DNA from: Taklimakanibacter albus
GTDB taxonomy: Bacteria; Pseudomonadota; Alphaproteobacteria; Rhizobiales; Aestuariivirgaceae
Assembly: GCF_016595235.1 (NCBI RefSeq)
Contig: NZ_JAENHL010000007.1
Location: 1,710,765 to 1,774,764, forward strand
DNA length: 64,000 nucleotides
Direction of reading: 5' to 3'
The notes below the pieces were generated by a model, which was not told the DNA's origin, made no database searches, and saw only the letters and a program-made list of their open reading frames with translations. The position numbers and the translations under genes were made by a program. This document shows positions 1 to 64,000 of this stretch, one piece after another (positions within the stretch are counted from its first letter, which is position 1; each line of letters opens with the position of its first letter).

Positions 1-1529
1 ATCATGATGGGCGACAGCAGTGCGGAAAGGATCGATTCCGCAAACAGGCTCTTGATCAGCCCGATGACGCCGCCGCAGCCGCGCCGCAGCACCGGATCGA
101 AGATGGCGGCGATGATGCCGAGGATCTTCGGCACGAACAGCACCGCCATGGTCAAGGTGAAGAGGCGCAGCGCGCGCTCCGGATCGAAGACCGGCCAGGC
201 CGGAAACAGCGTGAAGCCTTCCGGAAAATAATTGGGCTGGGCATATTTGGCGACCGTCGACAGGACGAGACCGGTCATCAGCAGGAACAGCCACAGCGGC
301 GAAGCCAGATAGGACATGATGCCCTGCAGGAAATGGATGCGGCTCACCCAATGCAGGCCCCTCACATGGAGGAGCTTGATATGCTGCAGATTGCCCTGGC
401 TCCAGCGCCGGTCGCGCGCCGCGAGCTCGATCAGATTGGGCGGCGTCTCTTCATAAGACCCGCCGAGCGCCGGCAGCATATAGACCGCCCAGCCGGACCG
501 GCGCATCAGCGCCGCCTCGACGAAGTCATGGCTCATGATATGGCCGCCGAAGGGCTTGCGGCCTTCGAGCTCGGGCAGGCCCGCCGATTCCGCAAAGGCC
601 TTCACCCGGATGATCGCGTTGTGGCCCCAGTAATTGCCGTCGCGCCCGTGCCAGGCGGCGAGCCCGTTGGCGACGATCGGCCCATAAACGCGGCCGGCGA
701 ATTGCTGCATGCGGGAATAAAGCGTCCAGCGATTATGGAGCAGCGGCAGGCTCTGGATGATGCCGGCCTTGGGGTCCGCCGCCATGGCGCGCGCCAGGGT
801 GACCAGCGTAGGACCGGACATCATGCTGTCGGCGTCGAGCACGATCATCGCCTCATAGGCGCCGCCCCAGCGGGTGACGAAATCGGCGATGTTGCCGGCC
901 TTCTTGTGATGATTGTCGGGACGGCGGCGGTAATAGACCTGGATGTCGTCGCGCAGATCCTGGCGCAATTTGGCGAAGACCTGCGCCTCATGACGGATAT
1001 GGGCGGCTTCGCGGCTGTCGCTCAGGATGAAGATGTCGAACTTGTCGCCGGCTTTCTCGCGCGCGAGCGCGCGGCCCATGCGCGCCATCGCTTCGGCGAC
1101 CGTTTCCGGGTCCTCGTGATAGACCGGCATGAGAAGCGCCGTACGTTTGGTGTCACCAAGCTCGGCCAGCGTGTAACGCGGCCGCCGCGTCATGCACAGA
1201 AAGCCCAGCATGGCGCCGGCGCAGGCAAACGAGATCCAGGCGAAGGTCACCGCAAAGAGGGCGGCGAAGATCACCTGCAGCCAGGTGATATCCGCCGGGC
1301 TGATCACCTGGTAGATTTCGTAAGTGCCGAGGCCGGTCAGGGCCAGTGTCGCCGAAAAAACGAACCAGCGGTAGAAATGCACGCTGGAGCGTTCGCGACC
1401 GGCGGAAAGGGCCCCGCCAGGAGCCCAATGCTTGAGGTCCTGAACGGGCATGTCGAGCCGGGATTCCGGCGGCAGAATATCGTCCTTGCTGGGCGCGATA
1501 TCTACGATTTTGTCCACCGATAGAGCCAT
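1..1529 (-). CDS. opgH: Glucan glucosyltransferase OpgH/MdoH (partial, C-terminus outside window)
   Basis: Inner-membrane glycosyltransferase of family GT2 that makes the beta-glucan backbone of osmoregulated periplasmic glucans from UDP-glucose. Translation of the minus strand from ATG at 1529 (start MALSVDKIVDIAP) gives two N-terminal membrane segments, then TALLMPVYHEDPETV, a DxD-type motif in VLDADSMMSG, and the processive-transferase RRWSQGN motif, followed by further hydrophobic segments. All are typical of OpgH. About 509 codons are visible; family members are longer, so the 3' end lies before base 1. The start overlaps the end of the opgG-like gene by 28 bp in another frame, which indicates translational coupling. 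Family assignment is firm; the exact glucan product cannot be read. Confidence 0.93.
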   Translation of the reverse strand, partial: MALSVDKIVDIAPSKDDILPPESRLDMPVQDLKHWAPGGALSAGRERSSVHFYRWFVFSATLALTGLGTYEIYQVISPADITWLQVIFAALFAVTFAWISFACAGAMLGFLCMTRRPRYTLAELGDTKRTALLMPVYHEDPETVAEAMARMGRALAREKAGDKFDIFILSDSREAAHIRHEAQVFAKLRQDLRDDIQVYYRRRPDNHHKKAGNIADFVTRWGGAYEAMIVLDADSMMSGPTLVTLARAMAADPKAGIIQSLPLLHNRWTLYSRMQQFAGRVYGPIVANGLAAWHGRDGNYWGHNAIIRVKAFAESAGLPELEGRKPFGGHIMSHDFVEAALMRRSGWAVYMLPALGGSYEETPPNLIELAARDRRWSQGNLQHIKLLHVRGLHWVSRIHFLQGIMSYLASPLWLFLLMTGLVLSTVAKYAQPNYFPEGFTLFPAWPVFDPERALRLFTLTMAVLFVPKILGIIAAIFDPVLRRGCGGVIGLIKSLFAESILSALLSPIM

Positions 1530-3046
1530 GTTTCGCTCACTCTTTCCTGGCCGCGCTTGAGCACCGCCCGGAACTCGGACATTTCAGCACTTCCGACATC
1601 GATTTCGAAGGACAATCTGACGCCGCCGCTTTGCGGATTGGGCTGGGTGACGACATTGCTGATCGTACCTTGGCTTGCAGTCACGTCAGCGACAACGTCG
1701 CCGGTGAGAGAGCCGCCCTGGAAATCGATGACATAGAGGCGCTTGTTCTGGTCGAAATTGAGACCCCCGCCGGAGAATCTCGCCATCGACTTGTAATCCT
1801 GGCGGTCCAGCGGCCATTCATCGCACCAGTAGAGCCGATAGACGAAGGACACGGAGCTGTCCTTGGCCGGCTTCTGCTTGGGCTGCCAGAAGGCGGCGAT
1901 GTTGTCGTGGATCTCACGCTGCGACGGAATCTCGTAGAGTTCCACCGCGCCCTGGCCCCAGTCGCCGATCGGCTCCACCCAGAGGCTCGGCCGCTTCTCA
2001 TATTTAGCCTCGAGGTCGAGGAAGTCGTCATACTGCCGCTTGCGCTGCATCAGCCCGAAACCGCCGGGGCTGTTGTCGACGAAGGCCGAAACCTGCAGCG
2101 TCTTCGGATTGGCGAGCGGGCGCCAGAGATATTCGCCGGCCCCGGTCAGCATCATCAGCCCGTCTGAATCATGCACCGCCGGACGGTAGTCGTCGAAGGA
2201 GACATGATTCATCGCGTCATAGAGGAACATGCTGGTGAGCGGCGCAATACCGACGTGATCGAGGTCGCGGCGTGGGAAGATGGTCATCTCGACATCCATC
2301 TGCGTCGCCGCGCCCGGCTTTATGGTGAAGCGATAGGCGCCGGTGCAGGACGGGCTGTCGAGCAGCGCCCACACCACCACCGACACCGCATCGGGCGTCG
2401 GCGTGCGGATCCAGAAGGAGCGAAAGAACGGGAATTCCTCGCCATTGGGCTGGCCGGTGTCGATGGCGAGCCCGCGCGCCGAAAGCCCGTAAAGATGGCC
2501 CTTGCCTATGGCGCGGAAATAGGACGCGCCCTGGAACACGCAGAACTCGTCATTGTAGTCCTTGCTGTTGAGCGGGTAGCGCAGCCGGAAGCCGGCATAG
2601 TGCAGGTCCATGTCGCCTTTGGGCTGTTGCACCAGAGGCCCGAAGGTGAAGAGATCGGGGACGTAATTGAGCTTCGCCTGCTCGCCATTGTCGACGATGA
2701 AGATGTCGACCGGCGAGGTGTAATAGAAGCCGGAATGGAAGAGATCGAAGGAGAAGCCATGCGGCTGGCCGCGCCAGATCGACTTCTCGGGATTGAAGCG
2801 GATGTCGCGATACTGGTCATAGGTGAGGTTATCGAGACCAGGCGGCAGCTGAATCTTCTCTTCGACGAAAGGCTTCTTGGCCCGCGCCCGCGCCAGCTCC
2901 AGCACATAGTCGTCGGTGAATGTTTCGGATTTGCCCAAAAGCTCGACTGTCTGCGCCGATGCCTCGAGCAGACCGGTCTTGGAGGCCGCACCCAGGACCG
3001 CAAGCCCTTGCAGCATGTTCAGCATGCCACGCCGCGTAACGCTCAT
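1502..3046 (-). CDS. opgG: Periplasmic glucan biosynthesis protein, OpgG/OpgD (MdoG) family
   Basis: Periplasmic protein of 514 residues needed to make or release branched osmoregulated periplasmic glucans together with OpgH. The N-terminus has a twin-arginine-like signal (VTRRGMLNMLQG, then a hydrophobic stretch and ASAQ), so export by Tat is likely. That feature is known for OpgD rather than OpgG, so the paralogue name is uncertain. Family-typical stretches follow: LTYDQYRDIRF, GFYYTSPVDIF, FRSFWIRTP and DSDGLMMLTG. A GAGGAG ribosome site lies about 9 bases before ATG at 3046. The gene is first in a two-gene operon with opgH. The 133-bp gap upstream holds no gene. Confidence 0.92.
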   Translation of the reverse strand: MSVTRRGMLNMLQGLAVLGAASKTGLLEASAQTVELLGKSETFTDDYVLELARARAKKPFVEEKIQLPPGLDNLTYDQYRDIRFNPEKSIWRGQPHGFSFDLFHSGFYYTSPVDIFIVDNGEQAKLNYVPDLFTFGPLVQQPKGDMDLHYAGFRLRYPLNSKDYNDEFCVFQGASYFRAIGKGHLYGLSARGLAIDTGQPNGEEFPFFRSFWIRTPTPDAVSVVVWALLDSPSCTGAYRFTIKPGAATQMDVEMTIFPRRDLDHVGIAPLTSMFLYDAMNHVSFDDYRPAVHDSDGLMMLTGAGEYLWRPLANPKTLQVSAFVDNSPGGFGLMQRKRQYDDFLDLEAKYEKRPSLWVEPIGDWGQGAVELYEIPSQREIHDNIAAFWQPKQKPAKDSSVSFVYRLYWCDEWPLDRQDYKSMARFSGGGLNFDQNKRLYVIDFQGGSLTGDVVADVTASQGTISNVVTQPNPQSGGVRLSFEIDVGSAEMSEFRAVLKRGQERVSETWLYRWTKS

Positions 3047-3179
3047 TCAACACAACTCCTCGGCCGGCTTAAGATCATGCCGGATCATGGTTTTTGCCAG
3101 TCGCTGGAACCTGGGAGCACCCCAAAGTGCGCCGCAACATGAAGCCCCAGGAACGATTTGTAAAGCCCTGCCACAGGAA

Positions 3180-4751
3180 CTAACCCCGCATAATGGTGAG
3201 ACTTTGTTCGCGCATGTAGCGGGGAATGGTAAACGGCCCGAATCCGCCCTTACCGTCGATGCCCGACCCCTTCCAGCCGCAAAAAGTCTGCTCGCCCGGC
3301 CAGGCGCCGGTTGTGGCGCCGGTGCGCCGGTTGACATAGAGCACCCCCGCCTCGGCGAGGCCGAGAAACGTCTCGATCTCCTTGGGGCTTCCCGAATAGA
3401 GACCCGCGCACAGACCATAGACATTGCGATTACCCAGAGCGACGCCTTCCGCCAGGGAGCCCACGGCCACCACCGACAGGACCGGCAGAATCAATTCGTC
3501 TTTGTTAATCCAATGATCGGGCGGAAGTTCCGCAACGACCATCGGCGCCACGAAATGCCCCTTGTTGAACAATGGCCCCGGAAGCCGCTCGCCGCCATGG
3601 ATGATGCGGCCCTTGAGGCGTGCCGCTTTCGCCACCTTCTGGTAGCGCTCGACCGCCGCCTCGTCGATCAGCGGCCCCATGAAGGTCCGGCGGTCTTCCG
3701 GATTGCCGACGATGATCGCCTGGGCCTGGGCCTTCAGGCGCCCGAGCAAGTCCTCCTTTACCGTTTCATCGACATAGACCACCGAGCAGGAGGAGCATTT
3801 TTCGCCCTGGAGCCCGAAAGCCGACCGGATCAGGCCTTCCACCGCCATGTCGAGATCGGCGGTCGCCGTGACATAGGCCGGGTTCTTGCCGCCCATCTCG
3901 CAAATGACTGGCCGCGCATAGGCGCTCGAGGCGAGCTTGCGGTAGATGCGCATGCCGGTCTGATGTGTGCCGGTGAAGGCGACCCCGTCGACGCCTTCGG
4001 CATCGACCAGAAGGGGGCCCGCTTCCGAACCGTTGATGAGATTGATCACGCCCGAGGGAATGCCGGCGGCCTCCACCGTTTCCATCAGCAGCGCCGAGGT
4101 CAGGCCCGATTGCGGCGAGGGTTTGAACACGGCCGTATTGCCGGCGACCAGCGCCGCACCTAGCATGTTACAGGCAAGCGCCACCGGGAAGTTGAACGGC
4201 GAAATGACGGCGAAGACGCCGACCGGTTTCAGCAGGCAGGTGGTCTCCTCGTCCACATGGGCACGTTGCATCGGCTGGCTGAAGCCTTTCGAACGCTCCA
4301 TCTCGTCGCAATACCAATTGACGAGATGGATCGCCTCCTCCGCCTCGCCCACCGCTTCGAGCCTGGACTTTCCGACTTCGTAGAGCGCGGCCATGCCGAG
4401 CTCGTATTTGCGCCGCTCGATCTCCTTGGCCCATTTGCGCAAGATTTTGACCCGCGTCTTCCAGCCCATGCCCGACCAGACCGGAAAGGCGTCGCGCCCG
4501 GCGCGCACGGCGGCAGCAACCGCTTTGCGGTCGGCCGAGACGAGCCGCGCCACCACCAGATCGCGCTCGAAAGGGCAGCGGACTTCATAAGCGCGTCCGC
4601 TCACATCATGGCGTCCCGCCATCACATTGGGCCAGGCTTGGCCCAGCATGGATTTGCGGAACCCGGGCAAGGCTTCGTCCAGCCAGTCATGCAAGGGGGC
4701 GAAATCGGCCCCGATATTGGAATAGGTCACACGTGGCAGGGCTTTCGCCAT
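3180..4751 (-). CDS. Aldehyde dehydrogenase, likely 1-pyrroline-5-carboxylate (glutamate semialdehyde) dehydrogenase type
   Basis: NAD(P)-dependent aldehyde dehydrogenase of 523 residues. The catalytic cysteine sits in GEKCSSCSV and the general-base glutamate in CEMGGKNPAYV; the nucleotide-binding region has ISPFNFPVAL and VFKPSPQSG. The GEKCSSCS form and the overall length resemble the P5C dehydrogenase branch (RocA/PruA C-terminal domain), which converts glutamate-5-semialdehyde to glutamate in proline and arginine catabolism. The family is certain; the substrate is inferred. It is a single gene, divergent from the AI-2E gene and separated by 133 bp from opgG. No proline dehydrogenase gene is nearby, which weakens the substrate call. 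Confidence 0.85.
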   Translation of the reverse strand: MAKALPRVTYSNIGADFAPLHDWLDEALPGFRKSMLGQAWPNVMAGRHDVSGRAYEVRCPFERDLVVARLVSADRKAVAAAVRAGRDAFPVWSGMGWKTRVKILRKWAKEIERRKYELGMAALYEVGKSRLEAVGEAEEAIHLVNWYCDEMERSKGFSQPMQRAHVDEETTCLLKPVGVFAVISPFNFPVALACNMLGAALVAGNTAVFKPSPQSGLTSALLMETVEAAGIPSGVINLINGSEAGPLLVDAEGVDGVAFTGTHQTGMRIYRKLASSAYARPVICEMGGKNPAYVTATADLDMAVEGLIRSAFGLQGEKCSSCSVVYVDETVKEDLLGRLKAQAQAIIVGNPEDRRTFMGPLIDEAAVERYQKVAKAARLKGRIIHGGERLPGPLFNKGHFVAPMVVAELPPDHWINKDELILPVLSVVAVGSLAEGVALGNRNVYGLCAGLYSGSPKEIETFLGLAEAGVLYVNRRTGATTGAWPGEQTFCGWKGSGIDGKGGFGPFTIPRYMREQSLTIMRG

Positions 4752-4903
4752 CGGGAATACTTTCGCAAGAGTAAGGCGAAGCTAGCGCGCCCTTACGCTG
4801 CCGTGAAGTCCATCTTGGACTTATGGTCGAAAGGCGACATGGAACCCGCTTCCTCCTTGCGCGTTTGTGATCCAGCGCCGTTGGGTAAGAGGAAAAACAA
4901 GGC

Positions 4904-6034
4904 ATGGATTTGGGTCCGGTCGACCGCGACACGGCGGCAGTTGCGCGGCTTCATTTATCTAAGACCGTGTCCTTCTCCATCATCGGAATATTTGCGATCC
5001 TCCTGGTCGGCGCGTTCTATTTCGCGCGCACCTTCTTCCTGCCGGTGATGCTGGCGCTTCTCGTCACCCTCACTTTTTCGCCCATGGTGCGTTATCTGCG
5101 CCGCCAGGGCATTCCTTCTGTGGTCTCCGCGGTCCTTCTGGTGCTGGCCTTGTTTGCTTTCCTGGGCTCGGCGGCGCTGTATCTCTCCGATCCGATAAGC
5201 CAGCTGATCGCCGACTCGCCCGCCATCGCCCAGCGCATCGAGGAGCGCTTCGCGCCTTTGCGCGAGCCCTTGCGCCGGGTGATGAACGCTTCCGCCCAGC
5301 TTGAGGAGCTGTCCAATGCCGGCAGTCCTCCGACCGAGAAGGTCGTCGTCGCCCAGCCCGGGCTCGCCGCCTGGGCTGCCAATGCGCTGGGTGGCCTCAG
5401 CACGACATTGGGCGCGACGCTGGTGCTGGTGCTTTTCCTGCTCTCCTCTGGCGACTTGTTCCTCCACAAGCTGGTGCGCATCCTGCCCACTTTAAGCGAT
5501 AAGAAGCGCTCGGTGCGTCTTGTCCACGATGTCGAATTCGAGGTGTCGCGCTATCTCCTCACCATCACCGCCATCAATCTGTGCTTCGGCGCTGCGGTTG
5601 CCGTCGCCATGGCGGTGCTCGGCATGCCCAATCCTCTGCTCTGGGCCGCCATCGCCACCGCGCTCAATTTCATCCCCTATGTCGGCGCCGCAATTGGCGT
5701 CGGCGCCACCTTCGTGGCCGCCCTGGTCACCTACGGCTCGATCGGCCCGGCCTTCCTGCCACCCGCCGCCTATCTGCTCTTCCACACATTCGAAAGCGCC
5801 TTCATCACGCCCCTCATCCTCGGCCGCAGGCTCGAGCTCAATGTCGTGGTGATCTTCATTTCGCTGGCTTTCTGGAGCTGGATCTGGGGCATTGTCGGCG
5901 CCCTCATCGCCGTCCCGATCCTGGTGGTGATCAAGGTCTTCTGCGACAACTTCCCCGGCCTCGCCCATTTTGGCGAATTCCTGTCCGGCAACAACACCCC
6001 GACGGACACCCTGAACGGCCCGGACCAACCTTAA
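4904..6034 (+). CDS. AI-2E family transporter (PerM/YdiK-type membrane protein)
   Basis: Multi-pass inner-membrane protein of 376 residues in the AI-2 exporter superfamily (formerly UPF0118). It has the family pattern of an N-terminal pair of membrane helices (FSIIGIFAILLVGAFYFA and LPVMLALLVTLTF), a soluble central part, and a C-terminal helix cluster containing LNFIPYVGA, a hallmark of the family, and ILGRRLELNVV. The real substrate of most members is unknown; export of autoinducer-2 or ions has been shown only for some. The ATG at 4904 is preceded by a weak purine-rich site. Nothing in the neighbours points to a specific role. Confidence 0.88.
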   Translation: MDLGPVDRDTAAVARLHLSKTVSFSIIGIFAILLVGAFYFARTFFLPVMLALLVTLTFSPMVRYLRRQGIPSVVSAVLLVLALFAFLGSAALYLSDPISQLIADSPAIAQRIEERFAPLREPLRRVMNASAQLEELSNAGSPPTEKVVVAQPGLAAWAANALGGLSTTLGATLVLVLFLLSSGDLFLHKLVRILPTLSDKKRSVRLVHDVEFEVSRYLLTITAINLCFGAAVAVAMAVLGMPNPLLWAAIATALNFIPYVGAAIGVGATFVAALVTYGSIGPAFLPPAAYLLFHTFESAFITPLILGRRLELNVVVIFISLAFWSWIWGIVGALIAVPILVVIKVFCDNFPGLAHFGEFLSGNNTPTDTLNGPDQP

Positions 6035-6228
6035 AATTGCGACATTCGATCTCACGATCTTGACGCTGGGACCGCCCTTCCCACCTTATCTGGCAGAGCC
6101 ATCTGTTCCTGCGCGCCAAGGCCGCGGGCGTGAGCTCCAGACCTTGGCGGCCCGCCGGACCGGAGAACGAGCAACGGGCGTTCGCGGTTCTCGTTTGACA
6201 GGGCTCGCGCGACGCCGAGGAGTTTGTC

Positions 6229-6591
6229 ATGGTCAATATCGGCAAAAGGCTGACGGCCCAATGGAAGGACGCCGTGAACCTGGTTCTGGGCCTGTGGCTC
6301 ATCGTTTCGCCATGGGCGCTGAATTTCAGGCTCATCGAGGCCCCGACATGGAATGCCTGGACGGTCGGCGTGGTCATCGCTGTGGCGGCGGCCGCGGCAC
6401 TCATCGCCTTCAATAAATGGGAGGAATGGGTGGAGGCGGCGCTCGGCTGCTGGCTGATCGTGTCGCCCTTCCTGCTGGGCTTCGGCACGGAATTCTACGC
6501 GACATGGAACCAGATCATCGTCGGCGCCATCGTCGGCGCGCTCGCGATCTGGTCGGCGATGGAGCCCACCACCGCGCACCGTGCCATGTGA
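6229..6591 (+). CDS. SPW-repeat small membrane protein
   Basis: Protein of 120 residues with two copies of the SPW repeat: LWLIVSPWALNF in the first half and CWLIVSPFLLGF in the second, each on a pair of predicted membrane helices. The SPW family (PF03779) has four helices and no known biochemical function; it is frequent in soil alphaproteobacteria. A probable ribosome site (gacgccgaGGAG) precedes ATG at 6229. It is monocistronic, followed at once by a strong hairpin. Confidence 0.85.
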   Translation: MVNIGKRLTAQWKDAVNLVLGLWLIVSPWALNFRLIEAPTWNAWTVGVVIAVAAAAALIAFNKWEEWVEAALGCWLIVSPFLLGFGTEFYATWNQIIVGAIVGALAIWSAMEPTTAHRAM

Positions 6592-6598
6592 ATGAGGA

Positions 6599-6624
6599 GG
6601 GAATGCCGCCCCACCGGCATTCCC
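6599..6624 (+). terminator. Hairpin after the SPW gene
   Basis: GGGAATGCCG and CGGCATTCCC form a perfect 10-bp stem with a 6-base loop, starting 8 bases after the SPW stop codon. The downstream tract (tctgttgatc) is only weakly T-rich, so it may end transcription inefficiently or act as an mRNA 3' stabiliser. Confidence 0.65.
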
Positions 6625-6729
6625 TCTGTTGATCAATCCTGCCTCGACACTGCCGAACGGCACTAATCGTCAAGCCTTCAACTTTGACGGGATATCCTCT
6701 ACAAAGCCGGCCCGTATCGAGGAACCATC

Positions 6730-7905
6730 ATGCGTTATGCGAAGATCACGGAGCGGCTCCAGGGCCTGGGCTCCGAGAAGTGGGCTGTTCATATCGAGGG
6801 CAAGGAGCGCGAGGCGAAGGGCGAGAAGCTGATCTTTCTCTCGATCGGCGAGCCTGACGCGGCAGTGCCCGAAGCGATCATGGACGTCGCCGAGCGGCAG
6901 ATGCGCGCGGGCCGCACGCGCTATTCCAACGGCCGCGGCGAGCCGCAGGTCCTGCGGGCGTTGTCGGCGATGTATTCGAAGCGCACCGGCCGCCATGTGG
7001 CGCCGAGTCAGTTCCTGTTCCTGCCCGGCACCCAGACGGCTCTGTTTGTCGCCTTCATGGGTCTCATCGATATCGGCGACGAGGTGCTGCTGCCCGACCC
7101 CTATTACGCGACCTATGAAGGCGTCATCGCCGCCGCCGGCGGCATCCCGGTGCCGGTACGCGCCGATCCCGATCGCGGCTTCCATCTGAGCCCCGCGGAT
7201 CTGGCGAAGAAGATCACGCCCAGGACCCGGGCTTTGCTGCTCAACACGCCCGGCAACCCCACCGGCACCGTCTTCACCGCCGATGAGATCGCCAGCATCG
7301 GCGCGTTATGCCGCAAGCACGATCTGTGGATCGTCTCCGACGAGGTCTATGCGACGCTCACCTATGGCAACACCGTCTTCGTGTCGCCGTTCGACGATGC
7401 CGCGCTCGAAGAACGCACCGTGGTCGTCTCCTCGGTGTCGAAGTCGCATGCCATGCCGGGCTTCCGCTGTGGCTGGATCGCCGCGTCCGAGGAGTTCTGC
7501 GAGCGCGTGCTGCCGTTTTCCGAGACCATGCTGTTCGGCTCGCAACCCTTCCTCGAGGACGCCACGGCCTTCGCGCTCGACAACTACTTCCCCGAAGTCG
7601 AGAAGATGAAGGTCGATTACGAGAAACGCGCCCGCACTCTCATCGCCGGCCTGGCTGGCGCCCGGACCGTTTCAGCGCGCATGCCGGAAGGCGGCATGTT
7701 CGTGATGGTCGATGTCCGCAAGACCGGCCTCTCGGGCGACGACTTCGCCCGCCGGCTGCTGGCCGAGGAGGCCGTCGTCACCATGCCGGGCGAAAGCTTC
7801 GGTGAAGGCGGTGCCGGCCATCTGCGCGTCGCTTTGACCGTCGATGAAACACAGATCGCCGAAGCGAGCAAAAGGATCCGGCGCCTCGCCGAACAGATCG
7901 GCTGA
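6730..7905 (+). CDS. PLP-dependent aminotransferase, class I/II (aspartate aminotransferase family)
   Basis: Fold-type I aminotransferase of 391 residues that moves an amino group through pyridoxal phosphate. Family features are RYSNGRGEPQVL (N-terminal substrate loop), LNTPGNPTGTVF (the NPTG motif), DEVYATLTYG (Asp binding the PLP ring nitrogen), VSSVSKSHAMPGFRCGW (Schiff-base lysine in SKSHAM) and the C-terminal LRVALT arginine that binds the carboxylate. Substrate specificity cannot be read. GAGGAACC upstream of ATG at 6730 is a suitable ribosome site. Convergent with the MgtC gene, only 6 bases apart. Confidence 0.9.
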   Translation: MRYAKITERLQGLGSEKWAVHIEGKEREAKGEKLIFLSIGEPDAAVPEAIMDVAERQMRAGRTRYSNGRGEPQVLRALSAMYSKRTGRHVAPSQFLFLPGTQTALFVAFMGLIDIGDEVLLPDPYYATYEGVIAAAGGIPVPVRADPDRGFHLSPADLAKKITPRTRALLLNTPGNPTGTVFTADEIASIGALCRKHDLWIVSDEVYATLTYGNTVFVSPFDDAALEERTVVVSSVSKSHAMPGFRCGWIAASEEFCERVLPFSETMLFGSQPFLEDATAFALDNYFPEVEKMKVDYEKRARTLIAGLAGARTVSARMPEGGMFVMVDVRKTGLSGDDFARRLLAEEAVVTMPGESFGEGGAGHLRVALTVDETQIAEASKRIRRLAEQIG

Positions 7906-7911
7906 TCAACA

Positions 7912-8406
7912 CTACTCTTGCGGACGCTTGCGCGCTTTCTTGGCGGCTGACTTGGCCGGCGCCGGGCTGTCCGCGTCGTCGTCCTCATCCTTCAAGAGCG
8001 GCAGCAGCTTGAGGGTCAGGAAGGTGATGAGCGCGATGGTGATGGCGACCTCGTAGCTGCCAAGCCCGACCGCAGCACCAATGGCGCCGGTGGCCCACAG
8101 GCTGGCAGCGGTCGCCGTGCCATAGACCGAGGCGCCGTGTTTGAGAATGGCGCCGCCGCCGATGAAGCCCATGCCGGTGATCAGGCCGTTGACGACATAG
8201 GCGGTGGCCTGCGGCGCATCCGTCATCAGCGATTCCGAAGCTTGGACGAAGCCGCAGCTCGCCAGGGCCACCAGCGGAAAGGTGCGCAGGCCGGCGCTGC
8301 GGGCCTCTTTCTCCCGGTCCCAGCCGATCGGGAGAGCCAGCAGATAAGCGGCCGCGAGAGCCGCTATATGGGCCAGGATCTGAGCAAAATCGATGGTCGG
8401 CATCAT
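7912..8406 (-). CDS. MgtC/SapB family membrane protein
   Basis: Protein of 164 residues with four to five hydrophobic helices. Typical family segments are ALPIGWDREKEARSAGLRTFPLVAL and GLITGMGFIGGGAILK, followed by a membrane pair ending in TFLTLKLLPLL and a charged C-terminal tail rich in Asp, Ala and Lys. MgtC/SapB proteins are linked to magnesium limitation and ATP synthase control in some species, but many homologues are uncharacterised. The start ATG overlaps the TGA of the upstream histidine kinase gene (ATGA), so the two are co-translated. Confidence 0.88.
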   Translation of the reverse strand: MMPTIDFAQILAHIAALAAAYLLALPIGWDREKEARSAGLRTFPLVALASCGFVQASESLMTDAPQATAYVVNGLITGMGFIGGGAILKHGASVYGTATAASLWATGAIGAAVGLGSYEVAITIALITFLTLKLLPLLKDEDDDADSPAPAKSAAKKARKRPQE

Positions 8407-9734
8407 GGCGCCCCCCTCATCTCGTCATCGTCCGACTGCAGCGATGCAAGCCGCCCTTTCACCCGCCAGATGAGGCCGTTCGGCGCCAGCTCGGTCTCCG
8501 ATGATCCGGAGATCGCCGTCGGCATCAGCTGATGGAGCACTTTCGATCCGAAGCCCGGATTGTCGGTCTGCTGTGGCGCCGGCCCGCCCGTTTCCCGCCA
8601 GGTGAGCGTGAAATTCTCCTGCGCCGCATCCACAACGATCTCCCAGCGTACCGATACAAGCCCATCGGGCACGGAGAAGGCGCCATGCTTGACCGCATTG
8701 GTGCAGAGCTCATGAAACGCCATGCCGAAATATTGCGCCGCCATCGCGGACAAGGCGACGCTTGGGCCTTGTGCTTGCAGGCGGTCCGCCAGCCCGAATG
8801 CCTCCACATGTGCGACGAGAAGCTTCTCGAGATCGGCCGATTCCCATTCGCCATGCACGAGCAGATCGTGCGATCGGGCCAATGCAGTGATGCGCGCCTG
8901 GATGAGGCTCTCGAATTCCTGCGGCGTGCGCGCCTGCTTGTTCGTCTCGCGCACCATGGCCAGGATCACCGCATATTGGTTCTTCACCCGATGCGCGAGC
9001 TCGCGCATCAGCCCCTTGATGCGCCGCTCATAATGCTTGCGCGAAGAGATATCCTGCGTGATGCCGATGAAATGTTGACCCGATCCTTTGACGGCGGCGC
9101 GATAATTCTCCAGCCAGATCATCCGGCCGTCCGGCCGCGTGAGACGATACTCTTCCTTCTGCGCCGGCAACTCGCCCTGGTTCATGCGGCTGCGCGCCTC
9201 GAACATGCGGACCCGGTCGTCGGGATGAACCATGGCCAGGAATTTTTCCGTCGAGGGCGGCTCCTTGCCGGGATGGAGCCCGATCATGTGATAGAAATTC
9301 TCGTCCCACCGCAGGCGGCCATCCGGAGGGATCTCCCAGGCTGCCAGATTGGCGGCTTTGAGTGCAAGCTCCAGCCGCTTGCGCTCGAATTCAAGGCGCT
9401 GGATTGCCCGGTCGAGCAGATCGACGATGAAGACAATGAGCGCGCAGACGCCAGCGAAACCAAGGATGGTCAGATAGCCCCAGTTGCCGGGAAATCCGTC
9501 GGTCTGCGAGAAATAATAGGCGCCGAGCACCGTGCAGGCCACCCAGGCAAGGAGGCCGCCATTTCTGCCGCCGATGAAGGCGCTGAGCAGCACCACCGGG
9601 TAAAGCGGCAGGAAGGCCGGAAGATCGGGAAAGATGGCTCTCAGCACGACGACCGAGGCAACAAGCCCGGCACTGAAGAATACACCATACCGGGGGTGGC
9701 GCCGAAGCATCGGCAACCTTTTATCGATCCACAC
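8403..9734 (-). CDS. HWE-family sensor histidine kinase with membrane domain and PAS
   Basis: Membrane-bound sensor kinase of 443 residues. Residues about 15-110 form four hydrophobic helices resembling a DUF4118/KdpD-type membrane module; about 125-245 is a PAS domain (AAWEIPPDGRLRWDENF, FIGITQDISSRK); the C-terminal part is an HWE kinase with phospho-acceptor RELAHRVKNQ, N-box FHELCTNAVKHGA and the WxE motif in LTWRETGG. GTG at 9734 lies 6 bases after AGGGG and is the best start; ATG at 9710 is an alternative. HWE kinases often act in light or general stress signalling; no response regulator gene is adjacent, so the partner is unknown. Co-transcribed with the mgtC-like gene. Confidence 0.9.
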   Translation of the reverse strand: MWIDKRLPMLRRHPRYGVFFSAGLVASVVVLRAIFPDLPAFLPLYPVVLLSAFIGGRNGGLLAWVACTVLGAYYFSQTDGFPGNWGYLTILGFAGVCALIVFIVDLLDRAIQRLEFERKRLELALKAANLAAWEIPPDGRLRWDENFYHMIGLHPGKEPPSTEKFLAMVHPDDRVRMFEARSRMNQGELPAQKEEYRLTRPDGRMIWLENYRAAVKGSGQHFIGITQDISSRKHYERRIKGLMRELAHRVKNQYAVILAMVRETNKQARTPQEFESLIQARITALARSHDLLVHGEWESADLEKLLVAHVEAFGLADRLQAQGPSVALSAMAAQYFGMAFHELCTNAVKHGAFSVPDGLVSVRWEIVVDAAQENFTLTWRETGGPAPQQTDNPGFGSKVLHQLMPTAISGSSETELAPNGLIWRVKGRLASLQSDDDEMRGAP

Positions 9735-9848
9735 GGAAAACCCCTGAAACGCTCTTGAGCCTGTTCTTGAAGTCGTTTGTTGCGCAGCAAAGATCCGCCC
9801 CGGTGCGGATGCTGATCTCGTATCAGACTGTTTCTCATGGAGTAAAGC

Positions 9849-10076
9849 TCAATCCTCTCCAGATTTGTCGATGATGCCGTAATCGGCCGATTTGCGGTTC
9901 GCGACGGCGATCGCGAAACCCTCGGCGGCAAGTCCTCTGCGGATGATCTCGCGCACCGCCGCCGCCCGGCTCGGCATGCGCCTGTTGAAGCGCCAATCAT
10001 CGAGCGCCGCCACTTCCGCGCTATCCAGCATGATCTGAAGGCGTATCGATCTATGCCTCGCATTCATCCCGTGCAC
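9849..10076 (-). CDS. Small ribbon-helix-helix-like protein
   Basis: A 75-residue basic protein: an N-terminal beta strand (SIRLQIMLDS), then two helices (AEVAALDDWRFNRRMP and SRAAAVREIIRRGLAAEG). This is the layout of ribbon-helix-helix DNA-binding proteins such as CopG/Arc types. No toxin gene is adjacent, so an antitoxin role is not supported. It could be a stand-alone transcription factor. Another in-frame Met lies four residues in. The 114 bases between it and the kinase gene contain nothing recognisable. Confidence 0.65.
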   Translation of the reverse strand: MHGMNARHRSIRLQIMLDSAEVAALDDWRFNRRMPSRAAAVREIIRRGLAAEGFAIAVANRKSADYGIIDKSGED

Positions 10077-10123
10077 CTCTTACTCATTTGCTGCCTAGTG
10101 CTCAAATAACGCACAGAATGCGA

Positions 10124-10147
10124 AGTGAGTTCCCTGACCAACTCACT
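10124..10147. promoter_or_regulatory. Inverted repeat in divergent intergenic region
   Basis: AGTGAGTT and AACTCACT form a perfect 8-bp inverted repeat with an 8-base spacer, midway between the divergent small genes at 10076 and 10219. It could be an operator (for example for the ribbon-helix-helix protein) or a transcribed hairpin; no test is possible from sequence. Confidence 0.4.
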
Positions 10148-10218
10148 GTCTATTTGCCTTTGTGGAATTGCATTCCGGTGCGAAGAGCGTAGCTTCACCG
10201 CCATGAAAGGTTGGTCCC

Positions 10219-10434
10219 ATGACAGTGAAGCTTTCACCCGGCATCAGGGACGCCATCCAAAGATTCTTGGACGACGTCGAAAATCATCATGGCATTGTGA
10301 ATGTCTACCAGGCGGCCCAGCGAATCCGGCGATCTCATCCTGACGAGCCATTCACGCTCGAGGACATCATGATGGCGGTGATGAACGGGAGTGGCCGCAT
10401 CCGGGCGATCGAATTCGACCCGCAGGCGGCTTAG
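10219..10434 (+). CDS. Small hypothetical protein
   Basis: A 71-residue mostly helical acidic protein (LSPGIRDAIQRFLDDVENH, VYQAAQRIRRSHPDEPFTLEDIMMAVMN) with no signal peptide or membrane segment. I do not recognise the family. A second ATG-containing frame at 10203 is out of frame. Its start has a plausible upstream AAAGG site (10205-10209). Placed between the ribbon-helix-helix gene (divergent) and a Gln/Pro-rich small gene (convergent). Confidence 0.6.
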   Translation: MTVKLSPGIRDAIQRFLDDVENHHGIVNVYQAAQRIRRSHPDEPFTLEDIMMAVMNGSGRIRAIEFDPQAA

Positions 10435-10495
10435 CCGCCGGCGTTTCCGCCAATGGAAATGGGCGAGCGCCCCGGTCGAGCACCCGCCCATTATA

Positions 10496-10518
10496 AAGTC
10501 CCCTTCGAGAAGGGACTT
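10496..10518. terminator. Hairpin between convergent small genes
   Basis: AAGT-C-CCCTT, loop CGAG, AAGGG-ACTT gives a 9-bp stem with one bulged C between the convergent genes ending at 10434 and 10530. No strong T tract follows on either strand, so it is only a likely bidirectional terminator. Confidence 0.4.
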
Positions 10519-10529
10519 GAATCTGCGCT

Positions 10530-10706
10530 TTATTTGGCCGGCGCCGCGCCGCCCTTGTTCTCGTCATTCACATTGGGATTCTGCTGCTGCTGCTGACCCG
10601 GATTGCGGGTGCCGCCACCCTGCTGATCCTGCCCGGGGCGCGGTGTCGGATTGCCCTGCTGCTGTTGTCCATCGCGCGGCTGCTTGTTGTCTTGGTCACG
10701 GTTCAT
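10530..10706 (-). CDS. Gln/Gly/Pro-rich small disordered protein
   Basis: A 58-residue hydrophilic protein starting MNRDQDNKQPRDGQQQQ and composed mostly of Gln, Asn, Gly, Pro and Asp, ending in NKGGAAPAK. It has no hydrophobic core, signal or cysteine and is predicted to be disordered. AGGAGA lies 7-8 bases before ATG at 10706, which fixes this start; the longer open frame to 10835 has no comparable site. Such short proteins are common in Hyphomicrobiales near stress genes; no function is known to me. Confidence 0.6.
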   Translation of the reverse strand: MNRDQDNKQPRDGQQQQGNPTPRPGQDQQGGGTRNPGQQQQQNPNVNDENKGGAAPAK

Positions 10707-10806
10707 GAAATTCTCCTGGTCGCATTGTGAGTCACTTGAGATAACACCTCCGCGTGTTAATGGTTCCATGTTGGCGAATTGACACCTGGGGGCGCGCAAC
10801 TGGCGC

Positions 10807-12021
10807 TCACGCGTGAAAGTTGAAGAGACCGGCATCAGGATCCGATTTGCCGCTGAGCTCGGTCGAGATCAGTTCCGCCGCGAGCCGGCTGTAGGTGATT
10901 CCGTTGCCGCCATAACCGAGGGCGGCATAGACATGTTTATGTCCAGGCAAGCGCCCGATCTTTGGAAGGCCCGTCGCGCTGGCGCCGAAATTGGCCGACC
11001 AGGCGAAATCAGGCGTCGTATCCACGCCCGGAAACAACCGCCCCAACTTCGCGGATAACTGGGAGACCTTCGCCACAAGCATGGCGTTGCGCCTCTCCTC
11101 ATCGCCGAAGTCCTCGTCTTCACCACCACAGATGATGCGCCCGTCAGGCGTCGTGCGCAGATAGAGATAGGGATCGGAAGCCTCCCAGATCAATGTCTCG
11201 CCAGGCCAGAGCCTTCGCTTCTGCGGTCGGGTCGCCATGACGAAAGTGGAGGCGATATGCAGGGACTTGTCCCGCACCACCTTCGGCAACTCATATCCCG
11301 ACGCATAAATCGCCATACGCGCTTTGATCGTGCCGCCGCTTTTGGTGACCGCCTTCACGCCCGACCTGCTCTCGGAAAGTGCCGTCACCTCATCGCGGGC
11401 AATCACTTTTGCCCCTCTGGCGATCGCCGCTTGCAGATAACCGGCCGTGAGCGTTCGCGGATTGAGAGTGAGATTGCCGAACGAGAGAAGGGCCGCTGGA
11501 CGCGAGATGCCATAGGCCTTCCGCAGATGAGCACGATCGAGAAAGACGGACTCGAATCCAGCGCTTCGGCGCGCTTCGCCTTCGCGGGCGAGACTGCGTT
11601 CACCCAGCATGTCGCCAGCCAGATAGAGCGAGTCACGCTGCACCATGTCGCATTTGATGCCCAGATACTCCGTGCGGTGACGCAGATTCTCGAGCGCCAG
11701 CTTCGAGCGCCGCCAGGCGCGGATGGCTTTTTCCTCGCCGATCTTGGTGCGCAGCTTGATGATCGGCATGTCGATTTCGTAGAGGACGAGAGCGGTGGAT
11801 GCCGGTGTCGAGCCCAGGATAGGACCGCGCCGGTCGATGAAGACGACGGAATAGCCTTGCGCCGCAAGAAGCTCGCCGATCAACGCGCCGCTTATGCCGG
11901 CCCCGATGATGAGCACATCCGCTGTCTTCCCGCCTGCGGCTGAAACGGTCTTTATTCGCGGCGCCGGATAAGCGAGCCACAGACTCCGGCCGTTGCGCAG
12001 CTGCCTCTTTCGGGTTGTCAA
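10807..12021 (-). CDS. FAD-dependent oxidoreductase, DAO (glycine/D-amino-acid oxidase) family
   Basis: Flavoprotein of 404 residues with the Rossmann dinucleotide motif DVLIIGAGISGALIGE about 34 residues in, a second GG-type region, and a C-terminal FAD motif HVYAALGYGGNGITYS. This is the arrangement of the DadA/GlyOx (PF01266) superfamily. It probably oxidises an amine or amino acid; substrate not readable. The open frame begins with TTG at 12021, 6 bases after AGGGGA, which is the best-supported start; it lacks a signal peptide. The small membrane-protein gene lies just upstream on the same strand, so the two may be co-transcribed. Confidence 0.82.
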   Translation of the reverse strand: MTTRKRQLRNGRSLWLAYPAPRIKTVSAAGGKTADVLIIGAGISGALIGELLAAQGYSVVFIDRRGPILGSTPASTALVLYEIDMPIIKLRTKIGEEKAIRAWRRSKLALENLRHRTEYLGIKCDMVQRDSLYLAGDMLGERSLAREGEARRSAGFESVFLDRAHLRKAYGISRPAALLSFGNLTLNPRTLTAGYLQAAIARGAKVIARDEVTALSESRSGVKAVTKSGGTIKARMAIYASGYELPKVVRDKSLHIASTFVMATRPQKRRLWPGETLIWEASDPYLYLRTTPDGRIICGGEDEDFGDEERRNAMLVAKVSQLSAKLGRLFPGVDTTPDFAWSANFGASATGLPKIGRLPGHKHVYAALGYGGNGITYSRLAAELISTELSGKSDPDAGLFNFHA

Positions 12022-12044
12022 GGCGTTCCCCTAGCGGTGTGAAG

Positions 12045-12185
12045 TCAGGTTGAGAGATACAGCCACGCGAGGAGAAGGCCGAGGAGAGCTCCAGCGATGC
12101 CGAGACCAAGCACATAACGCATCGGTCCGACCTTGACCGCCTGGCGCGCTTCGGTTGCGGATTTTTCGAGGGGTTGTTGATCCAT
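12045..12185 (-). CDS. Single-helix small membrane protein
   Basis: A 46-residue protein MDQQPLEKSATEARQAV... ending in one strong membrane helix (VLGLGIAGALLGLLLAWLYLS). The N-terminal EARQ segment is seen in many unnamed small proteins of Hyphomicrobiales. ATG at 12185 is preferred over an upstream in-frame ATG at 12230 because the longer N-terminus is atypical. It sits 23 bases upstream of the FAD oxidoreductase gene on the same strand. Confidence 0.6.
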   Translation of the reverse strand: MDQQPLEKSATEARQAVKVGPMRYVLGLGIAGALLGLLLAWLYLST

Positions 12186-12253
12186 AGGGTCACAACGACT
12201 GGGATTCGCCCATGGTTCCATAGGGCCCACAGCCTGACGCTTTTTCCTCCATC

Positions 12254-12272
12254 TCGCATGGGCGGCATGCGA
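12254..12272. promoter_or_regulatory. 19-bp dyad upstream of the MFS gene
   Basis: TCGCATG-GGCGG-CATGCGA is a perfect 7-bp inverted repeat with a 5-base centre in the divergent region between 12185 and 12337. Its form and place fit an operator, but no regulator gene is adjacent. Confidence 0.4.
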
Positions 12273-12336
12273 AACTGTTCATTGGAGAACGGGAGGCGCA
12301 ATCGCAGTATCCCGTCTCAAGGGACCAGGGGCACTG

Positions 12337-13539
12337 ATGGCCGTACTATCGGAAGGACAATCACCAGCCACGGATTGGCGCGCTGTCGCGATCGTTGTCG
12401 CGGCGGGTGTTGTCGCCGCCTTGCAGGTCGGCAAGGGAATCATCGCGCTGCCGGCTTTGCGTGTCGACTTCACGCTCGGCCTCGAAGCGGCGGGCTGGGT
12501 GATTTCTGTCTTCGCCTTTCTCGGCGTCTTTCTCGGCATCCCCGCCGGCATGGCGGTCAATCGCTTCGGCGACCGTTTCACCTGTCTCCTCGGTCTCGCC
12601 GTGCTGGGCCTCGGCAGCCTCATGAGCGCGCTGGCGGCAAGCTTCGCCCTTCTCCTTGTCGGTCGCACCATCGAAGGCATCGGTTTTCTGCTGACCACGG
12701 TCGCCGCGCCGGCGCTCCTGCGGCGCATCGTGGCGGCGGCGGATCGCGATTTCGTCTTCGGCCTGTGGAGCACCTATATGCCGGCCGGCATGGCTTTGGC
12801 GCTCATCTGCGGCGCTGCCCTCTCCGGCTGGCGCGGCTTCTGGCTCGCCAATGTCGGGCTGATCCTTCTCACTTTGCTCCTGGCCTTCCTCATTCCCCGC
12901 GAGACCAGCAGAACCGGCCAGCCGCTGGCGGCGCTCGCACGCGACGCCTGGACCACCCTCACCAGCGCCGGTCCGGTCCTCATCGCTCTGGTCTTCACGC
13001 TCTACAGCCTGCTCTATTTCGCCCTGGCGAGCTTCCTGCCTATCCTGCTCGGCGCGCGCATGCTGGTGTCGCCGGGTCTGGCCGGACTTCTGAGCGCGCT
13101 CGTCATCGCGGTGAACATTCTCGGCAATCTCGCGGCGGGGGCGCTGCTCGGGCGCAATCTCGTGGCGCGCTGGCTGCTCTTCGCCATCGCCCTTGTCGTG
13201 ATGGGCAGTGCGGGCATCGCCATCTTTCTGGCGCCTCTGCCGCCTTTCCTCATCTTCCTGCTCTGCCTGGTGTTCTCCGGCGTCGGCGGCCTCCTGCCGG
13301 CGACCGCGATGACGACGGCCCCGCTTCTGGCGGCTGAGCCGCGCCTCACTCCCATGTCGCTCGGCCTCATCGTTCAAGGCAGCAATCTCGGCCAGGTCGT
13401 CGGTCCGGTGACGGTCGGCGCTGCCGTCGATGCCGCCGGCTGGCCCGCCGCCGCCTGGCCGGTGGCGATCGCCGCCCTCCTCGCTTTGCTGCTGACGGCG
13501 CTCTTACGTCGCTTTCCCGCCATGCACGTACTTCGCTAG
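12337..13539 (+). CDS. Major facilitator superfamily transporter
   Basis: Inner-membrane carrier of 400 residues with twelve predicted helices in two halves. The loop between helices 2 and 3 has the MFS motif A form GMAVNRFGDRF, and the C-terminal half ends in LTALLRRFPAMHVLR. The overall pattern is like the CynX/NimT group of small-molecule transporters, but substrate cannot be inferred. AGGGGC before ATG at 12337 supports the start. No operon partner: downstream is the convergent ridA-like gene 20 bases away. Confidence 0.87.
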   Translation: MAVLSEGQSPATDWRAVAIVVAAGVVAALQVGKGIIALPALRVDFTLGLEAAGWVISVFAFLGVFLGIPAGMAVNRFGDRFTCLLGLAVLGLGSLMSALAASFALLLVGRTIEGIGFLLTTVAAPALLRRIVAAADRDFVFGLWSTYMPAGMALALICGAALSGWRGFWLANVGLILLTLLLAFLIPRETSRTGQPLAALARDAWTTLTSAGPVLIALVFTLYSLLYFALASFLPILLGARMLVSPGLAGLLSALVIAVNILGNLAAGALLGRNLVARWLLFAIALVVMGSAGIAIFLAPLPPFLIFLLCLVFSGVGGLLPATAMTTAPLLAAEPRLTPMSLGLIVQGSNLGQVVGPVTVGAAVDAAGWPAAAWPVAIAALLALLLTALLRRFPAMHVLR

Positions 13540-13559
13540 CGCATGTTTGGCGGGTCGAT

Positions 13560-14048
13560 TTAATCGACGACCGCGACGGCCTCCACTTCGAACAACATGC
13601 CGTCTACCGCGAGCTTGGGCACGGGGACCAGGGTCTGCGCCGGCAACGCATCGCCGAACATCTTCTTGACGTTCCTGGTCAGCACCTCGAGCTTGGACAT
13701 GTCGTGATCGACCACGAAGACCGTGAGCTTGGCGACACGGTCCGGCTTGGCGCCGAGCCCGTCGAGGGCGGCGCCCAAATTCGCATAGGCCTGCTCGACC
13801 TGGACGGCGAAATCGGGCGACAGGGCTCCCGTGCTGTCCTGGCTGCCCTGCCCGGAGATATAGGCCACCCGGGCGCCGCGGGGTGTGATCACCGCCGTGC
13901 TGTAGCCATTCGGTGACGGGTCGTAGAGGGTCTTCGGGTTGACGATGGTGAGCTTGAGATCGTTCTCATTGGCCAGGGCCGCTGTGGGATTTCCCAGATT
14001 CATGATGATGAGCCCTCCGATGAGCAGATGTTTGAGTGCGTGAGACAT
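13560..14048 (-). CDS. RidA/YjgF family protein with signal peptide
   Basis: A 162-residue protein. An N-terminal export signal (LKHLLIGGLIIMNLG, cleavage near ALAN) precedes a RidA-type domain: YISGQGSQDSTG, QVEQAYANLGAALDGLGA and PAQTLVPVPKLAVDGMLFEVEAVAVV. Cytoplasmic RidA deaminates reactive enamines; secreted members are less understood. The usual catalytic arginine near the C-terminus (RxxVEV form) is not obvious here, where the position reads DGMLFEVEAV, so the deaminase activity is doubtful. ATG at 14048 is chosen because the longer frame (to 14225) runs through the TetR operators. Divergent from tetR and probably its target. Confidence 0.82.
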   Translation of the reverse strand: MSHALKHLLIGGLIIMNLGNPTAALANENDLKLTIVNPKTLYDPSPNGYSTAVITPRGARVAYISGQGSQDSTGALSPDFAVQVEQAYANLGAALDGLGAKPDRVAKLTVFVVDHDMSKLEVLTRNVKKMFGDALPAQTLVPVPKLAVDGMLFEVEAVAVVD

Positions 14049-14066
14049 GGTCACATCCGATATTTG

Positions 14067-14105
14067 TCGTACAATGTACGAGTTATCGTATAGTACTTTG
14101 TACGA
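14067..14105. promoter_or_regulatory. Two tandem operators between ridA-like and tetR genes
   Basis: TCGTACAATGTACGA (14067-14081) is a perfect 7-1-7 palindrome, and TAGTACTTTGTACGA (14091-14105) is an imperfect copy, with centres 24 bases apart. Both lie in the 128-base divergent gap between the secreted RidA gene and the TetR gene. This is the usual place for TetR autoregulation and control of the partner gene. Confidence 0.8.
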
Positions 14106-14176
14106 GTCAATCCTTCGAGATCGACATTCGATGCATTGCCGGCCAAAATCGATGTCCTGAACAGCGAGGAAGACGG

Positions 14177-14860
14177 ATGGCAGCCAAAAATAGCGGCGCC
14201 CGGAGCAAACGGACACGACGGACAAGCGAGCGGCCCCCGCCGGTGCAGGAACCGCCTCTCTCGCGCGAACGTATCGTTACGACCGCGGTGGAATTGCTGG
14301 ATGCTCAGGGAATCGAGGGACTGACGATGCGTCGGCTGGCCGATCGTCTCGGTGCGGGCGTGATGAGCCTGTATTGGCATGTCGACAAGAAAGAGGATGT
14401 CTTTGATCTGGCGCTCGACGCGGTGCTCGACTATCGCGCGTCACCACCGGGCAATGAGCCGCAGGACTGGCGCGGGGAGGCTATTCATATGCTCGAGGAC
14501 TGGCGCGCCAGCATGCTGCGCCACCCCTGGTCGGCATCTTTATTGCCGCGCCGGGTGCTCGGCCCCAACATCCTCAGTCGCCTGGAACGGCTGAGCCAGA
14601 TCTTGTCCAGGGCCGGTGTGGCGGACACCAATCTGAACGCTGCGATATGGTCGCTGTGGAACTATGTGATGGGCGCCACCATCACCCGGGCGAGCTTCGA
14701 CGTCTCGGACGACGACAGGGCCGCCGCGCAGCAGCGCCTGACCCGTCTCAGCGAGCGTTACCCGACGATCGAACGCTCCCGTTTGCTGTTGGATGACGAT
14801 TGGAATGGCGCCTTCCGCAAAGGTCTCGGCTTCCTGCTCGACGGCCTTTCTCCGAAATGA
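14177..14860 (+). CDS. TetR family transcriptional regulator
   Basis: A 227-residue repressor. After a basic N-terminal tail, residues about 35-85 form the TetR helix-turn-helix: RERIVTTAVELLDAQGIEGLTMRRLADRLGAGVMSLYWHVDKKEDV. The C-terminal part resembles the TetR_C_1 ligand-binding domain of the tetracycline repressor group (LRHPWSASLLPRRVLGPNILSRLE). ATG at 14177 is selected over the longer frame because it follows the operators. Likely regulates itself and the divergent ridA-like gene; ligand unknown. Confidence 0.88.
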   Translation: MAAKNSGARSKRTRRTSERPPPVQEPPLSRERIVTTAVELLDAQGIEGLTMRRLADRLGAGVMSLYWHVDKKEDVFDLALDAVLDYRASPPGNEPQDWRGEAIHMLEDWRASMLRHPWSASLLPRRVLGPNILSRLERLSQILSRAGVADTNLNAAIWSLWNYVMGATITRASFDVSDDDRAAAQQRLTRLSERYPTIERSRLLLDDDWNGAFRKGLGFLLDGLSPK

Positions 14861-14878
14861 GGTGGAATCGTCTCACCT

Positions 14879-15487
14879 TCACAAGACCTGATAGCCGTAT
14901 TCTTCCGCCTGCTCGGTCAGCCACTCCCAGAAATTCTCCGAGAAGCCGCGGAACACCGACAGCTCGAACGCATCCTCACCGGTCTGGATCAGATGAACGC
15001 CGACATGCGCCATCTGGGTCATGGCCGACTTGCCGGGCCCGAAAGCGGAAGCGTGCAGGTCGATCGGCGTGCCTTTGGAAAGAAGCGCGCGCGCCTTTGG
15101 TCCCACGACACGGATGATGACGCGGCCATGGCTCTGGTCCGAGCAGGACGCCAGACCTTCGAAGCGGGTCTTGAGTTCGCGATAGAGCTCAGCCTCGGCC
15201 TTGCCTTCGGCAATGGCGAAATACTGGTCCGCCCCGCACCAATGGAAGGCGAGCCCGTTCTTGCCCGCGCTTTCACCGACGCCGGGAAGCGGGAATCTGT
15301 AGGCGGTCTCGACCGCCTTGCTGAGCGCTTCCGACTTGTCCTTGCGGGCGATGACGGTGACGATCGACGCCGGATGGCGCACCGAGAAGGTGACGCCGGG
15401 GGCGCCCTTGTCGGCGCCGAAGCGGCCTTGGACCGCGATATCGGCCAAAGCCGAGACGCGCTTGATGGCAATGGCGGTGTCAGGCAT
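14879..15487 (-). CDS. soxG: Sarcosine oxidase gamma subunit (or N-methylglutamate dehydrogenase subunit homologue)
   Basis: A 202-residue small subunit of the heterotetrameric flavoenzyme that demethylates sarcosine (N-methylglycine) to glycine, with formaldehyde passed to tetrahydrofolate. It has the SoxG pattern: AIQGRFG-like segment IAVQGRFGADKGAPG, WCGADQYFAIAEG, SCSDQSHGRVIIRVVGPKARALLSKG and the C-terminal SFFEWLT-like NFWEWLTEQAEEYG. ATG at 15487 overlaps the end of soxA by 8 bases, so it is the last gene of soxB-D-A-G. The mgdABCD enzymes of methylotrophs are homologous, so the substrate is not settled. Confidence 0.85.
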   Translation of the reverse strand: MPDTAIAIKRVSALADIAVQGRFGADKGAPGVTFSVRHPASIVTVIARKDKSEALSKAVETAYRFPLPGVGESAGKNGLAFHWCGADQYFAIAEGKAEAELYRELKTRFEGLASCSDQSHGRVIIRVVGPKARALLSKGTPIDLHASAFGPGKSAMTQMAHVGVHLIQTGEDAFELSVFRGFSENFWEWLTEQAEEYGYQVL

Positions 15488-18419
15488 GGAGCTTCTTGTT
15501 CTCCTTGTCGTAATGCATGGGATCGCAGATCTCGGCATACATGTGGATGTTGCGTATCCCGTCGAAGACTTTGACGATCTCGCCATGGCGCTGGCGGCCA
15601 TTGGCGCACAGAGCGAGGCCCAGCCAATAGCCGAGCGTCGGCGAATAGGCGACGGCCGTGATATAACCTTGGCTGCCGGCCAGCGACGGCTTGTCGTCCT
15701 TCTTCAGGAGATGTGAGCCGGCACGGATGCGGTCGGCCTTGTCGACCGGCCGGATGCCGACGACCACTTGCCGGTCCTTCGCGGTCAGGCCTTCGCGCCC
15801 CGCCATCATGCGGCCGATATAGTCCTTCTTGGTCGACATCATGCGGCCGAGGCCGAGATCGTCGGCCGTCGTCGTGCCGTTGAGCTCGCCACCCGCCACA
15901 TGGCCCTTTTCGACGCGCATGACCGACAGAGCTTCGACACCATAGGGCGTGATGCCGAACTCCTCGCCCGCCTGCATCAGCGCACGGGCGACGAGATTGC
16001 CATAGTCCGCCGGCACCGACAGCTCATAGGCATGCTCGCCCGAGAACGAGATGCGGAAGAGGCGCGCGGTGATGCCGCCGAGAATGCTGATCTCCTTCGC
16101 CGCGAGATAGGGGAAGGTGATGTCGTCGAGGACCACGTCATCGACGATCTTCTGCAATGTCGGCCGCGCTTTAGGCCCGGCCACCGCCATCTGCGCCCAT
16201 TGCTCGGAGACCGACACATATTGCACGTCGAGCTCGGGCCACAGCGCCTGATGGCAGAATTCCATATGCGTCATGATCTTGGCGGCATTCGCCGTGGTCG
16301 TGGTCATGAAGAAATGATCGGCTGCGAGCCGCGAGGTCGTACCGTCATCCATGACGATGCCGTCCTCGCGCAACATGAGGCCGTAGCGTGCCTTGCCGAC
16401 ATCGAGCTGGGCGAAGCCGTTGCAATAGAGCCGGTTGAGGAACTCGGCCGCATCGGGCCCCTGCACATCGATCTTGCCGAGCGTCGAGACATCGCAGATG
16501 CCGACCTTCTGGCGCGCCGCGTTCACTTCGCGGATGACCGGATCGAGCCAGCCGGATTCAGTGGGCAGCGGGAACCAGCTCGAGCGCAGCCACAGGCCGG
16601 TTTCGACGAAGACGGCGCCAAGCTCCTCGGCCCAGTCATGCAGCGGCGTCTTGCGCGTCGGCATGAAGTGATGGCCCGTGAACGGGCCGGCGAAAGCGGC
16701 GAAAGCCACCGGCGTATAGAAGGGGCGGAAGGTGGTGGTGCCGATCTCGGCGATGCTCTTGCCCGCCGCTTCAGCGAGAATGGCGATGGCGTTCACATTG
16801 CCGAGCTTGCCCTGATCCGTCGCCATGCCGGCGGTCGTGTAGCGCTTGGCGAGCTCGATAGAGCTGTAGCCTTCGCGCGCCGCGAGCGGCAGATCCTTCG
16901 GCGTGACATCGTTCTGATAGTCGACGAAGGCCTTGCCATGGCTTTCCTTCACCCACCAGAGCGGCGCGATCTTATAGGCCTCGTCGCGGCATTTGGGGAC
17001 ATCCACCTTGGCCGTGAAGCCGAGATCGCCGACCGCCTTGGCCGCCTTTTCAGCGCCTTCGTTTAAAGCTTCGGAGAGCAGCATGGCGCCATTGGCCGCG
17101 CCGGCGGCGACCAGTTGCGCATCGCCATTGGACGGCAGGAAGGCCTGGAGCTTGTCGTTCCAGACCGGCTTGGCGCCCTTATGGCAGAGCAGATTGACGA
17201 CCGGGCTCCAGCCGCCCGACATCGCCACCGTGTCACAGGCGATACGGGTATGATCGGAAAGCTCGACACCCGAGACGATCTTGCCGGCCGTGGCATCGCT
17301 GACAGAGCGTCCCTTCAGCACCGGAATGCCAGAAGCTTCGGCGGCAGCGTCTTTGCGTGAATCGATGATCACCTCGACATGCACGCCCTTGGCCTTGAGA
17401 TCGCGCGCGGTACGGTAACCGGAATCATTGTTGGTGAAGACGACGACCGATTTGCCGGAAGCCGTCGCATAACGATTGGCGAAGGTCCGCATGGCGGAGG
17501 CGAGCATCACGCCCGGCACATCATTGCCGCCGAACACGATCGGCCGCTCTTCGGCGCCCGCCGCCAGCACCGCGCGTTTGGCCATGATCTTCCAGTAGCG
17601 CTGGCGCGGCTCGAAGGGCGACGGCGCCAGCACATGATCGTTCACCCGCTCGAGCGCCCCGAAGACATTGCCGTCATAGGCGCCGAAGACGGTGGTGCGC
17701 GGCATCAGCGTGACATTGGCGAGGCTGGCCAGCTCGGCAATGGCCGCTTGCGCCCAGTCGAAGCCGGCGACGCCGCCGATTTCTTCATTTTCATTGAGGA
17801 GCGAGCCGCCAAGGCGCGAGCCTTCATCGATGAGGAGCACCCGCGCGCCGGAACGACCGGCGGTGAGCGCCGCCGAGAGGCCGGCAGGCCCCGAGCCGAT
17901 CACCAGGAGGTCGCAATGGCCGTAGGACTTCTCATATTTATCGGGATCGGCTTCATGCGTGGCGGAGCCGAGGCCCGCGGCGCGCCGGATGAGCGGCTCG
18001 TAGATCTTCTCCCAGAAGCTCTTCGGCCACATGAAGGTCTTGTAGTAGAAGCCCGCGACGAAAACGGACGCGGCGAGGGAATTGATGGCGCCGATGTCGA
18101 AATTGAGCGACGGCCAGCGGTTCTGGCTGCGGGCCTTGAGCCCGTCATAGAGCTCGATCACCGTGGCGCGGGTATTGGCTTCCTTGCGTCCGCCGTCGCG
18201 CAATTCGACCAGCGCATTGGGCTCGGCCGCACCCGCCGCGATCACACCGCGCGGGCGGTGATATTTGAACGAGCGCCCCATGAGATGGACGCCATTGGCG
18301 ATGAGGGCGGAAGCCAGCGTATCGCCCGGATGGCCGCTGAAGCTCTTGCCGTCGAAGGTGAAGTCGAGCGTGGTGGAGCGGTCGATGAGACCGCCCTTGG
18401 CGAGACGAAAGCCGGCCAT
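15480..18419 (-). CDS. soxA: Sarcosine oxidase alpha subunit (or N-methylglutamate dehydrogenase homologue)
   Basis: A 979-residue subunit. Residues about 15-105 are a ferredoxin-like fold (FTFDGKSFSGHPGDTLASAL ending in the RGVIAAGAAEPNALV region), about 165-460 bind NAD and contain LLVIGSGPAGLSAALTAG, and about 600-970 are the GcvT-like folate domain (FVETGLWLRSSWF, DVSTLGKIDVQGPDAAEFLNR, YELSVPADYG). This matches SoxA in order and length. The folate domain handles the methyl-derived C1 unit. It begins 1 base into the soxD stop codon (TGATG). Possibly MgdC-like instead of SoxA, given the glx/gmaS-like operon about 6 kb away. Confidence 0.92.
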   Translation of the reverse strand: MAGFRLAKGGLIDRSTTLDFTFDGKSFSGHPGDTLASALIANGVHLMGRSFKYHRPRGVIAAGAAEPNALVELRDGGRKEANTRATVIELYDGLKARSQNRWPSLNFDIGAINSLAASVFVAGFYYKTFMWPKSFWEKIYEPLIRRAAGLGSATHEADPDKYEKSYGHCDLLVIGSGPAGLSAALTAGRSGARVLLIDEGSRLGGSLLNENEEIGGVAGFDWAQAAIAELASLANVTLMPRTTVFGAYDGNVFGALERVNDHVLAPSPFEPRQRYWKIMAKRAVLAAGAEERPIVFGGNDVPGVMLASAMRTFANRYATASGKSVVVFTNNDSGYRTARDLKAKGVHVEVIIDSRKDAAAEASGIPVLKGRSVSDATAGKIVSGVELSDHTRIACDTVAMSGGWSPVVNLLCHKGAKPVWNDKLQAFLPSNGDAQLVAAGAANGAMLLSEALNEGAEKAAKAVGDLGFTAKVDVPKCRDEAYKIAPLWWVKESHGKAFVDYQNDVTPKDLPLAAREGYSSIELAKRYTTAGMATDQGKLGNVNAIAILAEAAGKSIAEIGTTTFRPFYTPVAFAAFAGPFTGHHFMPTRKTPLHDWAEELGAVFVETGLWLRSSWFPLPTESGWLDPVIREVNAARQKVGICDVSTLGKIDVQGPDAAEFLNRLYCNGFAQLDVGKARYGLMLREDGIVMDDGTTSRLAADHFFMTTTTANAAKIMTHMEFCHQALWPELDVQYVSVSEQWAQMAVAGPKARPTLQKIVDDVVLDDITFPYLAAKEISILGGITARLFRISFSGEHAYELSVPADYGNLVARALMQAGEEFGITPYGVEALSVMRVEKGHVAGGELNGTTTADDLGLGRMMSTKKDYIGRMMAGREGLTAKDRQVVVGIRPVDKADRIRAGSHLLKKDDKPSLAGSQGYITAVAYSPTLGYWLGLALCANGRQRHGEIVKVFDGIRNIHMYAEICDPMHYDKENKKLHA

Positions 18420-18709
18420 CAGGAGTTGCCCTTCTTGTTCTCGGCAAGCGTGACGTCGCGCGCCGCTTGCGTCCCGAAGATTTCATGGGTCTGGGTGTCG
18501 CGATCAACGACGATCCAGGAGCGGCAGCCGCCACCATGATGCCAGTATTCCTTGTATCGGCCCTTGGGATTATCGCGCAGATACACATAGTCGAACCATT
18601 GATCCATCGTGGCGGGATCATTGGAGGTGGGCCGCCTGACCGACGCATCACCGAGGATGGTGAATTCTTCCGACGGACGCGGGCCGCAATAGGGACATTT
18701 GATCAGCAT
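18419..18709 (-). CDS. soxD: Sarcosine oxidase delta subunit
   Basis: A 96-residue zinc-binding subunit starting MLIKCPYCGPRPSEEF, with the CPYC cysteines, the WxHxxGC segment YWHHGGGCRSW, and DTQTHEI. These carry the zinc ligands (Cys, Cys, His, Cys) of SoxD. Its stop codon overlaps the soxA start. A 226-base gap with a palindromic repeat separates it from soxB upstream, unusual in this otherwise tightly packed operon. Confidence 0.93.
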   Translation of the reverse strand: MLIKCPYCGPRPSEEFTILGDASVRRPTSNDPATMDQWFDYVYLRDNPKGRYKEYWHHGGGCRSWIVVDRDTQTHEIFGTQAARDVTLAENKKGNS

Positions 18710-18736
18710 GGAAAGGCGTTCCTCATCGAGCTGAAT

Positions 18737-18905
18737 CTCCCTCTGCCGCCGAAGGCGGGGAGGGTGGCCACGGTGAAGCCGTGGTCGGGTGGGGTAATGC
18801 CGCTGGCAAGGTCTTGCAGAAGTGAGGAAGACCGCGCTTGCGGAAATACCCCACCCGTCGCGCTGGCGCGCGCCACCCTCCCCGCGCTACGCGCGGCGGA
18901 GGGAG
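18737..18905. repeat. Long imperfect inverted repeat between soxB and soxD
   Basis: Two arms of about 58 bases (18737-18796 and 18847-18905) are imperfect reverse complements: left arm begins CTCCCTCTGCCGCCG and runs to GGGTGGGGTA; right arm runs from TACCCCACCCG to CGCGGCGGAGGGAG. The 50-base centre has further small dyads. Such intergenic palindromes are dispersed in many Hyphomicrobiales genomes. Transcribed, it would fold into a long hairpin inside the sox operon. A 77-codon frame covering it is not a gene. Confidence 0.75.
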
Positions 18906-18935
18906 AAGAAATGTATGAAACCGCGTCCATGGCCA

Positions 18936-20186
18936 TCAGTGCAGATTGGGCGTGGCGCCGACGCCCTTTTCATCGATCATGTAGCCGCGCCGGAACCGGT
19001 CGAGGCGATAGGGCGCGTTGAGCGCATGCGCCTCGTTCTTGGCGATCGTATGCGCGAAGCACCAGCCCGACGCCGGCGTCGCCTTGAAGCCGCCATAACA
19101 CCAGCCGCAATTGAGATAGAGGCCGTCGACATGCGTCTTGTCGATGATCGGCGAGCCATCCATCGACATGTCCATGATGCCGCCCCAGGATCTGAGCACG
19201 CGGATGCGCGCGATGCCGGGGATCATGGCGACACCCGCCTCGATCACATGTTCGACGGTCGGCATGTTGCCGCGCCTGGCATAGGAGTTGTAGCCGTCGA
19301 GATCGCCGCCGAAGACGAGGCCGCCTTTGTCCGACTGCGACACATAGAAATGCCCGACGCCATAGGTGATGACGGTGTCGAGATAAGGCTTGATGCCTTC
19401 CGACACGAAGGCCTGCAGTACATGGCTTTCGATCGGCAGTTTCATGCCGGCCATCGCCGCGACTTCACCGGTATTGCCGGCCGCAGCCAAGCCCAGCTTC
19501 TTGCAGCCGATATAACCCTTGTTGGTCTCCACACCCTGGACCTTGCCGTTTTCGATGCGGATGCCGGTCACTTCGCAATTCTGGATGATGTCCACACCGC
19601 GCAAATCCGCGCCACGCGCATAGCCCCAGGCCACGCCGTCATGGCGCACGGTGCCGCCACGTCGCTGCAGCAGGCCGCCCATGATCGGGAAGCGCGCATT
19701 GTCGAAGCTCAGGAAAGGCGCCATCTCGCGCACCGCCTCGCGGTCGAGGAGCTCGGAATCGACTCCATCGAGCCGCATCGCATTGCCGCGCCTGGCATAG
19801 GCGTCGCGCTGCGGATCGGAGTGATAGAGATTGAGCACGCCCCGCTGCGACACCATCGCGTTGAAATTGAAGTCCTGCTCGAGGCCTTCCCACAATTTCA
19901 GCGACCATTCGTAGAACGGGTTGTTGCCGACGAGCAGATAGTTGGAGCGGATGATCGTCGTGTTGCGCCCGATATTGCCGGAGCCGAGCCAGCCCTTCTC
20001 CAGCACCGCCACATTGGTGATGCCATGCTCCTTGGCGAGGTAATAGGCGGTCGCGAGACCATGGCCGCCGCCGCCGACGATGATGACGTCATATTCCTTT
20101 TTCGGCTGCGGCTCGCGCCAGGCGGGCGCCCAGTTCTTGTGGCCGGAGAATGAATTCTTGAGGAGCGAGAAGACGGAATAGCGCAC
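18936..20186 (-). CDS. soxB: Sarcosine oxidase beta subunit (or N-methylglutamate dehydrogenase homologue)
   Basis: A 416-residue FAD/FMN subunit bearing the catalytic site. The protein starts at GTG 20186, translated RYSVFSLLKNSF, which is the usual SoxB N-terminus and length; the longer frame to 20327 would run through the glxA operator and start. The dinucleotide motif DVIIVGGGGHGLATAYYLA lies about 32 residues in, followed by LGSGNIGRNTTIIRSNYL and the C-terminal LNCGWCYGGFKATPASG. First gene of soxB-D-A-G and divergent from glxA, 91 bases away. Confidence 0.92.
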   Translation of the reverse strand: MRYSVFSLLKNSFSGHKNWAPAWREPQPKKEYDVIIVGGGGHGLATAYYLAKEHGITNVAVLEKGWLGSGNIGRNTTIIRSNYLLVGNNPFYEWSLKLWEGLEQDFNFNAMVSQRGVLNLYHSDPQRDAYARRGNAMRLDGVDSELLDREAVREMAPFLSFDNARFPIMGGLLQRRGGTVRHDGVAWGYARGADLRGVDIIQNCEVTGIRIENGKVQGVETNKGYIGCKKLGLAAAGNTGEVAAMAGMKLPIESHVLQAFVSEGIKPYLDTVITYGVGHFYVSQSDKGGLVFGGDLDGYNSYARRGNMPTVEHVIEAGVAMIPGIARIRVLRSWGGIMDMSMDGSPIIDKTHVDGLYLNCGWCYGGFKATPASGWCFAHTIAKNEAHALNAPYRLDRFRRGYMIDEKGVGATPNLH

Positions 20187-20241
20187 GAGCGTCGAAACCT
20201 CTGTTGGGTGCCGGCAGTGTGACAGAGGATGCGGGACTGTC

Positions 20242-20258
20242 TTGTCTCCTGGAGACAA
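20242..20258. promoter_or_regulatory. 17-bp palindrome in the soxB/glxA divergent promoter
   Basis: TTGTCTCCTGGAGACAA is a perfect 8-1-8 palindrome 20 bases before the glxA start and 55 bases before the soxB start. Its position fits an operator controlling both genes. AraC-type proteins usually use direct repeats, so another regulator may be involved. Confidence 0.6.
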
Positions 20259-20277
20259 ATTCTGATAAGATTGAGAC

Positions 20278-21234
20278 ATGGCGTCCGCAAGCGAAGTTTT
20301 ACCCCAGACCATCGGCTTCCTGGTCATACCGGGGCTGGCGCTGATGTCCTACGCTTCGGCGATCGAGCCCTTGCGCGCCGCCAATCATTTCGTCGGCCGC
20401 GAGCTTTATCGCTGGGTTCATATCACGCATAAGGAGCCGATCGTCACGTCCTCCTGCGGCGCGACTTTGCCCTGCTCGGCCCGTGTCGGCGACGATCTCG
20501 ATCTCGATCTGCTCCTCGTCTGCGCCGGCGGCAATCCGGCCCAGTTCACGCATCGCCCCACCCTCGCCTGGCTGAGGCGCCTTGCGCAAAGGGGCGTGCG
20601 CATGGGCGGCGTCTCGGGCGGGCCGTTCATCCTCGCCCGCGCCGGCATCATGGCCGGCCACCGCATGACCATTCACTGGGAACATGCGCAGGCCTTTGCC
20701 GAGGAGTTTCCCGATCTGTCGCTGAGCCGGGCGCGTTATGTGATCGACCGCAACCGGGTGACTTGTGCCGGCGGCGTGGCGCCACTCGACATGATGCATG
20801 CGCTCATCGCCGAGCGGCACGGCACCGCGCTGGCGATGCGGACCAGCGACTGGTTCCTGCACACGGACATCCATCCGGGCGGCGGGCCGCAACGCACCTC
20901 GGTCGGCGAGCGTTATGGCATCCACCGCCGCGAACTGATCGCCGCGCTCGAGCTGATGCAGAACAATCTGAGCGAGCCTCTCGACCGCGATACCGTGGCG
21001 AAGAGCATCGGCCTGTCGACCCGCCAGCTCGACCGGCTTTTCGCCCGGTATCTGGGCAAGAGCTTCACCGATCATTATCGCGGCCTGAGGGTCGAGGCGG
21101 CGGGCGAGCTTCTGCGCCATTCGGCCCTCACCATCACCGAGATCGCCATTGCCTGCGGCTTCGCCAATGCCAGCCATTTCTCGACCTGCTACAAGGCCGA
21201 GACCGGCATGTCGCCGAGAGCGGAGCGCGGATGA
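20278..21234 (+). CDS. glxA: GlxA family transcriptional regulator (DJ-1/PfpI domain plus AraC HTH)
   Basis: A 318-residue activator. Residues about 10-190 form a class I glutamine amidotransferase-like domain used for ligand sensing (TIGFLVIPGLALMSYASAIEPLRAAN, VSGGPFILARAGIMAG, RYVIDRNRVTCAGGVAPLDMM). Residues about 215-315 are a two-HTH AraC domain (DTVAKSIGLSTRQLDRLF and TITEIAIACGFANASHFSTCYKAETG). The same family includes GbdR and SouR, which respond to glycine betaine/dimethylglycine and sarcosine. Its divergence from soxB suggests the same inducer here, by inference. Its stop overlaps the next start (ATGA). Confidence 0.92.
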   Translation: MASASEVLPQTIGFLVIPGLALMSYASAIEPLRAANHFVGRELYRWVHITHKEPIVTSSCGATLPCSARVGDDLDLDLLLVCAGGNPAQFTHRPTLAWLRRLAQRGVRMGGVSGGPFILARAGIMAGHRMTIHWEHAQAFAEEFPDLSLSRARYVIDRNRVTCAGGVAPLDMMHALIAERHGTALAMRTSDWFLHTDIHPGGGPQRTSVGERYGIHRRELIAALELMQNNLSEPLDRDTVAKSIGLSTRQLDRLFARYLGKSFTDHYRGLRVEAAGELLRHSALTITEIAIACGFANASHFSTCYKAETGMSPRAERG

Positions 21235-22157
21235 CCTCTCTTCTGACCGAAATTGCTTCGGACCTCGCTTTTCCCGAAGGCCCGGTCATGCTGCCGGACG
21301 GCGCCATCGCCGTGGTGGAAATCGCCAGAGGCTGCGTGACGCGTATCGATCGCAACGGCCGCAAGACCGTGATCGCCACACCGGGAGGTGGACCGAATGG
21401 CGCGGCTTTCGGACCCGACGGTCATCTTTATGTCTGCAACAATGGCGGCTTCGCCTGGAAGACGGTGGACGGCCGGCTCGTGCCTGCCGGCCAGCCCGAT
21501 GACTATAAGGGTGGCTGGATCGAGCGCATCGATATCGGGACCGGCAAGGTGGAGGTGCTTTACACCAGCTGCGACGGCCGTCCGCTCAAAGGCCCGAATG
21601 ACCTCGTCTTCGACCGGCATGGCGGTTTCTATTTCACCGACCATGGCAAAAGACGTCCTCGCGATGTCGATCTGGGCGGTCTCTATTATGCGAAGACCGA
21701 TGGCAGTCTCATCCGCGAGCTCGTCCAGCCGATGATCATGCCCAATGGCGTCGGCCTGTCGCCTGATGAGCAGAGCGTCTATGTCGCCGAGACGCGCACC
21801 GGCCATCTCTGGGCCTTCGACATCGCAGCGCCGGGCGTCATCCACAAGATACCGCCGCATGAGAATGGCGGCCGCCATCTGGCGGGCCCAGCCGGCTACA
21901 CGTCCTTCGATTCTCTCGCTGTCGAGGCGGACGGAACTGTCTGCGTGGCGTCACTGGTCCTTGGCGGCATCAATGTCATTGGCGCCGATGGCACCTTTGT
22001 CGAGTTCATCGCCATGCCGGATCCCTATTGCACCAATATCTGCTTCGGCGGCGCCGAGCTGAAGACGGCGTATATCACTTTGTCGAGCACCGGCCGGCTC
22101 GTCAGCCGACCCTGGCCGCGTCCGGGCCATCGCCTGAACTTCGATCCCTGCGTGTAA
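21231..22157 (+). CDS. SMP-30/gluconolactonase family protein
   Basis: A 308-residue six-bladed beta-propeller hydrolase. Metal-binding positions of the family are visible: Glu in FPEGPVMLPDG, Asn in CNNGG and KGPNDLVFD, and Asp in GLSPDEQSVYVAET. Such enzymes hydrolyse sugar lactones; the substrate here is unknown. ATG at 21231 overlaps the glxA stop by 4 bases, so it is co-translated with the regulator, which suggests a role in the same pathway. A longer frame starting at 20763 lies inside glxA and is not used. Confidence 0.85.
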   Translation: MTSLLTEIASDLAFPEGPVMLPDGAIAVVEIARGCVTRIDRNGRKTVIATPGGGPNGAAFGPDGHLYVCNNGGFAWKTVDGRLVPAGQPDDYKGGWIERIDIGTGKVEVLYTSCDGRPLKGPNDLVFDRHGGFYFTDHGKRRPRDVDLGGLYYAKTDGSLIRELVQPMIMPNGVGLSPDEQSVYVAETRTGHLWAFDIAAPGVIHKIPPHENGGRHLAGPAGYTSFDSLAVEADGTVCVASLVLGGINVIGADGTFVEFIAMPDPYCTNICFGGAELKTAYITLSSTGRLVSRPWPRPGHRLNFDPCV

Positions 22158-22193
22158 TTCCAATATTGGGTGAAGTCGCCCGAAAAATCCCCC

Positions 22194-22222
22194 TTGACGA
22201 AACGTTTAGCTAAACGTTTAAT
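22194..22222 (+). promoter_or_regulatory. Promoter with LacI-type operator filling the spacer
   Basis: A -35 TTGACG (22194-22199) and a -10 TTTAAT (22217-22222) are separated by exactly 17 bases. A perfect 20-bp palindrome AAACGTTTAGCTAAACGTTT (22200-22219) fills the spacer and enters the -10. The central A-rich CG-containing dyad is typical of LacI/GalR operators. It lies 35 bases before the PhyH gene and 930 bases before the LacI gene in the same unit, so repression and autoregulation are the natural reading. Confidence 0.85.
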
Positions 22223-22256
22223 TCATGCCAGCTTCGGCTGAAAAAGGGAGAATTGC

Positions 22257-23132
22257 ATGTATACCAAGCAAGCCCTGCGTGAGCTCGGCGTCACCGCCTC
22301 GACCATCACGGACGCCCAGAAACAGCAGTTCGATGAACAGGGCTACATCGTCGTCGAAAATGCCCTGTCACGGGAAGACTGCGCGCAGATGCGTGACGCC
22401 TTCGAGCGTCTGCACGCCAAGGAAAGAGAAACCGGCGGCCATGAAGTACATGTCGAGCCTGGCGCCCGCCGCATCTCCAACATCTTCAACAAGACCGATG
22501 CCTTCGACAAATGCCTGTGGGTTCCTGAGGTTCTCGCCGTATCGGCCTATGCGCTGGGCGAGATCAAGGTCCATGGCGCCAATCTTCGTGACCCCGTGAA
22601 AGGCTACGGTCACCAGGATCTGCATGTGGATGTCCCCAAGAGATTCACCGATGACTGGTGGGTCGTGAATTCCATGATCATGTTCGACGATATGACGCTC
22701 GACAACGGGCCGACCCGCATCGTGCCCGGATCGCATTATTGGGCGCCGATCAACGTGCCTTATGCCAATATCGGCGACTGGGAGCCCACACCGCTGGACC
22801 CCGGTGAAGAGGCGCGCATCCCGAAAGATCTCTCCGCGCCCTATCCGGGCGAGGTGCTCGTCGAAGCCCCCGCCGGTTCGGCCATCATCTGCAACTCATC
22901 CATGTGGCACGCCGGAACGCTCAAGAAGACCGATGAACCGCGCCGCATGCTGCATCTGACCTATACGCGGCGCGATCTGCCGCAACAGCTCCTGCAGCTC
23001 GATTATCTGACGCCCGAGCTCTACAACCGCATGAGCCTGGTGCAACGTTATCTGCTCGAGATCGAACCACCCAAGCCGGGCGACGGCATTGCGCGTCAAC
23101 CGAAGAAAGAGCAAAAGGGCTGGTGGAATTGA
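22257..23132 (+). CDS. Phytanoyl-CoA dioxygenase (PhyH) family protein
   Basis: A 291-residue Fe(II)/2-oxoglutarate-dependent oxygenase. The iron triad is visible as HQDLHVD (His and Asp) and the distal His in SSMWHAGT; the 2-oxoglutarate-binding Arg is probably in DEPRRMLHLTY. PhyH-type enzymes hydroxylate varied small molecules, including ectoine and N-methyl compounds, so the substrate is open. GGGAG lies 8 bases before ATG at 22257. Transcribed from the LacI-controlled promoter with the next gene. Confidence 0.87.
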   Translation: MYTKQALRELGVTASTITDAQKQQFDEQGYIVVENALSREDCAQMRDAFERLHAKERETGGHEVHVEPGARRISNIFNKTDAFDKCLWVPEVLAVSAYALGEIKVHGANLRDPVKGYGHQDLHVDVPKRFTDDWWVVNSMIMFDDMTLDNGPTRIVPGSHYWAPINVPYANIGDWEPTPLDPGEEARIPKDLSAPYPGEVLVEAPAGSAIICNSSMWHAGTLKKTDEPRRMLHLTYTRRDLPQQLLQLDYLTPELYNRMSLVQRYLLEIEPPKPGDGIARQPKKEQKGWWN

Positions 23133-23149
23133 CACGTTGAGACATCTCT

Positions 23150-24163
23150 ATGGCGACCATGAAGGATGTGGCGAAGCTTGCGGGTGTTTCCGTTGCCACA
23201 GTCTCCTCCACTCTTTCAGGTCGCAGCTTCGTCAGCGACGAGCTCAAGCAGAGAGTGGAAGCCGCGATCAGAGAGCTAGGTTATGCGCCCAACGCCATGG
23301 CCAGCGGCCTGAAGCGCGGCACGTCCAGCCTCATTGGTCTTATCGTCCCTGACATCACCAATCCGTTCTTTACCGAGCTCGTTCATTGCATCCAGCGACG
23401 GGCGGCGGAGGCGGGTTTTGTCGTGCTTCTCGGCGTCAGCGACGACCAGGTGGCGCGCGAGGTGGAATTGATCGCGCTCATGCGCTCGCATCAGGTGGCC
23501 GGCACCATCGTCATTCCGTGCGGCGGCGAGCAGGATTGCATGAATCTCAGCCGCCTCGCGGCCGGAATGCCGCTCGTGGCCGCCGACAATGCGCCGCCCG
23601 GCATGGCGGTCGACACCGTCGTCCTCGACAATCGAATGGCCGCCACGCTGGCGACCTCGCATCTCCTGTCGCTTGGTCACAGGATCATCGCCACCATAGC
23701 AGGCCCGCCGCATCGTTTCGTGAGCCACGAGAGGTTCGTCGGTTTCACGACGGTCCTCGAGGGCAAAGGTCTTTCCGTCGGCGCGGATCACGTGAAGCGC
23801 GGCGACTTCCATGTGGCGTCGGCGCGCGAGGCGGGACTCGCGCTGCTGCAAAGCGCGCCGCGGCCCACCGCGATCTTCGTGGCGAACAACCAGATGCTGA
23901 TCGGGACCATGCAGGCCGTAGCCGAGATGCGGCTCTCCGTGCCGCGTGATGTCTCCATCATAGCGATCGACGACTTTCCCTGGGCGGCGGCCTTCACGCC
24001 GACTTTGACGACGGTGCGCCAGCCGATCGACGCACTGGCGGAAGCCGCCATCGAGCGGCTGAAGCTGCGCGTTGGCGGCCTCCAGGAGGATCCCTGCCGC
24101 GTTGTCCTGGCGCCCGAGCTGGTCATCCGACAGTCCTGCCGGGCTCCCCTCGAGGACGCGTAA
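23150..24163 (+). CDS. LacI family transcriptional regulator
   Basis: A 337-residue repressor. The N-terminal HTH and hinge read MKDVAKLAGVSVATVSSTLSGRSFVSDELKQRV and AIRELGYAPNAMASGLKRG; the periplasmic-binding-protein-like ligand domain follows (LIGLIVPDITNPFF, VVLDNRMAATLATSHLLSLGHR, ISIIAIDDFPWAAAFTPTLTTVRQP-type end). Starts 17 bases after the PhyH gene. The 20-bp palindrome upstream of PhyH is its probable operator. The ligand is likely the substrate or product of the oxygenase. Confidence 0.92.
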   Translation: MATMKDVAKLAGVSVATVSSTLSGRSFVSDELKQRVEAAIRELGYAPNAMASGLKRGTSSLIGLIVPDITNPFFTELVHCIQRRAAEAGFVVLLGVSDDQVAREVELIALMRSHQVAGTIVIPCGGEQDCMNLSRLAAGMPLVAADNAPPGMAVDTVVLDNRMAATLATSHLLSLGHRIIATIAGPPHRFVSHERFVGFTTVLEGKGLSVGADHVKRGDFHVASAREAGLALLQSAPRPTAIFVANNQMLIGTMQAVAEMRLSVPRDVSIIAIDDFPWAAAFTPTLTTVRQPIDALAEAAIERLKLRVGGLQEDPCRVVLAPELVIRQSCRAPLEDA

Positions 24164-24165
24164 CG

Positions 24166-25086
24166 CTAATTTTTCTCGATGCCCGGCAGCCGGGCAATTT
24201 CCTCGGCAAGGAAGTCGGCCAGCAGCCGCACCCGCGCGATGCCTGCCCGTTCCGGCACGATCAACATGCTGAGCGGCACGGCTGAGGGTCTGTAGTCGGG
24301 CAGAACCGGCTCGAGCTTTCCCGTGGCCAGAAGATCATCGATCAGCCAGCGATGCGCGGAGGCGATGCCACGTCCCTGGGCGACCGCTTCACGCGCGGCA
24401 AGTCCATGATCGGCGACGAAGCGTCCTTTGAAGGCCACTTGATGATGCGCGCCATCCGGCCCCGACAGCGTGAGCTTGTCGCTGCCCGCGATATTCGACA
24501 GACGGATGCCCTCATGGGCGGCGAGATCTTCCGGCACGAGCGGGCGCCCTCGCCTGCCGAGATAGTCCGGCGATGCCACGAGCAGGCGTTGCGATCGGCC
24601 GAGGCTTCTGAGCTTCAGCGAGCTGTCGTCCAGAGGTCCGAGGCGCAGCGCGATATCGACGCCCTCGCGCACGAGGTCGATGCGCTCGTCGGTGAGATTG
24701 AGATCGATGCCGATATCGCGATGAATGTCCTGGAAGGCGAAGATCAGCCGGCTCACATGTCGGATTCCGAGCGCGGCGGTCGCCGAGATGCGGATCGTGC
24801 CGGCGACGGCGCCTTGCGCGCCGCGGGCGTCGTCGCTTGCCTGGTCGACGAGCCTGAGGATCTGCAGGCAATTGGCGTAATAGCGCCGGCCCTCATCGGT
24901 CAGAGTGACGCGCCTTGTCGTCCGGCTGAGCAACGGCACGCCGACGGCGTCTTCGAGCTCGGCGATCTGCCGGGTGATGGTCGACTGTCCGACCCCTTGC
25001 TCGCGCGCCACCGCCGAGAGGCTGCCGCGCTCGGCCACCCGGACGAAGCTGCGCATCCGGTCGAGCGTGATATCTGATCTATCCAT
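24166..25086 (-). CDS. LysR family transcriptional regulator
   Basis: A 306-residue regulator with the N-terminal HTH (MRSFVRVAERGSLSAVAREQGVGQSTITRQIAELEDAVGVPLLSRTTRRV) and a type 2 periplasmic-binding effector domain (IRISATAALGIRHVS, VREGVDIALRLGPLDDSSL). The ATG at 25086 gives the standard N-terminus; another ATG lies 4 codons upstream. It is divergent from the flavodoxin-fold reductase gene 84 bases away and probably controls it, the typical arrangement for this pair. Confidence 0.9.
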   Translation of the reverse strand: MDRSDITLDRMRSFVRVAERGSLSAVAREQGVGQSTITRQIAELEDAVGVPLLSRTTRRVTLTDEGRRYYANCLQILRLVDQASDDARGAQGAVAGTIRISATAALGIRHVSRLIFAFQDIHRDIGIDLNLTDERIDLVREGVDIALRLGPLDDSSLKLRSLGRSQRLLVASPDYLGRRGRPLVPEDLAAHEGIRLSNIAGSDKLTLSGPDGAHHQVAFKGRFVADHGLAAREAVAQGRGIASAHRWLIDDLLATGKLEPVLPDYRPSAVPLSMLIVPERAGIARVRLLADFLAEEIARLPGIEKN

Positions 25087-25170
25087 TATTCGGCACAATC
25101 TTATGCATTATGCCTATCTAGCGGATTATTCGGAGGGCGCCTAGCTGAGGGGGCTAGAAAGGATCCCCTC

Positions 25171-25962
25171 ATGAAAGTTCTGCTCGTCTTCGCCCATCCC
25201 GACCCTCGTTCTCTCAATGGCGCACTCCGTGACGTCGCGGTCGCCGAACTCGTGGCGCAAGGTCATGAGGTGAAGGTGAGCGATCTTTATGCCGAAGGCT
25301 GGAAATCCGAGGTCGACCGCACCGACTTTCCCGCCCTCCTTGACGATCAGCGGCTCATACCGGTCGCGGCATCCAAGCAGGCCTTCAACGGCAACACGCT
25401 GACCCCGGATGTCAAAGCCGAGATCGACAAGCTCCTCTGGGCCGACGTCTTGATTCTCCAATTCCCCCTCTGGTGGTTCGCCATGCCGGCGATCCTGAAA
25501 GGCTGGGTCGACCGAGTCTTCGCCTATGGCTTTGCTTATGGCGTCGGCGAGCACAGCGAGGCGCGCTGGGGTGATCGTTATGGCGAGGGGACACTTGCCG
25601 GCAAGCGCGCGATGCTCATCGTGACCGCCGGCGGCTGGGAGGAGCATTATTCGCCGCGCGGCGTCAACGGGCCGATCGAGGATCTGCTGTTCCCGATCAA
25701 TCACGGCATTCTTTATTATCCGGGTTATGAGGTGCTGCCACCCCACGTCGTCTACCGCGTCGACCGTTTCAGTGCGGCCGACTTCACAACGGCCGCCGAA
25801 CAGCTGCGCGAGCGGATGCGCACCCTCGCGACCACGGCGCCGATCGCCTATCGCCGGCAGAATGGCGGTGACTACCTCATCCCGAAAATGCAATTGCGCC
25901 CGGACCTTGAAGACCCGGGCGCAAACGGCTTCGCGCTACATATCAATGGCGCAGGAAACTAG
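25171..25962 (+). CDS. NAD(P)H dehydrogenase (quinone)-like flavoprotein
   Basis: A 263-residue flavodoxin-fold FMN/FAD protein of the KefF/NQO1 group: MKVLLVFAHPDPRSLNGALRD at the N-terminus, LILQFPLWWFAMPAILKGWVDRVFAYGFAYG (FMN and dimer contact) and VTAGGWEEHYSPRG. These enzymes reduce quinones by two electrons and guard against redox cycling. AAGGA precedes ATG at 25171. Divergent from a LysR gene. Its 3' end overlaps the 3' end of the glutamine-synthetase gene by 4 bases (convergent). Confidence 0.86.
   Translation: MKVLLVFAHPDPRSLNGALRDVAVAELVAQGHEVKVSDLYAEGWKSEVDRTDFPALLDDQRLIPVAASKQAFNGNTLTPDVKAEIDKLLWADVLILQFPLWWFAMPAILKGWVDRVFAYGFAYGVGEHSEARWGDRYGEGTLAGKRAMLIVTAGGWEEHYSPRGVNGPIEDLLFPINHGILYYPGYEVLPPHVVYRVDRFSAADFTTAAEQLRERMRTLATTAPIAYRRQNGGDYLIPKMQLRPDLEDPGANGFALHINGAGN
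25894..25924. terminator. Hairpin inside the 3' end of the reductase gene
   Basis: TTGCGCCCGG (25894-25903) and CCGGGCGCAA (25915-25924) form a perfect 10-bp stem with an 11-base loop within the last codons of the reductase gene. The reductase and glnT genes overlap tail to tail, leaving no intergenic space, so this hairpin may serve both strands as terminator. Confidence 0.5.
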
Positions 25963-27266
25963 CAGTCCAGCGTCGTGTCGCGCTCCCACTGGGTGAGATG
26001 GCGGCAGAACTGGTTCCACTCATTCGTCTTGAGCTTGACATAGGCCGACGACAATTCGGCACCGAGCGCGTCCTGGATATATGTGTCCTTCTCGAAATTG
26101 CGGATCGCATCGAGGAGGTTGAGCGGCAGCTTCTTGGCGCCCTTGACCTTGTGGCCTTCGGCATACATGTCGATGTCGAGGCGCTTGCCCGGATCCATCT
26201 TCTCGTCGATGCCGTGCAGGCCCGCCGCCAGGATCACCGCCATCAGCAGATAGGGATTGGCGGCATTGTCGGGCAGCCGCAGCTCGACGCGGCCTTCATC
26301 CGGCACGCGCACCATATGGGTGCGGTTGTTGCCGCCGAACGTCACCGTGTTGGGCGACCAGGTGGCGCCGGACGTGGTACGCGGCGCATTGATGCGCTTG
26401 TAGCTGTTCACCGTCGGATTGGTGATGGCGGCGAAGCTTTCGGCGTGATGCATCAGGCCGCCGAGGAAGTTGTAGCACAGCGGCGACAGGCCGAGATCGC
26501 CCTTCTTGTCGTGGAAGAGGTTGCGCTTGCGCGCATTGTCCCACACCGAGATATGGACATGGCAGCCATTGCCGGTGAGGTTGACGAAGGGCTTGGGCAT
26601 GAAGGTGGCCCGGAGCCCGTGTTTCTCGGCGATCGACTTGACCATGAATTTGAAGAAGGACAGCTGGTCGGCCGTCGTCAGCGCGTCGTTGAAGTTCCAG
26701 TTGATCTCGAACTGCCCGTTGGCGTCTTCATGGTCGTTCTGATACGGGCCCCAGCCGAGATTTATCATCGTCGTGCAGATCTCGGAGATGACGTCGAAGC
26801 GACGCATCACCGCCGACTGGTCATAGCAGGGCTTTTCCTGCGTATCGCGCGGGTCGGAGACGGTGGAGCCATCGGCATTGATGAGATGGAATTCAGGCTC
26901 GACGCCCGCCATCAGCTTCATGTTACGCTTGCCGCATTTCGCGAGCAGGTTCTTGAGCACGTTGCGCGGCGCCTGGGCGACGGGCTTGCCTTCCATCCAC
27001 GGGTCGCCCGCGACCCATGCCACTTCCGGCTTCCACGGCAACTGGATCACCGACGACGCGTCCGGCATCACGAAAATATCCGGATGCGCCGGGGTCATGT
27101 CGAGCCAGGTGGCGAAGCCCGCGAAGCCCGCCCCCGATTTCTGCATGCTGGCGACCGCTTCGGCCGGGACGAGCTTGGCGCGCTGCGTGCCGAAAAGGTC
27201 GGTGAAATTGAAGAGGAAGAATTTTACTTTCTTGTCTTTAGCGAATTTAGCCAGATCGCCGGCCAT
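25959..27266 (-). CDS. glnT: Type III glutamine synthetase-like ligase (GlnT/GmaS family)
   Basis: A 435-residue glutamine-synthetase-fold ATP-dependent ligase. Metal and substrate residues are in LMAGVEPEFHLI, NDHEDANGQFEINW, NGCHVHISVWD and GGNNRTHMVRVPDEGRVELR. It belongs to the 'type III glutamate-ammonia ligase' group, which includes rhizobial GlnT and gamma-glutamylmethylamide synthetase (GmaS) of the N-methylglutamate pathway. The two cannot be separated by eye. AGGAGACC lies 6-7 bases before ATG at 27266. Last gene in glxB-C-D-ORF-osmC-glnT. Substrate (ammonia or methylamine) is inferred only from context. Confidence 0.88.
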   Translation of the reverse strand: MAGDLAKFAKDKKVKFFLFNFTDLFGTQRAKLVPAEAVASMQKSGAGFAGFATWLDMTPAHPDIFVMPDASSVIQLPWKPEVAWVAGDPWMEGKPVAQAPRNVLKNLLAKCGKRNMKLMAGVEPEFHLINADGSTVSDPRDTQEKPCYDQSAVMRRFDVISEICTTMINLGWGPYQNDHEDANGQFEINWNFNDALTTADQLSFFKFMVKSIAEKHGLRATFMPKPFVNLTGNGCHVHISVWDNARKRNLFHDKKGDLGLSPLCYNFLGGLMHHAESFAAITNPTVNSYKRINAPRTTSGATWSPNTVTFGGNNRTHMVRVPDEGRVELRLPDNAANPYLLMAVILAAGLHGIDEKMDPGKRLDIDMYAEGHKVKGAKKLPLNLLDAIRNFEKDTYIQDALGAELSSAYVKLKTNEWNQFCRHLTQWERDTTLDC

Positions 27267-27291
27267 GAAGGTCTCCTGTTTCCAACCCTAG

Positions 27292-27759
27292 TTATACATT
27301 CTGCGGTTCGCAGATGATTTCTGTCGTGACGGAATTGGCGATGAAGCATTCCTCATGCGCCACGTGATGCAGATGATCGAGCTCGGCCCGCGTCGGCGCC
27401 TTGCCGGTGAAAGTGACATTGGGCTTCAAGGTGCAGCGCGTGATGGCGATCCGCCCGTGCGCGTTCTTGCCCATCAGGCCTTCCGCATTGTCCTCATAGC
27501 GGGCGACCGTGAAACCGCCTTTGGCCGCGTAATAGAGGAAGGTCAGCATGTGGCAGCTCGAGATCGCCGCCACCAGCGCTTCTTCGGGATCGATGCCGGC
27601 GGGATCGGAGAACGGCACCCTGACCACGCTCGGCGAGGATGAGGCGAGCACCGTCTGGCCGCCATCGAAGGACCAGTGATGGGCGCGCGAATAGGTGTTC
27701 TTGACGAAGTCCGGGGTGTTGCTTTCCCACAGAACGCGGGCGGTATGGAGATGGGCCAT
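27292..27759 (-). CDS. OsmC/Ohr family protein
   Basis: A 155-residue protein with the OsmC fold: an N-terminal beta segment around WSFDGGQTVLASSSPSVVRVPFSDPAGIDPEEALVAAISSCHMLTFLY holding the conserved Glu and the peroxidatic Cys in SSCHML, and a second Cys in HEECFIANSV. OsmC proteins reduce organic hydroperoxides. The start ATG at 27759 follows the stop of the 27-codon ORF by 3 bases. Its place inside a glx/glnT operon may mean protection against formaldehyde or peroxide stress, which is inference. Confidence 0.85.
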   Translation of the reverse strand: MAHLHTARVLWESNTPDFVKNTYSRAHHWSFDGGQTVLASSSPSVVRVPFSDPAGIDPEEALVAAISSCHMLTFLYYAAKGGFTVARYEDNAEGLMGKNAHGRIAITRCTLKPNVTFTGKAPTRAELDHLHHVAHEECFIANSVTTEIICEPQNV

Positions 27760-27762
27760 GTC

Positions 27763-27846
27763 TTACCTCGTTGCCATGACAACCGCGGCGCTGTCCACGG
27801 GAAACGCGCCGGTGAAGATCGGAAAGGCGGCAAGGTCCATGGCCAT
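27763..27846 (-). CDS. 27-codon leader-like ORF upstream of osmC
   Basis: ATG at 27846 has a very good ribosome site (GGAGGG, 8 bases upstream) and opens a 27-codon frame, MAMDLAAFPIFTG..., ending in TAA at 27763-27765. The osmC ATG follows 3 bases later and its own GAGG site lies inside the last codons, so the two would be translationally coupled. The peptide has no recognisable motif. It could be a coupling or leader peptide or a small protein; too short for certainty. Confidence 0.5.
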   Translation of the reverse strand: MAMDLAAFPIFTGAFPVDSAAVVMATR

Positions 27847-27881
27847 TTCTCACCCTCCGCTCATGAGGAGGTCATCCCTCA

Positions 27882-29210
27882 TCAATAGCCGCCCTTGCCC
27901 GGAATCCAGCTGGTGCCGGCGAGCGGCACTTGCGCCATCGCCGCCGCTTCGACGGTGAGCGCCACCAGATCTTCCGGCTCCAGATTATGCACATGATTCT
28001 TGCCGCAGGCGCGCGCGATGGTCTGCGCTTCGAGCGTCATGACTTTCAGATAGTTGGCAAGACGACGCCCCGCAATCTTGGGATCGAGCCTTTTGGCGAG
28101 CTCGGGATTCTGCGTGGTGATGCCGGCGGGATCGCGCCCCTCATGCCAGTCGTCATAGGCGCCGGCGGTGGTGCCGAGCTTCTGATATTCCTCCTCGAGA
28201 TGCGGATCGTTGTCGCCGAGCGCCACCAGCGCCGCGGTGCCGATCGACACGGCATCGGCGCCGAGCGCCAGAGCCTTCGCCACATCGGCGCCGTTGCGGA
28301 TACCGCCCGACACGATGAGCTGCACCTTGCGATGCATGCCGAGATCCTGCAGCGCCTGCACGGCGGGGCGGATACAGGCGAGCGTCGGCTGGCCGACATG
28401 CTCGATGAAGACTTCCTGCGTCGCCGCGGTGCCGCCCTGCATGCCGTCGACCACGACGACATCGGCGCCGGATTTCACCGCGAGCGCGGTGTCGTAATAG
28501 GGCCTGGCGCCGCCGACCTTGATATAGATCGGCTTCTCCCAATTGGTGATCTCGCGCAGTTCATGCAGCTTAATCTCGAGATCGTCGGGACCGGTCCAGT
28601 CGGGATGCCGGCAGGCCGAGCGCTGGTCGATGCCCTTGGGCAGGCAGCGCATCTGCGCCACGCGGTCGGAGATCTTCTGGCCGAGCAGCATGCCGCCGCC
28701 ACCCGGCTTGGCGCCCTGGCCGACCACGACCTCGATCGCATCCGCCCGGCGCAGATCGTCCGGATTCATGCCATAGCGCGACGGGAGATACTGATAGACC
28801 AGCGTCTTCGAATGACCGCGCTCTTCCGGCGTCATGCCGCCGTCGCCGGTCGTCGTCGAGGTGCCGGCGATCGTCGCGCCATTGCCGAGCGCTTCCTTGG
28901 CCTGCGCCGAGAGCGAGCCGAAGCTCATGCCGGCGATGGTGATCGGAATTTTCAGCTCGATCGGCTTCTTGGCGAAGCGGGTGCCGAGCACGACATTGGT
29001 GCCGCATTTCTCGCGATAGCCTTCGAGCGGATAGCGCGAGATCGAGGCGCCGAGAAACAGCAGGTCGTCGAAATGCGGCAGCTTGCGCTTGGCGCCGGCG
29101 CCGCGGATGTCATAGATGCCGGTGGTGGCGGCGCGGCGGATTTCCGACAGCGTATAGTCGTCGAAGGTTGCCGATTTGCGGGGCGTGGTACGCGGCGTAT
29201 TGGGATCCAT
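27882..29210 (-). CDS. glxD: FMN-binding glutamate synthase-domain protein (GlxD/MgsC)
   Basis: A 442-residue protein equal to the FMN-binding synthase domain of glutamate synthase large subunit. Visible landmarks are ITIAGMSFGSLSAQAKEALGNGA, TTTGDGGMTPEE, GQGAKPGGGGMLLGQKIS, IYIKVGGARPYYDTALAVKSGADVVVVDGMQGGTAATQEVF and LIVSGGIRNGADVAKALALGADAVSIGTAALVALG (phosphate-binding). In methylotrophs the homologue MgsC, with MgsA and MgsB, forms N-methylglutamate synthase. Length and order match. Start ATG at 29210, 7 bases after glxC. Confidence 0.92.
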   Translation of the reverse strand: MDPNTPRTTPRKSATFDDYTLSEIRRAATTGIYDIRGAGAKRKLPHFDDLLFLGASISRYPLEGYREKCGTNVVLGTRFAKKPIELKIPITIAGMSFGSLSAQAKEALGNGATIAGTSTTTGDGGMTPEERGHSKTLVYQYLPSRYGMNPDDLRRADAIEVVVGQGAKPGGGGMLLGQKISDRVAQMRCLPKGIDQRSACRHPDWTGPDDLEIKLHELREITNWEKPIYIKVGGARPYYDTALAVKSGADVVVVDGMQGGTAATQEVFIEHVGQPTLACIRPAVQALQDLGMHRKVQLIVSGGIRNGADVAKALALGADAVSIGTAALVALGDNDPHLEEEYQKLGTTAGAYDDWHEGRDPAGITTQNPELAKRLDPKIAGRRLANYLKVMTLEAQTIARACGKNHVHNLEPEDLVALTVEAAAMAQVPLAGTSWIPGKGGY

Positions 29211-29217
29211 GATGGCC

Positions 29218-29946
29218 TCAGTATGCGTCGGCGTGATCGATGTTGAAATTATAGAGCTTGCGCGCCGAACCGAAGCGGCGGAAGTCCTTCGGATTGGCCT
29301 TGATCTCGGCCTTGTCGAGAAGGCGGGCGAGCTTGGCCAGATGATGGTCGGTCATCTTCTTCTCGATGCAGTCGGCGCCGAGGCTGTCGACCTTGCCGCG
29401 CACATAGAGGCGGGCCTCGTAGATGGAGTCGCCCAGCGCCTCGCCGGCATCGCCGCACACGACCAGATGGCCGCGTTGCGCCATGAAAGCCGACATATGG
29501 CCGACCGAGCCGCCGACAACGATGTCGATGCCCTTCATCGAGATGCCGCAACGTGACGCCGCATCACCCTTGATGACGAGAAGGCCGCCATTGCCGGTGG
29601 CGCCGGCCGACTGGCTGGCATTGCCGTCGACGCGCACGATGCCCGACATCATATTCTCGGCGACGCCAGGTCCGGCATGGCCGTGGATCAAAATCTCGGC
29701 CTGCTTGTTCATGCCGCCGCAATAGAAGCCGGCATGGCCGCCGACCTCCACCGTGATCGGCGCATCGAGGCCGCAGGCGATGGCATGCTGGCCCATCGGA
29801 TTCCTGATCAGCCAATGCCGCTCATTGGTGTCCTTCGGAAGCGTATGAAGGCGTGAATTGACGCCCCGCACGCCTTCTTTTTCGAGATCGATTTCAATCA
29901 TGTGCTGCTCGTTGGATTTTCTCGCCAGCGCGTTACGCGGAGCCAT
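29218..29946 (-). CDS. glxC: GXGXG-domain protein, glutamate synthase-like (GlxC/MgsB)
   Basis: A 242-residue right-handed beta-helix protein equal to the GXGXG C-terminal domain of the glutamate synthase large subunit: GGHAGFYCGGMNKQAEILIHGHAGPGVAENMMSGIVRVDG, SAGATGNGGLLVIKGDAASRCG, DIVVGGSVGHMSAFMAQRGHLVVCGDAGEALG. ATG at 29946 starts 1 base after the glxB stop; an internal ATG (15 codons on) is also possible. It has no catalytic residues and acts as a structural subunit with GlxB and GlxD. Confidence 0.9.
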   Translation of the reverse strand: MAPRNALARKSNEQHMIEIDLEKEGVRGVNSRLHTLPKDTNERHWLIRNPMGQHAIACGLDAPITVEVGGHAGFYCGGMNKQAEILIHGHAGPGVAENMMSGIVRVDGNASQSAGATGNGGLLVIKGDAASRCGISMKGIDIVVGGSVGHMSAFMAQRGHLVVCGDAGEALGDSIYEARLYVRGKVDSLGADCIEKKMTDHHLAKLARLLDKAEIKANPKDFRRFGSARKLYNFNIDHADAY

Positions 29947-29947
29947 G

Positions 29948-30847
29948 TCAGTGACCACCCCAGTTGTAGATCGTCTGCGGCGCCGGTTCCCAGATCTTCG
30001 CCTTGTCGGCGCCGGGCAGATGCGCGATGGCGCGGAATTCGGTCGCCATGGCCACCCAGTCATCGGTCTCGGCGAGAATGGCATGCTTGCAGGCGATCGG
30101 GTCGCGCACCACGGCGAAGCCGTCATGCGTGCCGACGCAGAAGGTGTAGAAGCCGTCGAGATCCTTGATGCCGGCTTCGAGCGTCTCTTTGAGAGAAGAG
30201 CCCTGGCGCAGCTTCCAGGTCATATAGGCGGCGGCGACCTCGGTGTCGTTTTCGGTCTGGAATTCGAGGCCTTCGCGCTTGAGATTTTCGCGCAGGCGAT
30301 TGTGGTTCGACAGTGACCCGTTATGGACGAGGCAGAGATCGGCGCCGGTCGCGAAAGGATGCGAGCCCGCGGTGGTTACCGCACTTTCCGTCGCCATGCG
30401 GGTATGGCCGATGATGTGGCTGCCCTTGGCTTTGCCGAGATCGAACTTCTCATAGACCTTCTCGGGCAGGCCGGTTTCCTTGAAAATCTCGATCGCTTGC
30501 CCTGAGCCCACCACGCGCACATCGGGGTGATGCGCTTTGAGCCACGACGTCACCGCCTCTTCCTTGGCGTTGGTGGTGACGATGGCGTGATTGCCGATCT
30601 GCTGGACGCTGACCTGCTTCTTGGTCGCGCTTTTCAGCGCCGCGGCCAGTTTCTTCCAGCCGAATTTCGCATCGTCATGGGCGAGCGAGAATTTGGTGAA
30701 GCCCTTCTTCGCCGGGTTGCGATAGATAGCGACGCCGGCTGAATCGGGGCCGCGGCTCGTCATCTCGATGAGCATGGGCTTGAACAGCTGGCCGAGCTTC
30801 GGCTGCAATTTGGGGTTCTTCAGATAGAGGCCGACAATACCGCACAT
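29948..30847 (-). CDS. glxB: Class II glutamine amidotransferase (GlxB/MgsA)
   Basis: A 299-residue N-terminal-nucleophile amidotransferase. The mature protein starts at Cys2 of MCGIVGLYLKNPKL, the catalytic cysteine; SRGPDSAGVAIYR, GHTRMATES, LCLVHNGSLSNHNRLRENL and ENDTEVAAAYMTWKL are the family signatures for the glutamine site. It supplies ammonia to the glutamate synthase-type partners GlxC and GlxD, or acts in N-methylglutamate synthesis. GGGAG lies 7-8 bases before ATG at 30847. First gene of the operon. Confidence 0.92.
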   Translation of the reverse strand: MCGIVGLYLKNPKLQPKLGQLFKPMLIEMTSRGPDSAGVAIYRNPAKKGFTKFSLAHDDAKFGWKKLAAALKSATKKQVSVQQIGNHAIVTTNAKEEAVTSWLKAHHPDVRVVGSGQAIEIFKETGLPEKVYEKFDLGKAKGSHIIGHTRMATESAVTTAGSHPFATGADLCLVHNGSLSNHNRLRENLKREGLEFQTENDTEVAAAYMTWKLRQGSSLKETLEAGIKDLDGFYTFCVGTHDGFAVVRDPIACKHAILAETDDWVAMATEFRAIAHLPGADKAKIWEPAPQTIYNWGGH

Positions 30848-30914
30848 GGCAAAGTCTCCCGTTCAGGTGAGGTTCCCCGCTCATGTATCAGCGGTCCGCA
30901 GAACTTGCAACTGG

Positions 30915-30933
30915 GGGGAATAATTTTTTCCCC
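30915..30933 (-). terminator. Short hairpin between the XRE operon and glxB
   Basis: GGGGAA and TTCCCC form a 6-bp stem around a 7-base A/T loop in the 98-base gap before glxB. It could end the upstream minus-strand transcript (XRE regulator plus membrane protein). The T tract is inside the loop and stem, so the call is weak. Confidence 0.3.
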
Positions 30934-30945
30934 ACAGGAATGACG

Positions 30946-31713
30946 TCAACAGGGGCTGATCGCGGTAAAAGGCGCCAGAACGACATCCAGCACCGCGGTC
31001 GTGACCCGTGCACGGTTGAGCAGAATGTCACCAAGAGCGGCGAAGACGAAGCCGAGATAGGCGGAATAGGCAAAGCCGACATAGTCGCCGAACACGATCG
31101 TATGCAGCCAGTTCTGGTTGAACAGGTAGAAATAGCTCGTCACCCCCGTCGCCAGCAGCAAGATGAGGCCCACGGGGAGGAAATGCAGCCCGGCCCGGCG
31201 CCGGACCAGCACCGCGACCGTCAGAAGAATAAAGGCCAGTGCATTGGTGCCGGTGAAGATGCGGTATTCCCGCGTCAGCTGGGCCTCGACTTCCAGATAT
31301 TTCGTCTTGATCAGACCGGCCAGCCGGTCCTGGATCTGGGTGGCGTCGGCCAGCATGGCCAGAAGGACATTGCGCACCGGCTCCGGCGTCCATTTGCGGC
31401 ACGGGCATCTGGGATCGGTCATCTGATTGGCGATTCCGGTGACAATCTCGGGCAGCTTCGACTTGAGCGCGAGCTTCAAGAGCTCAATCTCCCGCGCCTT
31501 TTCCTTGAACAGGATCTTGGCCTTGTCCACCAGGAATTCGGCGCCGAGCGCGTCGACTTTCGCGTTCATTTCCTGGGCCACCCGATAGCGTATGACCTCG
31601 CGCGCCGTCTCGCCGATGAAATGTTCGCTGGTCCAGGAGGCGGCGAAAGCGCCGGTGAAGATCACGCTGCCGGCGATCCCCAGACACAGGGCCAGAAGAC
31701 GAATGAGCTTCAT
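30946..31713 (-). CDS. Membrane protein of unknown function
   Basis: A 255-residue protein. The N-terminus is one helix (LIRLLALCLGIAGSVIFTGAFA), followed by a long charged helical region about residues 30-110 (FIGETAREVIRYRVAQEMNAK, KILFKEKAREIELLKLALKSK) with a CPC motif in DPRCPCRKW, and four C-terminal membrane helices. I do not recognise the family. It follows the XRE-cupin gene by 2 bases, so the two are co-transcribed and may work together, for example in envelope stress. The function is not readable. Confidence 0.75.
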   Translation of the reverse strand: MKLIRLLALCLGIAGSVIFTGAFAASWTSEHFIGETAREVIRYRVAQEMNAKVDALGAEFLVDKAKILFKEKAREIELLKLALKSKLPEIVTGIANQMTDPRCPCRKWTPEPVRNVLLAMLADATQIQDRLAGLIKTKYLEVEAQLTREYRIFTGTNALAFILLTVAVLVRRRAGLHFLPVGLILLLATGVTSYFYLFNQNWLHTIVFGDYVGFAYSAYLGFVFAALGDILLNRARVTTAVLDVVLAPFTAISPC

Positions 31714-31715
31714 GC

Positions 31716-32381
31716 CTATTCGTCGCGGCGATAGCAGATCACGGAAAGATACCGTATGGGAAGCTTGCGCAGTTCTTCCGGCCCGTGCGGCGCGTCGGCG
31801 TCGAAGAACAAAGCATCGCCCGGCAGCATGTCATAGGTCTTGTCGCCATGCCGGTAGACCACCTCGCCCTCCAGCATATAGAGGAACTCGACGCCGGCAT
31901 GCTGGAAGGTCGGAAAGACGTCCGACTGGGCGGTGAGCGTGATCATATAGGGCTCGACCATCACCGGCCCATGCGGGCTGTGGCCCAGGAGCTGATATTG
32001 ATGGCCCGCCCGCGTGCCCCGCCTTTCGATGGTAAGTCCTTGACCTGCCTTGACAAAAGTTGCGTCCCGAAGCTCCTCGTAGCCGCGGAACAAAGCGGTG
32101 ACCGGCACATGCAAAGCACGTGACAGGGCCTGGAGGGATCCGAGCGACGGCGACGTCGCGCCGTTCTCGATCTTGGACAACATGCCCGCCGACATGTCGG
32201 CCGCCTTGGCGACCTCGCTGATCGTCAGGCCGAGCTTCTCGCGGAAGCGCTTGACCTCGCGTCCAATCGACTCTTCGAGCAGCTTATGCGGGCCTGGTGC
32301 CGTCTGATGCGGTTCCTGATACGGGAGGGATTTCGCCTCCCGCCGGGATTTTTTCGCCCGCGCGCTACTTGATCTGTCCAA
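31716..32381 (-). CDS. XRE family regulator with C-terminal cupin domain
   Basis: A 221-residue regulator: residues about 38-95 are an XRE HTH (IGREVKRFREKLGLTISEVAKAADMSAGMLSKIENGATSPSLGSL), and 120-215 a cupin sensor (VEFLYMLEGEVVYRHGDKTYDMLPGDALFFDADAPHG). The start is TTG at 32381, 6 bases after a perfect AGGAGG, better than any ATG nearby. HTH-cupin proteins often control amine, polyamine or one-carbon genes; here the glx operon downstream is a possible target. Divergent from cysD. Confidence 0.9.
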   Translation of the reverse strand: MDRSSSARAKKSRREAKSLPYQEPHQTAPGPHKLLEESIGREVKRFREKLGLTISEVAKAADMSAGMLSKIENGATSPSLGSLQALSRALHVPVTALFRGYEELRDATFVKAGQGLTIERRGTRAGHQYQLLGHSPHGPVMVEPYMITLTAQSDVFPTFQHAGVEFLYMLEGEVVYRHGDKTYDMLPGDALFFDADAPHGPEELRKLPIRYLSVICYRRDE

Positions 32382-32425
32382 GGTTTACCTCCTGGTGAGC
32401 CTTCATAGGGCGCGGGGAACCCAAG

Positions 32426-32442
32426 CTCAACAGAAGCTTGAG
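32426..32442. promoter_or_regulatory. Dyad in the XRE/cysD divergent region
   Basis: CTCAA-CAGAAGC-TTGAG is a 5-bp inverted repeat with a 7-base centre, located between the two divergent genes. It might be the XRE regulator's autoregulatory site. The arms are short and the call is weak. Confidence 0.3.
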
Positions 32443-32492
32443 TTTGCGGTGCACAAGAGCCATAAGCAGGCCCCCATTCCGTGAGATAAAGA

Positions 32493-33401
32493 ATGTCCTC
32501 CAGAAAGCTGACCCACCTTGAGCGGCTGGAAGCCGAGAGCATCCACATCATCCGCGAGGTCGCGGCCGAATGTGAAAATCCCGTGATGCTCTATTCGATC
32601 GGCAAGGACTCGGCCGTCATGCTGCATCTCGCCATGAAGGCCTTCTATCCCTCGAAGCCGCCCTTCCCGCTCATGCATGTCGACACGACCTGGAAGTTCC
32701 GCGACATGATCAGCTTCCGGGACGAGACGGTCGCCAAGCTCGGCCTCGACCTCATCGTCCATATCAATCCCGACGGCCTCGCCAAGAAGGTCAATCCCTT
32801 CGATCACGGCTCGGCGCTGCACACCCAGATCATGAAGACCGATGCGCTGAAACAGGCGCTCGACAAATATGGCTTCGACGCCGCGTTCGGCGGAGCCCGC
32901 CGCGACGAGGAAAAATCGCGCGCCAAGGAGCGTATCTTCTCCTTCCGCGATTCACGCCATCGCTGGGATCCGAAAAACCAGCGCCCGGAATTGTGGAACA
33001 TCTACAATGCCCGCAAGAACAAGGGCGAGTCGATCCGCGTCTTCCCGCTCTCCAACTGGACCGAGCTCGACATCTGGCAATATATCTTCCTCGAGAAGAT
33101 TCCGATCGTGCCGCTTTATTTCGCCAAGGAACGCCCGATCGTCATGCGCGACGGCCAGATGATCATGGTCGACGATGACCGCATGCCGCTGCATCAGGGC
33201 GAGACGCCGGAGATGAAGCTGATCCGCTTCCGCACGCTTGGTTGTTATCCCTTGACCGGCGCCATCGAATCGAGCGCCGCGACATTGCTCGACATCATCC
33301 AGGAAATGCTGGTGACCACCTCGTCCGAGCGCCAGGGCCGCGTCATCGACAAGGACCAGGCCGCCTCGATGGAGAAGAAGAAGCAGGAGGGATATTTCTG
33401 A
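32493..33401 (+). CDS. cysD: Sulfate adenylyltransferase subunit CysD
   Basis: A 302-residue small subunit of ATP sulfurylase that joins sulfate to AMP, making adenosine phosphosulfate. The PP-loop nucleotide motif is [38 protein letters not shown] and [11 protein letters not shown] are classic CysD segments. Its stop codon overlaps the start of cysNC by one base (TGATG). Cytoplasmic, first gene of the sulfate activation operon. No clear AGGAG site precedes ATG at 32493. Confidence 0.96.
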
Positions 33402-35338
33402 TGTCACGCTTCATCGAATTCCAGGGCGGCGACGTCGAAGCCTATCTGCGTTCGCAGGAAGAGAAGGATCTCCTGCGCTTCATCACCTGCGGCAGTGTCG
33501 ATGACGGCAAGTCCACCTTGATCGGCCGGCTTCTCTATGAAGCCAAGATGCTGTTCGAGGACCAGCTTTCAGCGCTCGAAGCGGACTCGAAGCGCGTCGG
33601 CACGCAAGGCGGCGCGCTCGATTTCGCCCTTCTCGTCGACGGTCTGTCGGCCGAGCGCGAACAGGGCATCACCATCGATGTCGCCTATCGCGCCTTCACC
33701 ACCGACAAGCGCAAATTCATCGTCGCCGACACGCCGGGCCATGAGCAATATACCCGCAATATGGCGACCGGCGCCTCGACCGCGGATCTCGCCATCATCC
33801 TGATCGATGCGCGCAAAGGCGTGCTCACCCAGACGCGCCGCCACTCCTTCATCGCCACTTTGCTCGGCATCAAGAACATCGTGGTCGCCGTCAACAAGAT
33901 GGACCTGATGGAATATCGCCGCGACGTCTTCGAGGCGATCGAGGCGGATTACCGCGCCTTCGCCAAGAATCTCGGCCTCGAGGATTTCACCTGCATTCCG
34001 CTTTCGGCGCTCAAAGGCGACAATGTCATCGACCCGTCCGAGATCATGACCTGGTATCACGGGCCGACCTTGATGGCGCATCTCGAAGGCGTGCCTGTCG
34101 GCCGTGAATCGACTGACGGCGCCTTCCGGCTGCCGGTGCAATGGGTCAACCGGCCGAACCAGGCTTTCCGCGGCTTTTCCGGCAATGTCGTCTCCGGCAT
34201 CGTGAAACCCGGCGATGAGATCCGCGCCGTACCCTCGGGGCGCACCTCGAAGGTCGAGCGCATCGTGACTCATGACGGCGATCTCACCGAGGCCATTGCC
34301 GGCCAGGCGGTGACGCTGACACTCGAGGACGAGATCGACATCAGCCGCGGCGACGTCATCTGTGCCGCGACCTCGCCATTGACCGTCGCCGACAAATTCG
34401 AAACCCGCATCTTGTGGATGGACGACGAGGAGATGCTGCCCGGCCGCCCCTATCTCATCAAGGTGGGATCTCTCACCATTCCCGGCACCTTCGAGGCGCC
34501 GAAATACAAGGTCAATGTCAACACGCTCGAACATGTGGCAGCGAAGACGCTGAGCCTCAACGAGATCGGCATCGTCAATATCGATCTCGACCGCGGCATT
34601 CCCTTTGCCCCCTATGGCGAGAACCGTCATCTCGGCAGCTTCATCGTCATCGACCGCTTCTCCAACAATACGGTCGGCATGGGGCTGATCAATTTCGCGC
34701 TGCGTCGCGCCTCCAACATTCATTGGCAGGCGATGGACGTGCACAAGGCGTCGCGCGCCGCCAAGGCCGGCCAGAAGCCGACAATTCTGTGGTTCACCGG
34801 TCTCTCCGGCTCCGGCAAGTCGACCATCGCCAATATGGTCGAGAAGCGCCTCCATGCCGCCGGCCACATGACCTATCTGTTGGACGGCGACAATGTGCGC
34901 CACGGCCTCAATAAGGATCTGGGCTTCACCGATGCCGACCGCGTCGAGAATATCCGCCGCGTCGCCGAAGTGTCGAAGCTGATGGTCGATGCCGGCCTCC
35001 TCGTCCTCGTCTCCTTCATCTCGCCCTTCCGCTCGGAGCGGCTGATGGCGCGCGAGCTGGTGGGCCAGGGGGAATTCGTCGAGATCTTCGTCGACACGCC
35101 GCTCGCCGTCGCCGAAACCCGCGACGTGAAAGGCCTTTATGCCAAGGCGCGGCGTGGCGAGATCAAGAACTTCACCGGCATCGATTCCGATTACGAAGTG
35201 CCGGAGAAGCCTGAGCTCCGCCTCGACACGACGAAGATGTCGCCCGAGGAAGCGGCTCAGGCGATCATCACGCATCTGACCCGCAGCGGCCGGCTCACCC
35301 CCGACATTCCGGTCATCGACCCGCCGGGCTTCCAATGA
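33401..35338 (+). CDS. cysNC: Bifunctional sulfate adenylyltransferase GTPase subunit/APS kinase (CysNC)
   Basis: A 645-residue fusion. Residues 1-430 are the EF-Tu-like GTPase Cys[11 protein letters not shown] (G1), [15 protein letters not shown] (G3), NKMDLM (G4). After a short linker the C-terminal 190 residues are APS kinase CysC with P-loop [15 protein letters not shown] and [14 protein letters not shown]. Together with CysD it makes 3'-phosphoadenylyl sulfate for sulfate reduction or sulfation. ATG at 33401 is supported by the overlap with cysD; the longer frame from 33242 lies within cysD. Confidence 0.95.
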
Positions 35339-36342
35339 CGGCTGCCGCCATCCGCTTCACCTGGCTGAACGGGCCCGATATCGCCCGTCTCGCCATGACG
35401 GATGGCGAGATCCTGGCCGCCGTCGAAGGCGGACTCCTGGCGCAGGGCCAGGGCCAGACGGTGATCGAGCCGCGCATGCATCTGACGCCCGATCCCGCCT
35501 TTCGCGGCCATTTCAACGTGCTGCGCGGTTATGTGGCGCCGTTGTCGCTCGCCGGCGTCAAGATCGTCGGCGATTATGTCGACAACTGGCAGAAGGGCCT
35601 GCCCTCCGAGATGGCCCTTCTCAATCTCTTCGATCCCCGGACCGGCATGCCGGTCGCCATTCTCGATGCCACCGCCATCACCGAAATGCGCACCGGCGCC
35701 TTGACGGCGCTCGGCGCCCGCCGCCTGGCGCGAAAAGAGTCGAAGATCCTCGGCCATGTCGGCGCCCGCGGCACGTCCTATTGGAATGTCCGCCTGCTCG
35801 ATCATTATTTCGATTTCGACGAGATCCGCGTCCATTCACGCCGCAAGGAAAGCCGCGAGGCCTTTGCGCAAACGCTTGAGCGCGACCTCGGTAAAAAGAT
35901 CATCGTCACCGAAGACTGGCAAAGCTGCCTCGCAGGCGCCGACATCATGGTCGAAGCCTCGCGCCTCGAAGCGCGTGAGGAGATCTTCAAGACGTCCTGG
36001 ATCAAAAAGGGCGCCTGCGTCATTCCCTATGGCACGGTGAGCGCCTTGGAGCTTTCCATGATGTCGATCATGGACAAGATCGTCATCGATGATTTCAGCC
36101 AGTTCCGCGCCGGCAAATTCGGGGCACTGCGTCCGCATATCGATGCCGGCCTCGTCAGCGAGGAAACCGTCCATGGCGAGCTCTGCGAGATCATCGCGGG
36201 CAAGAAGCCGGGCCGCGAGCGTGACGACGAGACGATCCTGTTCTGGCATCGCGGCCTGTCGCTTTCCGACATCGCGCTGGGCGCCGCGATGCTGGAGAAG
36301 GCCAGGAAACTCGGCCTCGGCCAGACGCTCGATTACGCGTAA
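35335..36342 (+). CDS. Ornithine cyclodeaminase/mu-crystallin family protein
   Basis: A 335-residue NAD(P)-dependent enzyme. The Rossmann region [37 protein letters not shown] and the substrate region [27 protein letters not shown]-like and [21 protein letters not shown] are family typical (Arg in EMRTGA and Asp near DDFSQF). Members act as ornithine cyclodeaminase, alanine dehydrogenase or ketimine reductase, so the reaction is open. ATG at 35335 overlaps the cysNC stop by 4 bases, so it is co-translated, a puzzling partner for sulfate activation. Confidence 0.88.
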
Positions 36343-36358
36343 CTGACACCCCTACAAT

Positions 36359-36388
36359 CCGTCATCCCGGCAAAAGCCGGCAAGACGG
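36359..36388. terminator. Hairpin between convergent OCD and hutG genes
   Basis: CCGTC-ATCC-CCGGC-AAAA-GCCGG-CAA-GACGG folds as two 5-bp stems with an internal loop, in the 61-base gap between convergent genes ending at 36342 and 36404. It probably ends transcription from both sides. Similar GTCATCCCGGC hairpins are dispersed in alphaproteobacterial genomes. Confidence 0.6.
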
Positions 36389-36403
36389 CAACAAGAGAGT
36401 GCA

Positions 36404-37192
36404 TTATGACCGCCAGGCGAGCATCGCTTCGGCGATGCGGCGCAGCACCGGCTTGAGCTTCGCCACTTTGGCGGGATCGAGCCGGTTGGAGCCGTCATCC
36501 ATCAGATGGCAGTCCTGCCCTTTCTCCATCTGCACCGCATGTACATTCTCATCGGGCTTGCCATAGTGGCGCGTGATGAAGCCCCCGATGAAGCGGCCAT
36601 TCGAGATCTGCGTGAGACCGCTTTCCTGCATGACCTTCTCGATCGCGGCCTGAACGCCGGGCGCGCAGCTTTCGCCTTTGACCGTGCCGAGATTGAGATC
36701 GGGAAGCCGGCCCGGGAAGAGCCGCGGCACGCGCGAGGCGATCGAATGGCAATCAAAGAGCAGCGCATAACCATGGCGCGCCTTCACCCGCGCGATCTCG
36801 GCGGCGAGCCCGTCATGATAAGGCTGCCAATAGACCTCGCGCCGACGCGCCACTTCGTCGGCGGAGACTTCCTTGCCGTCCCGATAGATCGGCGTGCCGT
36901 CGAATTCGATCGGCGGGCAGAGGCCGGTCGTCGCCTGGCCCGGATAGAGGCTTTCGTCCAGGGGCGGCCGGTTGAGATCGATCACATAGCGGCTGACATT
37001 GGCGCGCATCATGCCGGCGCCGAGCTCGGCCGCGAAATCATAGAGCTGCTCGACATGCCAGTCGGTGTCGGGAAGTGTCGCCGCATGGGGCGTCAGGCGG
37101 CCTGCGATGTCAGCCGGGACATCGGTGCCGGCATGCGGCACCGAGAAGATCAGCGGACCATCACCGGGGCGGAGATCGAAGAGTCGGGTCAT
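36404..37192 (-). CDS. hutG: N-formylglutamate deformylase (HutG type)
   Basis: A 262-residue zinc amidohydrolase that splits N-formylglutamate to glutamate and formate, the last step of the HutF-HutG branch of histidine use. Family motifs are FSVPHAGTDVPADI (zinc His), DLNRPPLDESLYPGQ, LLFDCHSIASRVPRLFPGRLPDLNLGT, and NGRFIGGFITRHYGKP. The gene sits alone, about 23 kb from hutF and hutH, although it acts in the same pathway. Convergent with the OCD gene. Confidence 0.93.
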   Translation of the reverse strand: MTRLFDLRPGDGPLIFSVPHAGTDVPADIAGRLTPHAATLPDTDWHVEQLYDFAAELGAGMMRANVSRYVIDLNRPPLDESLYPGQATTGLCPPIEFDGTPIYRDGKEVSADEVARRREVYWQPYHDGLAAEIARVKARHGYALLFDCHSIASRVPRLFPGRLPDLNLGTVKGESCAPGVQAAIEKVMQESGLTQISNGRFIGGFITRHYGKPDENVHAVQMEKGQDCHLMDDGSNRLDPAKVAKLKPVLRRIAEAMLAWRS

Positions 37193-37280
37193 GGAAGGAA
37201 CCTAATCTGCAACTGGACAAAGCGGTAGACGAATAACAGGCGGCTTCTATACTGGCGCCAGAGGTGGATTGCACGAGAAG

Positions 37281-37871
37281 ATGGAACAAGGCATCGCACT
37301 TCATGGTCCGGCCCAGCTGCGCGGGGACCGCGATCCCGCAGCCTTTGCCTTGGCCTTCGTCAACAGCTACGACCCGGTGCGCGCCGTCCCCGATCTCTTC
37401 GCCAATCCTGAATATGCGCGCGTCTTCCTGAGCGAATGGTGCGAGCTCGACTGGGACCTCGATTGGGGCAAATTGGCCAGAAGCCTGCAGCTCTATCGCG
37501 ATGACCTGCGCGCCATGCTGCGCCGCTTCGTGGCGGACGAGATGACGATGGCCGACCTCACGCTCTATCTCGACCACAAGCTCGCTCATTGGCCGTGGAT
37601 CGCCAAGCCCGTCCAGGCCGAGACGTCCTTCCGCGTCGTCTTCGTGCCGTCGCCGCAGCTGAAAGCCACCCAGCATGTCGAGGCGGTGGTGACGCGCGGC
37701 CTTGCCGATCTCATCGCCGAGCTCGGCCCCAAGCGGCTGCATCAATGCGAGGCGCCGCCTTGCGAGGAGTTCTTCGCCGATCACTCAAAACCCGGCCGCC
37801 AGCGCTTCTGCAGCAAGCGCTGCGCCACGCGTTACAATGTGGCTCTCTTCCGCAAACGTCATAAATCTTAA
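37281..37871 (+). CDS. CGNR-type zinc-finger regulator (variant motif)
   Basis: A 196-residue protein related to the CGNR zinc-finger family (ABATE domain plus C-terminal zinc ribbon). N-terminal helices contain FALAFVNSYDPVRAVPDLF; the C-terminal end has CEAPPCEEFFADHSKPGRQRFCSKRCATRYNV, where four cysteines can bind zinc. The usual CGNR tetrad is replaced by CATR. ATG at 37281 is chosen; a TTG 12 bases upstream also has a site. These proteins are thought to be DNA-binding regulators. Isolated gene. Confidence 0.75.
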   Translation: MEQGIALHGPAQLRGDRDPAAFALAFVNSYDPVRAVPDLFANPEYARVFLSEWCELDWDLDWGKLARSLQLYRDDLRAMLRRFVADEMTMADLTLYLDHKLAHWPWIAKPVQAETSFRVVFVPSPQLKATQHVEAVVTRGLADLIAELGPKRLHQCEAPPCEEFFADHSKPGRQRFCSKRCATRYNVALFRKRHKS

Positions 37872-38000
37872 TGCGCAGCAGCCGCTCCTGATCCGCAAGA
37901 ATCTCGCCTCCTGCCAAAAGCTTCAACTTCGGAGTGAATTGTTGTAGTTTTAAGCGACGCTTGCCTGAGGGAACGACAAACGGGAGACGGCGCCCGGCCC

Positions 38001-39080
38001 ATGGTATCAGAACTCATCGACGAACTTTACGAAGCGGCATTTATTCCGGAAAAATGGTCCGTAGCACTCGCGCGGGTCACGGCTGCGGCTGCCTCGAAGG
38101 GAGGGGCGCTTTTTGTGTTCGCGGATGGCCAACCCAATCGCGGCAAGGCCATAGCGCCTTTGCAGTCTCTGATGGATGAGGTTCTGGCCGATGTGAGGCT
38201 TTCCACCGCCGCCACGCGCATGAACACCATACGGCCGGCAAGCTTCGTCGATGTCGACAGTTTCATGACTCCAGCGGAGATCAGGGACGACCCGATACGA
38301 ATACGGTTGCGGGCCCTGGGCCTTGGCGCCCATGCCTGTACGGCAATCCCCATGCCGAGCGGTGAGATGGCCATGTTTGTTTTCCAGCGCGGTCAGGACG
38401 ATGGAAGTTACCGCGACGAGCATTTCACCATTCTCGACCGCTTGCGGCCCGATTTGGCGCGGGCCAGCCTGGCGGCCGCGCGCCTGGGGCTGGAGCATGC
38501 CCGCGGCGCCGTCGATGCCCTGGCCATGATGGGACTTCCGGCCGCCGTTCTCGCGGCGAACGGCCGCGTCAAGATCACCAACGCGTTGTTTGACCGGGAG
38601 CATACGCTTTTCGTGCCGACGGCCTTCGGGCGCGTTGCCCTCGCCAATCCGGAGAGCAATCGCTTGTTTCAGCTGGCGCTGCAGGCCACGAGCGGCACGC
38701 ATGTCCCGCGCTCGATACCGCTCCAGAATGCAGCGGCGGCGGCCATGGTGGTGCATGTTCTGCCGCTCAAACGGGACGCGCACGACCTGTTCTCAGGCGG
38801 CGATCTTCTCATCGTGGCGACAGCGATCAGCGCCAGCGCGCTGGTTCCGTCGCCGACCATATTGACGGGCCTGTTCGATCTGACGCCGGCAGAGGTGGGG
38901 CTCGCGACCGCGCTCGCCAAGGGGCTGAACCTGGCGGCCGCGGCGGCCGAGGCGGGTTTGCAATTCTCGACCGTGCGCACCTATCTCAGCCGCATATTTC
39001 GCAAGACTGGAACCAACCAGCAAAGCCAGCTCGTCGCGCTGCTGAAGTCGACCCATCCATTCCAGGGCTTGAGGCCATGA
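38001..39080 (+). CDS. LuxR-type HTH regulator, copy 1 of three
   Basis: A 359-residue protein. Residues about 1-290 are a sensor region of no obvious named family (SELIDELYEAAFIPEKWSVALARV, DDPIRIRLRALGLGAHACTAIPMPSGE, and a PAS-like MGLPAAVLAANGRVKITNALF). The C-terminus is a LuxR/FixJ DNA-binding domain: FDLTPAEVGLATALAKGLNLAAAAAEAGLQFSTVRTYLSRIFRKTGTNQQSQLVALLKS. No receiver domain. Its stop overlaps the next start (ATGA). The 129-base region upstream (37872-38000) holds no obvious element. Confidence 0.87.
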   Translation: MVSELIDELYEAAFIPEKWSVALARVTAAAASKGGALFVFADGQPNRGKAIAPLQSLMDEVLADVRLSTAATRMNTIRPASFVDVDSFMTPAEIRDDPIRIRLRALGLGAHACTAIPMPSGEMAMFVFQRGQDDGSYRDEHFTILDRLRPDLARASLAAARLGLEHARGAVDALAMMGLPAAVLAANGRVKITNALFDREHTLFVPTAFGRVALANPESNRLFQLALQATSGTHVPRSIPLQNAAAAAMVVHVLPLKRDAHDLFSGGDLLIVATAISASALVPSPTILTGLFDLTPAEVGLATALAKGLNLAAAAAEAGLQFSTVRTYLSRIFRKTGTNQQSQLVALLKSTHPFQGLRP

Positions 39081-40159
39081 TAGCAGAACTCATCGACGCG
39101 ATCTACGAAGCCGCCTTCATCCCCGAGAAATGGCCTGCCATTCTCGCCGGGATTGCCGAAGCGGCAGCCTCGAAGAGCGGCGGGCTCGTTCTGTTTGCCG
39201 ATGGCCAGCCCGTCCGCGGAACGACTATTCCGTCGCTGCAAGACTTGATGGACGAATTTGTTTCCGACGAGACGTTGCGGCTCTCCGCTTCCACATCATG
39301 CATGAGCACCGTGCAGCCGGCGAGTTTCATCGATGTCGACAGTTTCAAGAAATCCGAAGAGATAAGGGACGACCCGATACGCATCCAATTGCGCGCCCGC
39401 GGGCTCGGCGCGAGTGCCCGCGCGATTATTCCCATGCCGGGCGGTGAGATCATCCATTTTGTATTCCAGCGCGGGCTGGAGGACGGAGGCTACCAGCCGG
39501 AGCATTTTGCGCTGCTCGATCGCCTGCGGCCGGACATGGCGCGGGCCGGCCTGGCGGCGACGCGCTTAGGGCTGGAGCACGCCCATGGCACGGTCAATGC
39601 CCTGGCCACGATGGGACTTCCGGCCGCTGTTCTCGCGGCGAACGGCCGCGTCAAGGTCAGCAACACGTTGTTTGATCAGGAGAATGCGCTCTTCGTGCCG
39701 ACGGCCTTCGGGCGCGTCGCGCTCGCCAATCCCGATGGCAATCGCTTGCTGCAGCTGGCGCTGCAGAATTCGAGCGGCACTCACGTCCGCTCGATACCGC
39801 TCCAGAATGCAGCGGCGCCGGCCATGGTGGTGCATGTCCTGCCGCTCAAACGGGACGCGCATGACTTGTTCTCAGGCGGCGATCTTCTCATCGTGGCGAC
39901 GACGATCAGCGCCAGCAATCTGGTCCCGTCGCCGACCATATTGACGGGCCTCTTCGATTTTACACAGGCGGAAGTGAGTCTTGCGACCGCGCTCGCCAAG
40001 GGGCTGAGCCTGAAAGCGGCGGCGGCCGAGGCCGGTTTGCAGGTCTCGACCGTGCGCACCTATCTCAACCGTATATTCCGCAAGACCGGAACCAACCAGC
40101 AAAGCCAGCTGGTCGCGCTGCTGAAGTCGGCGCATCCCTTCCAGGGTTTGAATCCATGA
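39077..40159 (+). CDS. LuxR-type HTH regulator, copy 2 of three
   Basis: A 360-residue paralogue of its neighbours with the same layout: N-terminal IDAIYEAAFIPEKWPAILAGIAEAA, PAS-like MGLPAAVLAANGRVKVSNTLF, and C-terminal LuxR HTH (FTQAEVSLATALAKGLSLKAAAAEAGLQVSTVRTYLNRIFRKTGTNQ). It is joined by 4-base overlaps (ATGA) on both sides, so the three are translated as one unit. Sequence divergence between copies is spread over the sensor part; the HTH is almost the same, so the three probably recognise similar DNA but different signals. Confidence 0.87.
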   Translation: MIAELIDAIYEAAFIPEKWPAILAGIAEAAASKSGGLVLFADGQPVRGTTIPSLQDLMDEFVSDETLRLSASTSCMSTVQPASFIDVDSFKKSEEIRDDPIRIQLRARGLGASARAIIPMPGGEIIHFVFQRGLEDGGYQPEHFALLDRLRPDMARAGLAATRLGLEHAHGTVNALATMGLPAAVLAANGRVKVSNTLFDQENALFVPTAFGRVALANPDGNRLLQLALQNSSGTHVRSIPLQNAAAPAMVVHVLPLKRDAHDLFSGGDLLIVATTISASNLVPSPTILTGLFDFTQAEVSLATALAKGLSLKAAAAEAGLQVSTVRTYLNRIFRKTGTNQQSQLVALLKSAHPFQGLNP

Positions 40160-41232
40160 TCGCAGAACTCATCGACGCGACCTACGAAGCTGCCTTCATC
40201 CCCGAGAAGTGGCCCGCCATTCTCGCCGGGATTGCCGACGCGGCGGGATCGAAGTGCGGCGCGATCGTTCTGTTCGCGGATGGCCTGCCCGTCCGTGGAA
40301 CGACCATTCCTGCGCTGCAGGACTTGATGGAGGAGTTTCTTTCCAACGAGAGGATGCGGCGCTCCGCTCACTCATCACACGTAAGCGCCTTGCAGTCGGC
40401 GAAATTCATCGATCTCGACAATTCCATGGCGCCGGAAGAAATTCGAAACGACCCGCTGCGCATCCGCTTGCGTGCCCATGGTCTCGGCGCGAGCGCCCGC
40501 ACGATTATTCCCATGCCGAGCGGTGAGAGCGTCCACTTCTCATTCCAGCGCGGGCTGGAGGATGGAGGCTACGGGCCGGAGCATTTTGCGTTGCTCGGTC
40601 GCCTCAGGCCCGACATGGCACGGGCCGGCCTCGCGGCGGCGCGCCTGGGGATCGAGCGCGCCCGCGGCGCTGTCGATACCATGGCCGTGATGGGGCTTCC
40701 GGCCGCTGTTCTCACGACAAACGGCCACGTAAGGATCACCAATTCCTTGTTCGACCGGGAGAAAGTGAGTTTCGTGCCAACGGCCTTCGGGCGCGTTGCG
40801 CTCGCCAATCCTGAGAGCAATCGCTTGTTGCAATTGGCGCTCCAGGCCTCGAGCGGCACGCGTGTTCCACGCTCGATACCGCTCCAGAATACAGGGACTC
40901 CACCTATGGTGATGCATGTCCTGCCACTCAAACGGGATGCGCATGACTTGTTCTCGGGCGGCGATCTGCTCATCGTGGCGACGACGATCAGCGCCAGCAC
41001 GCTGGTGCCGTCGCCAACGATATTGACCGGCCTGTTCGATCTGACACCGGCGGAAGTGAGCCTCGCGGCCGCCCTCGCCAAGGGTCTCAGCCTGAAGGCC
41101 GCGGCCGCCGAGGCGGGACTGCAGTTCTCGACCGTGCGCACCTATCTCAACCGCGTTTTTCGCAAGACCGGCACCAACCAGCAAAGCCAGCTCGTCGCGC
41201 TGCTGAAGTCGGCGCACCCGATTCGCTCCTGA
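40156..41232 (+). CDS. LuxR-type HTH regulator, copy 3 of three
   Basis: A 358-residue paralogue: IDATYEAAFIPEKWPAILAGIADAAGSK, MGLPAAVLTTNGHVRITNSLF and C-terminal HTH FDLTPAEVSLAAALAKGLSLKAAAAEAGLQFSTVRTYLNRVFRKTGTNQ. It ends 34 bases before the first surface-gene element (41266). Together with copies 1 and 2 it is the best local candidate for the regulator of the autotransporter and the secreted repeat proteins. Confidence 0.87.
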   Translation: MIAELIDATYEAAFIPEKWPAILAGIADAAGSKCGAIVLFADGLPVRGTTIPALQDLMEEFLSNERMRRSAHSSHVSALQSAKFIDLDNSMAPEEIRNDPLRIRLRAHGLGASARTIIPMPSGESVHFSFQRGLEDGGYGPEHFALLGRLRPDMARAGLAAARLGIERARGAVDTMAVMGLPAAVLTTNGHVRITNSLFDREKVSFVPTAFGRVALANPESNRLLQLALQASSGTRVPRSIPLQNTGTPPMVMHVLPLKRDAHDLFSGGDLLIVATTISASTLVPSPTILTGLFDLTPAEVSLAAALAKGLSLKAAAAEAGLQFSTVRTYLNRVFRKTGTNQQSQLVALLKSAHPIRS

Positions 41233-41265
41233 GCGCTTCATCGATTTGAGGCTTCGCACGGCTGC

Positions 41266-41316
41266 CGCTCATTTTAGCATCATATGGTGATAGGCGGCCC
41301 CGGATTTTCCCGGCAC
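41266..41316 (+). promoter_or_regulatory. Shared upstream element, copy 1 (autotransporter gene)
   Basis: A 51-base block starting CGCTCATTTTAGCATCATAT and ending TTTTCCCGGCAC. It matches the copy at 48255 in 49 of 51 positions and the copy at 57555 in 28 of the first 31. It carries ATCA-tatgg-TGAT (41279-41291). It lies about 130 bases before ATG at 41417, in the right place for a promoter or activator site. The nearby sequence also shares CCCATTGGAGCA with the 48255 copy. Confidence 0.75.
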
Positions 41317-41416
41317 TTTTCCTGCATCGGGCCTGAATCGATGCGAACCGGGCGGGCGACGAGCGGTTCGGCGCGCCGGTCCCCATTGGAGCAGGCAGGC
41401 TCATCGGGGTACTCAT

Positions 41417-44400
41417 ATGATGCCATTCAAGACGGCGGCCAGCGGCCATTCGGCGGCTGAGCCAGAGCGAGCAGGCATCCAGCGGGCGGGCAAGTGGCCC
41501 GGAATGCGGGCTCTCCTGGGCAGCTCGATCCTCACCGGGGGCCAATGCGCGGCGCTGCTGTCGGCTTCCCTGTTTGCCGGATTGGCGGCGCTGTCCCCAG
41601 CCGTGGCCCAGGTCATCGATCTGCCGACGCAGGCGGTTCCCACGACCACCGACAACAGCACCGTTTGCGTCTCCGCCGGCGACTGCATCATCATTTTCTC
41701 GACCGGCAATGGCAATTTCATTGACCTCTCAAATACGGCGGCGCTGACCGCCGGCGGCATGGGCATCAATACCTCGACGGCCGGCGCGGGCGCCTACATC
41801 CTCATAGACAATTTCGGCAATATCACATCGGCGAGCCACGGCATCTCCGCCACGGCCTCGGCCGGCAGCGGAACCGGCGCTAACGGAAATCCCGGCGCTG
41901 GCGCCACGGGTGGCGGCGGCGGGAACGGCGATGGCGCCCCTGGCGGTAACGCGACCGGCAATGATGGTGGCGACGGCGGCCCCGGCACGGGCGGGGCCGG
42001 CGGGAACATCACGATCACCAATGACGCGGCGATCTCCACATCGGGCGGCGCGGCCCATGGCATAGGGGCGTTGGCCGATGCCGGCAGCGGCACGGGCGGA
42101 GATGGCGGCGCCGGCAATGGCGGAACGGGAGGTTTCGGAGGTGCCGGAAACCTCGGCGCTGGTGGCGATGGCGGTACCGGTACCGGTGGCAAGGGCGGCA
42201 ACGGTGGCGGCGGCACGGGTGGTGACGGCGGCGACATCGCCATCACCAACAGCGGCGCGATCACCACCTCGGGTGTTGACTCGCATGGCATCCATGCGAT
42301 CGCGCAAGCGGGCGACGGCACCGGCGGCAAGGGAAGCAATGGCGGCGCGGGCACCGGCGGAAACGGCGGCCCCGGAACGACCGGCGCGGGCGGCGATGGC
42401 AACACCGGCACCGGTGGCAAGGGCGGTGACGGCGGCACCGGCACGGGTGGTGACGGCGGCGACATCGCCATCATCAACAGCGGCGCTCTGACGACGACCG
42501 GGAACGGCATTCTTGTCATGGCGCTAGCCGGAAGCGGCACAGGCGAAGGCGGCGGCAGTGGCAATACTGGCACGGGCGGCGACAGTGGTGCCAGCGGCCT
42601 GGATGCCGGCGGCGATGGCGGTGCCGGCGTCGGCGGCAATGGCGGTGGCGGAGGTACCGGCACGGGCGGCGACGGCGGCGACATCATCATCACCAACAGC
42701 GGCGCGATCGTGAGCGGCAGCAGCGGCATCATGGCCATGGCTCAGGCCGGCAATGGCGCGGGTGGCGATGGCGGTGGCGGCGGTGCCGCAACCGCCAAGG
42801 ACGGCAGTGCCAGCGGCATCGGCGGCACGGGCAGCAAGGGCGGTGGCGCGAACGGCGGTCATGGTGGCGATGGCGGTGCCGGGACGGGCGGTTCCGGCGG
42901 CGACATCACGATCACGAATGACGCGGCGATCACCACATCAGATGTTTCGGCGCATGGCATCATGGCGTTGGCGGAAGCCGGCTATGGGACGGGTGGAGAT
43001 GGCCGCGGTGGCGGCGGCGCCACCGGCGGCGATGGCGGCAGTGCCGGTTTGGGCGCCAGCAGCGGCGACGGCGGCGGCGGCACGGCGGGTAACGGCGGCG
43101 ACGGTGGCGCCGGCACGGGCGGTGACGGCGGCAAGATCACCATCACGAATAATGGCGCTCTGACGACGGGTGGCAATGGCATTGCCGCGCAGGCCGATGG
43201 CGGCGTCGGGACGGGCGGAGATGGCGGTGCGGGCAATGCCGGTGCGGGAGGCTCCGGAGGTGCTGGAAACCTCGGCGCTGGTGGCGATGGCGGCTCCGGC
43301 ACCGCGGGGAACAGCGGCAATGGTGGTGCCGGCACGGGGGGTGACGGCGGCGACATCGCCATTACCAATACGGGCGCGATCACGACCTCGGGTGCTGGCT
43401 CGCGTGGTATCCTTGCGGTGGCGCAGGCGGGCAACGGCACGGGCGGTAAGGGCGACAATGGCGGCACGGGCACCGGCGGCAAGGGTGGACCCGGGACAAT
43501 CGCCGCGGGCGGCGATGGCAAGGCCGGCGCCGGCGGCAACGGCGGTGACGGCGGCGTCGGCATGGGCGGTGACGGCGGCGACATCGTCATCGACAACAGT
43601 GGCGCTCTGACGACGACCGGAAACGGCATCCTTGCCCTGGCGCAAGCCGGAAACGGTAGGGGCGGTGCTGGCGGCAGTGGCAATACTGGCACGGCAGGCG
43701 ACAGTGGAGCCGGCGGCCTGGGGGCCGGCGGTGATGGCGGCACCGGCACCGGCGGCAACGGCGGCGGCGGTGGCGCCGGAACAGGCGGCAATGGCGGCGA
43801 CATCACCATCACCAACACGGGCGCCATCGTGAGCGGCAACAGCGGCATCCTGGCCATGGCTCAGGCCGGCACTGGCGCAGGTGGTGATGGCAATGGCGGC
43901 GGTGTTGCGACCGCCAAGAACGGAGGTGCCGGCGGCAGCGGCGTCGGCGGCGGCTCTGGCGGCAAGGGCGGCGGCGCGAACGGCGGTCATGGCGGCGATG
44001 CCGGTGACGGGACCGGTGGTGCCGGCGGCAGCATCATGATCACCAACGACGCGGCGATCTCCACGTCGGGCGGCACGGCGCATGGCGTTCAGGCGGTGGC
44101 AAGTGCCGGAGATGGCACGGGCGGAGATGGCGGCAGCGGTGGCGGCGCCACCGGCGGCAATGGCGGTGTGGGCATTCAGGGCGCCGGCGGCGATGGCGGC
44201 GCCGGCACGGCGGGGAATGGCAGTCAAGGTGGCGCCGGTGCGGGCGGTGACGGCGGCAAGATCACCATCACGAACAATGGTGCCCTGACAACGGGCGGCA
44301 ATGGCATTGATGTGGAGACCAATGCCGGCAACGGGACGGGTGGAAATGGCGGTACCGGCAATGGCGGCACGGGAGGTTCGGGAGGTGCCGCCGCCTCAAT

Positions 44401-47400
44401 CAGTGGCGCGGGCGGCACCGGCGGCGCCGGCACGGCGGGGAGCAGCGGCGACGGCGGCGACGGCACGGGCGGTGACGGCGGCGACATCGCCATCACCAAC
44501 ACCGGCGCGATCGTCAGCGTCGGCACCGGTATCCGGGTGTTGGCACAAGCGGGCGACGGCATCAGCGGCAAGGGCGACAATGGCGGCACGGGCACCGGCG
44601 GCAATGGCGGGATCGGCGGAGTACTCGCCGTCGGTGGCGATGGCAAAACCGGCACCGGTGGCAAAAGCGGCGACGGTGGCGACGGCACCGGCGGCGACGG
44701 TGGTGACATTGTCATCGACAATAGCGGCGCGATCATCACCTCGGGCGCCGGCGCGCATGGTATCCAGGCGGTGGCGCAGGCAGGCGACGGCACCGGCGGC
44801 AAGGGCGGCAATGGCGGCACGGGCACCGGCGGCAACGGTGGATCCGGATCATTCAGCGCCGGCGGCGATGGCAACAGCGGCACCGGCGGCAAGGGCGGAT
44901 CGGGAGCGCTCGGCACGGGCGGTGCCGGCGGCGACATCACCATCACCAATAGCGGCGCTCTGACGACGAGCGGAAACGGCATCACGGTCGTGGCTCAGGC
45001 CGGGATCGGCACAGGCGGCACCGGGGGCAGCGGCAATACCGGCACGGCCGGCGACAGTGCTGTCGGCGGCGCGGGTCCCGGCACCGGGGGTGACGGTGGC
45101 ATCGGGGCCGCGGGGAATGGCGGTCGCGGCGCTGCCGGCACGGGCGGCGATAGTGGCGACATCACCATCACCAACCGCGGCGCGATCGTGAGCGGCGGCA
45201 GCGGCATCGTGGCCCTGAGCGCGGCCGGCCATGGCCGGGGTGGTGATGGCAGCGCCGGCGGCAGCGCGACCGCCAAGAACGGCAGTGCCGGCGGCAGCAG
45301 CGCCGGCGGCGCCATTGGCGGCAAGGGCGGTGGCGCGAATGGCGGTCATGGCGGCGATGGCGGTGACGGGACTGGCGGTGCCGGCGGCGACATCACGATC
45401 ACCAATGAGGCGGCGATCACCACATCGGGCGCCGCGATGCACGGCTTACTGGCGGCGGCATCTGCCGCCAATGGAAGCGGTGGAGATGGCGGCGCTGGTG
45501 GCGGCGCCACTGGCGGCAATGGCGGCGGCGCCAGCGTGGGCGCCGGCGGCGATGGCGGCACCGGCACGGGGGGCAGCGGCGACGCCGGGGGAGACGGCAT
45601 GGGCGGTGGCGGCGGCAAGATCACCATCACGAATAACGGTGCCCTGACGACGGGTGGCAACGGCATTGAAGCGCTGACCGGCGCCGGCCACGGCACGGGT
45701 GGAGACGGCGCCGCGGGCAATAATGGGACGGGGGGTTCAGGAGGCGCCGGAAATCTCGGCGTTGCTGGTGGTGCCGCCGGCACCGGCAGGGCGGGGGATG
45801 GCGGCGATGGTGGCGACGGCACGGGCGGTGACGGCGGCGACATCGTCATCACCAACACCGGCGCGATCGTCAGCGGCGGCACCGGCATTCATGCGGTGGC
45901 GAGTGCCGGCGATGGAACGGGCGGCAAGGGCAGCAATGGCGGCACGGGCGCCGGCGGCAATGGCGGATCGGGAGCGCTCGGCGCCGGCGGTGATGGCAAG
46001 CCCGGCATCGGCGGCAACGGCGGCGATGGTGGCGACGGCACGGGCGGCGATGGCGGCGACATCGTCATCGACAACAGCGGCGCCATCACCACCACGGCCA
46101 ATGCCGCGCATGGCATTCACGCTTTGACCATCGGCGGCGATGGCACCGGCGGCAGCGGGGGCGTTGGCGGTTCGGCGACGAATGGCACACCCGGCGCAGA
46201 CGGCCTGGGCGCTGGCGGCGCCGGCGGTACCGGCGCGGCGGGGAATGGCGGCGCCGGGGGCGCCGGCAAAGGTGGTGACGGCGGCGACATCGCCATCACC
46301 AACAGCGGCACGATCAGGGTCTCGGGCGCCGGCTCTCATGGCATTCTCGCGGTAGCTCAGAAAGGACTGGGCGCAGCGGGCACTGGCACACTCGGCGGGT
46401 CGGGCTCAGGCGGAGAGAGCGGATCGATCAACATCGACAATAGTGGCGCGGTAACCGCCGGCGGTGACGGCATCAATGCCCTGGCCGAAAGCTCCGCCGC
46501 CACGATCGCCATCACCAATTCTGCCGCCATTGCGGGCGGCACACATGGCGTGCTGGCTTCCGCGACGGGCGATATCGACATCATCAATTCGGGACTTATC
46601 ACCTCGGCTAATCTCTTCGCCATCGACACCGTCGGCGCCGCGACCTCGATCATGAATTCCGGCACGATCCGGGGCTTCGTCGATCTCACCGACAATAGCG
46701 ACACGATCACCAACGAAGCAGGCGGCGTTTTCGCGGCCCGGATGACATCCGAATTCCGCGGCGGCGGCGATCTCTTCCGCAACGAAGGAACGGTGGCGAG
46801 CGCCGCCGATGCGGCGACTCTCGAGACGGTCGTCTTCAAGGATCTGGAGACCTTCGACAATGCGGTCGGCCAGATCTCGCTGATCGACGGCCAGGCCGGT
46901 GACAGCCTGGAGATGACGCGGACATCGGCCATGGCCCCCGCCACCCGCTATATCGGCGGCGGCGGCCTCGCGGTCGACGCGATCCTGGCGGCGCCCGGCC
47001 TCGGCCTGTCGGACAAGCTCCTGATCACCGGCACGACGGAAGGCACGACCAGGGTTTCGGTCAATGTCGTCGATGTGCAGGGTGCGAATCTCGACGGCAT
47101 TCCGGTGGTGATCGTGACCGGGACCGCAGGCCCGGGCAGTTCGCAAGCGGGCGATTTCGTCCTCGATGGCGGGCCGATAAACGCCGGCTTCTTCACCTGG
47201 GATCTGCGCTACGATGCGCCGAACCTGGAGCACGAGCTCTATACGTCGGGTGTCGGCGCCGGCGCCTATGAATTCGCCGCCGGCCTCACCGGCGCGCAGG
47301 ATATCTGGTACCAGACGACCGGCACCCTGTTGCAGCGCCAGGCCGATCTGCGGCCGTTGCTCGACGGTCCGGCGGTGATGCCGGTCGCCGACTACGCCGA

Positions 47401-48244
47401 GCCGGTGGAGCCGACGCCGGTCGCGAAGATGACGCCGGGCTTCTGGCTCAAGGGCATAGGTGCCTGGCTCGAGCGTGACGAAGGCAGTGGTGTCACCACG
47501 ACCGATCGCGACCAGTCGATCTACGGCGCCCTTGCCGGCTTCGATTTCGGCACGGAACGCGCCGGAGAACTGTGGATGTTCGGCCTGTTCGGCGGTTATC
47601 TCAAATCCGAGCTCGACTTCGATCAGACCAACACGGAATGGACTTATAAAGGTCCCTCGGTCGGCGTCTATGCCACCTATCTCGACCATGCCTTCTCGAT
47701 CGATGCGGTGGTCAAGGCGGACTTCCTCGATGTCGATATCGACGCGAGCGATCTCGCGATGCAGTCGGGCGAGGCCGATACGCAGGTATTCAACATCGGT
47801 GGCCGGATCGACACGGGCTACAAGTTCGGCAAGACGCTGTTCGTCGAGCCGCAGGCGACGCTGGCCATCGTCAACACCGAGATCGACGATGTCGGCATCT
47901 TCGGCGGCACGGTGAAATATGACGACGCGACGAGCCTGCGCGGCAGGCTGGGCCTGAGGCTCGGCTTCGACCATACCGGCGACACCGGCACGGTGTTCTC
48001 CGGCGATGTGACGGCGAGCGTGTGGGAGGAGCTTAACGGCGACAATGACGCAGTGATCCTGGCGCCTGGCCTTCCGGGCTCCCTCGGCGTGTCCGACGAT
48101 CCGGCGGCGACGGTTGGTGATGTGTCGCTGGGCTTCAGCGCGGCGGCACCCGAGGGCTGGTCGGGCTTCCTGCGTGGCAATTACCAGTTCGCCGACGACT
48201 TCGAAGCGATCAGCGCCAATGCCGGAGTAAGATACGCCTGGTAG
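41417..48244 (+). CDS. Giant glycine-rich autotransporter adhesin-like protein
   Basis: A 2275-residue outer-membrane protein. An extended signal region ends near LSPAVAQ (about residue 64). Residues about 150-1670 are a passenger built of roughly 75-residue units: a beta segment such as ITITNDAAI or DIAITNSGAITTSG, a helix-like AGxGTGG, then a long Gly/Asp/Asn-rich run. About 1680-1990 resemble pertactin-type beta-helix end sequences (GGVFAARMTSEFRGGGDLF). About 2005-2275 is the type V autotransporter beta-barrel, starting MTPGFWLKGIGAWLERDEG and ending in the aromatic Trp of GVRYAW. Likely a surface adhesin or biofilm matrix protein; ligand unknown. Preceded by a shared element; starts after CGGGG at 41417. 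Confidence 0.85.
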   Translation: MMPFKTAASGHSAAEPERAGIQRAGKWPGMRALLGSSILTGGQCAALLSASLFAGLAALSPAVAQVIDLPTQAVPTTTDNSTVCVSAGDCIIIFSTGNGNFIDLSNTAALTAGGMGINTSTAGAGAYILIDNFGNITSASHGISATASAGSGTGANGNPGAGATGGGGGNGDGAPGGNATGNDGGDGGPGTGGAGGNITITNDAAISTSGGAAHGIGALADAGSGTGGDGGAGNGGTGGFGGAGNLGAGGDGGTGTGGKGGNGGGGTGGDGGDIAITNSGAITTSGVDSHGIHAIAQAGDGTGGKGSNGGAGTGGNGGPGTTGAGGDGNTGTGGKGGDGGTGTGGDGGDIAIINSGALTTTGNGILVMALAGSGTGEGGGSGNTGTGGDSGASGLDAGGDGGAGVGGNGGGGGTGTGGDGGDIIITNSGAIVSGSSGIMAMAQAGNGAGGDGGGGGAATAKDGSASGIGGTGSKGGGANGGHGGDGGAGTGGSGGDITITNDAAITTSDVSAHGIMALAEAGYGTGGDGRGGGGATGGDGGSAGLGASSGDGGGGTAGNGGDGGAGTGGDGGKITITNNGALTTGGNGIAAQADGGVGTGGDGGAGNAGAGGSGGAGNLGAGGDGGSGTAGNSGNGGAGTGGDGGDIAITNTGAITTSGAGSRGILAVAQAGNGTGGKGDNGGTGTGGKGGPGTIAAGGDGKAGAGGNGGDGGVGMGGDGGDIVIDNSGALTTTGNGILALAQAGNGRGGAGGSGNTGTAGDSGAGGLGAGGDGGTGTGGNGGGGGAGTGGNGGDITITNTGAIVSGNSGILAMAQAGTGAGGDGNGGGVATAKNGGAGGSGVGGGSGGKGGGANGGHGGDAGDGTGGAGGSIMITNDAAISTSGGTAHGVQAVASAGDGTGGDGGSGGGATGGNGGVGIQGAGGDGGAGTAGNGSQGGAGAGGDGGKITITNNGALTTGGNGIDVETNAGNGTGGNGGTGNGGTGGSGGAAASISGAGGTGGAGTAGSSGDGGDGTGGDGGDIAITNTGAIVSVGTGIRVLAQAGDGISGKGDNGGTGTGGNGGIGGVLAVGGDGKTGTGGKSGDGGDGTGGDGGDIVIDNSGAIITSGAGAHGIQAVAQAGDGTGGKGGNGGTGTGGNGGSGSFSAGGDGNSGTGGKGGSGALGTGGAGGDITITNSGALTTSGNGITVVAQAGIGTGGTGGSGNTGTAGDSAVGGAGPGTGGDGGIGAAGNGGRGAAGTGGDSGDITITNRGAIVSGGSGIVALSAAGHGRGGDGSAGGSATAKNGSAGGSSAGGAIGGKGGGANGGHGGDGGDGTGGAGGDITITNEAAITTSGAAMHGLLAAASAANGSGGDGGAGGGATGGNGGGASVGAGGDGGTGTGGSGDAGGDGMGGGGGKITITNNGALTTGGNGIEALTGAGHGTGGDGAAGNNGTGGSGGAGNLGVAGGAAGTGRAGDGGDGGDGTGGDGGDIVITNTGAIVSGGTGIHAVASAGDGTGGKGSNGGTGAGGNGGSGALGAGGDGKPGIGGNGGDGGDGTGGDGGDIVIDNSGAITTTANAAHGIHALTIGGDGTGGSGGVGGSATNGTPGADGLGAGGAGGTGAAGNGGAGGAGKGGDGGDIAITNSGTIRVSGAGSHGILAVAQKGLGAAGTGTLGGSGSGGESGSINIDNSGAVTAGGDGINALAESSAATIAITNSAAIAGGTHGVLASATGDIDIINSGLITSANLFAIDTVGAATSIMNSGTIRGFVDLTDNSDTITNEAGGVFAARMTSEFRGGGDLFRNEGTVASAADAATLETVVFKDLETFDNAVGQISLIDGQAGDSLEMTRTSAMAPATRYIGGGGLAVDAILAAPGLGLSDKLLITGTTEGTTRVSVNVVDVQGANLDGIPVVIVTGTAGPGSSQAGDFVLDGGPINAGFFTWDLRYDAPNLEHELYTSGVGAGAYEFAAGLTGAQDIWYQTTGTLLQRQADLRPLLDGPAVMPVADYAEPVEPTPVAKMTPGFWLKGIGAWLERDEGSGVTTTDRDQSIYGALAGFDFGTERAGELWMFGLFGGYLKSELDFDQTNTEWTYKGPSVGVYATYLDHAFSIDAVVKADFLDVDIDASDLAMQSGEADTQVFNIGGRIDTGYKFGKTLFVEPQATLAIVNTEIDDVGIFGGTVKYDDATSLRGRLGLRLGFDHTGDTGTVFSGDVTASVWEELNGDNDAVILAPGLPGSLGVSDDPAATVGDVSLGFSAAAPEGWSGFLRGNYQFADDFEAISANAGVRYAW
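42020..46430 (+). repeat. Higher-order repeats in the autotransporter passenger
   Basis: About 21 units of roughly 225 bases each carry an I-x-I-T-N type beta segment. The units with NDAA or NEAA mark block starts at 42020, 42917, 44045 and 45404: spacings 897, 1128 and 1359 bases, containing 4, 5 and 6 units. Each block is longer than the last by 231 bases. Every block before the last ends with a similar ATAKxGxA...GGGANGGHGGD segment. Confidence 0.85.
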
Positions 48245-48254
48245 TCCAATCTAG

Positions 48255-48305
48255 CGCTCATTTTAGTATCATATGGTGATAGGCGGTCCCGGATTTTCCC
48301 GGCAC
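48255..48305 (+). promoter_or_regulatory. Shared upstream element, copy 2 (modular secreted protein gene)
   Basis: Starts CGCTCATTTTAGTATCATAT and ends TTTTCCCGGCAC, 11 bases after the autotransporter stop codon. The inner ATCA-tatgg-TGAT lies at 48268-48280, about 136 bases before the preferred ATG at 48410. Sequence following it also matches copy 1 for CCTGCATC and CCCATTGGAGCA, so the shared 5' region is longer than the 51-base core. Confidence 0.75.
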
Positions 48306-48409
48306 CCTTTCCCTGCATCAGAACCGGATAGATGCTGTCCCGCGGGTGAGAGGCGGCACTCCCCGCAGTTCACCCATTGGAGCAAGGCGTCGCCAACAGG
48401 GGAATGGCA

Positions 48410-51400
48410 ATGCCTGGAGCATTCCACATCGCGCGGTTCTCCATTCGGCTTGCGATCGCGGCCCTTCTCGCCGCCTTGCCGCCTCTGTTCGCGGCACATG
48501 CCCAGGATACACTTGCGCCTGCGGCCGAAAGCCTGTTGCAGCCGGGCGATATCGCCGCCTCCGGCTTTTCCGGCGTGAAGCTCCAGGTCGAGGGATTGCC
48601 GCCCGGCGTCGATCCTCTCTCCAAGACCGTCATCGATCCTGACGGCGTCACGCTGCGCATCTATAATGGCGGCCCGGTTCAGGGGCCGCTGGACGGCCAG
48701 CAGCTTGCCCCGCCTCTGCGCACGGAATTCACGGCCAAGGACATCGGCCATGTCTTCGGACTGGCCTTTGACACGCTGCCGGCGGATGAGCGCGGAACGC
48801 CCGGCCTCTATGCCGCCGCCACTTCCGCCTTCGGCCTCTACATCGTGGGCCCCGACAGCGATGGCGACGGACAGCCCGACCGGCTGATGAAAGGCGCGCC
48901 CGGCGCCCGGTTCATGGAAGGTTTGTTCGGCCCGGCCCCCGGTGGTGGCGCCGGCGCGATCTGGAAGATCGACAGCGTGACCGGCGCGGTGAGCCTTTAT
49001 GCGGAGCTCGTGAACAATGGCGGCCCCGGCATCGGCGGCCTTGCCTTCGACGGGTTGAGCCGCTCGCTCTATGTCTCCGATCTCGACACCGGCCTCATCC
49101 ATCAGCTGAAGGGCTCAGGCTCCGGCGCCGGCCTCGCCGAGTTCGACCATGGCCTGCAGGGCCGGCCCTTGGCGGGAAAGGACGGCGTGGCCGATGACGG
49201 GCTAAGGCTCGACATCACGTCGCCGAGCTTCGACACGGCCAACCCGGCAACCTGGGGATTGACGCAGGCCGCGCGCCGGATCGACGGAATGGCCGTCCAA
49301 GGCAGGCGGCTTTACTACACCGTGGCGGAAGGGCCTGAGGTCTGGTCCGTCGGCCTCGCCGATGATGGTTCGTTCCTTGGCGATGCGCGGATCGAGTTGA
49401 GCGTCACCGCCTCCGAGGCGGGCATTATATCCGGAATCGCCTTCGACAACAAAGGCGCCATGGTGCTGGCGATGCGCGACGCCGTGCAAAACACCGGCGA
49501 CTATTCCGCTCTCACCGGGGCCAGCCCCACCGATATTATCCGCTACGCCCCTGAATCCCCGGACGATCCGCAAACCGCTTCGTCCTGGCATTTCGACACG
49601 CTCACCTACCCTGTCGGCCAGTCTCCCGAACGCCGCGACGGCAGCGGCGGCATAGCGTTGCAATATGCCTACAAGCCCGATGGCGGCCTCGATCTCACGG
49701 CCTGTGGCGGAACGCTGATTGCCTCAGGGGACATATTGGGGCCGGAGCGTACCGCCCATGGCCTGCAGATCGGTGATGTGAGCCGGTTTCAGTCCACGGC
49801 CGGCGCAACCGTTCCAACCGCCTTCATTGCTCTCGATCCCGCTCAGGATGCGGCGGGAGCCCGCGGCCATGCGGGTGGCGTCGCCGTGCTGTCGCAATGT
49901 GTCGGCGAATCCGGCTTCCCCACTCTCGCTTCAGGAGGATCGCAGTTCCCGGGAGTGGCCGGAAATGACGGCCAGACTGGTTTTCCGGGCGTTGACGGCG
50001 GCGGCGGTCAGCCCGGCTTTCCCGGTGTTGACGGTGGCGGCGGACAGGCCGGTTTTCCAGGTGTCGAGGGTGGCGGCGGACAAGCTGGCCTTCCAGACGT
50101 TGAAGGCGGTGGCGGCCAGGTCTTTCCGGATGTCGAAGACGGCGGTGGCGGCAAGACGGCGGGCAAGCTCACGCTGGCCAAGTCCGCTTCCGTGCCGAAA
50201 TGCTCGCCCAAAGGCGGTTGTGCCTTCAACATAGAAGTCACGAATGATGGCGGGGAAATCCCCGGCCCCATCACGATCAACGAGCTCATCGAAGCGCCGC
50301 AGGCGGTGTTGACGGGCGAGCCCAATGCCCCCTGGCAATGCAGCAAGGCGGCGCCCTTCACCTGCACCCATCCAGGCCCGGTGCCGGCCAATGGCAAGCT
50401 CGACATGCGGCTGGTCTTTGCCCCGAACACGCCGCCGGAAGCCAAGGAGCTCAAGAACTGCGCGTCCATCGCCGGCGGGGAGTCGGCTTGCGCCACCATG
50501 GCGCTCGATCCGAATGTGCCGGTGCAGACCGGGCCGGTGGTGATTTCGAAAAAGGGACCGGCCAGTTGCCCGCTCATCGGCACCTGCACATTCGAGATCA
50601 CGCTCACCAACACGACCGACGCGGTGGTGCCGGGCCCCATCCCCTTCACCGACACGATCGACATTCCGGGTGCGACCCTTGCCGATGAGGCGCTCCCGGC
50701 GCCCTTCGCCTGCGACAAGGGTGGTCCGCCCTTCGTCTGCCGGTTCGGCGGCGCCGGCACCGGGCTGGGTCCGCGCGAATCGAGAACCGTTCCGCTGCGC
50801 ATAAACCTGAATTTGCCCGCGGGCACCACCAGTCTCAAAAATTGCGCGGTGAAGCCCGCGCTCCAGAAGAAAGCCGAGCTGCAAATTCCTTTGAACAGAA
50901 GCCTGCCGGTCACCAATGCAAGCTTCCGTCCCCAGTCATTCGCCAAGGGCAACGGCCTCCTGCATTTGGCGGGTATTCTCGACGACGTTGGGGGCGAGGT
51001 CAAACAAGGCGCCGGTGGTGGTGTCGGGGATGCGGTGAAAGGCGTTATCGGCGGCGGTGCCGCCGCCCCTGCCCCGGCGGGCGGCAATATCGGTGGCGTC
51101 TCGGGCGTTGCGCAGAACTGCACAAGATGGGGACTGAAGCAGAAACGCCTCGCCCTCCGGCAAAGCAACGGCTTGCTGACCTATTTCTCCGGTGTCGAGG
51201 TCGACCAATACAGCAAGATCATCGGGACGGCGAGGTATTATTCGATTTCGGCCGACGGGACCAAAGGTCCCCAAGTCGTTGGTCGCGTTACGAGTTTTGG
51301 GACAGACCAGAAGCCGGCTTTTAAGGCCTATTGGCCCAAAAGCGGCGAATACGGAAATTATTTTTTTGACATTGGCAGTGACGGGAAAGCCAAAGGCACC

Positions 51401-54400
51401 TGGGTCGATCAGGCCGGCAACCGCGGCACTTTCGTGGACGAAGCCAATCAGTGGGTTTGCAAAAGCAGTCCGTTTTGCGAAGCCTATGCCGACAAGGCTG
51501 TCCAGGCATTTGTAGCGGCCCGCAAAGACGGCTGCTCGTTGGCCGACCTCGGAGTCCCTGCGGGCGCTGGCGGCCGCTGGACGGCAAACCGGCAGGAGCA
51601 CGTCGATTTCTGCATGGCGCGCGCCAGCACCGTCGATCCCGCGATCGAGGCGGAAAACAAGGCCCGAACCGACGGGCACGCTTCTTGCCTTCTCGCGAAG
51701 AAAAACCGCGACGCTTGCACCAGCTTCGCCAAGGACGTGGTGGCGATCAACGAGCAGATGAAGGCCATCAGTTGCAAGGACGCCCTGCCGAATTTGACGG
51801 TCGAGGGCGGGACCAGCATATGCCTGCTGAAGACTGGGCCCGACGCGACTGTCACACAGGAAATGCAGAGAAGGCTCGATGTCTGCAAAGCCCGGCTCGC
51901 CGCCAATGGGAATGCCGGCGCGGGCGGGGCTGATGCGGGCGGCGGCGGACAGGCGCAAGAACCCGCGCCCGAGCAGTGCGCGGTGGTCGCTATCGAAGAC
52001 GTCAAACCGCCTGGTCCCATCGTCGAGCCGCCCGGCCCGGCGCCCGAGCAGCCCAAGAACCTGGCGCTGGCGCATAATCCGGCGGTGGCGCAATGCTCGG
52101 ACACGGGCGGCGGATGCGCTTTCACGACCTTGATCAGTAACCCTGCCGACGCGCCCGAGTTCAACGGACCGATCTCATTCGTGGTCCATCTCTCGCAGCC
52201 GGACGGCAGTGCCTTTCCCAACATCACGATGGAGAGCGGCGGCGAGGCACCGAACGTCGCCGGTGTAACCGCGCCGATCGCCTGCAAGAAGGACGGCAAT
52301 GACGTAACCTGCACGGCGGCGGCGGCAAAAATTCCGCCCGGCAAGAGCGTGCCGGTGCCGATGTCGTTCAAGCCCGGTGGCGGAACGATGGCGACGGCGA
52401 TCAGGAGCTGCGCTTCTTTTGCCGGCGCAGAGCCGTCATGCGCCAATATCTCACTCGTCAAGGGTTCGCTGCTCAGGGCACAGAAAACCACCGCGGCCAC
52501 TTCGTGTGTACCGAATTGCGCCTTTGCAATCTCGCTGAAGAATATGGGCACGGACGCCGCTACGGGTCCCTTCGTCTTCACTGAGGATTTCAAACCCATC
52601 AATGGCGACACCACAATCGAGACCGTCGATGGCGACTTTGCGTGCTCGAACACCAATGGCACATTCGGATGCATCTCGACCAACAAGGGCACGAACGTTC
52701 TTAAACCCGGCGAAACGCTCAATGGCCGCGTGAATATAAAGACCTCGACGACTTCTCCGGCCTACACGAACTGCATCGACTACAATCCTGCCGCCAACGC
52801 CAAGCCCAGCCCGTTCGACAACGATTTCGCCGGCCGCTGTGTCACGATCAAGGACGCGACGCAACAGGGCGCCAATCTGATGATCGAGGTCATCCCGCCC
52901 AACGCCAAGCCGGACGGCATCGGCGAATGCAGCCTCGACAGTGAATGCGACTTCAAGGTCAGGGTGAAAAGCAATGGCGTTGCCGTCGTCGGCACGTCGG
53001 CATTCGATGCCAAGGTCGCCAATGGCATCGTTCAATCGATCGGTATCGGTGGACTACAAGGCGGCGCCTTCTCCTGCAGTCAGAGAGCCGGCGACACGCA
53101 GACGGTCTTTTGCCAGAACGGCACGGCCTTACCCCCGGGTGAGTTACGCGATACCAGTGTTCCGGTGACCGCGGGAGCGACCTGGAAAAAGAACGACACG
53201 CTCACTTTATGCGCGCAGATACCGCCGGGTGACAGCACCCCGAACGACGACAAAGCCTGCGCATCGGTCAAGCTCGATCCCTTCAGCGTCAAGGTGGCGA
53301 AGTCCGGCGATCAATCCTGCACTCAGGGCGGGGATTGTCACTTCACGCTCAGGCTGTTCAATCCGGGTCCGATCGACCACAATGCGCCGGTCACCATTTC
53401 CGACAAGCTGACCGGGCTCGCTTCGGCGCAGATCGTTTCGATCACGCCGCCCTTGCCCTGCGCGACGCAGCCGACGCAGATCCCGTTCTCCTGCACGTCA
53501 CCTGGTCCGGTGCGCCTCGATCTCGACGCTCCTGAAGGCAGCGAGTTCGGCCCACGCGACTTCAAGATGGTCGTGCGGCTGCCGAACGATGCATCGGCCA
53601 CCCAGTTCTCGAATTGCGCCGACGTCTCCGGCGCAGCGGCGGGCGCGGCATCCGCGGAAGAATCCTGCGTCACAGTCAAGAGCCTGCCTCCGCCGGCGAC
53701 CGTCGGTGACCTGACGGTGACCAAGTCGGCGGTGTCAGCGTCTTGCAGCGAAACCGAGCCTTGCCAGTTCAAGATCGCAGTCACCAACAACGGCACGCAA
53801 TCTTTCCCGGGCCCCGTTGCCGTCTATGACGTGATGAGCGTGAACAATGCGCCGATGACGCAGGTCCAGCTCGTCAGCGGCCCGCCTGTCGGCTGGACAT
53901 GCCTGGCCTCCGCCGCACCCGGCATGCAGTGCTCCATGCCGGGTCCGCTGCCCCCCAAGGCGACGGTCGAGCTGACGCTCGGCCTGCAGCCGCTGGCAGG
54001 CTCGCTGGGCGCAGCGTTGAAGATCGACAATTGCGCCGAGATCGCGGGCGGGCAGGCACAGCAGAAATCCTGCGCCAGCATCGCCCTCAAACAAGCTCCG
54101 GCCCAGGCGCCGGGATGCGGCTACGGAATGGTGCTCACATCCGCCGGCCTGTGCGCTTGCCCGGCCCCGAAGATATGGAACGGCCGCGAATGCGGTTATG
54201 GCTCCGGCGGAGCCTCTATGTCGAAGCCGGGCGACGAGCAGCCAAAGCCCGCGCTTCCGGTCATCACCACACCGCCCGCCACTTGCGGGTCCGGCATGAT
54301 CCTCGCCGGCAACGGCCTGTGCGCCTGCCCCGCCAACACCAGATGGACCGGCAAGGCCTGTGAAGGTGGCAAGGGCGGCGGTGGCTTCGACATGATCAAG

Positions 54401-55363
54401 CAGGCCACACCGGCGCAGCGGACCTGTCCGGCCGACAGGCCGGTAGGTGATTTCCCGAACTGTTGTCCGAATGGTACCAAATTCCGCTTCGGAAAATGCA
54501 GTCCGCTGTGCGCTGGCGCCCTCGTGATGAATGAAAAAACCGGACGATGCGTCAGCCGCTGCAAGCGCGGCACGCATCTCGAGGGCGATGCTTGCGTCTC
54601 CGACAAGAAGAAGAAACTTGAAACAAACACCCTGCCGCGCGTCTGTCCGCCCGACCGGCCGGTCGGCGCTTACCCCAATTGCTGTCCGCAGGGCACCGAC
54701 TTCCGCAATGGCAAATGCCGCTTCACGAAGGCCGCGCCGGTGAAATGCCGTAAAAGCCAGATGTTTGATGCTGTGACCGGCGTCTGCATCGACCGCGTGC
54801 GGAAGCGGTTCTGTCCCGCTGACCGTCCTGTCGGCGCTTATCCCAATTGTTGTCCGGAAGGCTATCAGTTCGCCAATGGCAAATGCCGTCGGTTCCGCGA
54901 GCAGCGCCAGGAACAACAATATTGTCCTGCCGATCGCCCGGTTGGGATTTATCCGAATTGCTGTCCTGAGGGATATCAATTCACCGGCCGCAGATGCCGC
55001 CCGGAACGCGAGCGGCAGGAAGAGCAAGCCTGTCCCGCCAGCCGGCCGGTCGGGGTCTACCCGAATTGCTGTCCGGAGGGATATCAATTCACCGGCCGCA
55101 GATGCCGCAAGTTCCGCGACCCGGATCAGCAGCAGCCGGAACAGAACACCAGGCCCAACCGGAAAACCTGTCCGGACGGTACGGTCGTCTTTGGCAAATA
55201 CAGCCGATGCCCGAATGAAGGGCCGGCGCCTCGGCCGCAACCTCAGCCGCAACCCCAGCCGCAGCAATGCGCAGGCGGCAAGGTCAGCACGCCGAGCGGC
55301 TGCTTGTGTCCAAACGGCAAGAGGGAGGACGGTGATGGTCAGTGCGTCGAAAGCGTCAGATGA
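48410..55363 (+). CDS. Large secreted modular protein with Ig-like (DUF11-type) and cysteine-rich repeats
   Basis: About 2317 residues, exported (signal RLAIAALLAALPPLFAAHAQ). Order: an N-terminal beta-propeller-like part (about 35-500); a collagen-like FPGVDGGGGQ linker (about 510-580); two DUF11-like domains (585-800); a unique part (870-1200); five more DUF11-like domains (1215-1890), each with paired cysteines and an NCA-type end; and a C-terminal part with five CPxxRPVGxYPNCCPxG repeats and a CVESVR tail. No barrel or anchor is seen. ATG at 48410 fits AGGGGA; an in-frame TTG at 48377 is possible. Whether it stays on the surface or is released is unknown. Confidence 0.82.
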   Translation: MPGAFHIARFSIRLAIAALLAALPPLFAAHAQDTLAPAAESLLQPGDIAASGFSGVKLQVEGLPPGVDPLSKTVIDPDGVTLRIYNGGPVQGPLDGQQLAPPLRTEFTAKDIGHVFGLAFDTLPADERGTPGLYAAATSAFGLYIVGPDSDGDGQPDRLMKGAPGARFMEGLFGPAPGGGAGAIWKIDSVTGAVSLYAELVNNGGPGIGGLAFDGLSRSLYVSDLDTGLIHQLKGSGSGAGLAEFDHGLQGRPLAGKDGVADDGLRLDITSPSFDTANPATWGLTQAARRIDGMAVQGRRLYYTVAEGPEVWSVGLADDGSFLGDARIELSVTASEAGIISGIAFDNKGAMVLAMRDAVQNTGDYSALTGASPTDIIRYAPESPDDPQTASSWHFDTLTYPVGQSPERRDGSGGIALQYAYKPDGGLDLTACGGTLIASGDILGPERTAHGLQIGDVSRFQSTAGATVPTAFIALDPAQDAAGARGHAGGVAVLSQCVGESGFPTLASGGSQFPGVAGNDGQTGFPGVDGGGGQPGFPGVDGGGGQAGFPGVEGGGGQAGLPDVEGGGGQVFPDVEDGGGGKTAGKLTLAKSASVPKCSPKGGCAFNIEVTNDGGEIPGPITINELIEAPQAVLTGEPNAPWQCSKAAPFTCTHPGPVPANGKLDMRLVFAPNTPPEAKELKNCASIAGGESACATMALDPNVPVQTGPVVISKKGPASCPLIGTCTFEITLTNTTDAVVPGPIPFTDTIDIPGATLADEALPAPFACDKGGPPFVCRFGGAGTGLGPRESRTVPLRINLNLPAGTTSLKNCAVKPALQKKAELQIPLNRSLPVTNASFRPQSFAKGNGLLHLAGILDDVGGEVKQGAGGGVGDAVKGVIGGGAAAPAPAGGNIGGVSGVAQNCTRWGLKQKRLALRQSNGLLTYFSGVEVDQYSKIIGTARYYSISADGTKGPQVVGRVTSFGTDQKPAFKAYWPKSGEYGNYFFDIGSDGKAKGTWVDQAGNRGTFVDEANQWVCKSSPFCEAYADKAVQAFVAARKDGCSLADLGVPAGAGGRWTANRQEHVDFCMARASTVDPAIEAENKARTDGHASCLLAKKNRDACTSFAKDVVAINEQMKAISCKDALPNLTVEGGTSICLLKTGPDATVTQEMQRRLDVCKARLAANGNAGAGGADAGGGGQAQEPAPEQCAVVAIEDVKPPGPIVEPPGPAPEQPKNLALAHNPAVAQCSDTGGGCAFTTLISNPADAPEFNGPISFVVHLSQPDGSAFPNITMESGGEAPNVAGVTAPIACKKDGNDVTCTAAAAKIPPGKSVPVPMSFKPGGGTMATAIRSCASFAGAEPSCANISLVKGSLLRAQKTTAATSCVPNCAFAISLKNMGTDAATGPFVFTEDFKPINGDTTIETVDGDFACSNTNGTFGCISTNKGTNVLKPGETLNGRVNIKTSTTSPAYTNCIDYNPAANAKPSPFDNDFAGRCVTIKDATQQGANLMIEVIPPNAKPDGIGECSLDSECDFKVRVKSNGVAVVGTSAFDAKVANGIVQSIGIGGLQGGAFSCSQRAGDTQTVFCQNGTALPPGELRDTSVPVTAGATWKKNDTLTLCAQIPPGDSTPNDDKACASVKLDPFSVKVAKSGDQSCTQGGDCHFTLRLFNPGPIDHNAPVTISDKLTGLASAQIVSITPPLPCATQPTQIPFSCTSPGPVRLDLDAPEGSEFGPRDFKMVVRLPNDASATQFSNCADVSGAAAGAASAEESCVTVKSLPPPATVGDLTVTKSAVSASCSETEPCQFKIAVTNNGTQSFPGPVAVYDVMSVNNAPMTQVQLVSGPPVGWTCLASAAPGMQCSMPGPLPPKATVELTLGLQPLAGSLGAALKIDNCAEIAGGQAQQKSCASIALKQAPAQAPGCGYGMVLTSAGLCACPAPKIWNGRECGYGSGGASMSKPGDEQPKPALPVITTPPATCGSGMILAGNGLCACPANTRWTGKACEGGKGGGGFDMIKQATPAQRTCPADRPVGDFPNCCPNGTKFRFGKCSPLCAGALVMNEKTGRCVSRCKRGTHLEGDACVSDKKKKLETNTLPRVCPPDRPVGAYPNCCPQGTDFRNGKCRFTKAAPVKCRKSQMFDAVTGVCIDRVRKRFCPADRPVGAYPNCCPEGYQFANGKCRRFREQRQEQQYCPADRPVGIYPNCCPEGYQFTGRRCRPERERQEEQACPASRPVGVYPNCCPEGYQFTGRRCRKFRDPDQQQPEQNTRPNRKTCPDGTVVFGKYSRCPNEGPAPRPQPQPQPQPQQCAGGKVSTPSGCLCPNGKREDGDGQCVESVR
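49940..50160 (+). repeat. Collagen-like FPGVxGGGGQxG repeats
   Basis: About five imperfect repeats of 12-13 codons (FPGVDGGGGQPG, FPGVDGGGGQAG, FPGVEGGGGQAG, LPDVEGGGGQ, FPDVEDGGGG) link the N-terminal part of the modular protein to its first DUF11-like domain. Such Gly/Pro/Asp-rich linkers usually form extended flexible arms. Confidence 0.8.
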
Positions 55364-55396
55364 ACCAGGTGAAATGACCATCAGGAGATTGCACCT

Positions 55397-55924
55397 ATGA
55401 GATCTTCGTTCTTCGCAACGCTGGCGGGCATGCTGGCCATGGCGGGTGTTTCGATCTTTCAACCCGTGGAGCTCCATGCCGGGACGCCGTTGACCGGTGG
55501 CTGCGATGGAGCGTCCTGCCTTTCGCAAGCCGTGGAAAGCAAAAGCGGCAAACTCGATCAGGCTGCCTCACCGCAGATGCTCGCCTTCGAGATAAACATA
55601 AAATTCAAGTGCCCGGACGGCTTCCGCAGGGAAGACGGCGAATGTGTGCGCGACCGAAGAGGCAAGAAGAAGAGGTTTGAATGCTCGGACGGCTTCCATA
55701 GGGAAGACGGTGAATGCGTGCGCGACCGGAAGAGCAAGAAGCAGACCAGAAACTGTCCGGAAGGCACCGAGTTCAGCCGCGGCAAATGCCGCAGGAGCGA
55801 ATTCCCGCCCGTGGAAGGCGAGGAGGAGCAAACCTGTTCGCATAATGACCATCTGGAGAATGGCCGGTGCGTGCCGTGCCGACAGGGCTTCCATGTTGAA
55901 GGAGACGAATGTGTGCCGGACTGA
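55397..55924 (+). CDS. Small secreted cysteine-rich protein
   Basis: A 175-residue protein with a signal peptide (MRSSFFATLAGMLAMAGVSIFQPVELHAG). The mature part has CPDGFRREDGECVRDR, CSDGFHREDGECVRDR, CPEGTEFSRGKC and CRQGFHVEGDECV, four repeats that resemble the CCPxG and C-terminal modules of the large protein upstream. They are probably disulfide-linked. Starts 33 bases after the end of that gene, so it may be in the same transcript. Its 3' end overlaps the GTG start of the OmpA-type gene. Confidence 0.75.
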   Translation: MRSSFFATLAGMLAMAGVSIFQPVELHAGTPLTGGCDGASCLSQAVESKSGKLDQAASPQMLAFEINIKFKCPDGFRREDGECVRDRRGKKKRFECSDGFHREDGECVRDRKSKKQTRNCPEGTEFSRGKCRRSEFPPVEGEEEQTCSHNDHLENGRCVPCRQGFHVEGDECVPD

Positions 55925-56900
55925 TATTTTTCGGATAGGCCTGATGGCGCTTGGCTTGACGCTCTCCTCAGCGCTGGCGCAGGCGGAAGATGCCGAGGGC
56001 TGCAAGGACAATCCACTCGTCGGACGTTTCCAGGGCGCGGCGATCGCCTACTGCAAGGCGAAGGATTTCGATGAGCTGGTGTTCCTGCAGTCACCGCATG
56101 ATTATGGCGCGCTGCTGGAGCGCAATGCCACCAAGGACAGGTCGGGGCCGGAATGGCTCAAGCAGCAGGGAAAAGCCAGCGAGATCCGTTATGAATTGCC
56201 GGCCGGCAGCTCATCTCTCGAGGTCGCCGCCAGTTATGAAGCGGATCTGAGGGCCAAAGGCTTCAACATCATTTTCTCCTGCGCCGATCAGGAGTGTCTG
56301 GCCGGCAATCTGCGTGATCTCTATCTGCTGGGCGAGCAGCTCGATCCGACCAATGGCGTGTCCACCGCCTATTCCGACCATGCCCGTTATCTCCTGGCGA
56401 AGCTCGAGCGACCGGAGGGTGCGGTCTATGCCAGCGTCATCACGGGCGAGGACAAGGACAAGACGGTCGCATTTCTTCGGGTGCTGGAAGCCCAGGGCAT
56501 GGAGTCCGGCAAGGTGGCGACGGCGGCGCCGGAAGATTTATCGGCGTCACTCGCCGCGCAAGGTAGCGTCAATCTCTACGGCATCCTGTTCGACTATGAT
56601 CAGGATACCGTGAAGCCGGAATCGAAGCCGGCGCTCGACGAGATCGCCAAGGTCCTGGCCGACAAGCCGTCGCTGCGCCTCAAGATCATCGGCCATACCG
56701 ACAATGTGGGCAGCGCCGCCTATAATCTCGACTTGTCCAGCCGTCGCGCCGCCAACGTATCTGCAGCCCTTGTCGGCGGTTATGGAATAGACCCTGCCCG
56801 CTTGTCCTTCGAAGGGGCCGGCCTGTCACGCCCGATCGAATCCAACGATACCGATGAAGGACGCGCCAAGAACCGGCGGGTCGAGCTTGTCGTGCAATGA
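55911..56900 (+). CDS. OmpA family protein
   Basis: A 329-residue envelope protein with a signal peptide (RIGLMALGLTLSSALAQA) and a C-terminal OmpA/MotB peptidoglycan-binding domain (about 220-329: YGILFDYDQDTVKPESKPALDEIAKVLAD, IIGHTDNVGSAAYNLDLSSRRAANV, NRRVELVVQ), with the Asp and Arg that bind diaminopimelate. The N-terminal part has four cysteines and no clear family. GTG at 55911 lies 6 bases after AAGGAGA and overlaps the previous gene by 14 bases. It may anchor the secreted cysteine-rich proteins to the cell wall, by inference. Confidence 0.85.
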   Translation: MCRTDIFRIGLMALGLTLSSALAQAEDAEGCKDNPLVGRFQGAAIAYCKAKDFDELVFLQSPHDYGALLERNATKDRSGPEWLKQQGKASEIRYELPAGSSSLEVAASYEADLRAKGFNIIFSCADQECLAGNLRDLYLLGEQLDPTNGVSTAYSDHARYLLAKLERPEGAVYASVITGEDKDKTVAFLRVLEAQGMESGKVATAAPEDLSASLAAQGSVNLYGILFDYDQDTVKPESKPALDEIAKVLADKPSLRLKIIGHTDNVGSAAYNLDLSSRRAANVSAALVGGYGIDPARLSFEGAGLSRPIESNDTDEGRAKNRRVELVVQ

Positions 56901-56912
56901 GCGGGTCGGATC

Positions 56913-57512
56913 ATGAATGACGTCAGGCACTGCAAGTTCGTATGGCCGCTGGCCGTTCTGGCGCTGATTTGTAGCTCGCGGATCGCCGGCGCCGCGTCTC
57001 TCACCGTCGAATGCGAGAGGGAGGATGTGATCGTGCCGGGCTGGGCCGCGCCGCTCATCCTTTCCTATCCGGGCGGTGACAGCGGCGGTCTGACCGTGAC
57101 GTCGGAACATGTGACATTCAGCCTGCCCGCCGCGCAGACATTAACGAGGGACGTCGTTGATGGGGCTGAAGTGACGGCAACCACGATCTCAGGCTCTGGC
57201 GAGACATCATCCCTGATGCCTGATCCGCAGGCGCTCATGGCCTGCGTAGCCAGCTCGCTGCAGCCCGAATTCAAAGACGATGCGGATGTGCAGTTCACGA
57301 CGATGCTCGGCTGTGTGCCCAAGGTGGCCATGGGCGCTTCTCCAATTGCCATCCATGCCAGCATATCATTGGGCATCTTCCCTGGAAGCAACCCGGACGC
57401 GCCCGACGTGAATGTCGAGATCAAGCGCAGCTATGTGGACATAAAGACGCCCGCAGGCGACAAAGTCACCATCGATACCTATCCCAAGAACTGCAAACTT
57501 GCAGGACATTGA
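56913..57512 (+). CDS. Secreted protein of unknown family
   Basis: A 199-residue protein with a signal peptide (FVWPLAVLALICSSRIAGAA) starting 12 bases after the OmpA-type gene, so probably the same operon. The mature part is beta-rich with four cysteines (LTVECERED, ALMACVASS, TMLGCVPKV, PKNCKLAG) and the segment PIAIHASISLGIFPGSN. I recognise no domain. Its place suggests it belongs to the surface complex. Confidence 0.6.
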   Translation: MNDVRHCKFVWPLAVLALICSSRIAGAASLTVECEREDVIVPGWAAPLILSYPGGDSGGLTVTSEHVTFSLPAAQTLTRDVVDGAEVTATTISGSGETSSLMPDPQALMACVASSLQPEFKDDADVQFTTMLGCVPKVAMGASPIAIHASISLGIFPGSNPDAPDVNVEIKRSYVDIKTPAGDKVTIDTYPKNCKLAGH

Positions 57513-57554
57513 GGCCGGCATTGCAAGGAGTTTCCCGATTCAAACGCCGAACGC

Positions 57555-57585
57555 CGCTCATTTCAGCATCATATGATGCTAGGCG
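57555..57585 (+). promoter_or_regulatory. Shared upstream element, copy 3 (Ser/Thr/Gly gene)
   Basis: CGCTCATTTCAGCATCATAT followed by GATGCTAGGCG matches the first 31 bases of the 41266 copy in 28 positions. Here the dyad is complete: AGCATCATATGATGCT (57565-57580) is a perfect 16-bp palindrome. It lies about 210 bases before ATG at 57785. The homology of the following TTTCCGGCA resembles TTTTCCCGGCA in the other copies. Confidence 0.75.
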
Positions 57586-57618
57586 AACCGCGCTCTTTCC
57601 GGCAATGTTTTGCCTGAA

Positions 57619-57663
57619 GCATGATCTGGAAAAGTGCGGCGCGGTTTTCCGGAAGGATCATGC
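57619..57663. repeat. Rhizobial dispersed palindrome
   Basis: GCATGATC-TGGAAAA ... TTTTCC-GGAAG-GATCATGC: perfect 8-bp ends and an imperfect inner stem, in the 272-base gap before the Ser/Thr/Gly gene. The form is that of a palindromic repeat with many copies in rhizobial genomes, which supports the taxonomic reading. Confidence 0.7.
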
Positions 57664-57751
57664 GCATACAGGAAGATAAAGCGTGATCGCGACTCTTCCT
57701 GAAGTCATCACGCTTCGGAGTTGAACCGATGTGGTATCCGGTGGGCACGGA

Positions 57752-57780
57752 CCTCCTCCGCCGGAACATGGCGGAGGAGG
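57752..57780 (+). promoter_or_regulatory. Hairpin that encloses the ribosome binding site
   Basis: CCTCCTCCGCC (57752-57762), a 7-base loop, and GGCGGAGGAGG (57770-57780) form a perfect 11-bp stem. The 3' arm contains the GGAGGAGG ribosome site of the gene starting at 57785. The hairpin should hide the site from ribosomes, so translation may need melting by temperature, an RNA, a protein or a ribosome on an upstream frame. Confidence 0.75.
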
Positions 57781-57784
57781 ATTT

Positions 57785-58588
57785 ATGAAGACGGCGATCT
57801 ATTTCATGGGCGTGGCGACCGCAGCGGCGATAGCGGTCGTGGGCTTTCCGCAGCTCTTGGCGACGTCGAAGACAATTCTCGAGCGCTGCCCGGACCGCGT
57901 GGAGCATGGAAGATGTGGAGATACGAGGTCTTCGGACAATCGCACGAATCCGAAGAGTCCCAAAAAATCCCGGACCGCCTCTAGTTCCAGCTCGTCCGGC
58001 GAAACCAGTGGCGGCACATCCGGCAGTCCCGGACAAAGTTCCGGTTCCTCCGGACAGACTTCCGGCAACACCAGTGGTGGAACCAGCGGTGGCACATCTG
58101 GCACCTCCGGGCAAAGCTCAGGTTCCTCCGGACAGAGTTCCGGCAACACCAGCGGCGGCACATCGGGCAATACCAGCGGTGGAACAAGCGGTGGCACATC
58201 GGGCAACACCAGCGGCGGCACATCCGGTGGAACGAGTGGTGGCACATCTGGCACGTCCGGCCAAAGCTCAGGTTCTTCAGGACAGAGTTCGGGCGACACC
58301 AGTGGCGGCACGTCCGGTAACACCAGCGGTGGTACATCAGGCAACACCAGCGGCGGCACGTCCGGTGGCACATCCGGCACATCCGGGCAAAGCTCAGGTT
58401 CTTCCGGGCAGAGTTCTGGCGACACCAGTGGCGGCACAAGCGGCAACACCAGCGGTGGCACAAGCGGCAACACCAGCGGTGGAACGAGCGGCGACACATC
58501 TGGCACGTCCGGGCAAAGCTCAGGTTCCTCCGGACAGACTTCCGGCAACACCAGCGGCGGCACGTCCGGTGGATTGGGTGGCGGATAA
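57785..58588 (+). CDS. Ser/Thr/Gly-rich repetitive secreted protein
   Basis: A 267-residue protein. The N-terminus is one hydrophobic helix (AIYFMGVATAAAIAVVGFPQLL), a possible signal or anchor, then a short charged region with two cysteines (RCPDRVEHGRCGD). From about residue 68 on it is almost all Ser, Thr and Gly in units such as SGNTSGGT and SGTSGQSSGSSGQ, ending GGLGGG. Such runs resemble O-glycosylated linkers or disordered surface proteins. ATG at 57785 is 4-5 bases after GGAGGAGG. Belongs to the shared-element group. Confidence 0.7.
   Translation: MKTAIYFMGVATAAAIAVVGFPQLLATSKTILERCPDRVEHGRCGDTRSSDNRTNPKSPKKSRTASSSSSSGETSGGTSGSPGQSSGSSGQTSGNTSGGTSGGTSGTSGQSSGSSGQSSGNTSGGTSGNTSGGTSGGTSGNTSGGTSGGTSGGTSGTSGQSSGSSGQSSGDTSGGTSGNTSGGTSGNTSGGTSGGTSGTSGQSSGSSGQSSGDTSGGTSGNTSGGTSGNTSGGTSGDTSGTSGQSSGSSGQTSGNTSGGTSGGLGGG
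57996..58585 (+). repeat. Tandem TSGG/SGQSSG repeats
   Basis: The coding DNA repeats near-identical 12- to 15-base words for TSGGTSG and SGNTSGG. The longer module GTSGQSSGSSGQ recurs about five times, at spacings of 105-135 bases, with Asn/Asp and Thr/Ser switches. The uneven spacing of modules suggests copy-number change. Confidence 0.8.
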
Positions 58589-58613
58589 TCCAGCTGGAAC
58601 TTGATCGACGCAA

Positions 58614-59954
58614 ATGGATGTCCGGCGACCAACACATATTGATGTTCAGGCCGGGCAAACTGTCCGTACCCGCGGCCAAGGCCATCAAGAGAGCCATGCT
58701 CCACTGATCCCAACATGTCCGGGCTCCGCCAGCGGCCAATGGACCGGTGCGGCAGGTGTGCTCATGGCCCTGGCAAGCGCGTGGCTTTTGCGCGACTGGG
58801 CCGAAGCCGCCCATCTCAAGACGCTCGCCGTGCTCGCTTTGTCGACCGCCGCCATGCTGGCCATGGATCTGCTTGTCTACCGGGTCCAGTTCAATCCCAC
58901 CACGGAGCTGGCGCCGGAACCGATCCGGCCGATCGATCCGCTGCGGCTCCTTCAGAAGCTCATCGGATTCTGGATGACCATCGGGTGCATCGCGGCGCTC
59001 TATGCCCTCCTGCCGGAATATGGCAACGCGTTCTACCAGCCCTTCAAGGATGCCGCTTTATATCTGCTGCCCGGGCTCATCGTCGCGTCGCCCTTCTACA
59101 TTCTCCATGTCGACCGCCGGCAGCGCGATCCCCTCGATGCCTATGCGCAGCTTCCTCTGCTGCTCACCGGGCACCGTCCGGCCGACTGGAGCATGCTGGC
59201 GGCTCACGCGCGCGGCTGGCTCGTGAAGGCTTTCTTCCTGCCCTTGATGTTCGTCTATGCCAATAACGATCTCGCCGAGCTGTGGTCGGCGCCGCCGCTC
59301 CTGCAAATGGACTTCCAGCATGTCTTTTCCCGGCTCATCGATATCTTCTTCCTTCTCGATGTGCTCCTGGCGGTGATCGCCTATGCGCTGACCTTGCGGG
59401 TGATCGACAGTCACATCAGGAGCACCGAGCCGACGATTGGCGGCTGGGCCATCTGCCTCATCTGCTACCGGCCATTCGTGGATGTGCAAGGACACTACAT
59501 TCAATATGAGCTGGACAACCTCTCCTGGGAAAAGGTCCTCGCGCCCTATCCCCTGCTTTATGCCCTATGGGGTAGCGCCATTCTGCTCCTGGTTTTCATC
59601 TATGTCTGGTCGACGGCCACCTTCGGCCTGCGCTTCTCCAACCTCACCCATCGCGGCATCATCACCAACGGCCCCTATCGCTGGGTGAAACACCCGGCCT
59701 ATCTGGCCAAGAATCTCAGCTGGTGGCTGATCGCGGTGCCGTTCATCGCCGGCGCGGGCTCGCTCACGGCGGTTCAGTCCTGCCTGATGCTGGGCGCCGC
59801 CAATCTCATCTATTACCTGCGCGCCAGGACGGAGGAACGCCATTTGAGCGCCGATCCGGTCTATCGGGACTACCAGGCCTTCATCGCCAGGCACGGCCTG
59901 TTCGCCCGTGCCGCGGGCGTGATCAGATTAGCTTACGCCAAGCTCGCTCAATAG
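58614..59954 (+). CDS. Multi-pass membrane methyltransferase-like protein (ICMT/PEMT-type C-terminus)
   Basis: A 446-residue membrane protein with about nine hydrophobic helices. The C-terminus carries the isoprenylcysteine/phospholipid methyltransferase pattern: [23 protein letters not shown] (S-adenosylmethionine loop) and [21 protein letters not shown]. The first 350 residues are of no recognised family. The methyl acceptor is unknown. A start further downstream (near GTG 58758) is possible, since residues 1-45 are not hydrophobic and no ribosome site is evident at 58614. It follows the Ser/Thr/Gly gene by 25 bases. Confidence 0.75.
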
Positions 59955-61463
59955 ACCCGGCACAAAGCTTTCGAAAGCGCCGGTCTCCACCATTGTCGCG
60001 ATGGCCTCAATGTCGGTGGCGAATTCGCGGTCGATCTCACGCGCCTTGGCCTTGCCGCGCACCAGCTTGTAGGCGGCCTCGAGCGGCTCGGACGAGCTGA
60101 GCGGACGGCGGAAGTCGATGCCTTCGACGGCCGACATCAGCTCGATGGCGATGATGCGCGACAGATTGGCGTTCATCAAAGCGAGCCTGCGCCCGCCATG
60201 GGTCGCCATGCTGACATGATCTTCCTGATTGGCCGAGGTCGGCACGCTGTCGACGCTCGCCGGATGCGACAGCTGCTTGTTCTCGCTCATCAGCGCCGCG
60301 GCGGTGCATTGCGGAATCATGAAGCCCGAATTGAGCCCCGGATTGCGGATGAGGAAAGGCGGCAGCAGCGAGATGGTCGGATCGATCAAAGCGGCGATGC
60401 GGCGCTCGCTGATCGAGCCGATCTCGGCGACGGCAAGCGCGATGATGTCGGCGGCGAAGGCAACCGGTTCGGCATGGAAATTGCCGCCTGACAAAACCGC
60501 GCCATCTTCGGCGAAGACCAGCGGATTGTCGGAAACGCCAGTGGCTTCGATGACCAGCGTGCGCGCCGCATTGGTAAGGATGTCGAGACAGGCGCCCATC
60601 ACTTGCGGCTGGCAACGGAAGGAATAGGGATCCTGCACCCGGTCGTCGCCCGAAACATGCGAGGCGCGGATGGCGCTGCCCGCCATCAGCCGGCGATAAT
60701 GTTTCGCCGCGAGCTGCTGGCCGGGATGCGGCCGGAGCGCATGGATGCGCGGATCGAAAGGTGTGTCGGAGCCCATCACCGCATCGACGGAGAGCGCGCC
60801 GGCCAGGATGGCCGCAGCGGCATTGCGCTCGGCGGCGATGAGACCGTAGAGCGCCAGTGCCGTCGACACCTGCGTGCCGTTGAGAAGGGCGAGCCCCTCC
60901 TTGGGGCCGAGCGGCACGGGTGAGAGCCCCGCCGCCTTGAGGGCTTCCGCACCCGGCACACGTTTGCCTTTGACGAAGGCTTCGCCCTCGCCGATGAGCA
61001 CCAGCGAGAGATGGGCGAGCGGCGCCAGATCGCCCGAGGCGCCGACCGAACCCTGGCCCGGAATCATCGGCAGGATGTCCTGATTGAGAAGACCGGCGAG
61101 CGTCTCCATCGCCTGGAGGCTGATGCCCGAGGCGCCCTGCGACAGCGCATTGATCTTGAGCAGCATGATAGCGCGCACCACGCCTGCACCCAGCGGCGCA
61201 CCGACGCCCGCCGCATGCGAACGCACGATATTGAGCTGTAGGGCCGAGAGATCGGCCGCCGCAATGCGCTGCTTGGCGAGCTTGCCGAAGCCGGTATTGA
61301 CGCCATAGATCGCATCACCGGTGGCGAGCAGCTTGGTCACCGTCTCGGCGCTGCGCGTGATGGCCGCGCGGGCCTTGGGCGTGAGCTCGACGGTGATCGG
61401 TCCTGCCAGCGCCTGGCGGATGAAAGCGAGGGTGAGCGGGCTGTCGCCGATACGGATGGTCAT
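59928..61463 (-). CDS. hutH: Histidine ammonia-lyase
   Basis: A 511-residue enzyme that turns L-histidine to urocanate and ammonia. The MIO cofactor triad Ala-Ser-Gly is in [16 protein letters not shown]; other landmarks are [41 protein letters not shown] and SGGNFHAEP. The length is that of the family. Follows hutF with a 15-base gap on the same strand. Its 3' end overlaps the 3' end of the methyltransferase-like gene by 27 bases. hutU is not in the window. Confidence 0.96.
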
Positions 61464-61478
61464 CGATGCACCTTGTTC

Positions 61479-62864
61479 TTAGTTGCTCAGCCGCTTCACC
61501 GCGGCCTGGAAATTCTTCTTGATCGCGTCTTCGTGGATATGCCGGCCGCTTTGGACGACCTGCCGCCCGGCGACGAAGACATCCGAAACGCACGGATTAC
61601 CGCCGGAGAAGATCCAGCTGTCGAGCACCGCATCGCCCTTGCGGCCAATGAGCGCCGGATGGTCTTCATCGAGCACGGCGATGTCGGCCCGGAGGCCCGC
61701 TTTGAGCACGCCGACCGGCTGGGTCATTGATTGCGCACCGCCGGCGAGCACGGCATCGAAAAGCGTGCGCCCAGTGGACTGATTGGGGCCGGCGGCCAGC
61801 GCATTGCGCGTCCGGTCACGCAGGCGCTGCGAATATTCGAGCTGGCGCAGATCTTCCGCCGGGCTGACGCTGATATGGCTGTCGGAGCCGATAGCGATGG
61901 CGCCCTTGGCTTTGAGGAAACTGTCGGCTGGGAAAATACCATCGCCGAGATTGGCTTCCGTCGTCGGGCAGAGCCCGGCGATCATGCCGCTCTTCGCCAT
62001 GCGGAGCGTCTCATCCGCCATCATATGGGTGGCGTGGATGGCGCACCAGCGCTGGGAAAGCGCGAAATTATCGAGCAGGTATTCGACCGGCCGTGTGCCG
62101 CCAGACCAGGCGAGGCAGTCATCGACTTCCTTGGTCTGCTCGGCGACATGGATATGGATCGGCGCGTCCTTCTTGCCCATGCCGTCAAGGCCGGCAATGA
62201 CCTCGCCCAGCAATTCCTTGGTCACCGCGCGCAGCGAATGCGGCGAGATGCCGAGCCGGTGCAGCGGCTTGTCGGCGATGGCCTTCTGCAAGGTGGCGAG
62301 GATCTTGAGATAACGTTCGGCGCCATTGATGAAGCGGCGCTGGCCCTGGGTCGGTGCCTGGCCGCCGAAGCCGCCATAGGCATAAAGCGTCGGCAGCAGC
62401 GTGATGGCGATGCCCGCCTCCTCCGCCGCCGCGAGGCAGCGCAAGGTGAGCTCGGCGGGCTCGACATAGGGTGAGCCGTCCGGCTGATGATGCAGATACT
62501 GGAATTCGCCGATGATGGTGGAGCCGCTTTTCAGCGTCTCGACATAGAGCTGGGCGGCGACCGCCTGAAGGTCTTCGGGGGAGAGCTTGAGCGCAAAGCC
62601 ATACATCACCTCGCGCCAGGTCCAGAAGGAATCGGCGCCCGGGCCCGCCACTTCGGCGAGGCCCGTCATCAGCCTTTGATGGGCGTGGGAATGGACATTG
62701 GGAACCGCCGGGATGGCGAAGCCTTTCACGGCGGCGAGGCTCTTGTCGGAATTGCCGGTTTCGACCGTCTCGATCAGGCCCTGGGCATCGATCGTAAGGA
62801 CGACGTCCTTCTGCCAGCCGGCGGGAAGCAGGGCGGATGCGAATTTCAACTTGCGCTGTGCCAT
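61479..62864 (-). CDS. hutF: Formimidoylglutamate deiminase
   Basis: A 461-residue amidohydrolase-superfamily enzyme that deiminates N-formimidoyl-L-glutamate to N-formylglutamate, feeding HutG. The metal-binding motif is NVHSHAHQRLMTGLAE, with HIHVAEQTKEVDDC and SDSHISVSPAEDL later. ATG at 62864 (MAQRKLKFASALL) is the usual start; the longer frame to 62921 covers the operator. First in hutF-hutH and divergent from hutI. It implies the five-step HutF-HutG route, with formate released, although hutG lies about 24 kb away. Confidence 0.95.
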   Translation of the reverse strand: MAQRKLKFASALLPAGWQKDVVLTIDAQGLIETVETGNSDKSLAAVKGFAIPAVPNVHSHAHQRLMTGLAEVAGPGADSFWTWREVMYGFALKLSPEDLQAVAAQLYVETLKSGSTIIGEFQYLHHQPDGSPYVEPAELTLRCLAAAEEAGIAITLLPTLYAYGGFGGQAPTQGQRRFINGAERYLKILATLQKAIADKPLHRLGISPHSLRAVTKELLGEVIAGLDGMGKKDAPIHIHVAEQTKEVDDCLAWSGGTRPVEYLLDNFALSQRWCAIHATHMMADETLRMAKSGMIAGLCPTTEANLGDGIFPADSFLKAKGAIAIGSDSHISVSPAEDLRQLEYSQRLRDRTRNALAAGPNQSTGRTLFDAVLAGGAQSMTQPVGVLKAGLRADIAVLDEDHPALIGRKGDAVLDSWIFSGGNPCVSDVFVAGRQVVQSGRHIHEDAIKKNFQAAVKRLSN

Positions 62865-62876
62865 GATCCGACTATA

Positions 62877-62899
62877 CTGTATATACAACCTTATACAAG
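62877..62899. promoter_or_regulatory. HutC-like operator between hutF and hutI
   Basis: CTGTATATACAA (62877-62888), with a perfect 10-bp core TGTATATACA, is followed by TTATACAAG (62891-62899), a second half-site-like copy. The form matches the TTGTATATACAA-type site bound by HutC (GntR family). It lies in the 44-base gap between the divergent hutF and hutI starts, so it could repress both. hutC is not seen in the window. Confidence 0.7.
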
Positions 62900-62908
62900 T
62901 GGGTTTCG

Positions 62909-64000
62909 ATGCTTTTTTCAAATCTCAAGCTGGCGACGATGGCCGACGGCTCTTCTTATGGGCTGATCGAGGACGGGGCGGTGCTGGTGGAGAAGGGCCG
63001 CATCGCCTGGGCAGGTCCCGCCAAGGACGCGCCCAAGGGCGACCGGATCGATTGCGGCGGCCGCCTCCTCACCCCGGGCCTGATCGATTGCCACACCCAC
63101 ATCGTCTATGGCGGCAACCGCGCCCATGAATTCGAGAAGCGCCTCAATGGCGTGTCTTATGCCGAGATCGCCAAGGCCGGCGGCGGCATCGTCTCGACGG
63201 TGCGCGCCACGCGCGAGGCGAGCGACGAGCAGCTCCTCAAATCGGCGGCGACCCGGCTGCAGTCTCTCCTGGCCGAAGGCGTCACCACCATCGAAATCAA
63301 ATCGGGCTACGGCCTCGATGTCGAAACCGAGTTGAAGATGCTACGCACCGCCCGCAAGCTCGGCGCGACATATCCGATCGATGTGGTGACGAGCTTCCTC
63401 GGCGCCCATGCCTTCCCACCCGAATATCGCGACGATCACGCCGCTTATGTCGATCTGGTCTGCAGCCAGTCCCTGCCCGCCGCTGCGCGCGAGAAACTCG
63501 CCGATGCGGTCGACGGCTTCTGCGAGGGCATCGCCTTCTCGGTCGACGACATGGACCGTGTCTTCACCGTCGCCAAGAAGCTGGGACTTCCCATCAAGCT
63601 CCATGCCGAGCAGCTGTCCAATCTGGGCGGCGCCATTCTCGCCGCTCGTTATGGCGCGTTGTCCGTCGATCACATCGAATATCTGGACGAAGCCGGCGTT
63701 GCGGCGATCGCCCAATCCGGCACCGTCGCGGTGCTGCTGCCGGGCGCCTTCTATTATCTGAGAGAGAAGCAGCATCCGCCGCTCGCCGCTCTGCGCGCCC
63801 ACAAAGTGCCGATCGCCATCGCGACTGATCTCAATCCCGGCTCCTCGCCGGTCCATTCGCTGCTCGCCACCATGAACATGGCCTGCGTCCTCTTCGGCCT
63901 AACGCCTGAAGAAGCCTTGCGCGGCGTGACCCAAAATGCGGCCCGCGCTCTGGGGTTCACGGACCGCGGCGTGATAGCGGCCGGCCTCAAGGCCGACTTC
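62909..64000 (+). CDS. hutI: Imidazolonepropionase (partial, 3' end outside window)
   Basis: Metal-dependent amidohydrolase that opens imidazolone propionate to N-formimidoylglutamate. 364 codons are visible from ATG at 62909 ([15 protein letters not shown]). Zinc and substrate motifs: [70 protein letters not shown] and TDLNPGSSP. Members have about 400-410 residues, so roughly 40 are missing. Divergent from hutF. Confidence 0.95.

Follow-up and report, generated by a model that had tools for sequence, protein, structure and literature searches.

An accessory island in the genome of Taklimakanibacter albus is very probably a mobile set of surface-protein genes run by LuxR-type regulators, in which three transcription units would be switched jointly through private operators centred on CATATG. 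To our knowledge, little is understood of how soil and symbiotic alphaproteobacteria control their large autotransporter adhesins. The private operators, the co-occurrence of LuxR genes with operators, the co-variation of recognition helix and operator, the conservation of gene blocks and the borders of the island were computed here. The island lies within the 64,000-nucleotide stretch of DNA that was analysed (the window; contig NZ_JAENHL010000007.1, positions 1,710,765 to 1,774,764), in a host genome of 7.17 Mb whose nearest named relative, Taklimakanibacter lacteus (QOZQ01000001), belongs to the same genus as judged by gene order and identity.

Layout and gene content of the island

The preliminary description had placed three LuxR regulators and six secreted or envelope genes at 38001-58588, all on the plus strand and with no other gene types among them. 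Every gene that it named is present on that strand (Table 1), although some start codons shift and its list left out the last gene. That gene, which adjoins the STG gene and extends to 59954, encodes an ICMT-family methyltransferase. The LuxR genes overlap one another by 4 bp (ATGA). An interval of 33 bp separates the giant gene from the Cys-rich gene, the latter overlaps the OmpA gene, and the P199 gene follows 12 bp further on, so that the four look like one transcript. Promoter and terminator scans of the locus returned nothing usable, with no core promoter assignable, and Rfam gave no RNA element.

Table 1. Features of the island, in coordinates of the window.
Feature	Position	Strand	Basis and remarks
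LuxR-type regulator 1	38001..39080	+	homologous to LuxR 2 and 3; GerE 19.7 bits, below the Pfam cut-off
LuxR-type regulator 2	39077..40159	+	GerE 23.2 bits; overlaps both neighbours by 4 bp
LuxR-type regulator 3	40156..41232	+	GerE 23.5 bits, at the cut-off; AlphaFold model
Putative operator box 1 (TAGCATCATATGGTGATA), 5' of autotransporter	41275..41292	+	repeat search; conserved block downstream
Giant Gly-rich autotransporter, 2275 aa	41417..48244	+	PF03797, AC_1, repeats
Putative operator box 2 (TAGTATCATATGGTGATA), 5' of giant modular protein	48264..48281	+	repeat search
Giant modular exported protein, 94 Cys	48404 (best start)..55363	+	DUF11, pattern counts, model
Small Cys-rich exported protein	55397..55924	+	modules in common with giant protein; conserved in M. 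ciceri
DUF4892-like and OmpA-type peptidoglycan-binding protein	55893 (best start)..56900	+	PF00691; alignment to solved OmpA domains
P199, exported, 199 aa	56913..57512	+	no family match; homologues 3' of OmpA gene in relatives
Putative operator box 3 (CAGCATCATATGATGCTA), 5' of STG protein	57564..57581	+	palindromic core, genome scan
STG (Ser/Thr/Gly) protein	57785 (best start)..58588	+	sequence; homologues in M. ciceri and T. lacteus
ICMT-family integral membrane methyltransferase	58614..59954	+	PF04140; 86% in M. ciceri
Whole accessory island, ~22 kb	37856..59934	.	alignment with G001 breaks off at 37855 and resumes at 59935

The autotransporter is of type Va by its C-terminal PF03797 barrel (E=1.5e-32 on the C-terminal piece). 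Like other members of that class it combines the beta-domain with an autochaperone domain (AC_1, 1.7e-07) and a repeat passenger, here of about 18 repeats of 73-77 aa each; unlike the usual member, it sits among LuxR, OmpA and DUF11/Cys-module genes. The giant protein contains seven CxnCxF repeats of DUF11 type (DUF11, 6.1e-08) and Cys-rich modules in its C-terminal part, and no solved relative was found for it by sequence. Its N-domain model is beta-propeller-like (mean pLDDT 78) with weak fold matches, and because the TM-scores to beta-propellers are low we claim no function for it. Those of its relatives within the genus that were examined stand alone, outside such a locus. A C-G-G-C module matches 10 times in the giant protein and 4 times in the small Cys protein, whereas elsewhere in the window it has 3 matches, all of them single; this bears out the earlier mention of shared cysteine-rich modules.

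The OmpA protein matches PF00691 (E=5.6e-24) and keeps the conserved Asp and Arg of the domain, its GHTD and LSxRRA aligning with OprF and 5u1h; its match to DUF4892 (PF16234) reaches 25.1 bits against a Pfam cut-off of 28.8. P199 had no family match in profile searches; M. ciceri and genomes G336, G337, G425 and G438 have homologues of it, placed 3' of their OmpA genes. At L035 8919-9402 (G003) a P199 homologue is split into two short ORFs and is possibly decayed. At L046-L049, 3' of the OmpA homologue, several different secreted proteins encoded in succession all end in a DAVEGSWNGTRQ-like motif, as if they shared a C-terminal sorting or binding tag.

The STG protein has an N-terminal TM segment, a two-Cys motif and a Ser/Thr/Gly repeat tail. 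Its neighbour resembles the ICMT (protein-S-isoprenylcysteine O-methyltransferase) family in scoring above the PF04140 cut-off (33.7 bits against 24), and differs from it in falling below the NCBIfam isoprenylcysteine O-methyltransferase equivalog (22.7 bits against 160) and in adjoining a Ser/Thr-repeat protein that lacks a C-terminal Cys. Pairing of the ICMT gene with an STG-type neighbour recurs in M. ciceri, T. lacteus and loci L110, L113, L162 and L163, the partner in L163 (G109) being an 892-aa Ser/Gly repeat protein. L162 7086-8831 is a second STG-ICMT-type pair of the T. albus genome itself, whose Ser/Thr-rich partner protein has a CLPPFKC motif and a tail rich in Ser and Thr.

A private palindrome upstream of three units

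Box I is a TAGCATCATATGATGCTA-like palindrome with a CATATG core. A 31-mer containing it is repeated at 41267 and 48256 with 0-1 mismatch (0 expected in shuffles), its palindromic core recurs at 57564, and the likeness between the autotransporter and giant genes extends through their entire leaders as far as the start codon. With up to 2 mismatches allowed, the 7.17-Mb genome has exactly three copies of the box, all of them in the locus and upstream of its genes, while a reversed control pattern gave 0 matches in the whole genome; the shared upstream elements proposed earlier thus exist and are confined to the locus. Upstream of the LuxR genes themselves the search gave no copy. The start codon of the autotransporter is overlapped by a perfect half-site of the box (CATATGATGC, 41414-41423), which may be a second contact or stand there by chance. 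LuxR paralogues examined elsewhere in the same genome had neither a matching box nor autotransporter neighbours.

Outside T. albus, five further genomes match box I exactly, and in these it was confined to the LuxR loci. In the Mesorhizobium group it occurs in 4 of 119 genomes, exactly those with a LuxR of at least 66% identity, where it adjoins that LuxR gene, and in none of the 115 others. A further 296 genomes from the order gave only two matches, each with 2 mismatches and in a region without LuxR, and these were taken as chance. Across loci the boxes hold their orientation and spacing relative to the conserved downstream block. The proposed control of the three transcription units through a common LuxR box is well supported by these comparisons.

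LuxR proteins with divergent N-terminal parts

The first two LuxR proteins are 72-78% identical to the third, and the three are a lineage-specific triplication (tree support 97/93). A C-terminal GerE HTH (PF00196) is present at the scores given in Table 1. Identity among the paralogues is 50-60% over residues 61-120 and 85-88% over residues 291-358; likewise, in M. ciceri the LuxR M2 is unrelated to M1 over its first 120 residues and 99% identical over its last 68. Because the divergence is concentrated in the N-terminal sensor part and is slight in the HTH, LuxR 1-3 probably respond to different signals while addressing one and the same DNA site.

In the AlphaFold model of LuxR3 (mean pLDDT 82, pTM 0.59), two alpha/beta sensor-like domains are followed by terminal helices consistent with an HTH. 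In fold the first of these domains is like the ligand-binding domain of LasR (TM-scores by target reach 0.63), and bacteriophytochrome folds match the model as well as LasR does. The Pfam autoinducer-binding domain had no match in LuxR 1-3 at E<=1.

Borders of the island and its relatives

In the closest relative, G001 (98% CysNC identity), the island is missing and the flanking genes are directly adjacent. The same chromosomal site holds only LuxR, a 26-bp perfect palindrome, STG and ICMT in T. lacteus, and a different outer-membrane-like gene in G003. The insertion point is therefore a variable site. Within the window, at 36404-62921, the island splits what appears by inspection of gene names to be a histidine-utilisation cluster.

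Mesorhizobium ciceri WSM1271 carries a nearly complete, permuted version: a LuxR gene, a second LuxR gene, a boxed STG-ICMT unit and a boxed giant-Cys-OmpA-P199 unit, the latter with order and overlaps kept, including the Cys-rich gene overlapping the OmpA gene. The OmpA and ICMT proteins are 87% and 86% identical to those of M. ciceri against 62% for CysNC, which points to acquisition of the island by horizontal transfer. Four Mesorhizobium genomes have LuxR, box and then an OmpA homologue, and 2 of the 4 also yielded a P199 homologue; in MAG 65-79 a LuxR gene is accompanied by a box variant and by the gene for a 2754-aa protein that carries the end of an outer-membrane barrel. G425 has autotransporter, giant, OmpA and P199 genes in a single run without LuxR or box, and in both G425 and G438 the homologous surface genes are kept and LuxR and box are absent. 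Comparison of gene order, which the preliminary description had proposed among its checks, gave a divided answer: blocks are kept in M. ciceri, but homologues of the giant N-domain and OmpA (35-50%) also stand alone in relatives, and composition varies by species. Inheritance of the locus genes as blocks is well supported.

A wider family of regulators and operators

Scanning the LuxR alignment against 84,980 genomes gave 13 loci. In the Mesorhizobium-group survey, with membership set at E<=1e-60, the LuxR family occurs in 38 of 119 genomes. Distant LuxR loci carry diverged CAWWTG-centred palindromes with a CATATG or CAAATG core, CATATG being the commonest core among 194 non-coding palindrome matches from 49 loci. 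Of the 119 genomes, 29 have one such palindrome, box II, and 26 of these also carry the LuxR family (Fisher p=6e-14, a value that overstates significance because the genomes are related); the other three, G362, G412 and G419, have no LuxR match at E<=1e-60. Twelve LuxR-positive genomes lack box II, and 3 of these have box I in its place.

Many box II sites lie away from LuxR, about 70-300 bp 5' of large Gly-rich autotransporters or YadA-like proteins, and others have no evident target. L201, L204, L205, L223, L225 and L226 have box II without a clear gene 3', several being apparently corresponding sites. At L207, L210-L212, L220, L228 and L230 box II stands beside a LysE-like gene, mostly near a gene starting MANTLLMPK, a neighbourhood that in other strains carries LuxR and a YadA-like gene. 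L107 7425-12453 (G449) has LuxR and autotransporter genes followed by apparent cas9, cas1 and cas2 genes.

Recognition helix and operator vary together: QFSTVRTYL pairs with CATCATATGATG, TVK[ST]xRTYL with GTCGKCATATGMCGAC and QPTTARYYL with CCTGCCATATGACAGG, in a table drawn up after the boxes were seen and from few independent lineages. The LuxRs of box I form one clade (95/97 support) and box II is scattered over the rest of the tree, so that box I looks derived. The STG-ICMT target has box II where its LuxR is of the other type.

Discussion

We propose that the LuxR proteins, with their predicted sensor domains and GerE HTH, would bind the CATATG-centred palindrome as dimers. The palindrome would form part of three otherwise similar promoters, so that the autotransporter, giant-Cys-OmpA-P199 and STG-ICMT units could be switched together. 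The LuxR proteins would most likely activate rather than repress, to judge by their family as a whole. The gene products would reach the envelope, where they probably assemble into a surface structure that serves adhesion or protection and in which OmpA may hold the wall and ICMT may modify STG or its surroundings.

The preliminary description took these genes to suggest one apparatus, perhaps an adhesive layer with wall anchoring. What stands of this is a co-regulated, co-inherited locus, given the private box, the presence or absence of the island as a block and the boxed M. ciceri units beside the same LuxR family; a single adhesive, wall-anchored apparatus is plausible, with about an even chance. 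That the surface proteins are each useful independently and only loosely clustered, regulated in common and forming no joint structure, is possible though somewhat doubtful. This would account for the solitary homologues of the giant N-domain and OmpA and for a composition that varies by locus, down to STG-ICMT only in T. lacteus; such a reading sits poorly with the order and overlaps that hold in M. ciceri, with the run of surface genes that G425 has without LuxR, and with the Cys modules common to the giant and small proteins.

Two other readings concern the control itself. That LuxR 1-3 are conventional quorum-sensing receptors and the island a density-controlled adhesin set is improbable: the likeness of the predicted N-domain to the LasR ligand-binding domain speaks for it, but the Pfam autoinducer domain finds no match, the model has two sensor-like domains rather than one, and bacteriophytochrome folds fit equally well. 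Even less probable, we consider, is that the palindrome serves recombination or the shuffling of cassettes, that recent duplication left the leaders similar and that something else regulates. The permuted boxed units of M. ciceri, the whole-length likeness of the autotransporter and giant leaders and the mobility of the locus would agree with this, whereas the boxes keep their orientation and spacing to the downstream block, diverge along with the LuxR recognition helix and also occur far from LuxR, 5' of adhesin genes, and no recombinase gene was noticed in the island.

As the preliminary description had supposed, no system of this composition was matched in the open-access PMC literature, nor was a published description of the LuxR regulator-operator family found there. 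In uropathogenic E. coli, ipuR-upaE places a LuxR-type gene directly 5' of the gene for an autotransporter by which adhesion and biofilm formation are promoted; it is a two-gene operon whose invertible promoter comes with recombinases, and a role for IpuR in upaE control is not established (PMC6083910). The window locus has the same adjacency but adds the operator family and the OmpA, giant, STG and ICMT genes, which ipuR-upaE lacks. As to an invertible promoter, the only inverted repeats upstream of the window LuxR genes are short and imperfect, and no recombinase-like gene was noticed. In Brucella, as far as the citing passages of PMC7688925 go, VjbR controls a trimeric autotransporter gene on which HutC, MdrA and MucR also act. 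The likeness there is that a LuxR-type regulator acts on the gene of an adhesin, in a bacterium of the same taxonomic order; on the same passages, VjbR differs in having a broad ChIP-mapped virulence regulon rather than a private local operator. P. aeruginosa PA1624 is a DUF4892 protein with an OmpA-like domain lacking the binding motifs (PMC7716261). The window protein shares this arrangement, a weak DUF4892 match and then an OmpA-like domain, but has a full OmpA domain that matches peptidoglycan-binding structures.

More tentatively, and with chances that we put just short of even, a hitherto undescribed LuxR family with two sensor domains may extend across Hyphomicrobiales and have co-evolved with CAWWTG-centred operators as a plug-in adhesin switch, in which duplicated or domain-swapped sensors would address one operator. 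One branch would run a new kind of envelope pair, an ICMT-like methyltransferase serving a Ser/Thr/Gly-repeat protein. Such a LuxR family would have a readable DNA code, so that adhesin regulons could be predicted from sequence and regulator-operator co-evolution would be directly testable. The pairing of STG with ICMT hints that a repeat protein of the surface is modified in a way so far unexplored.
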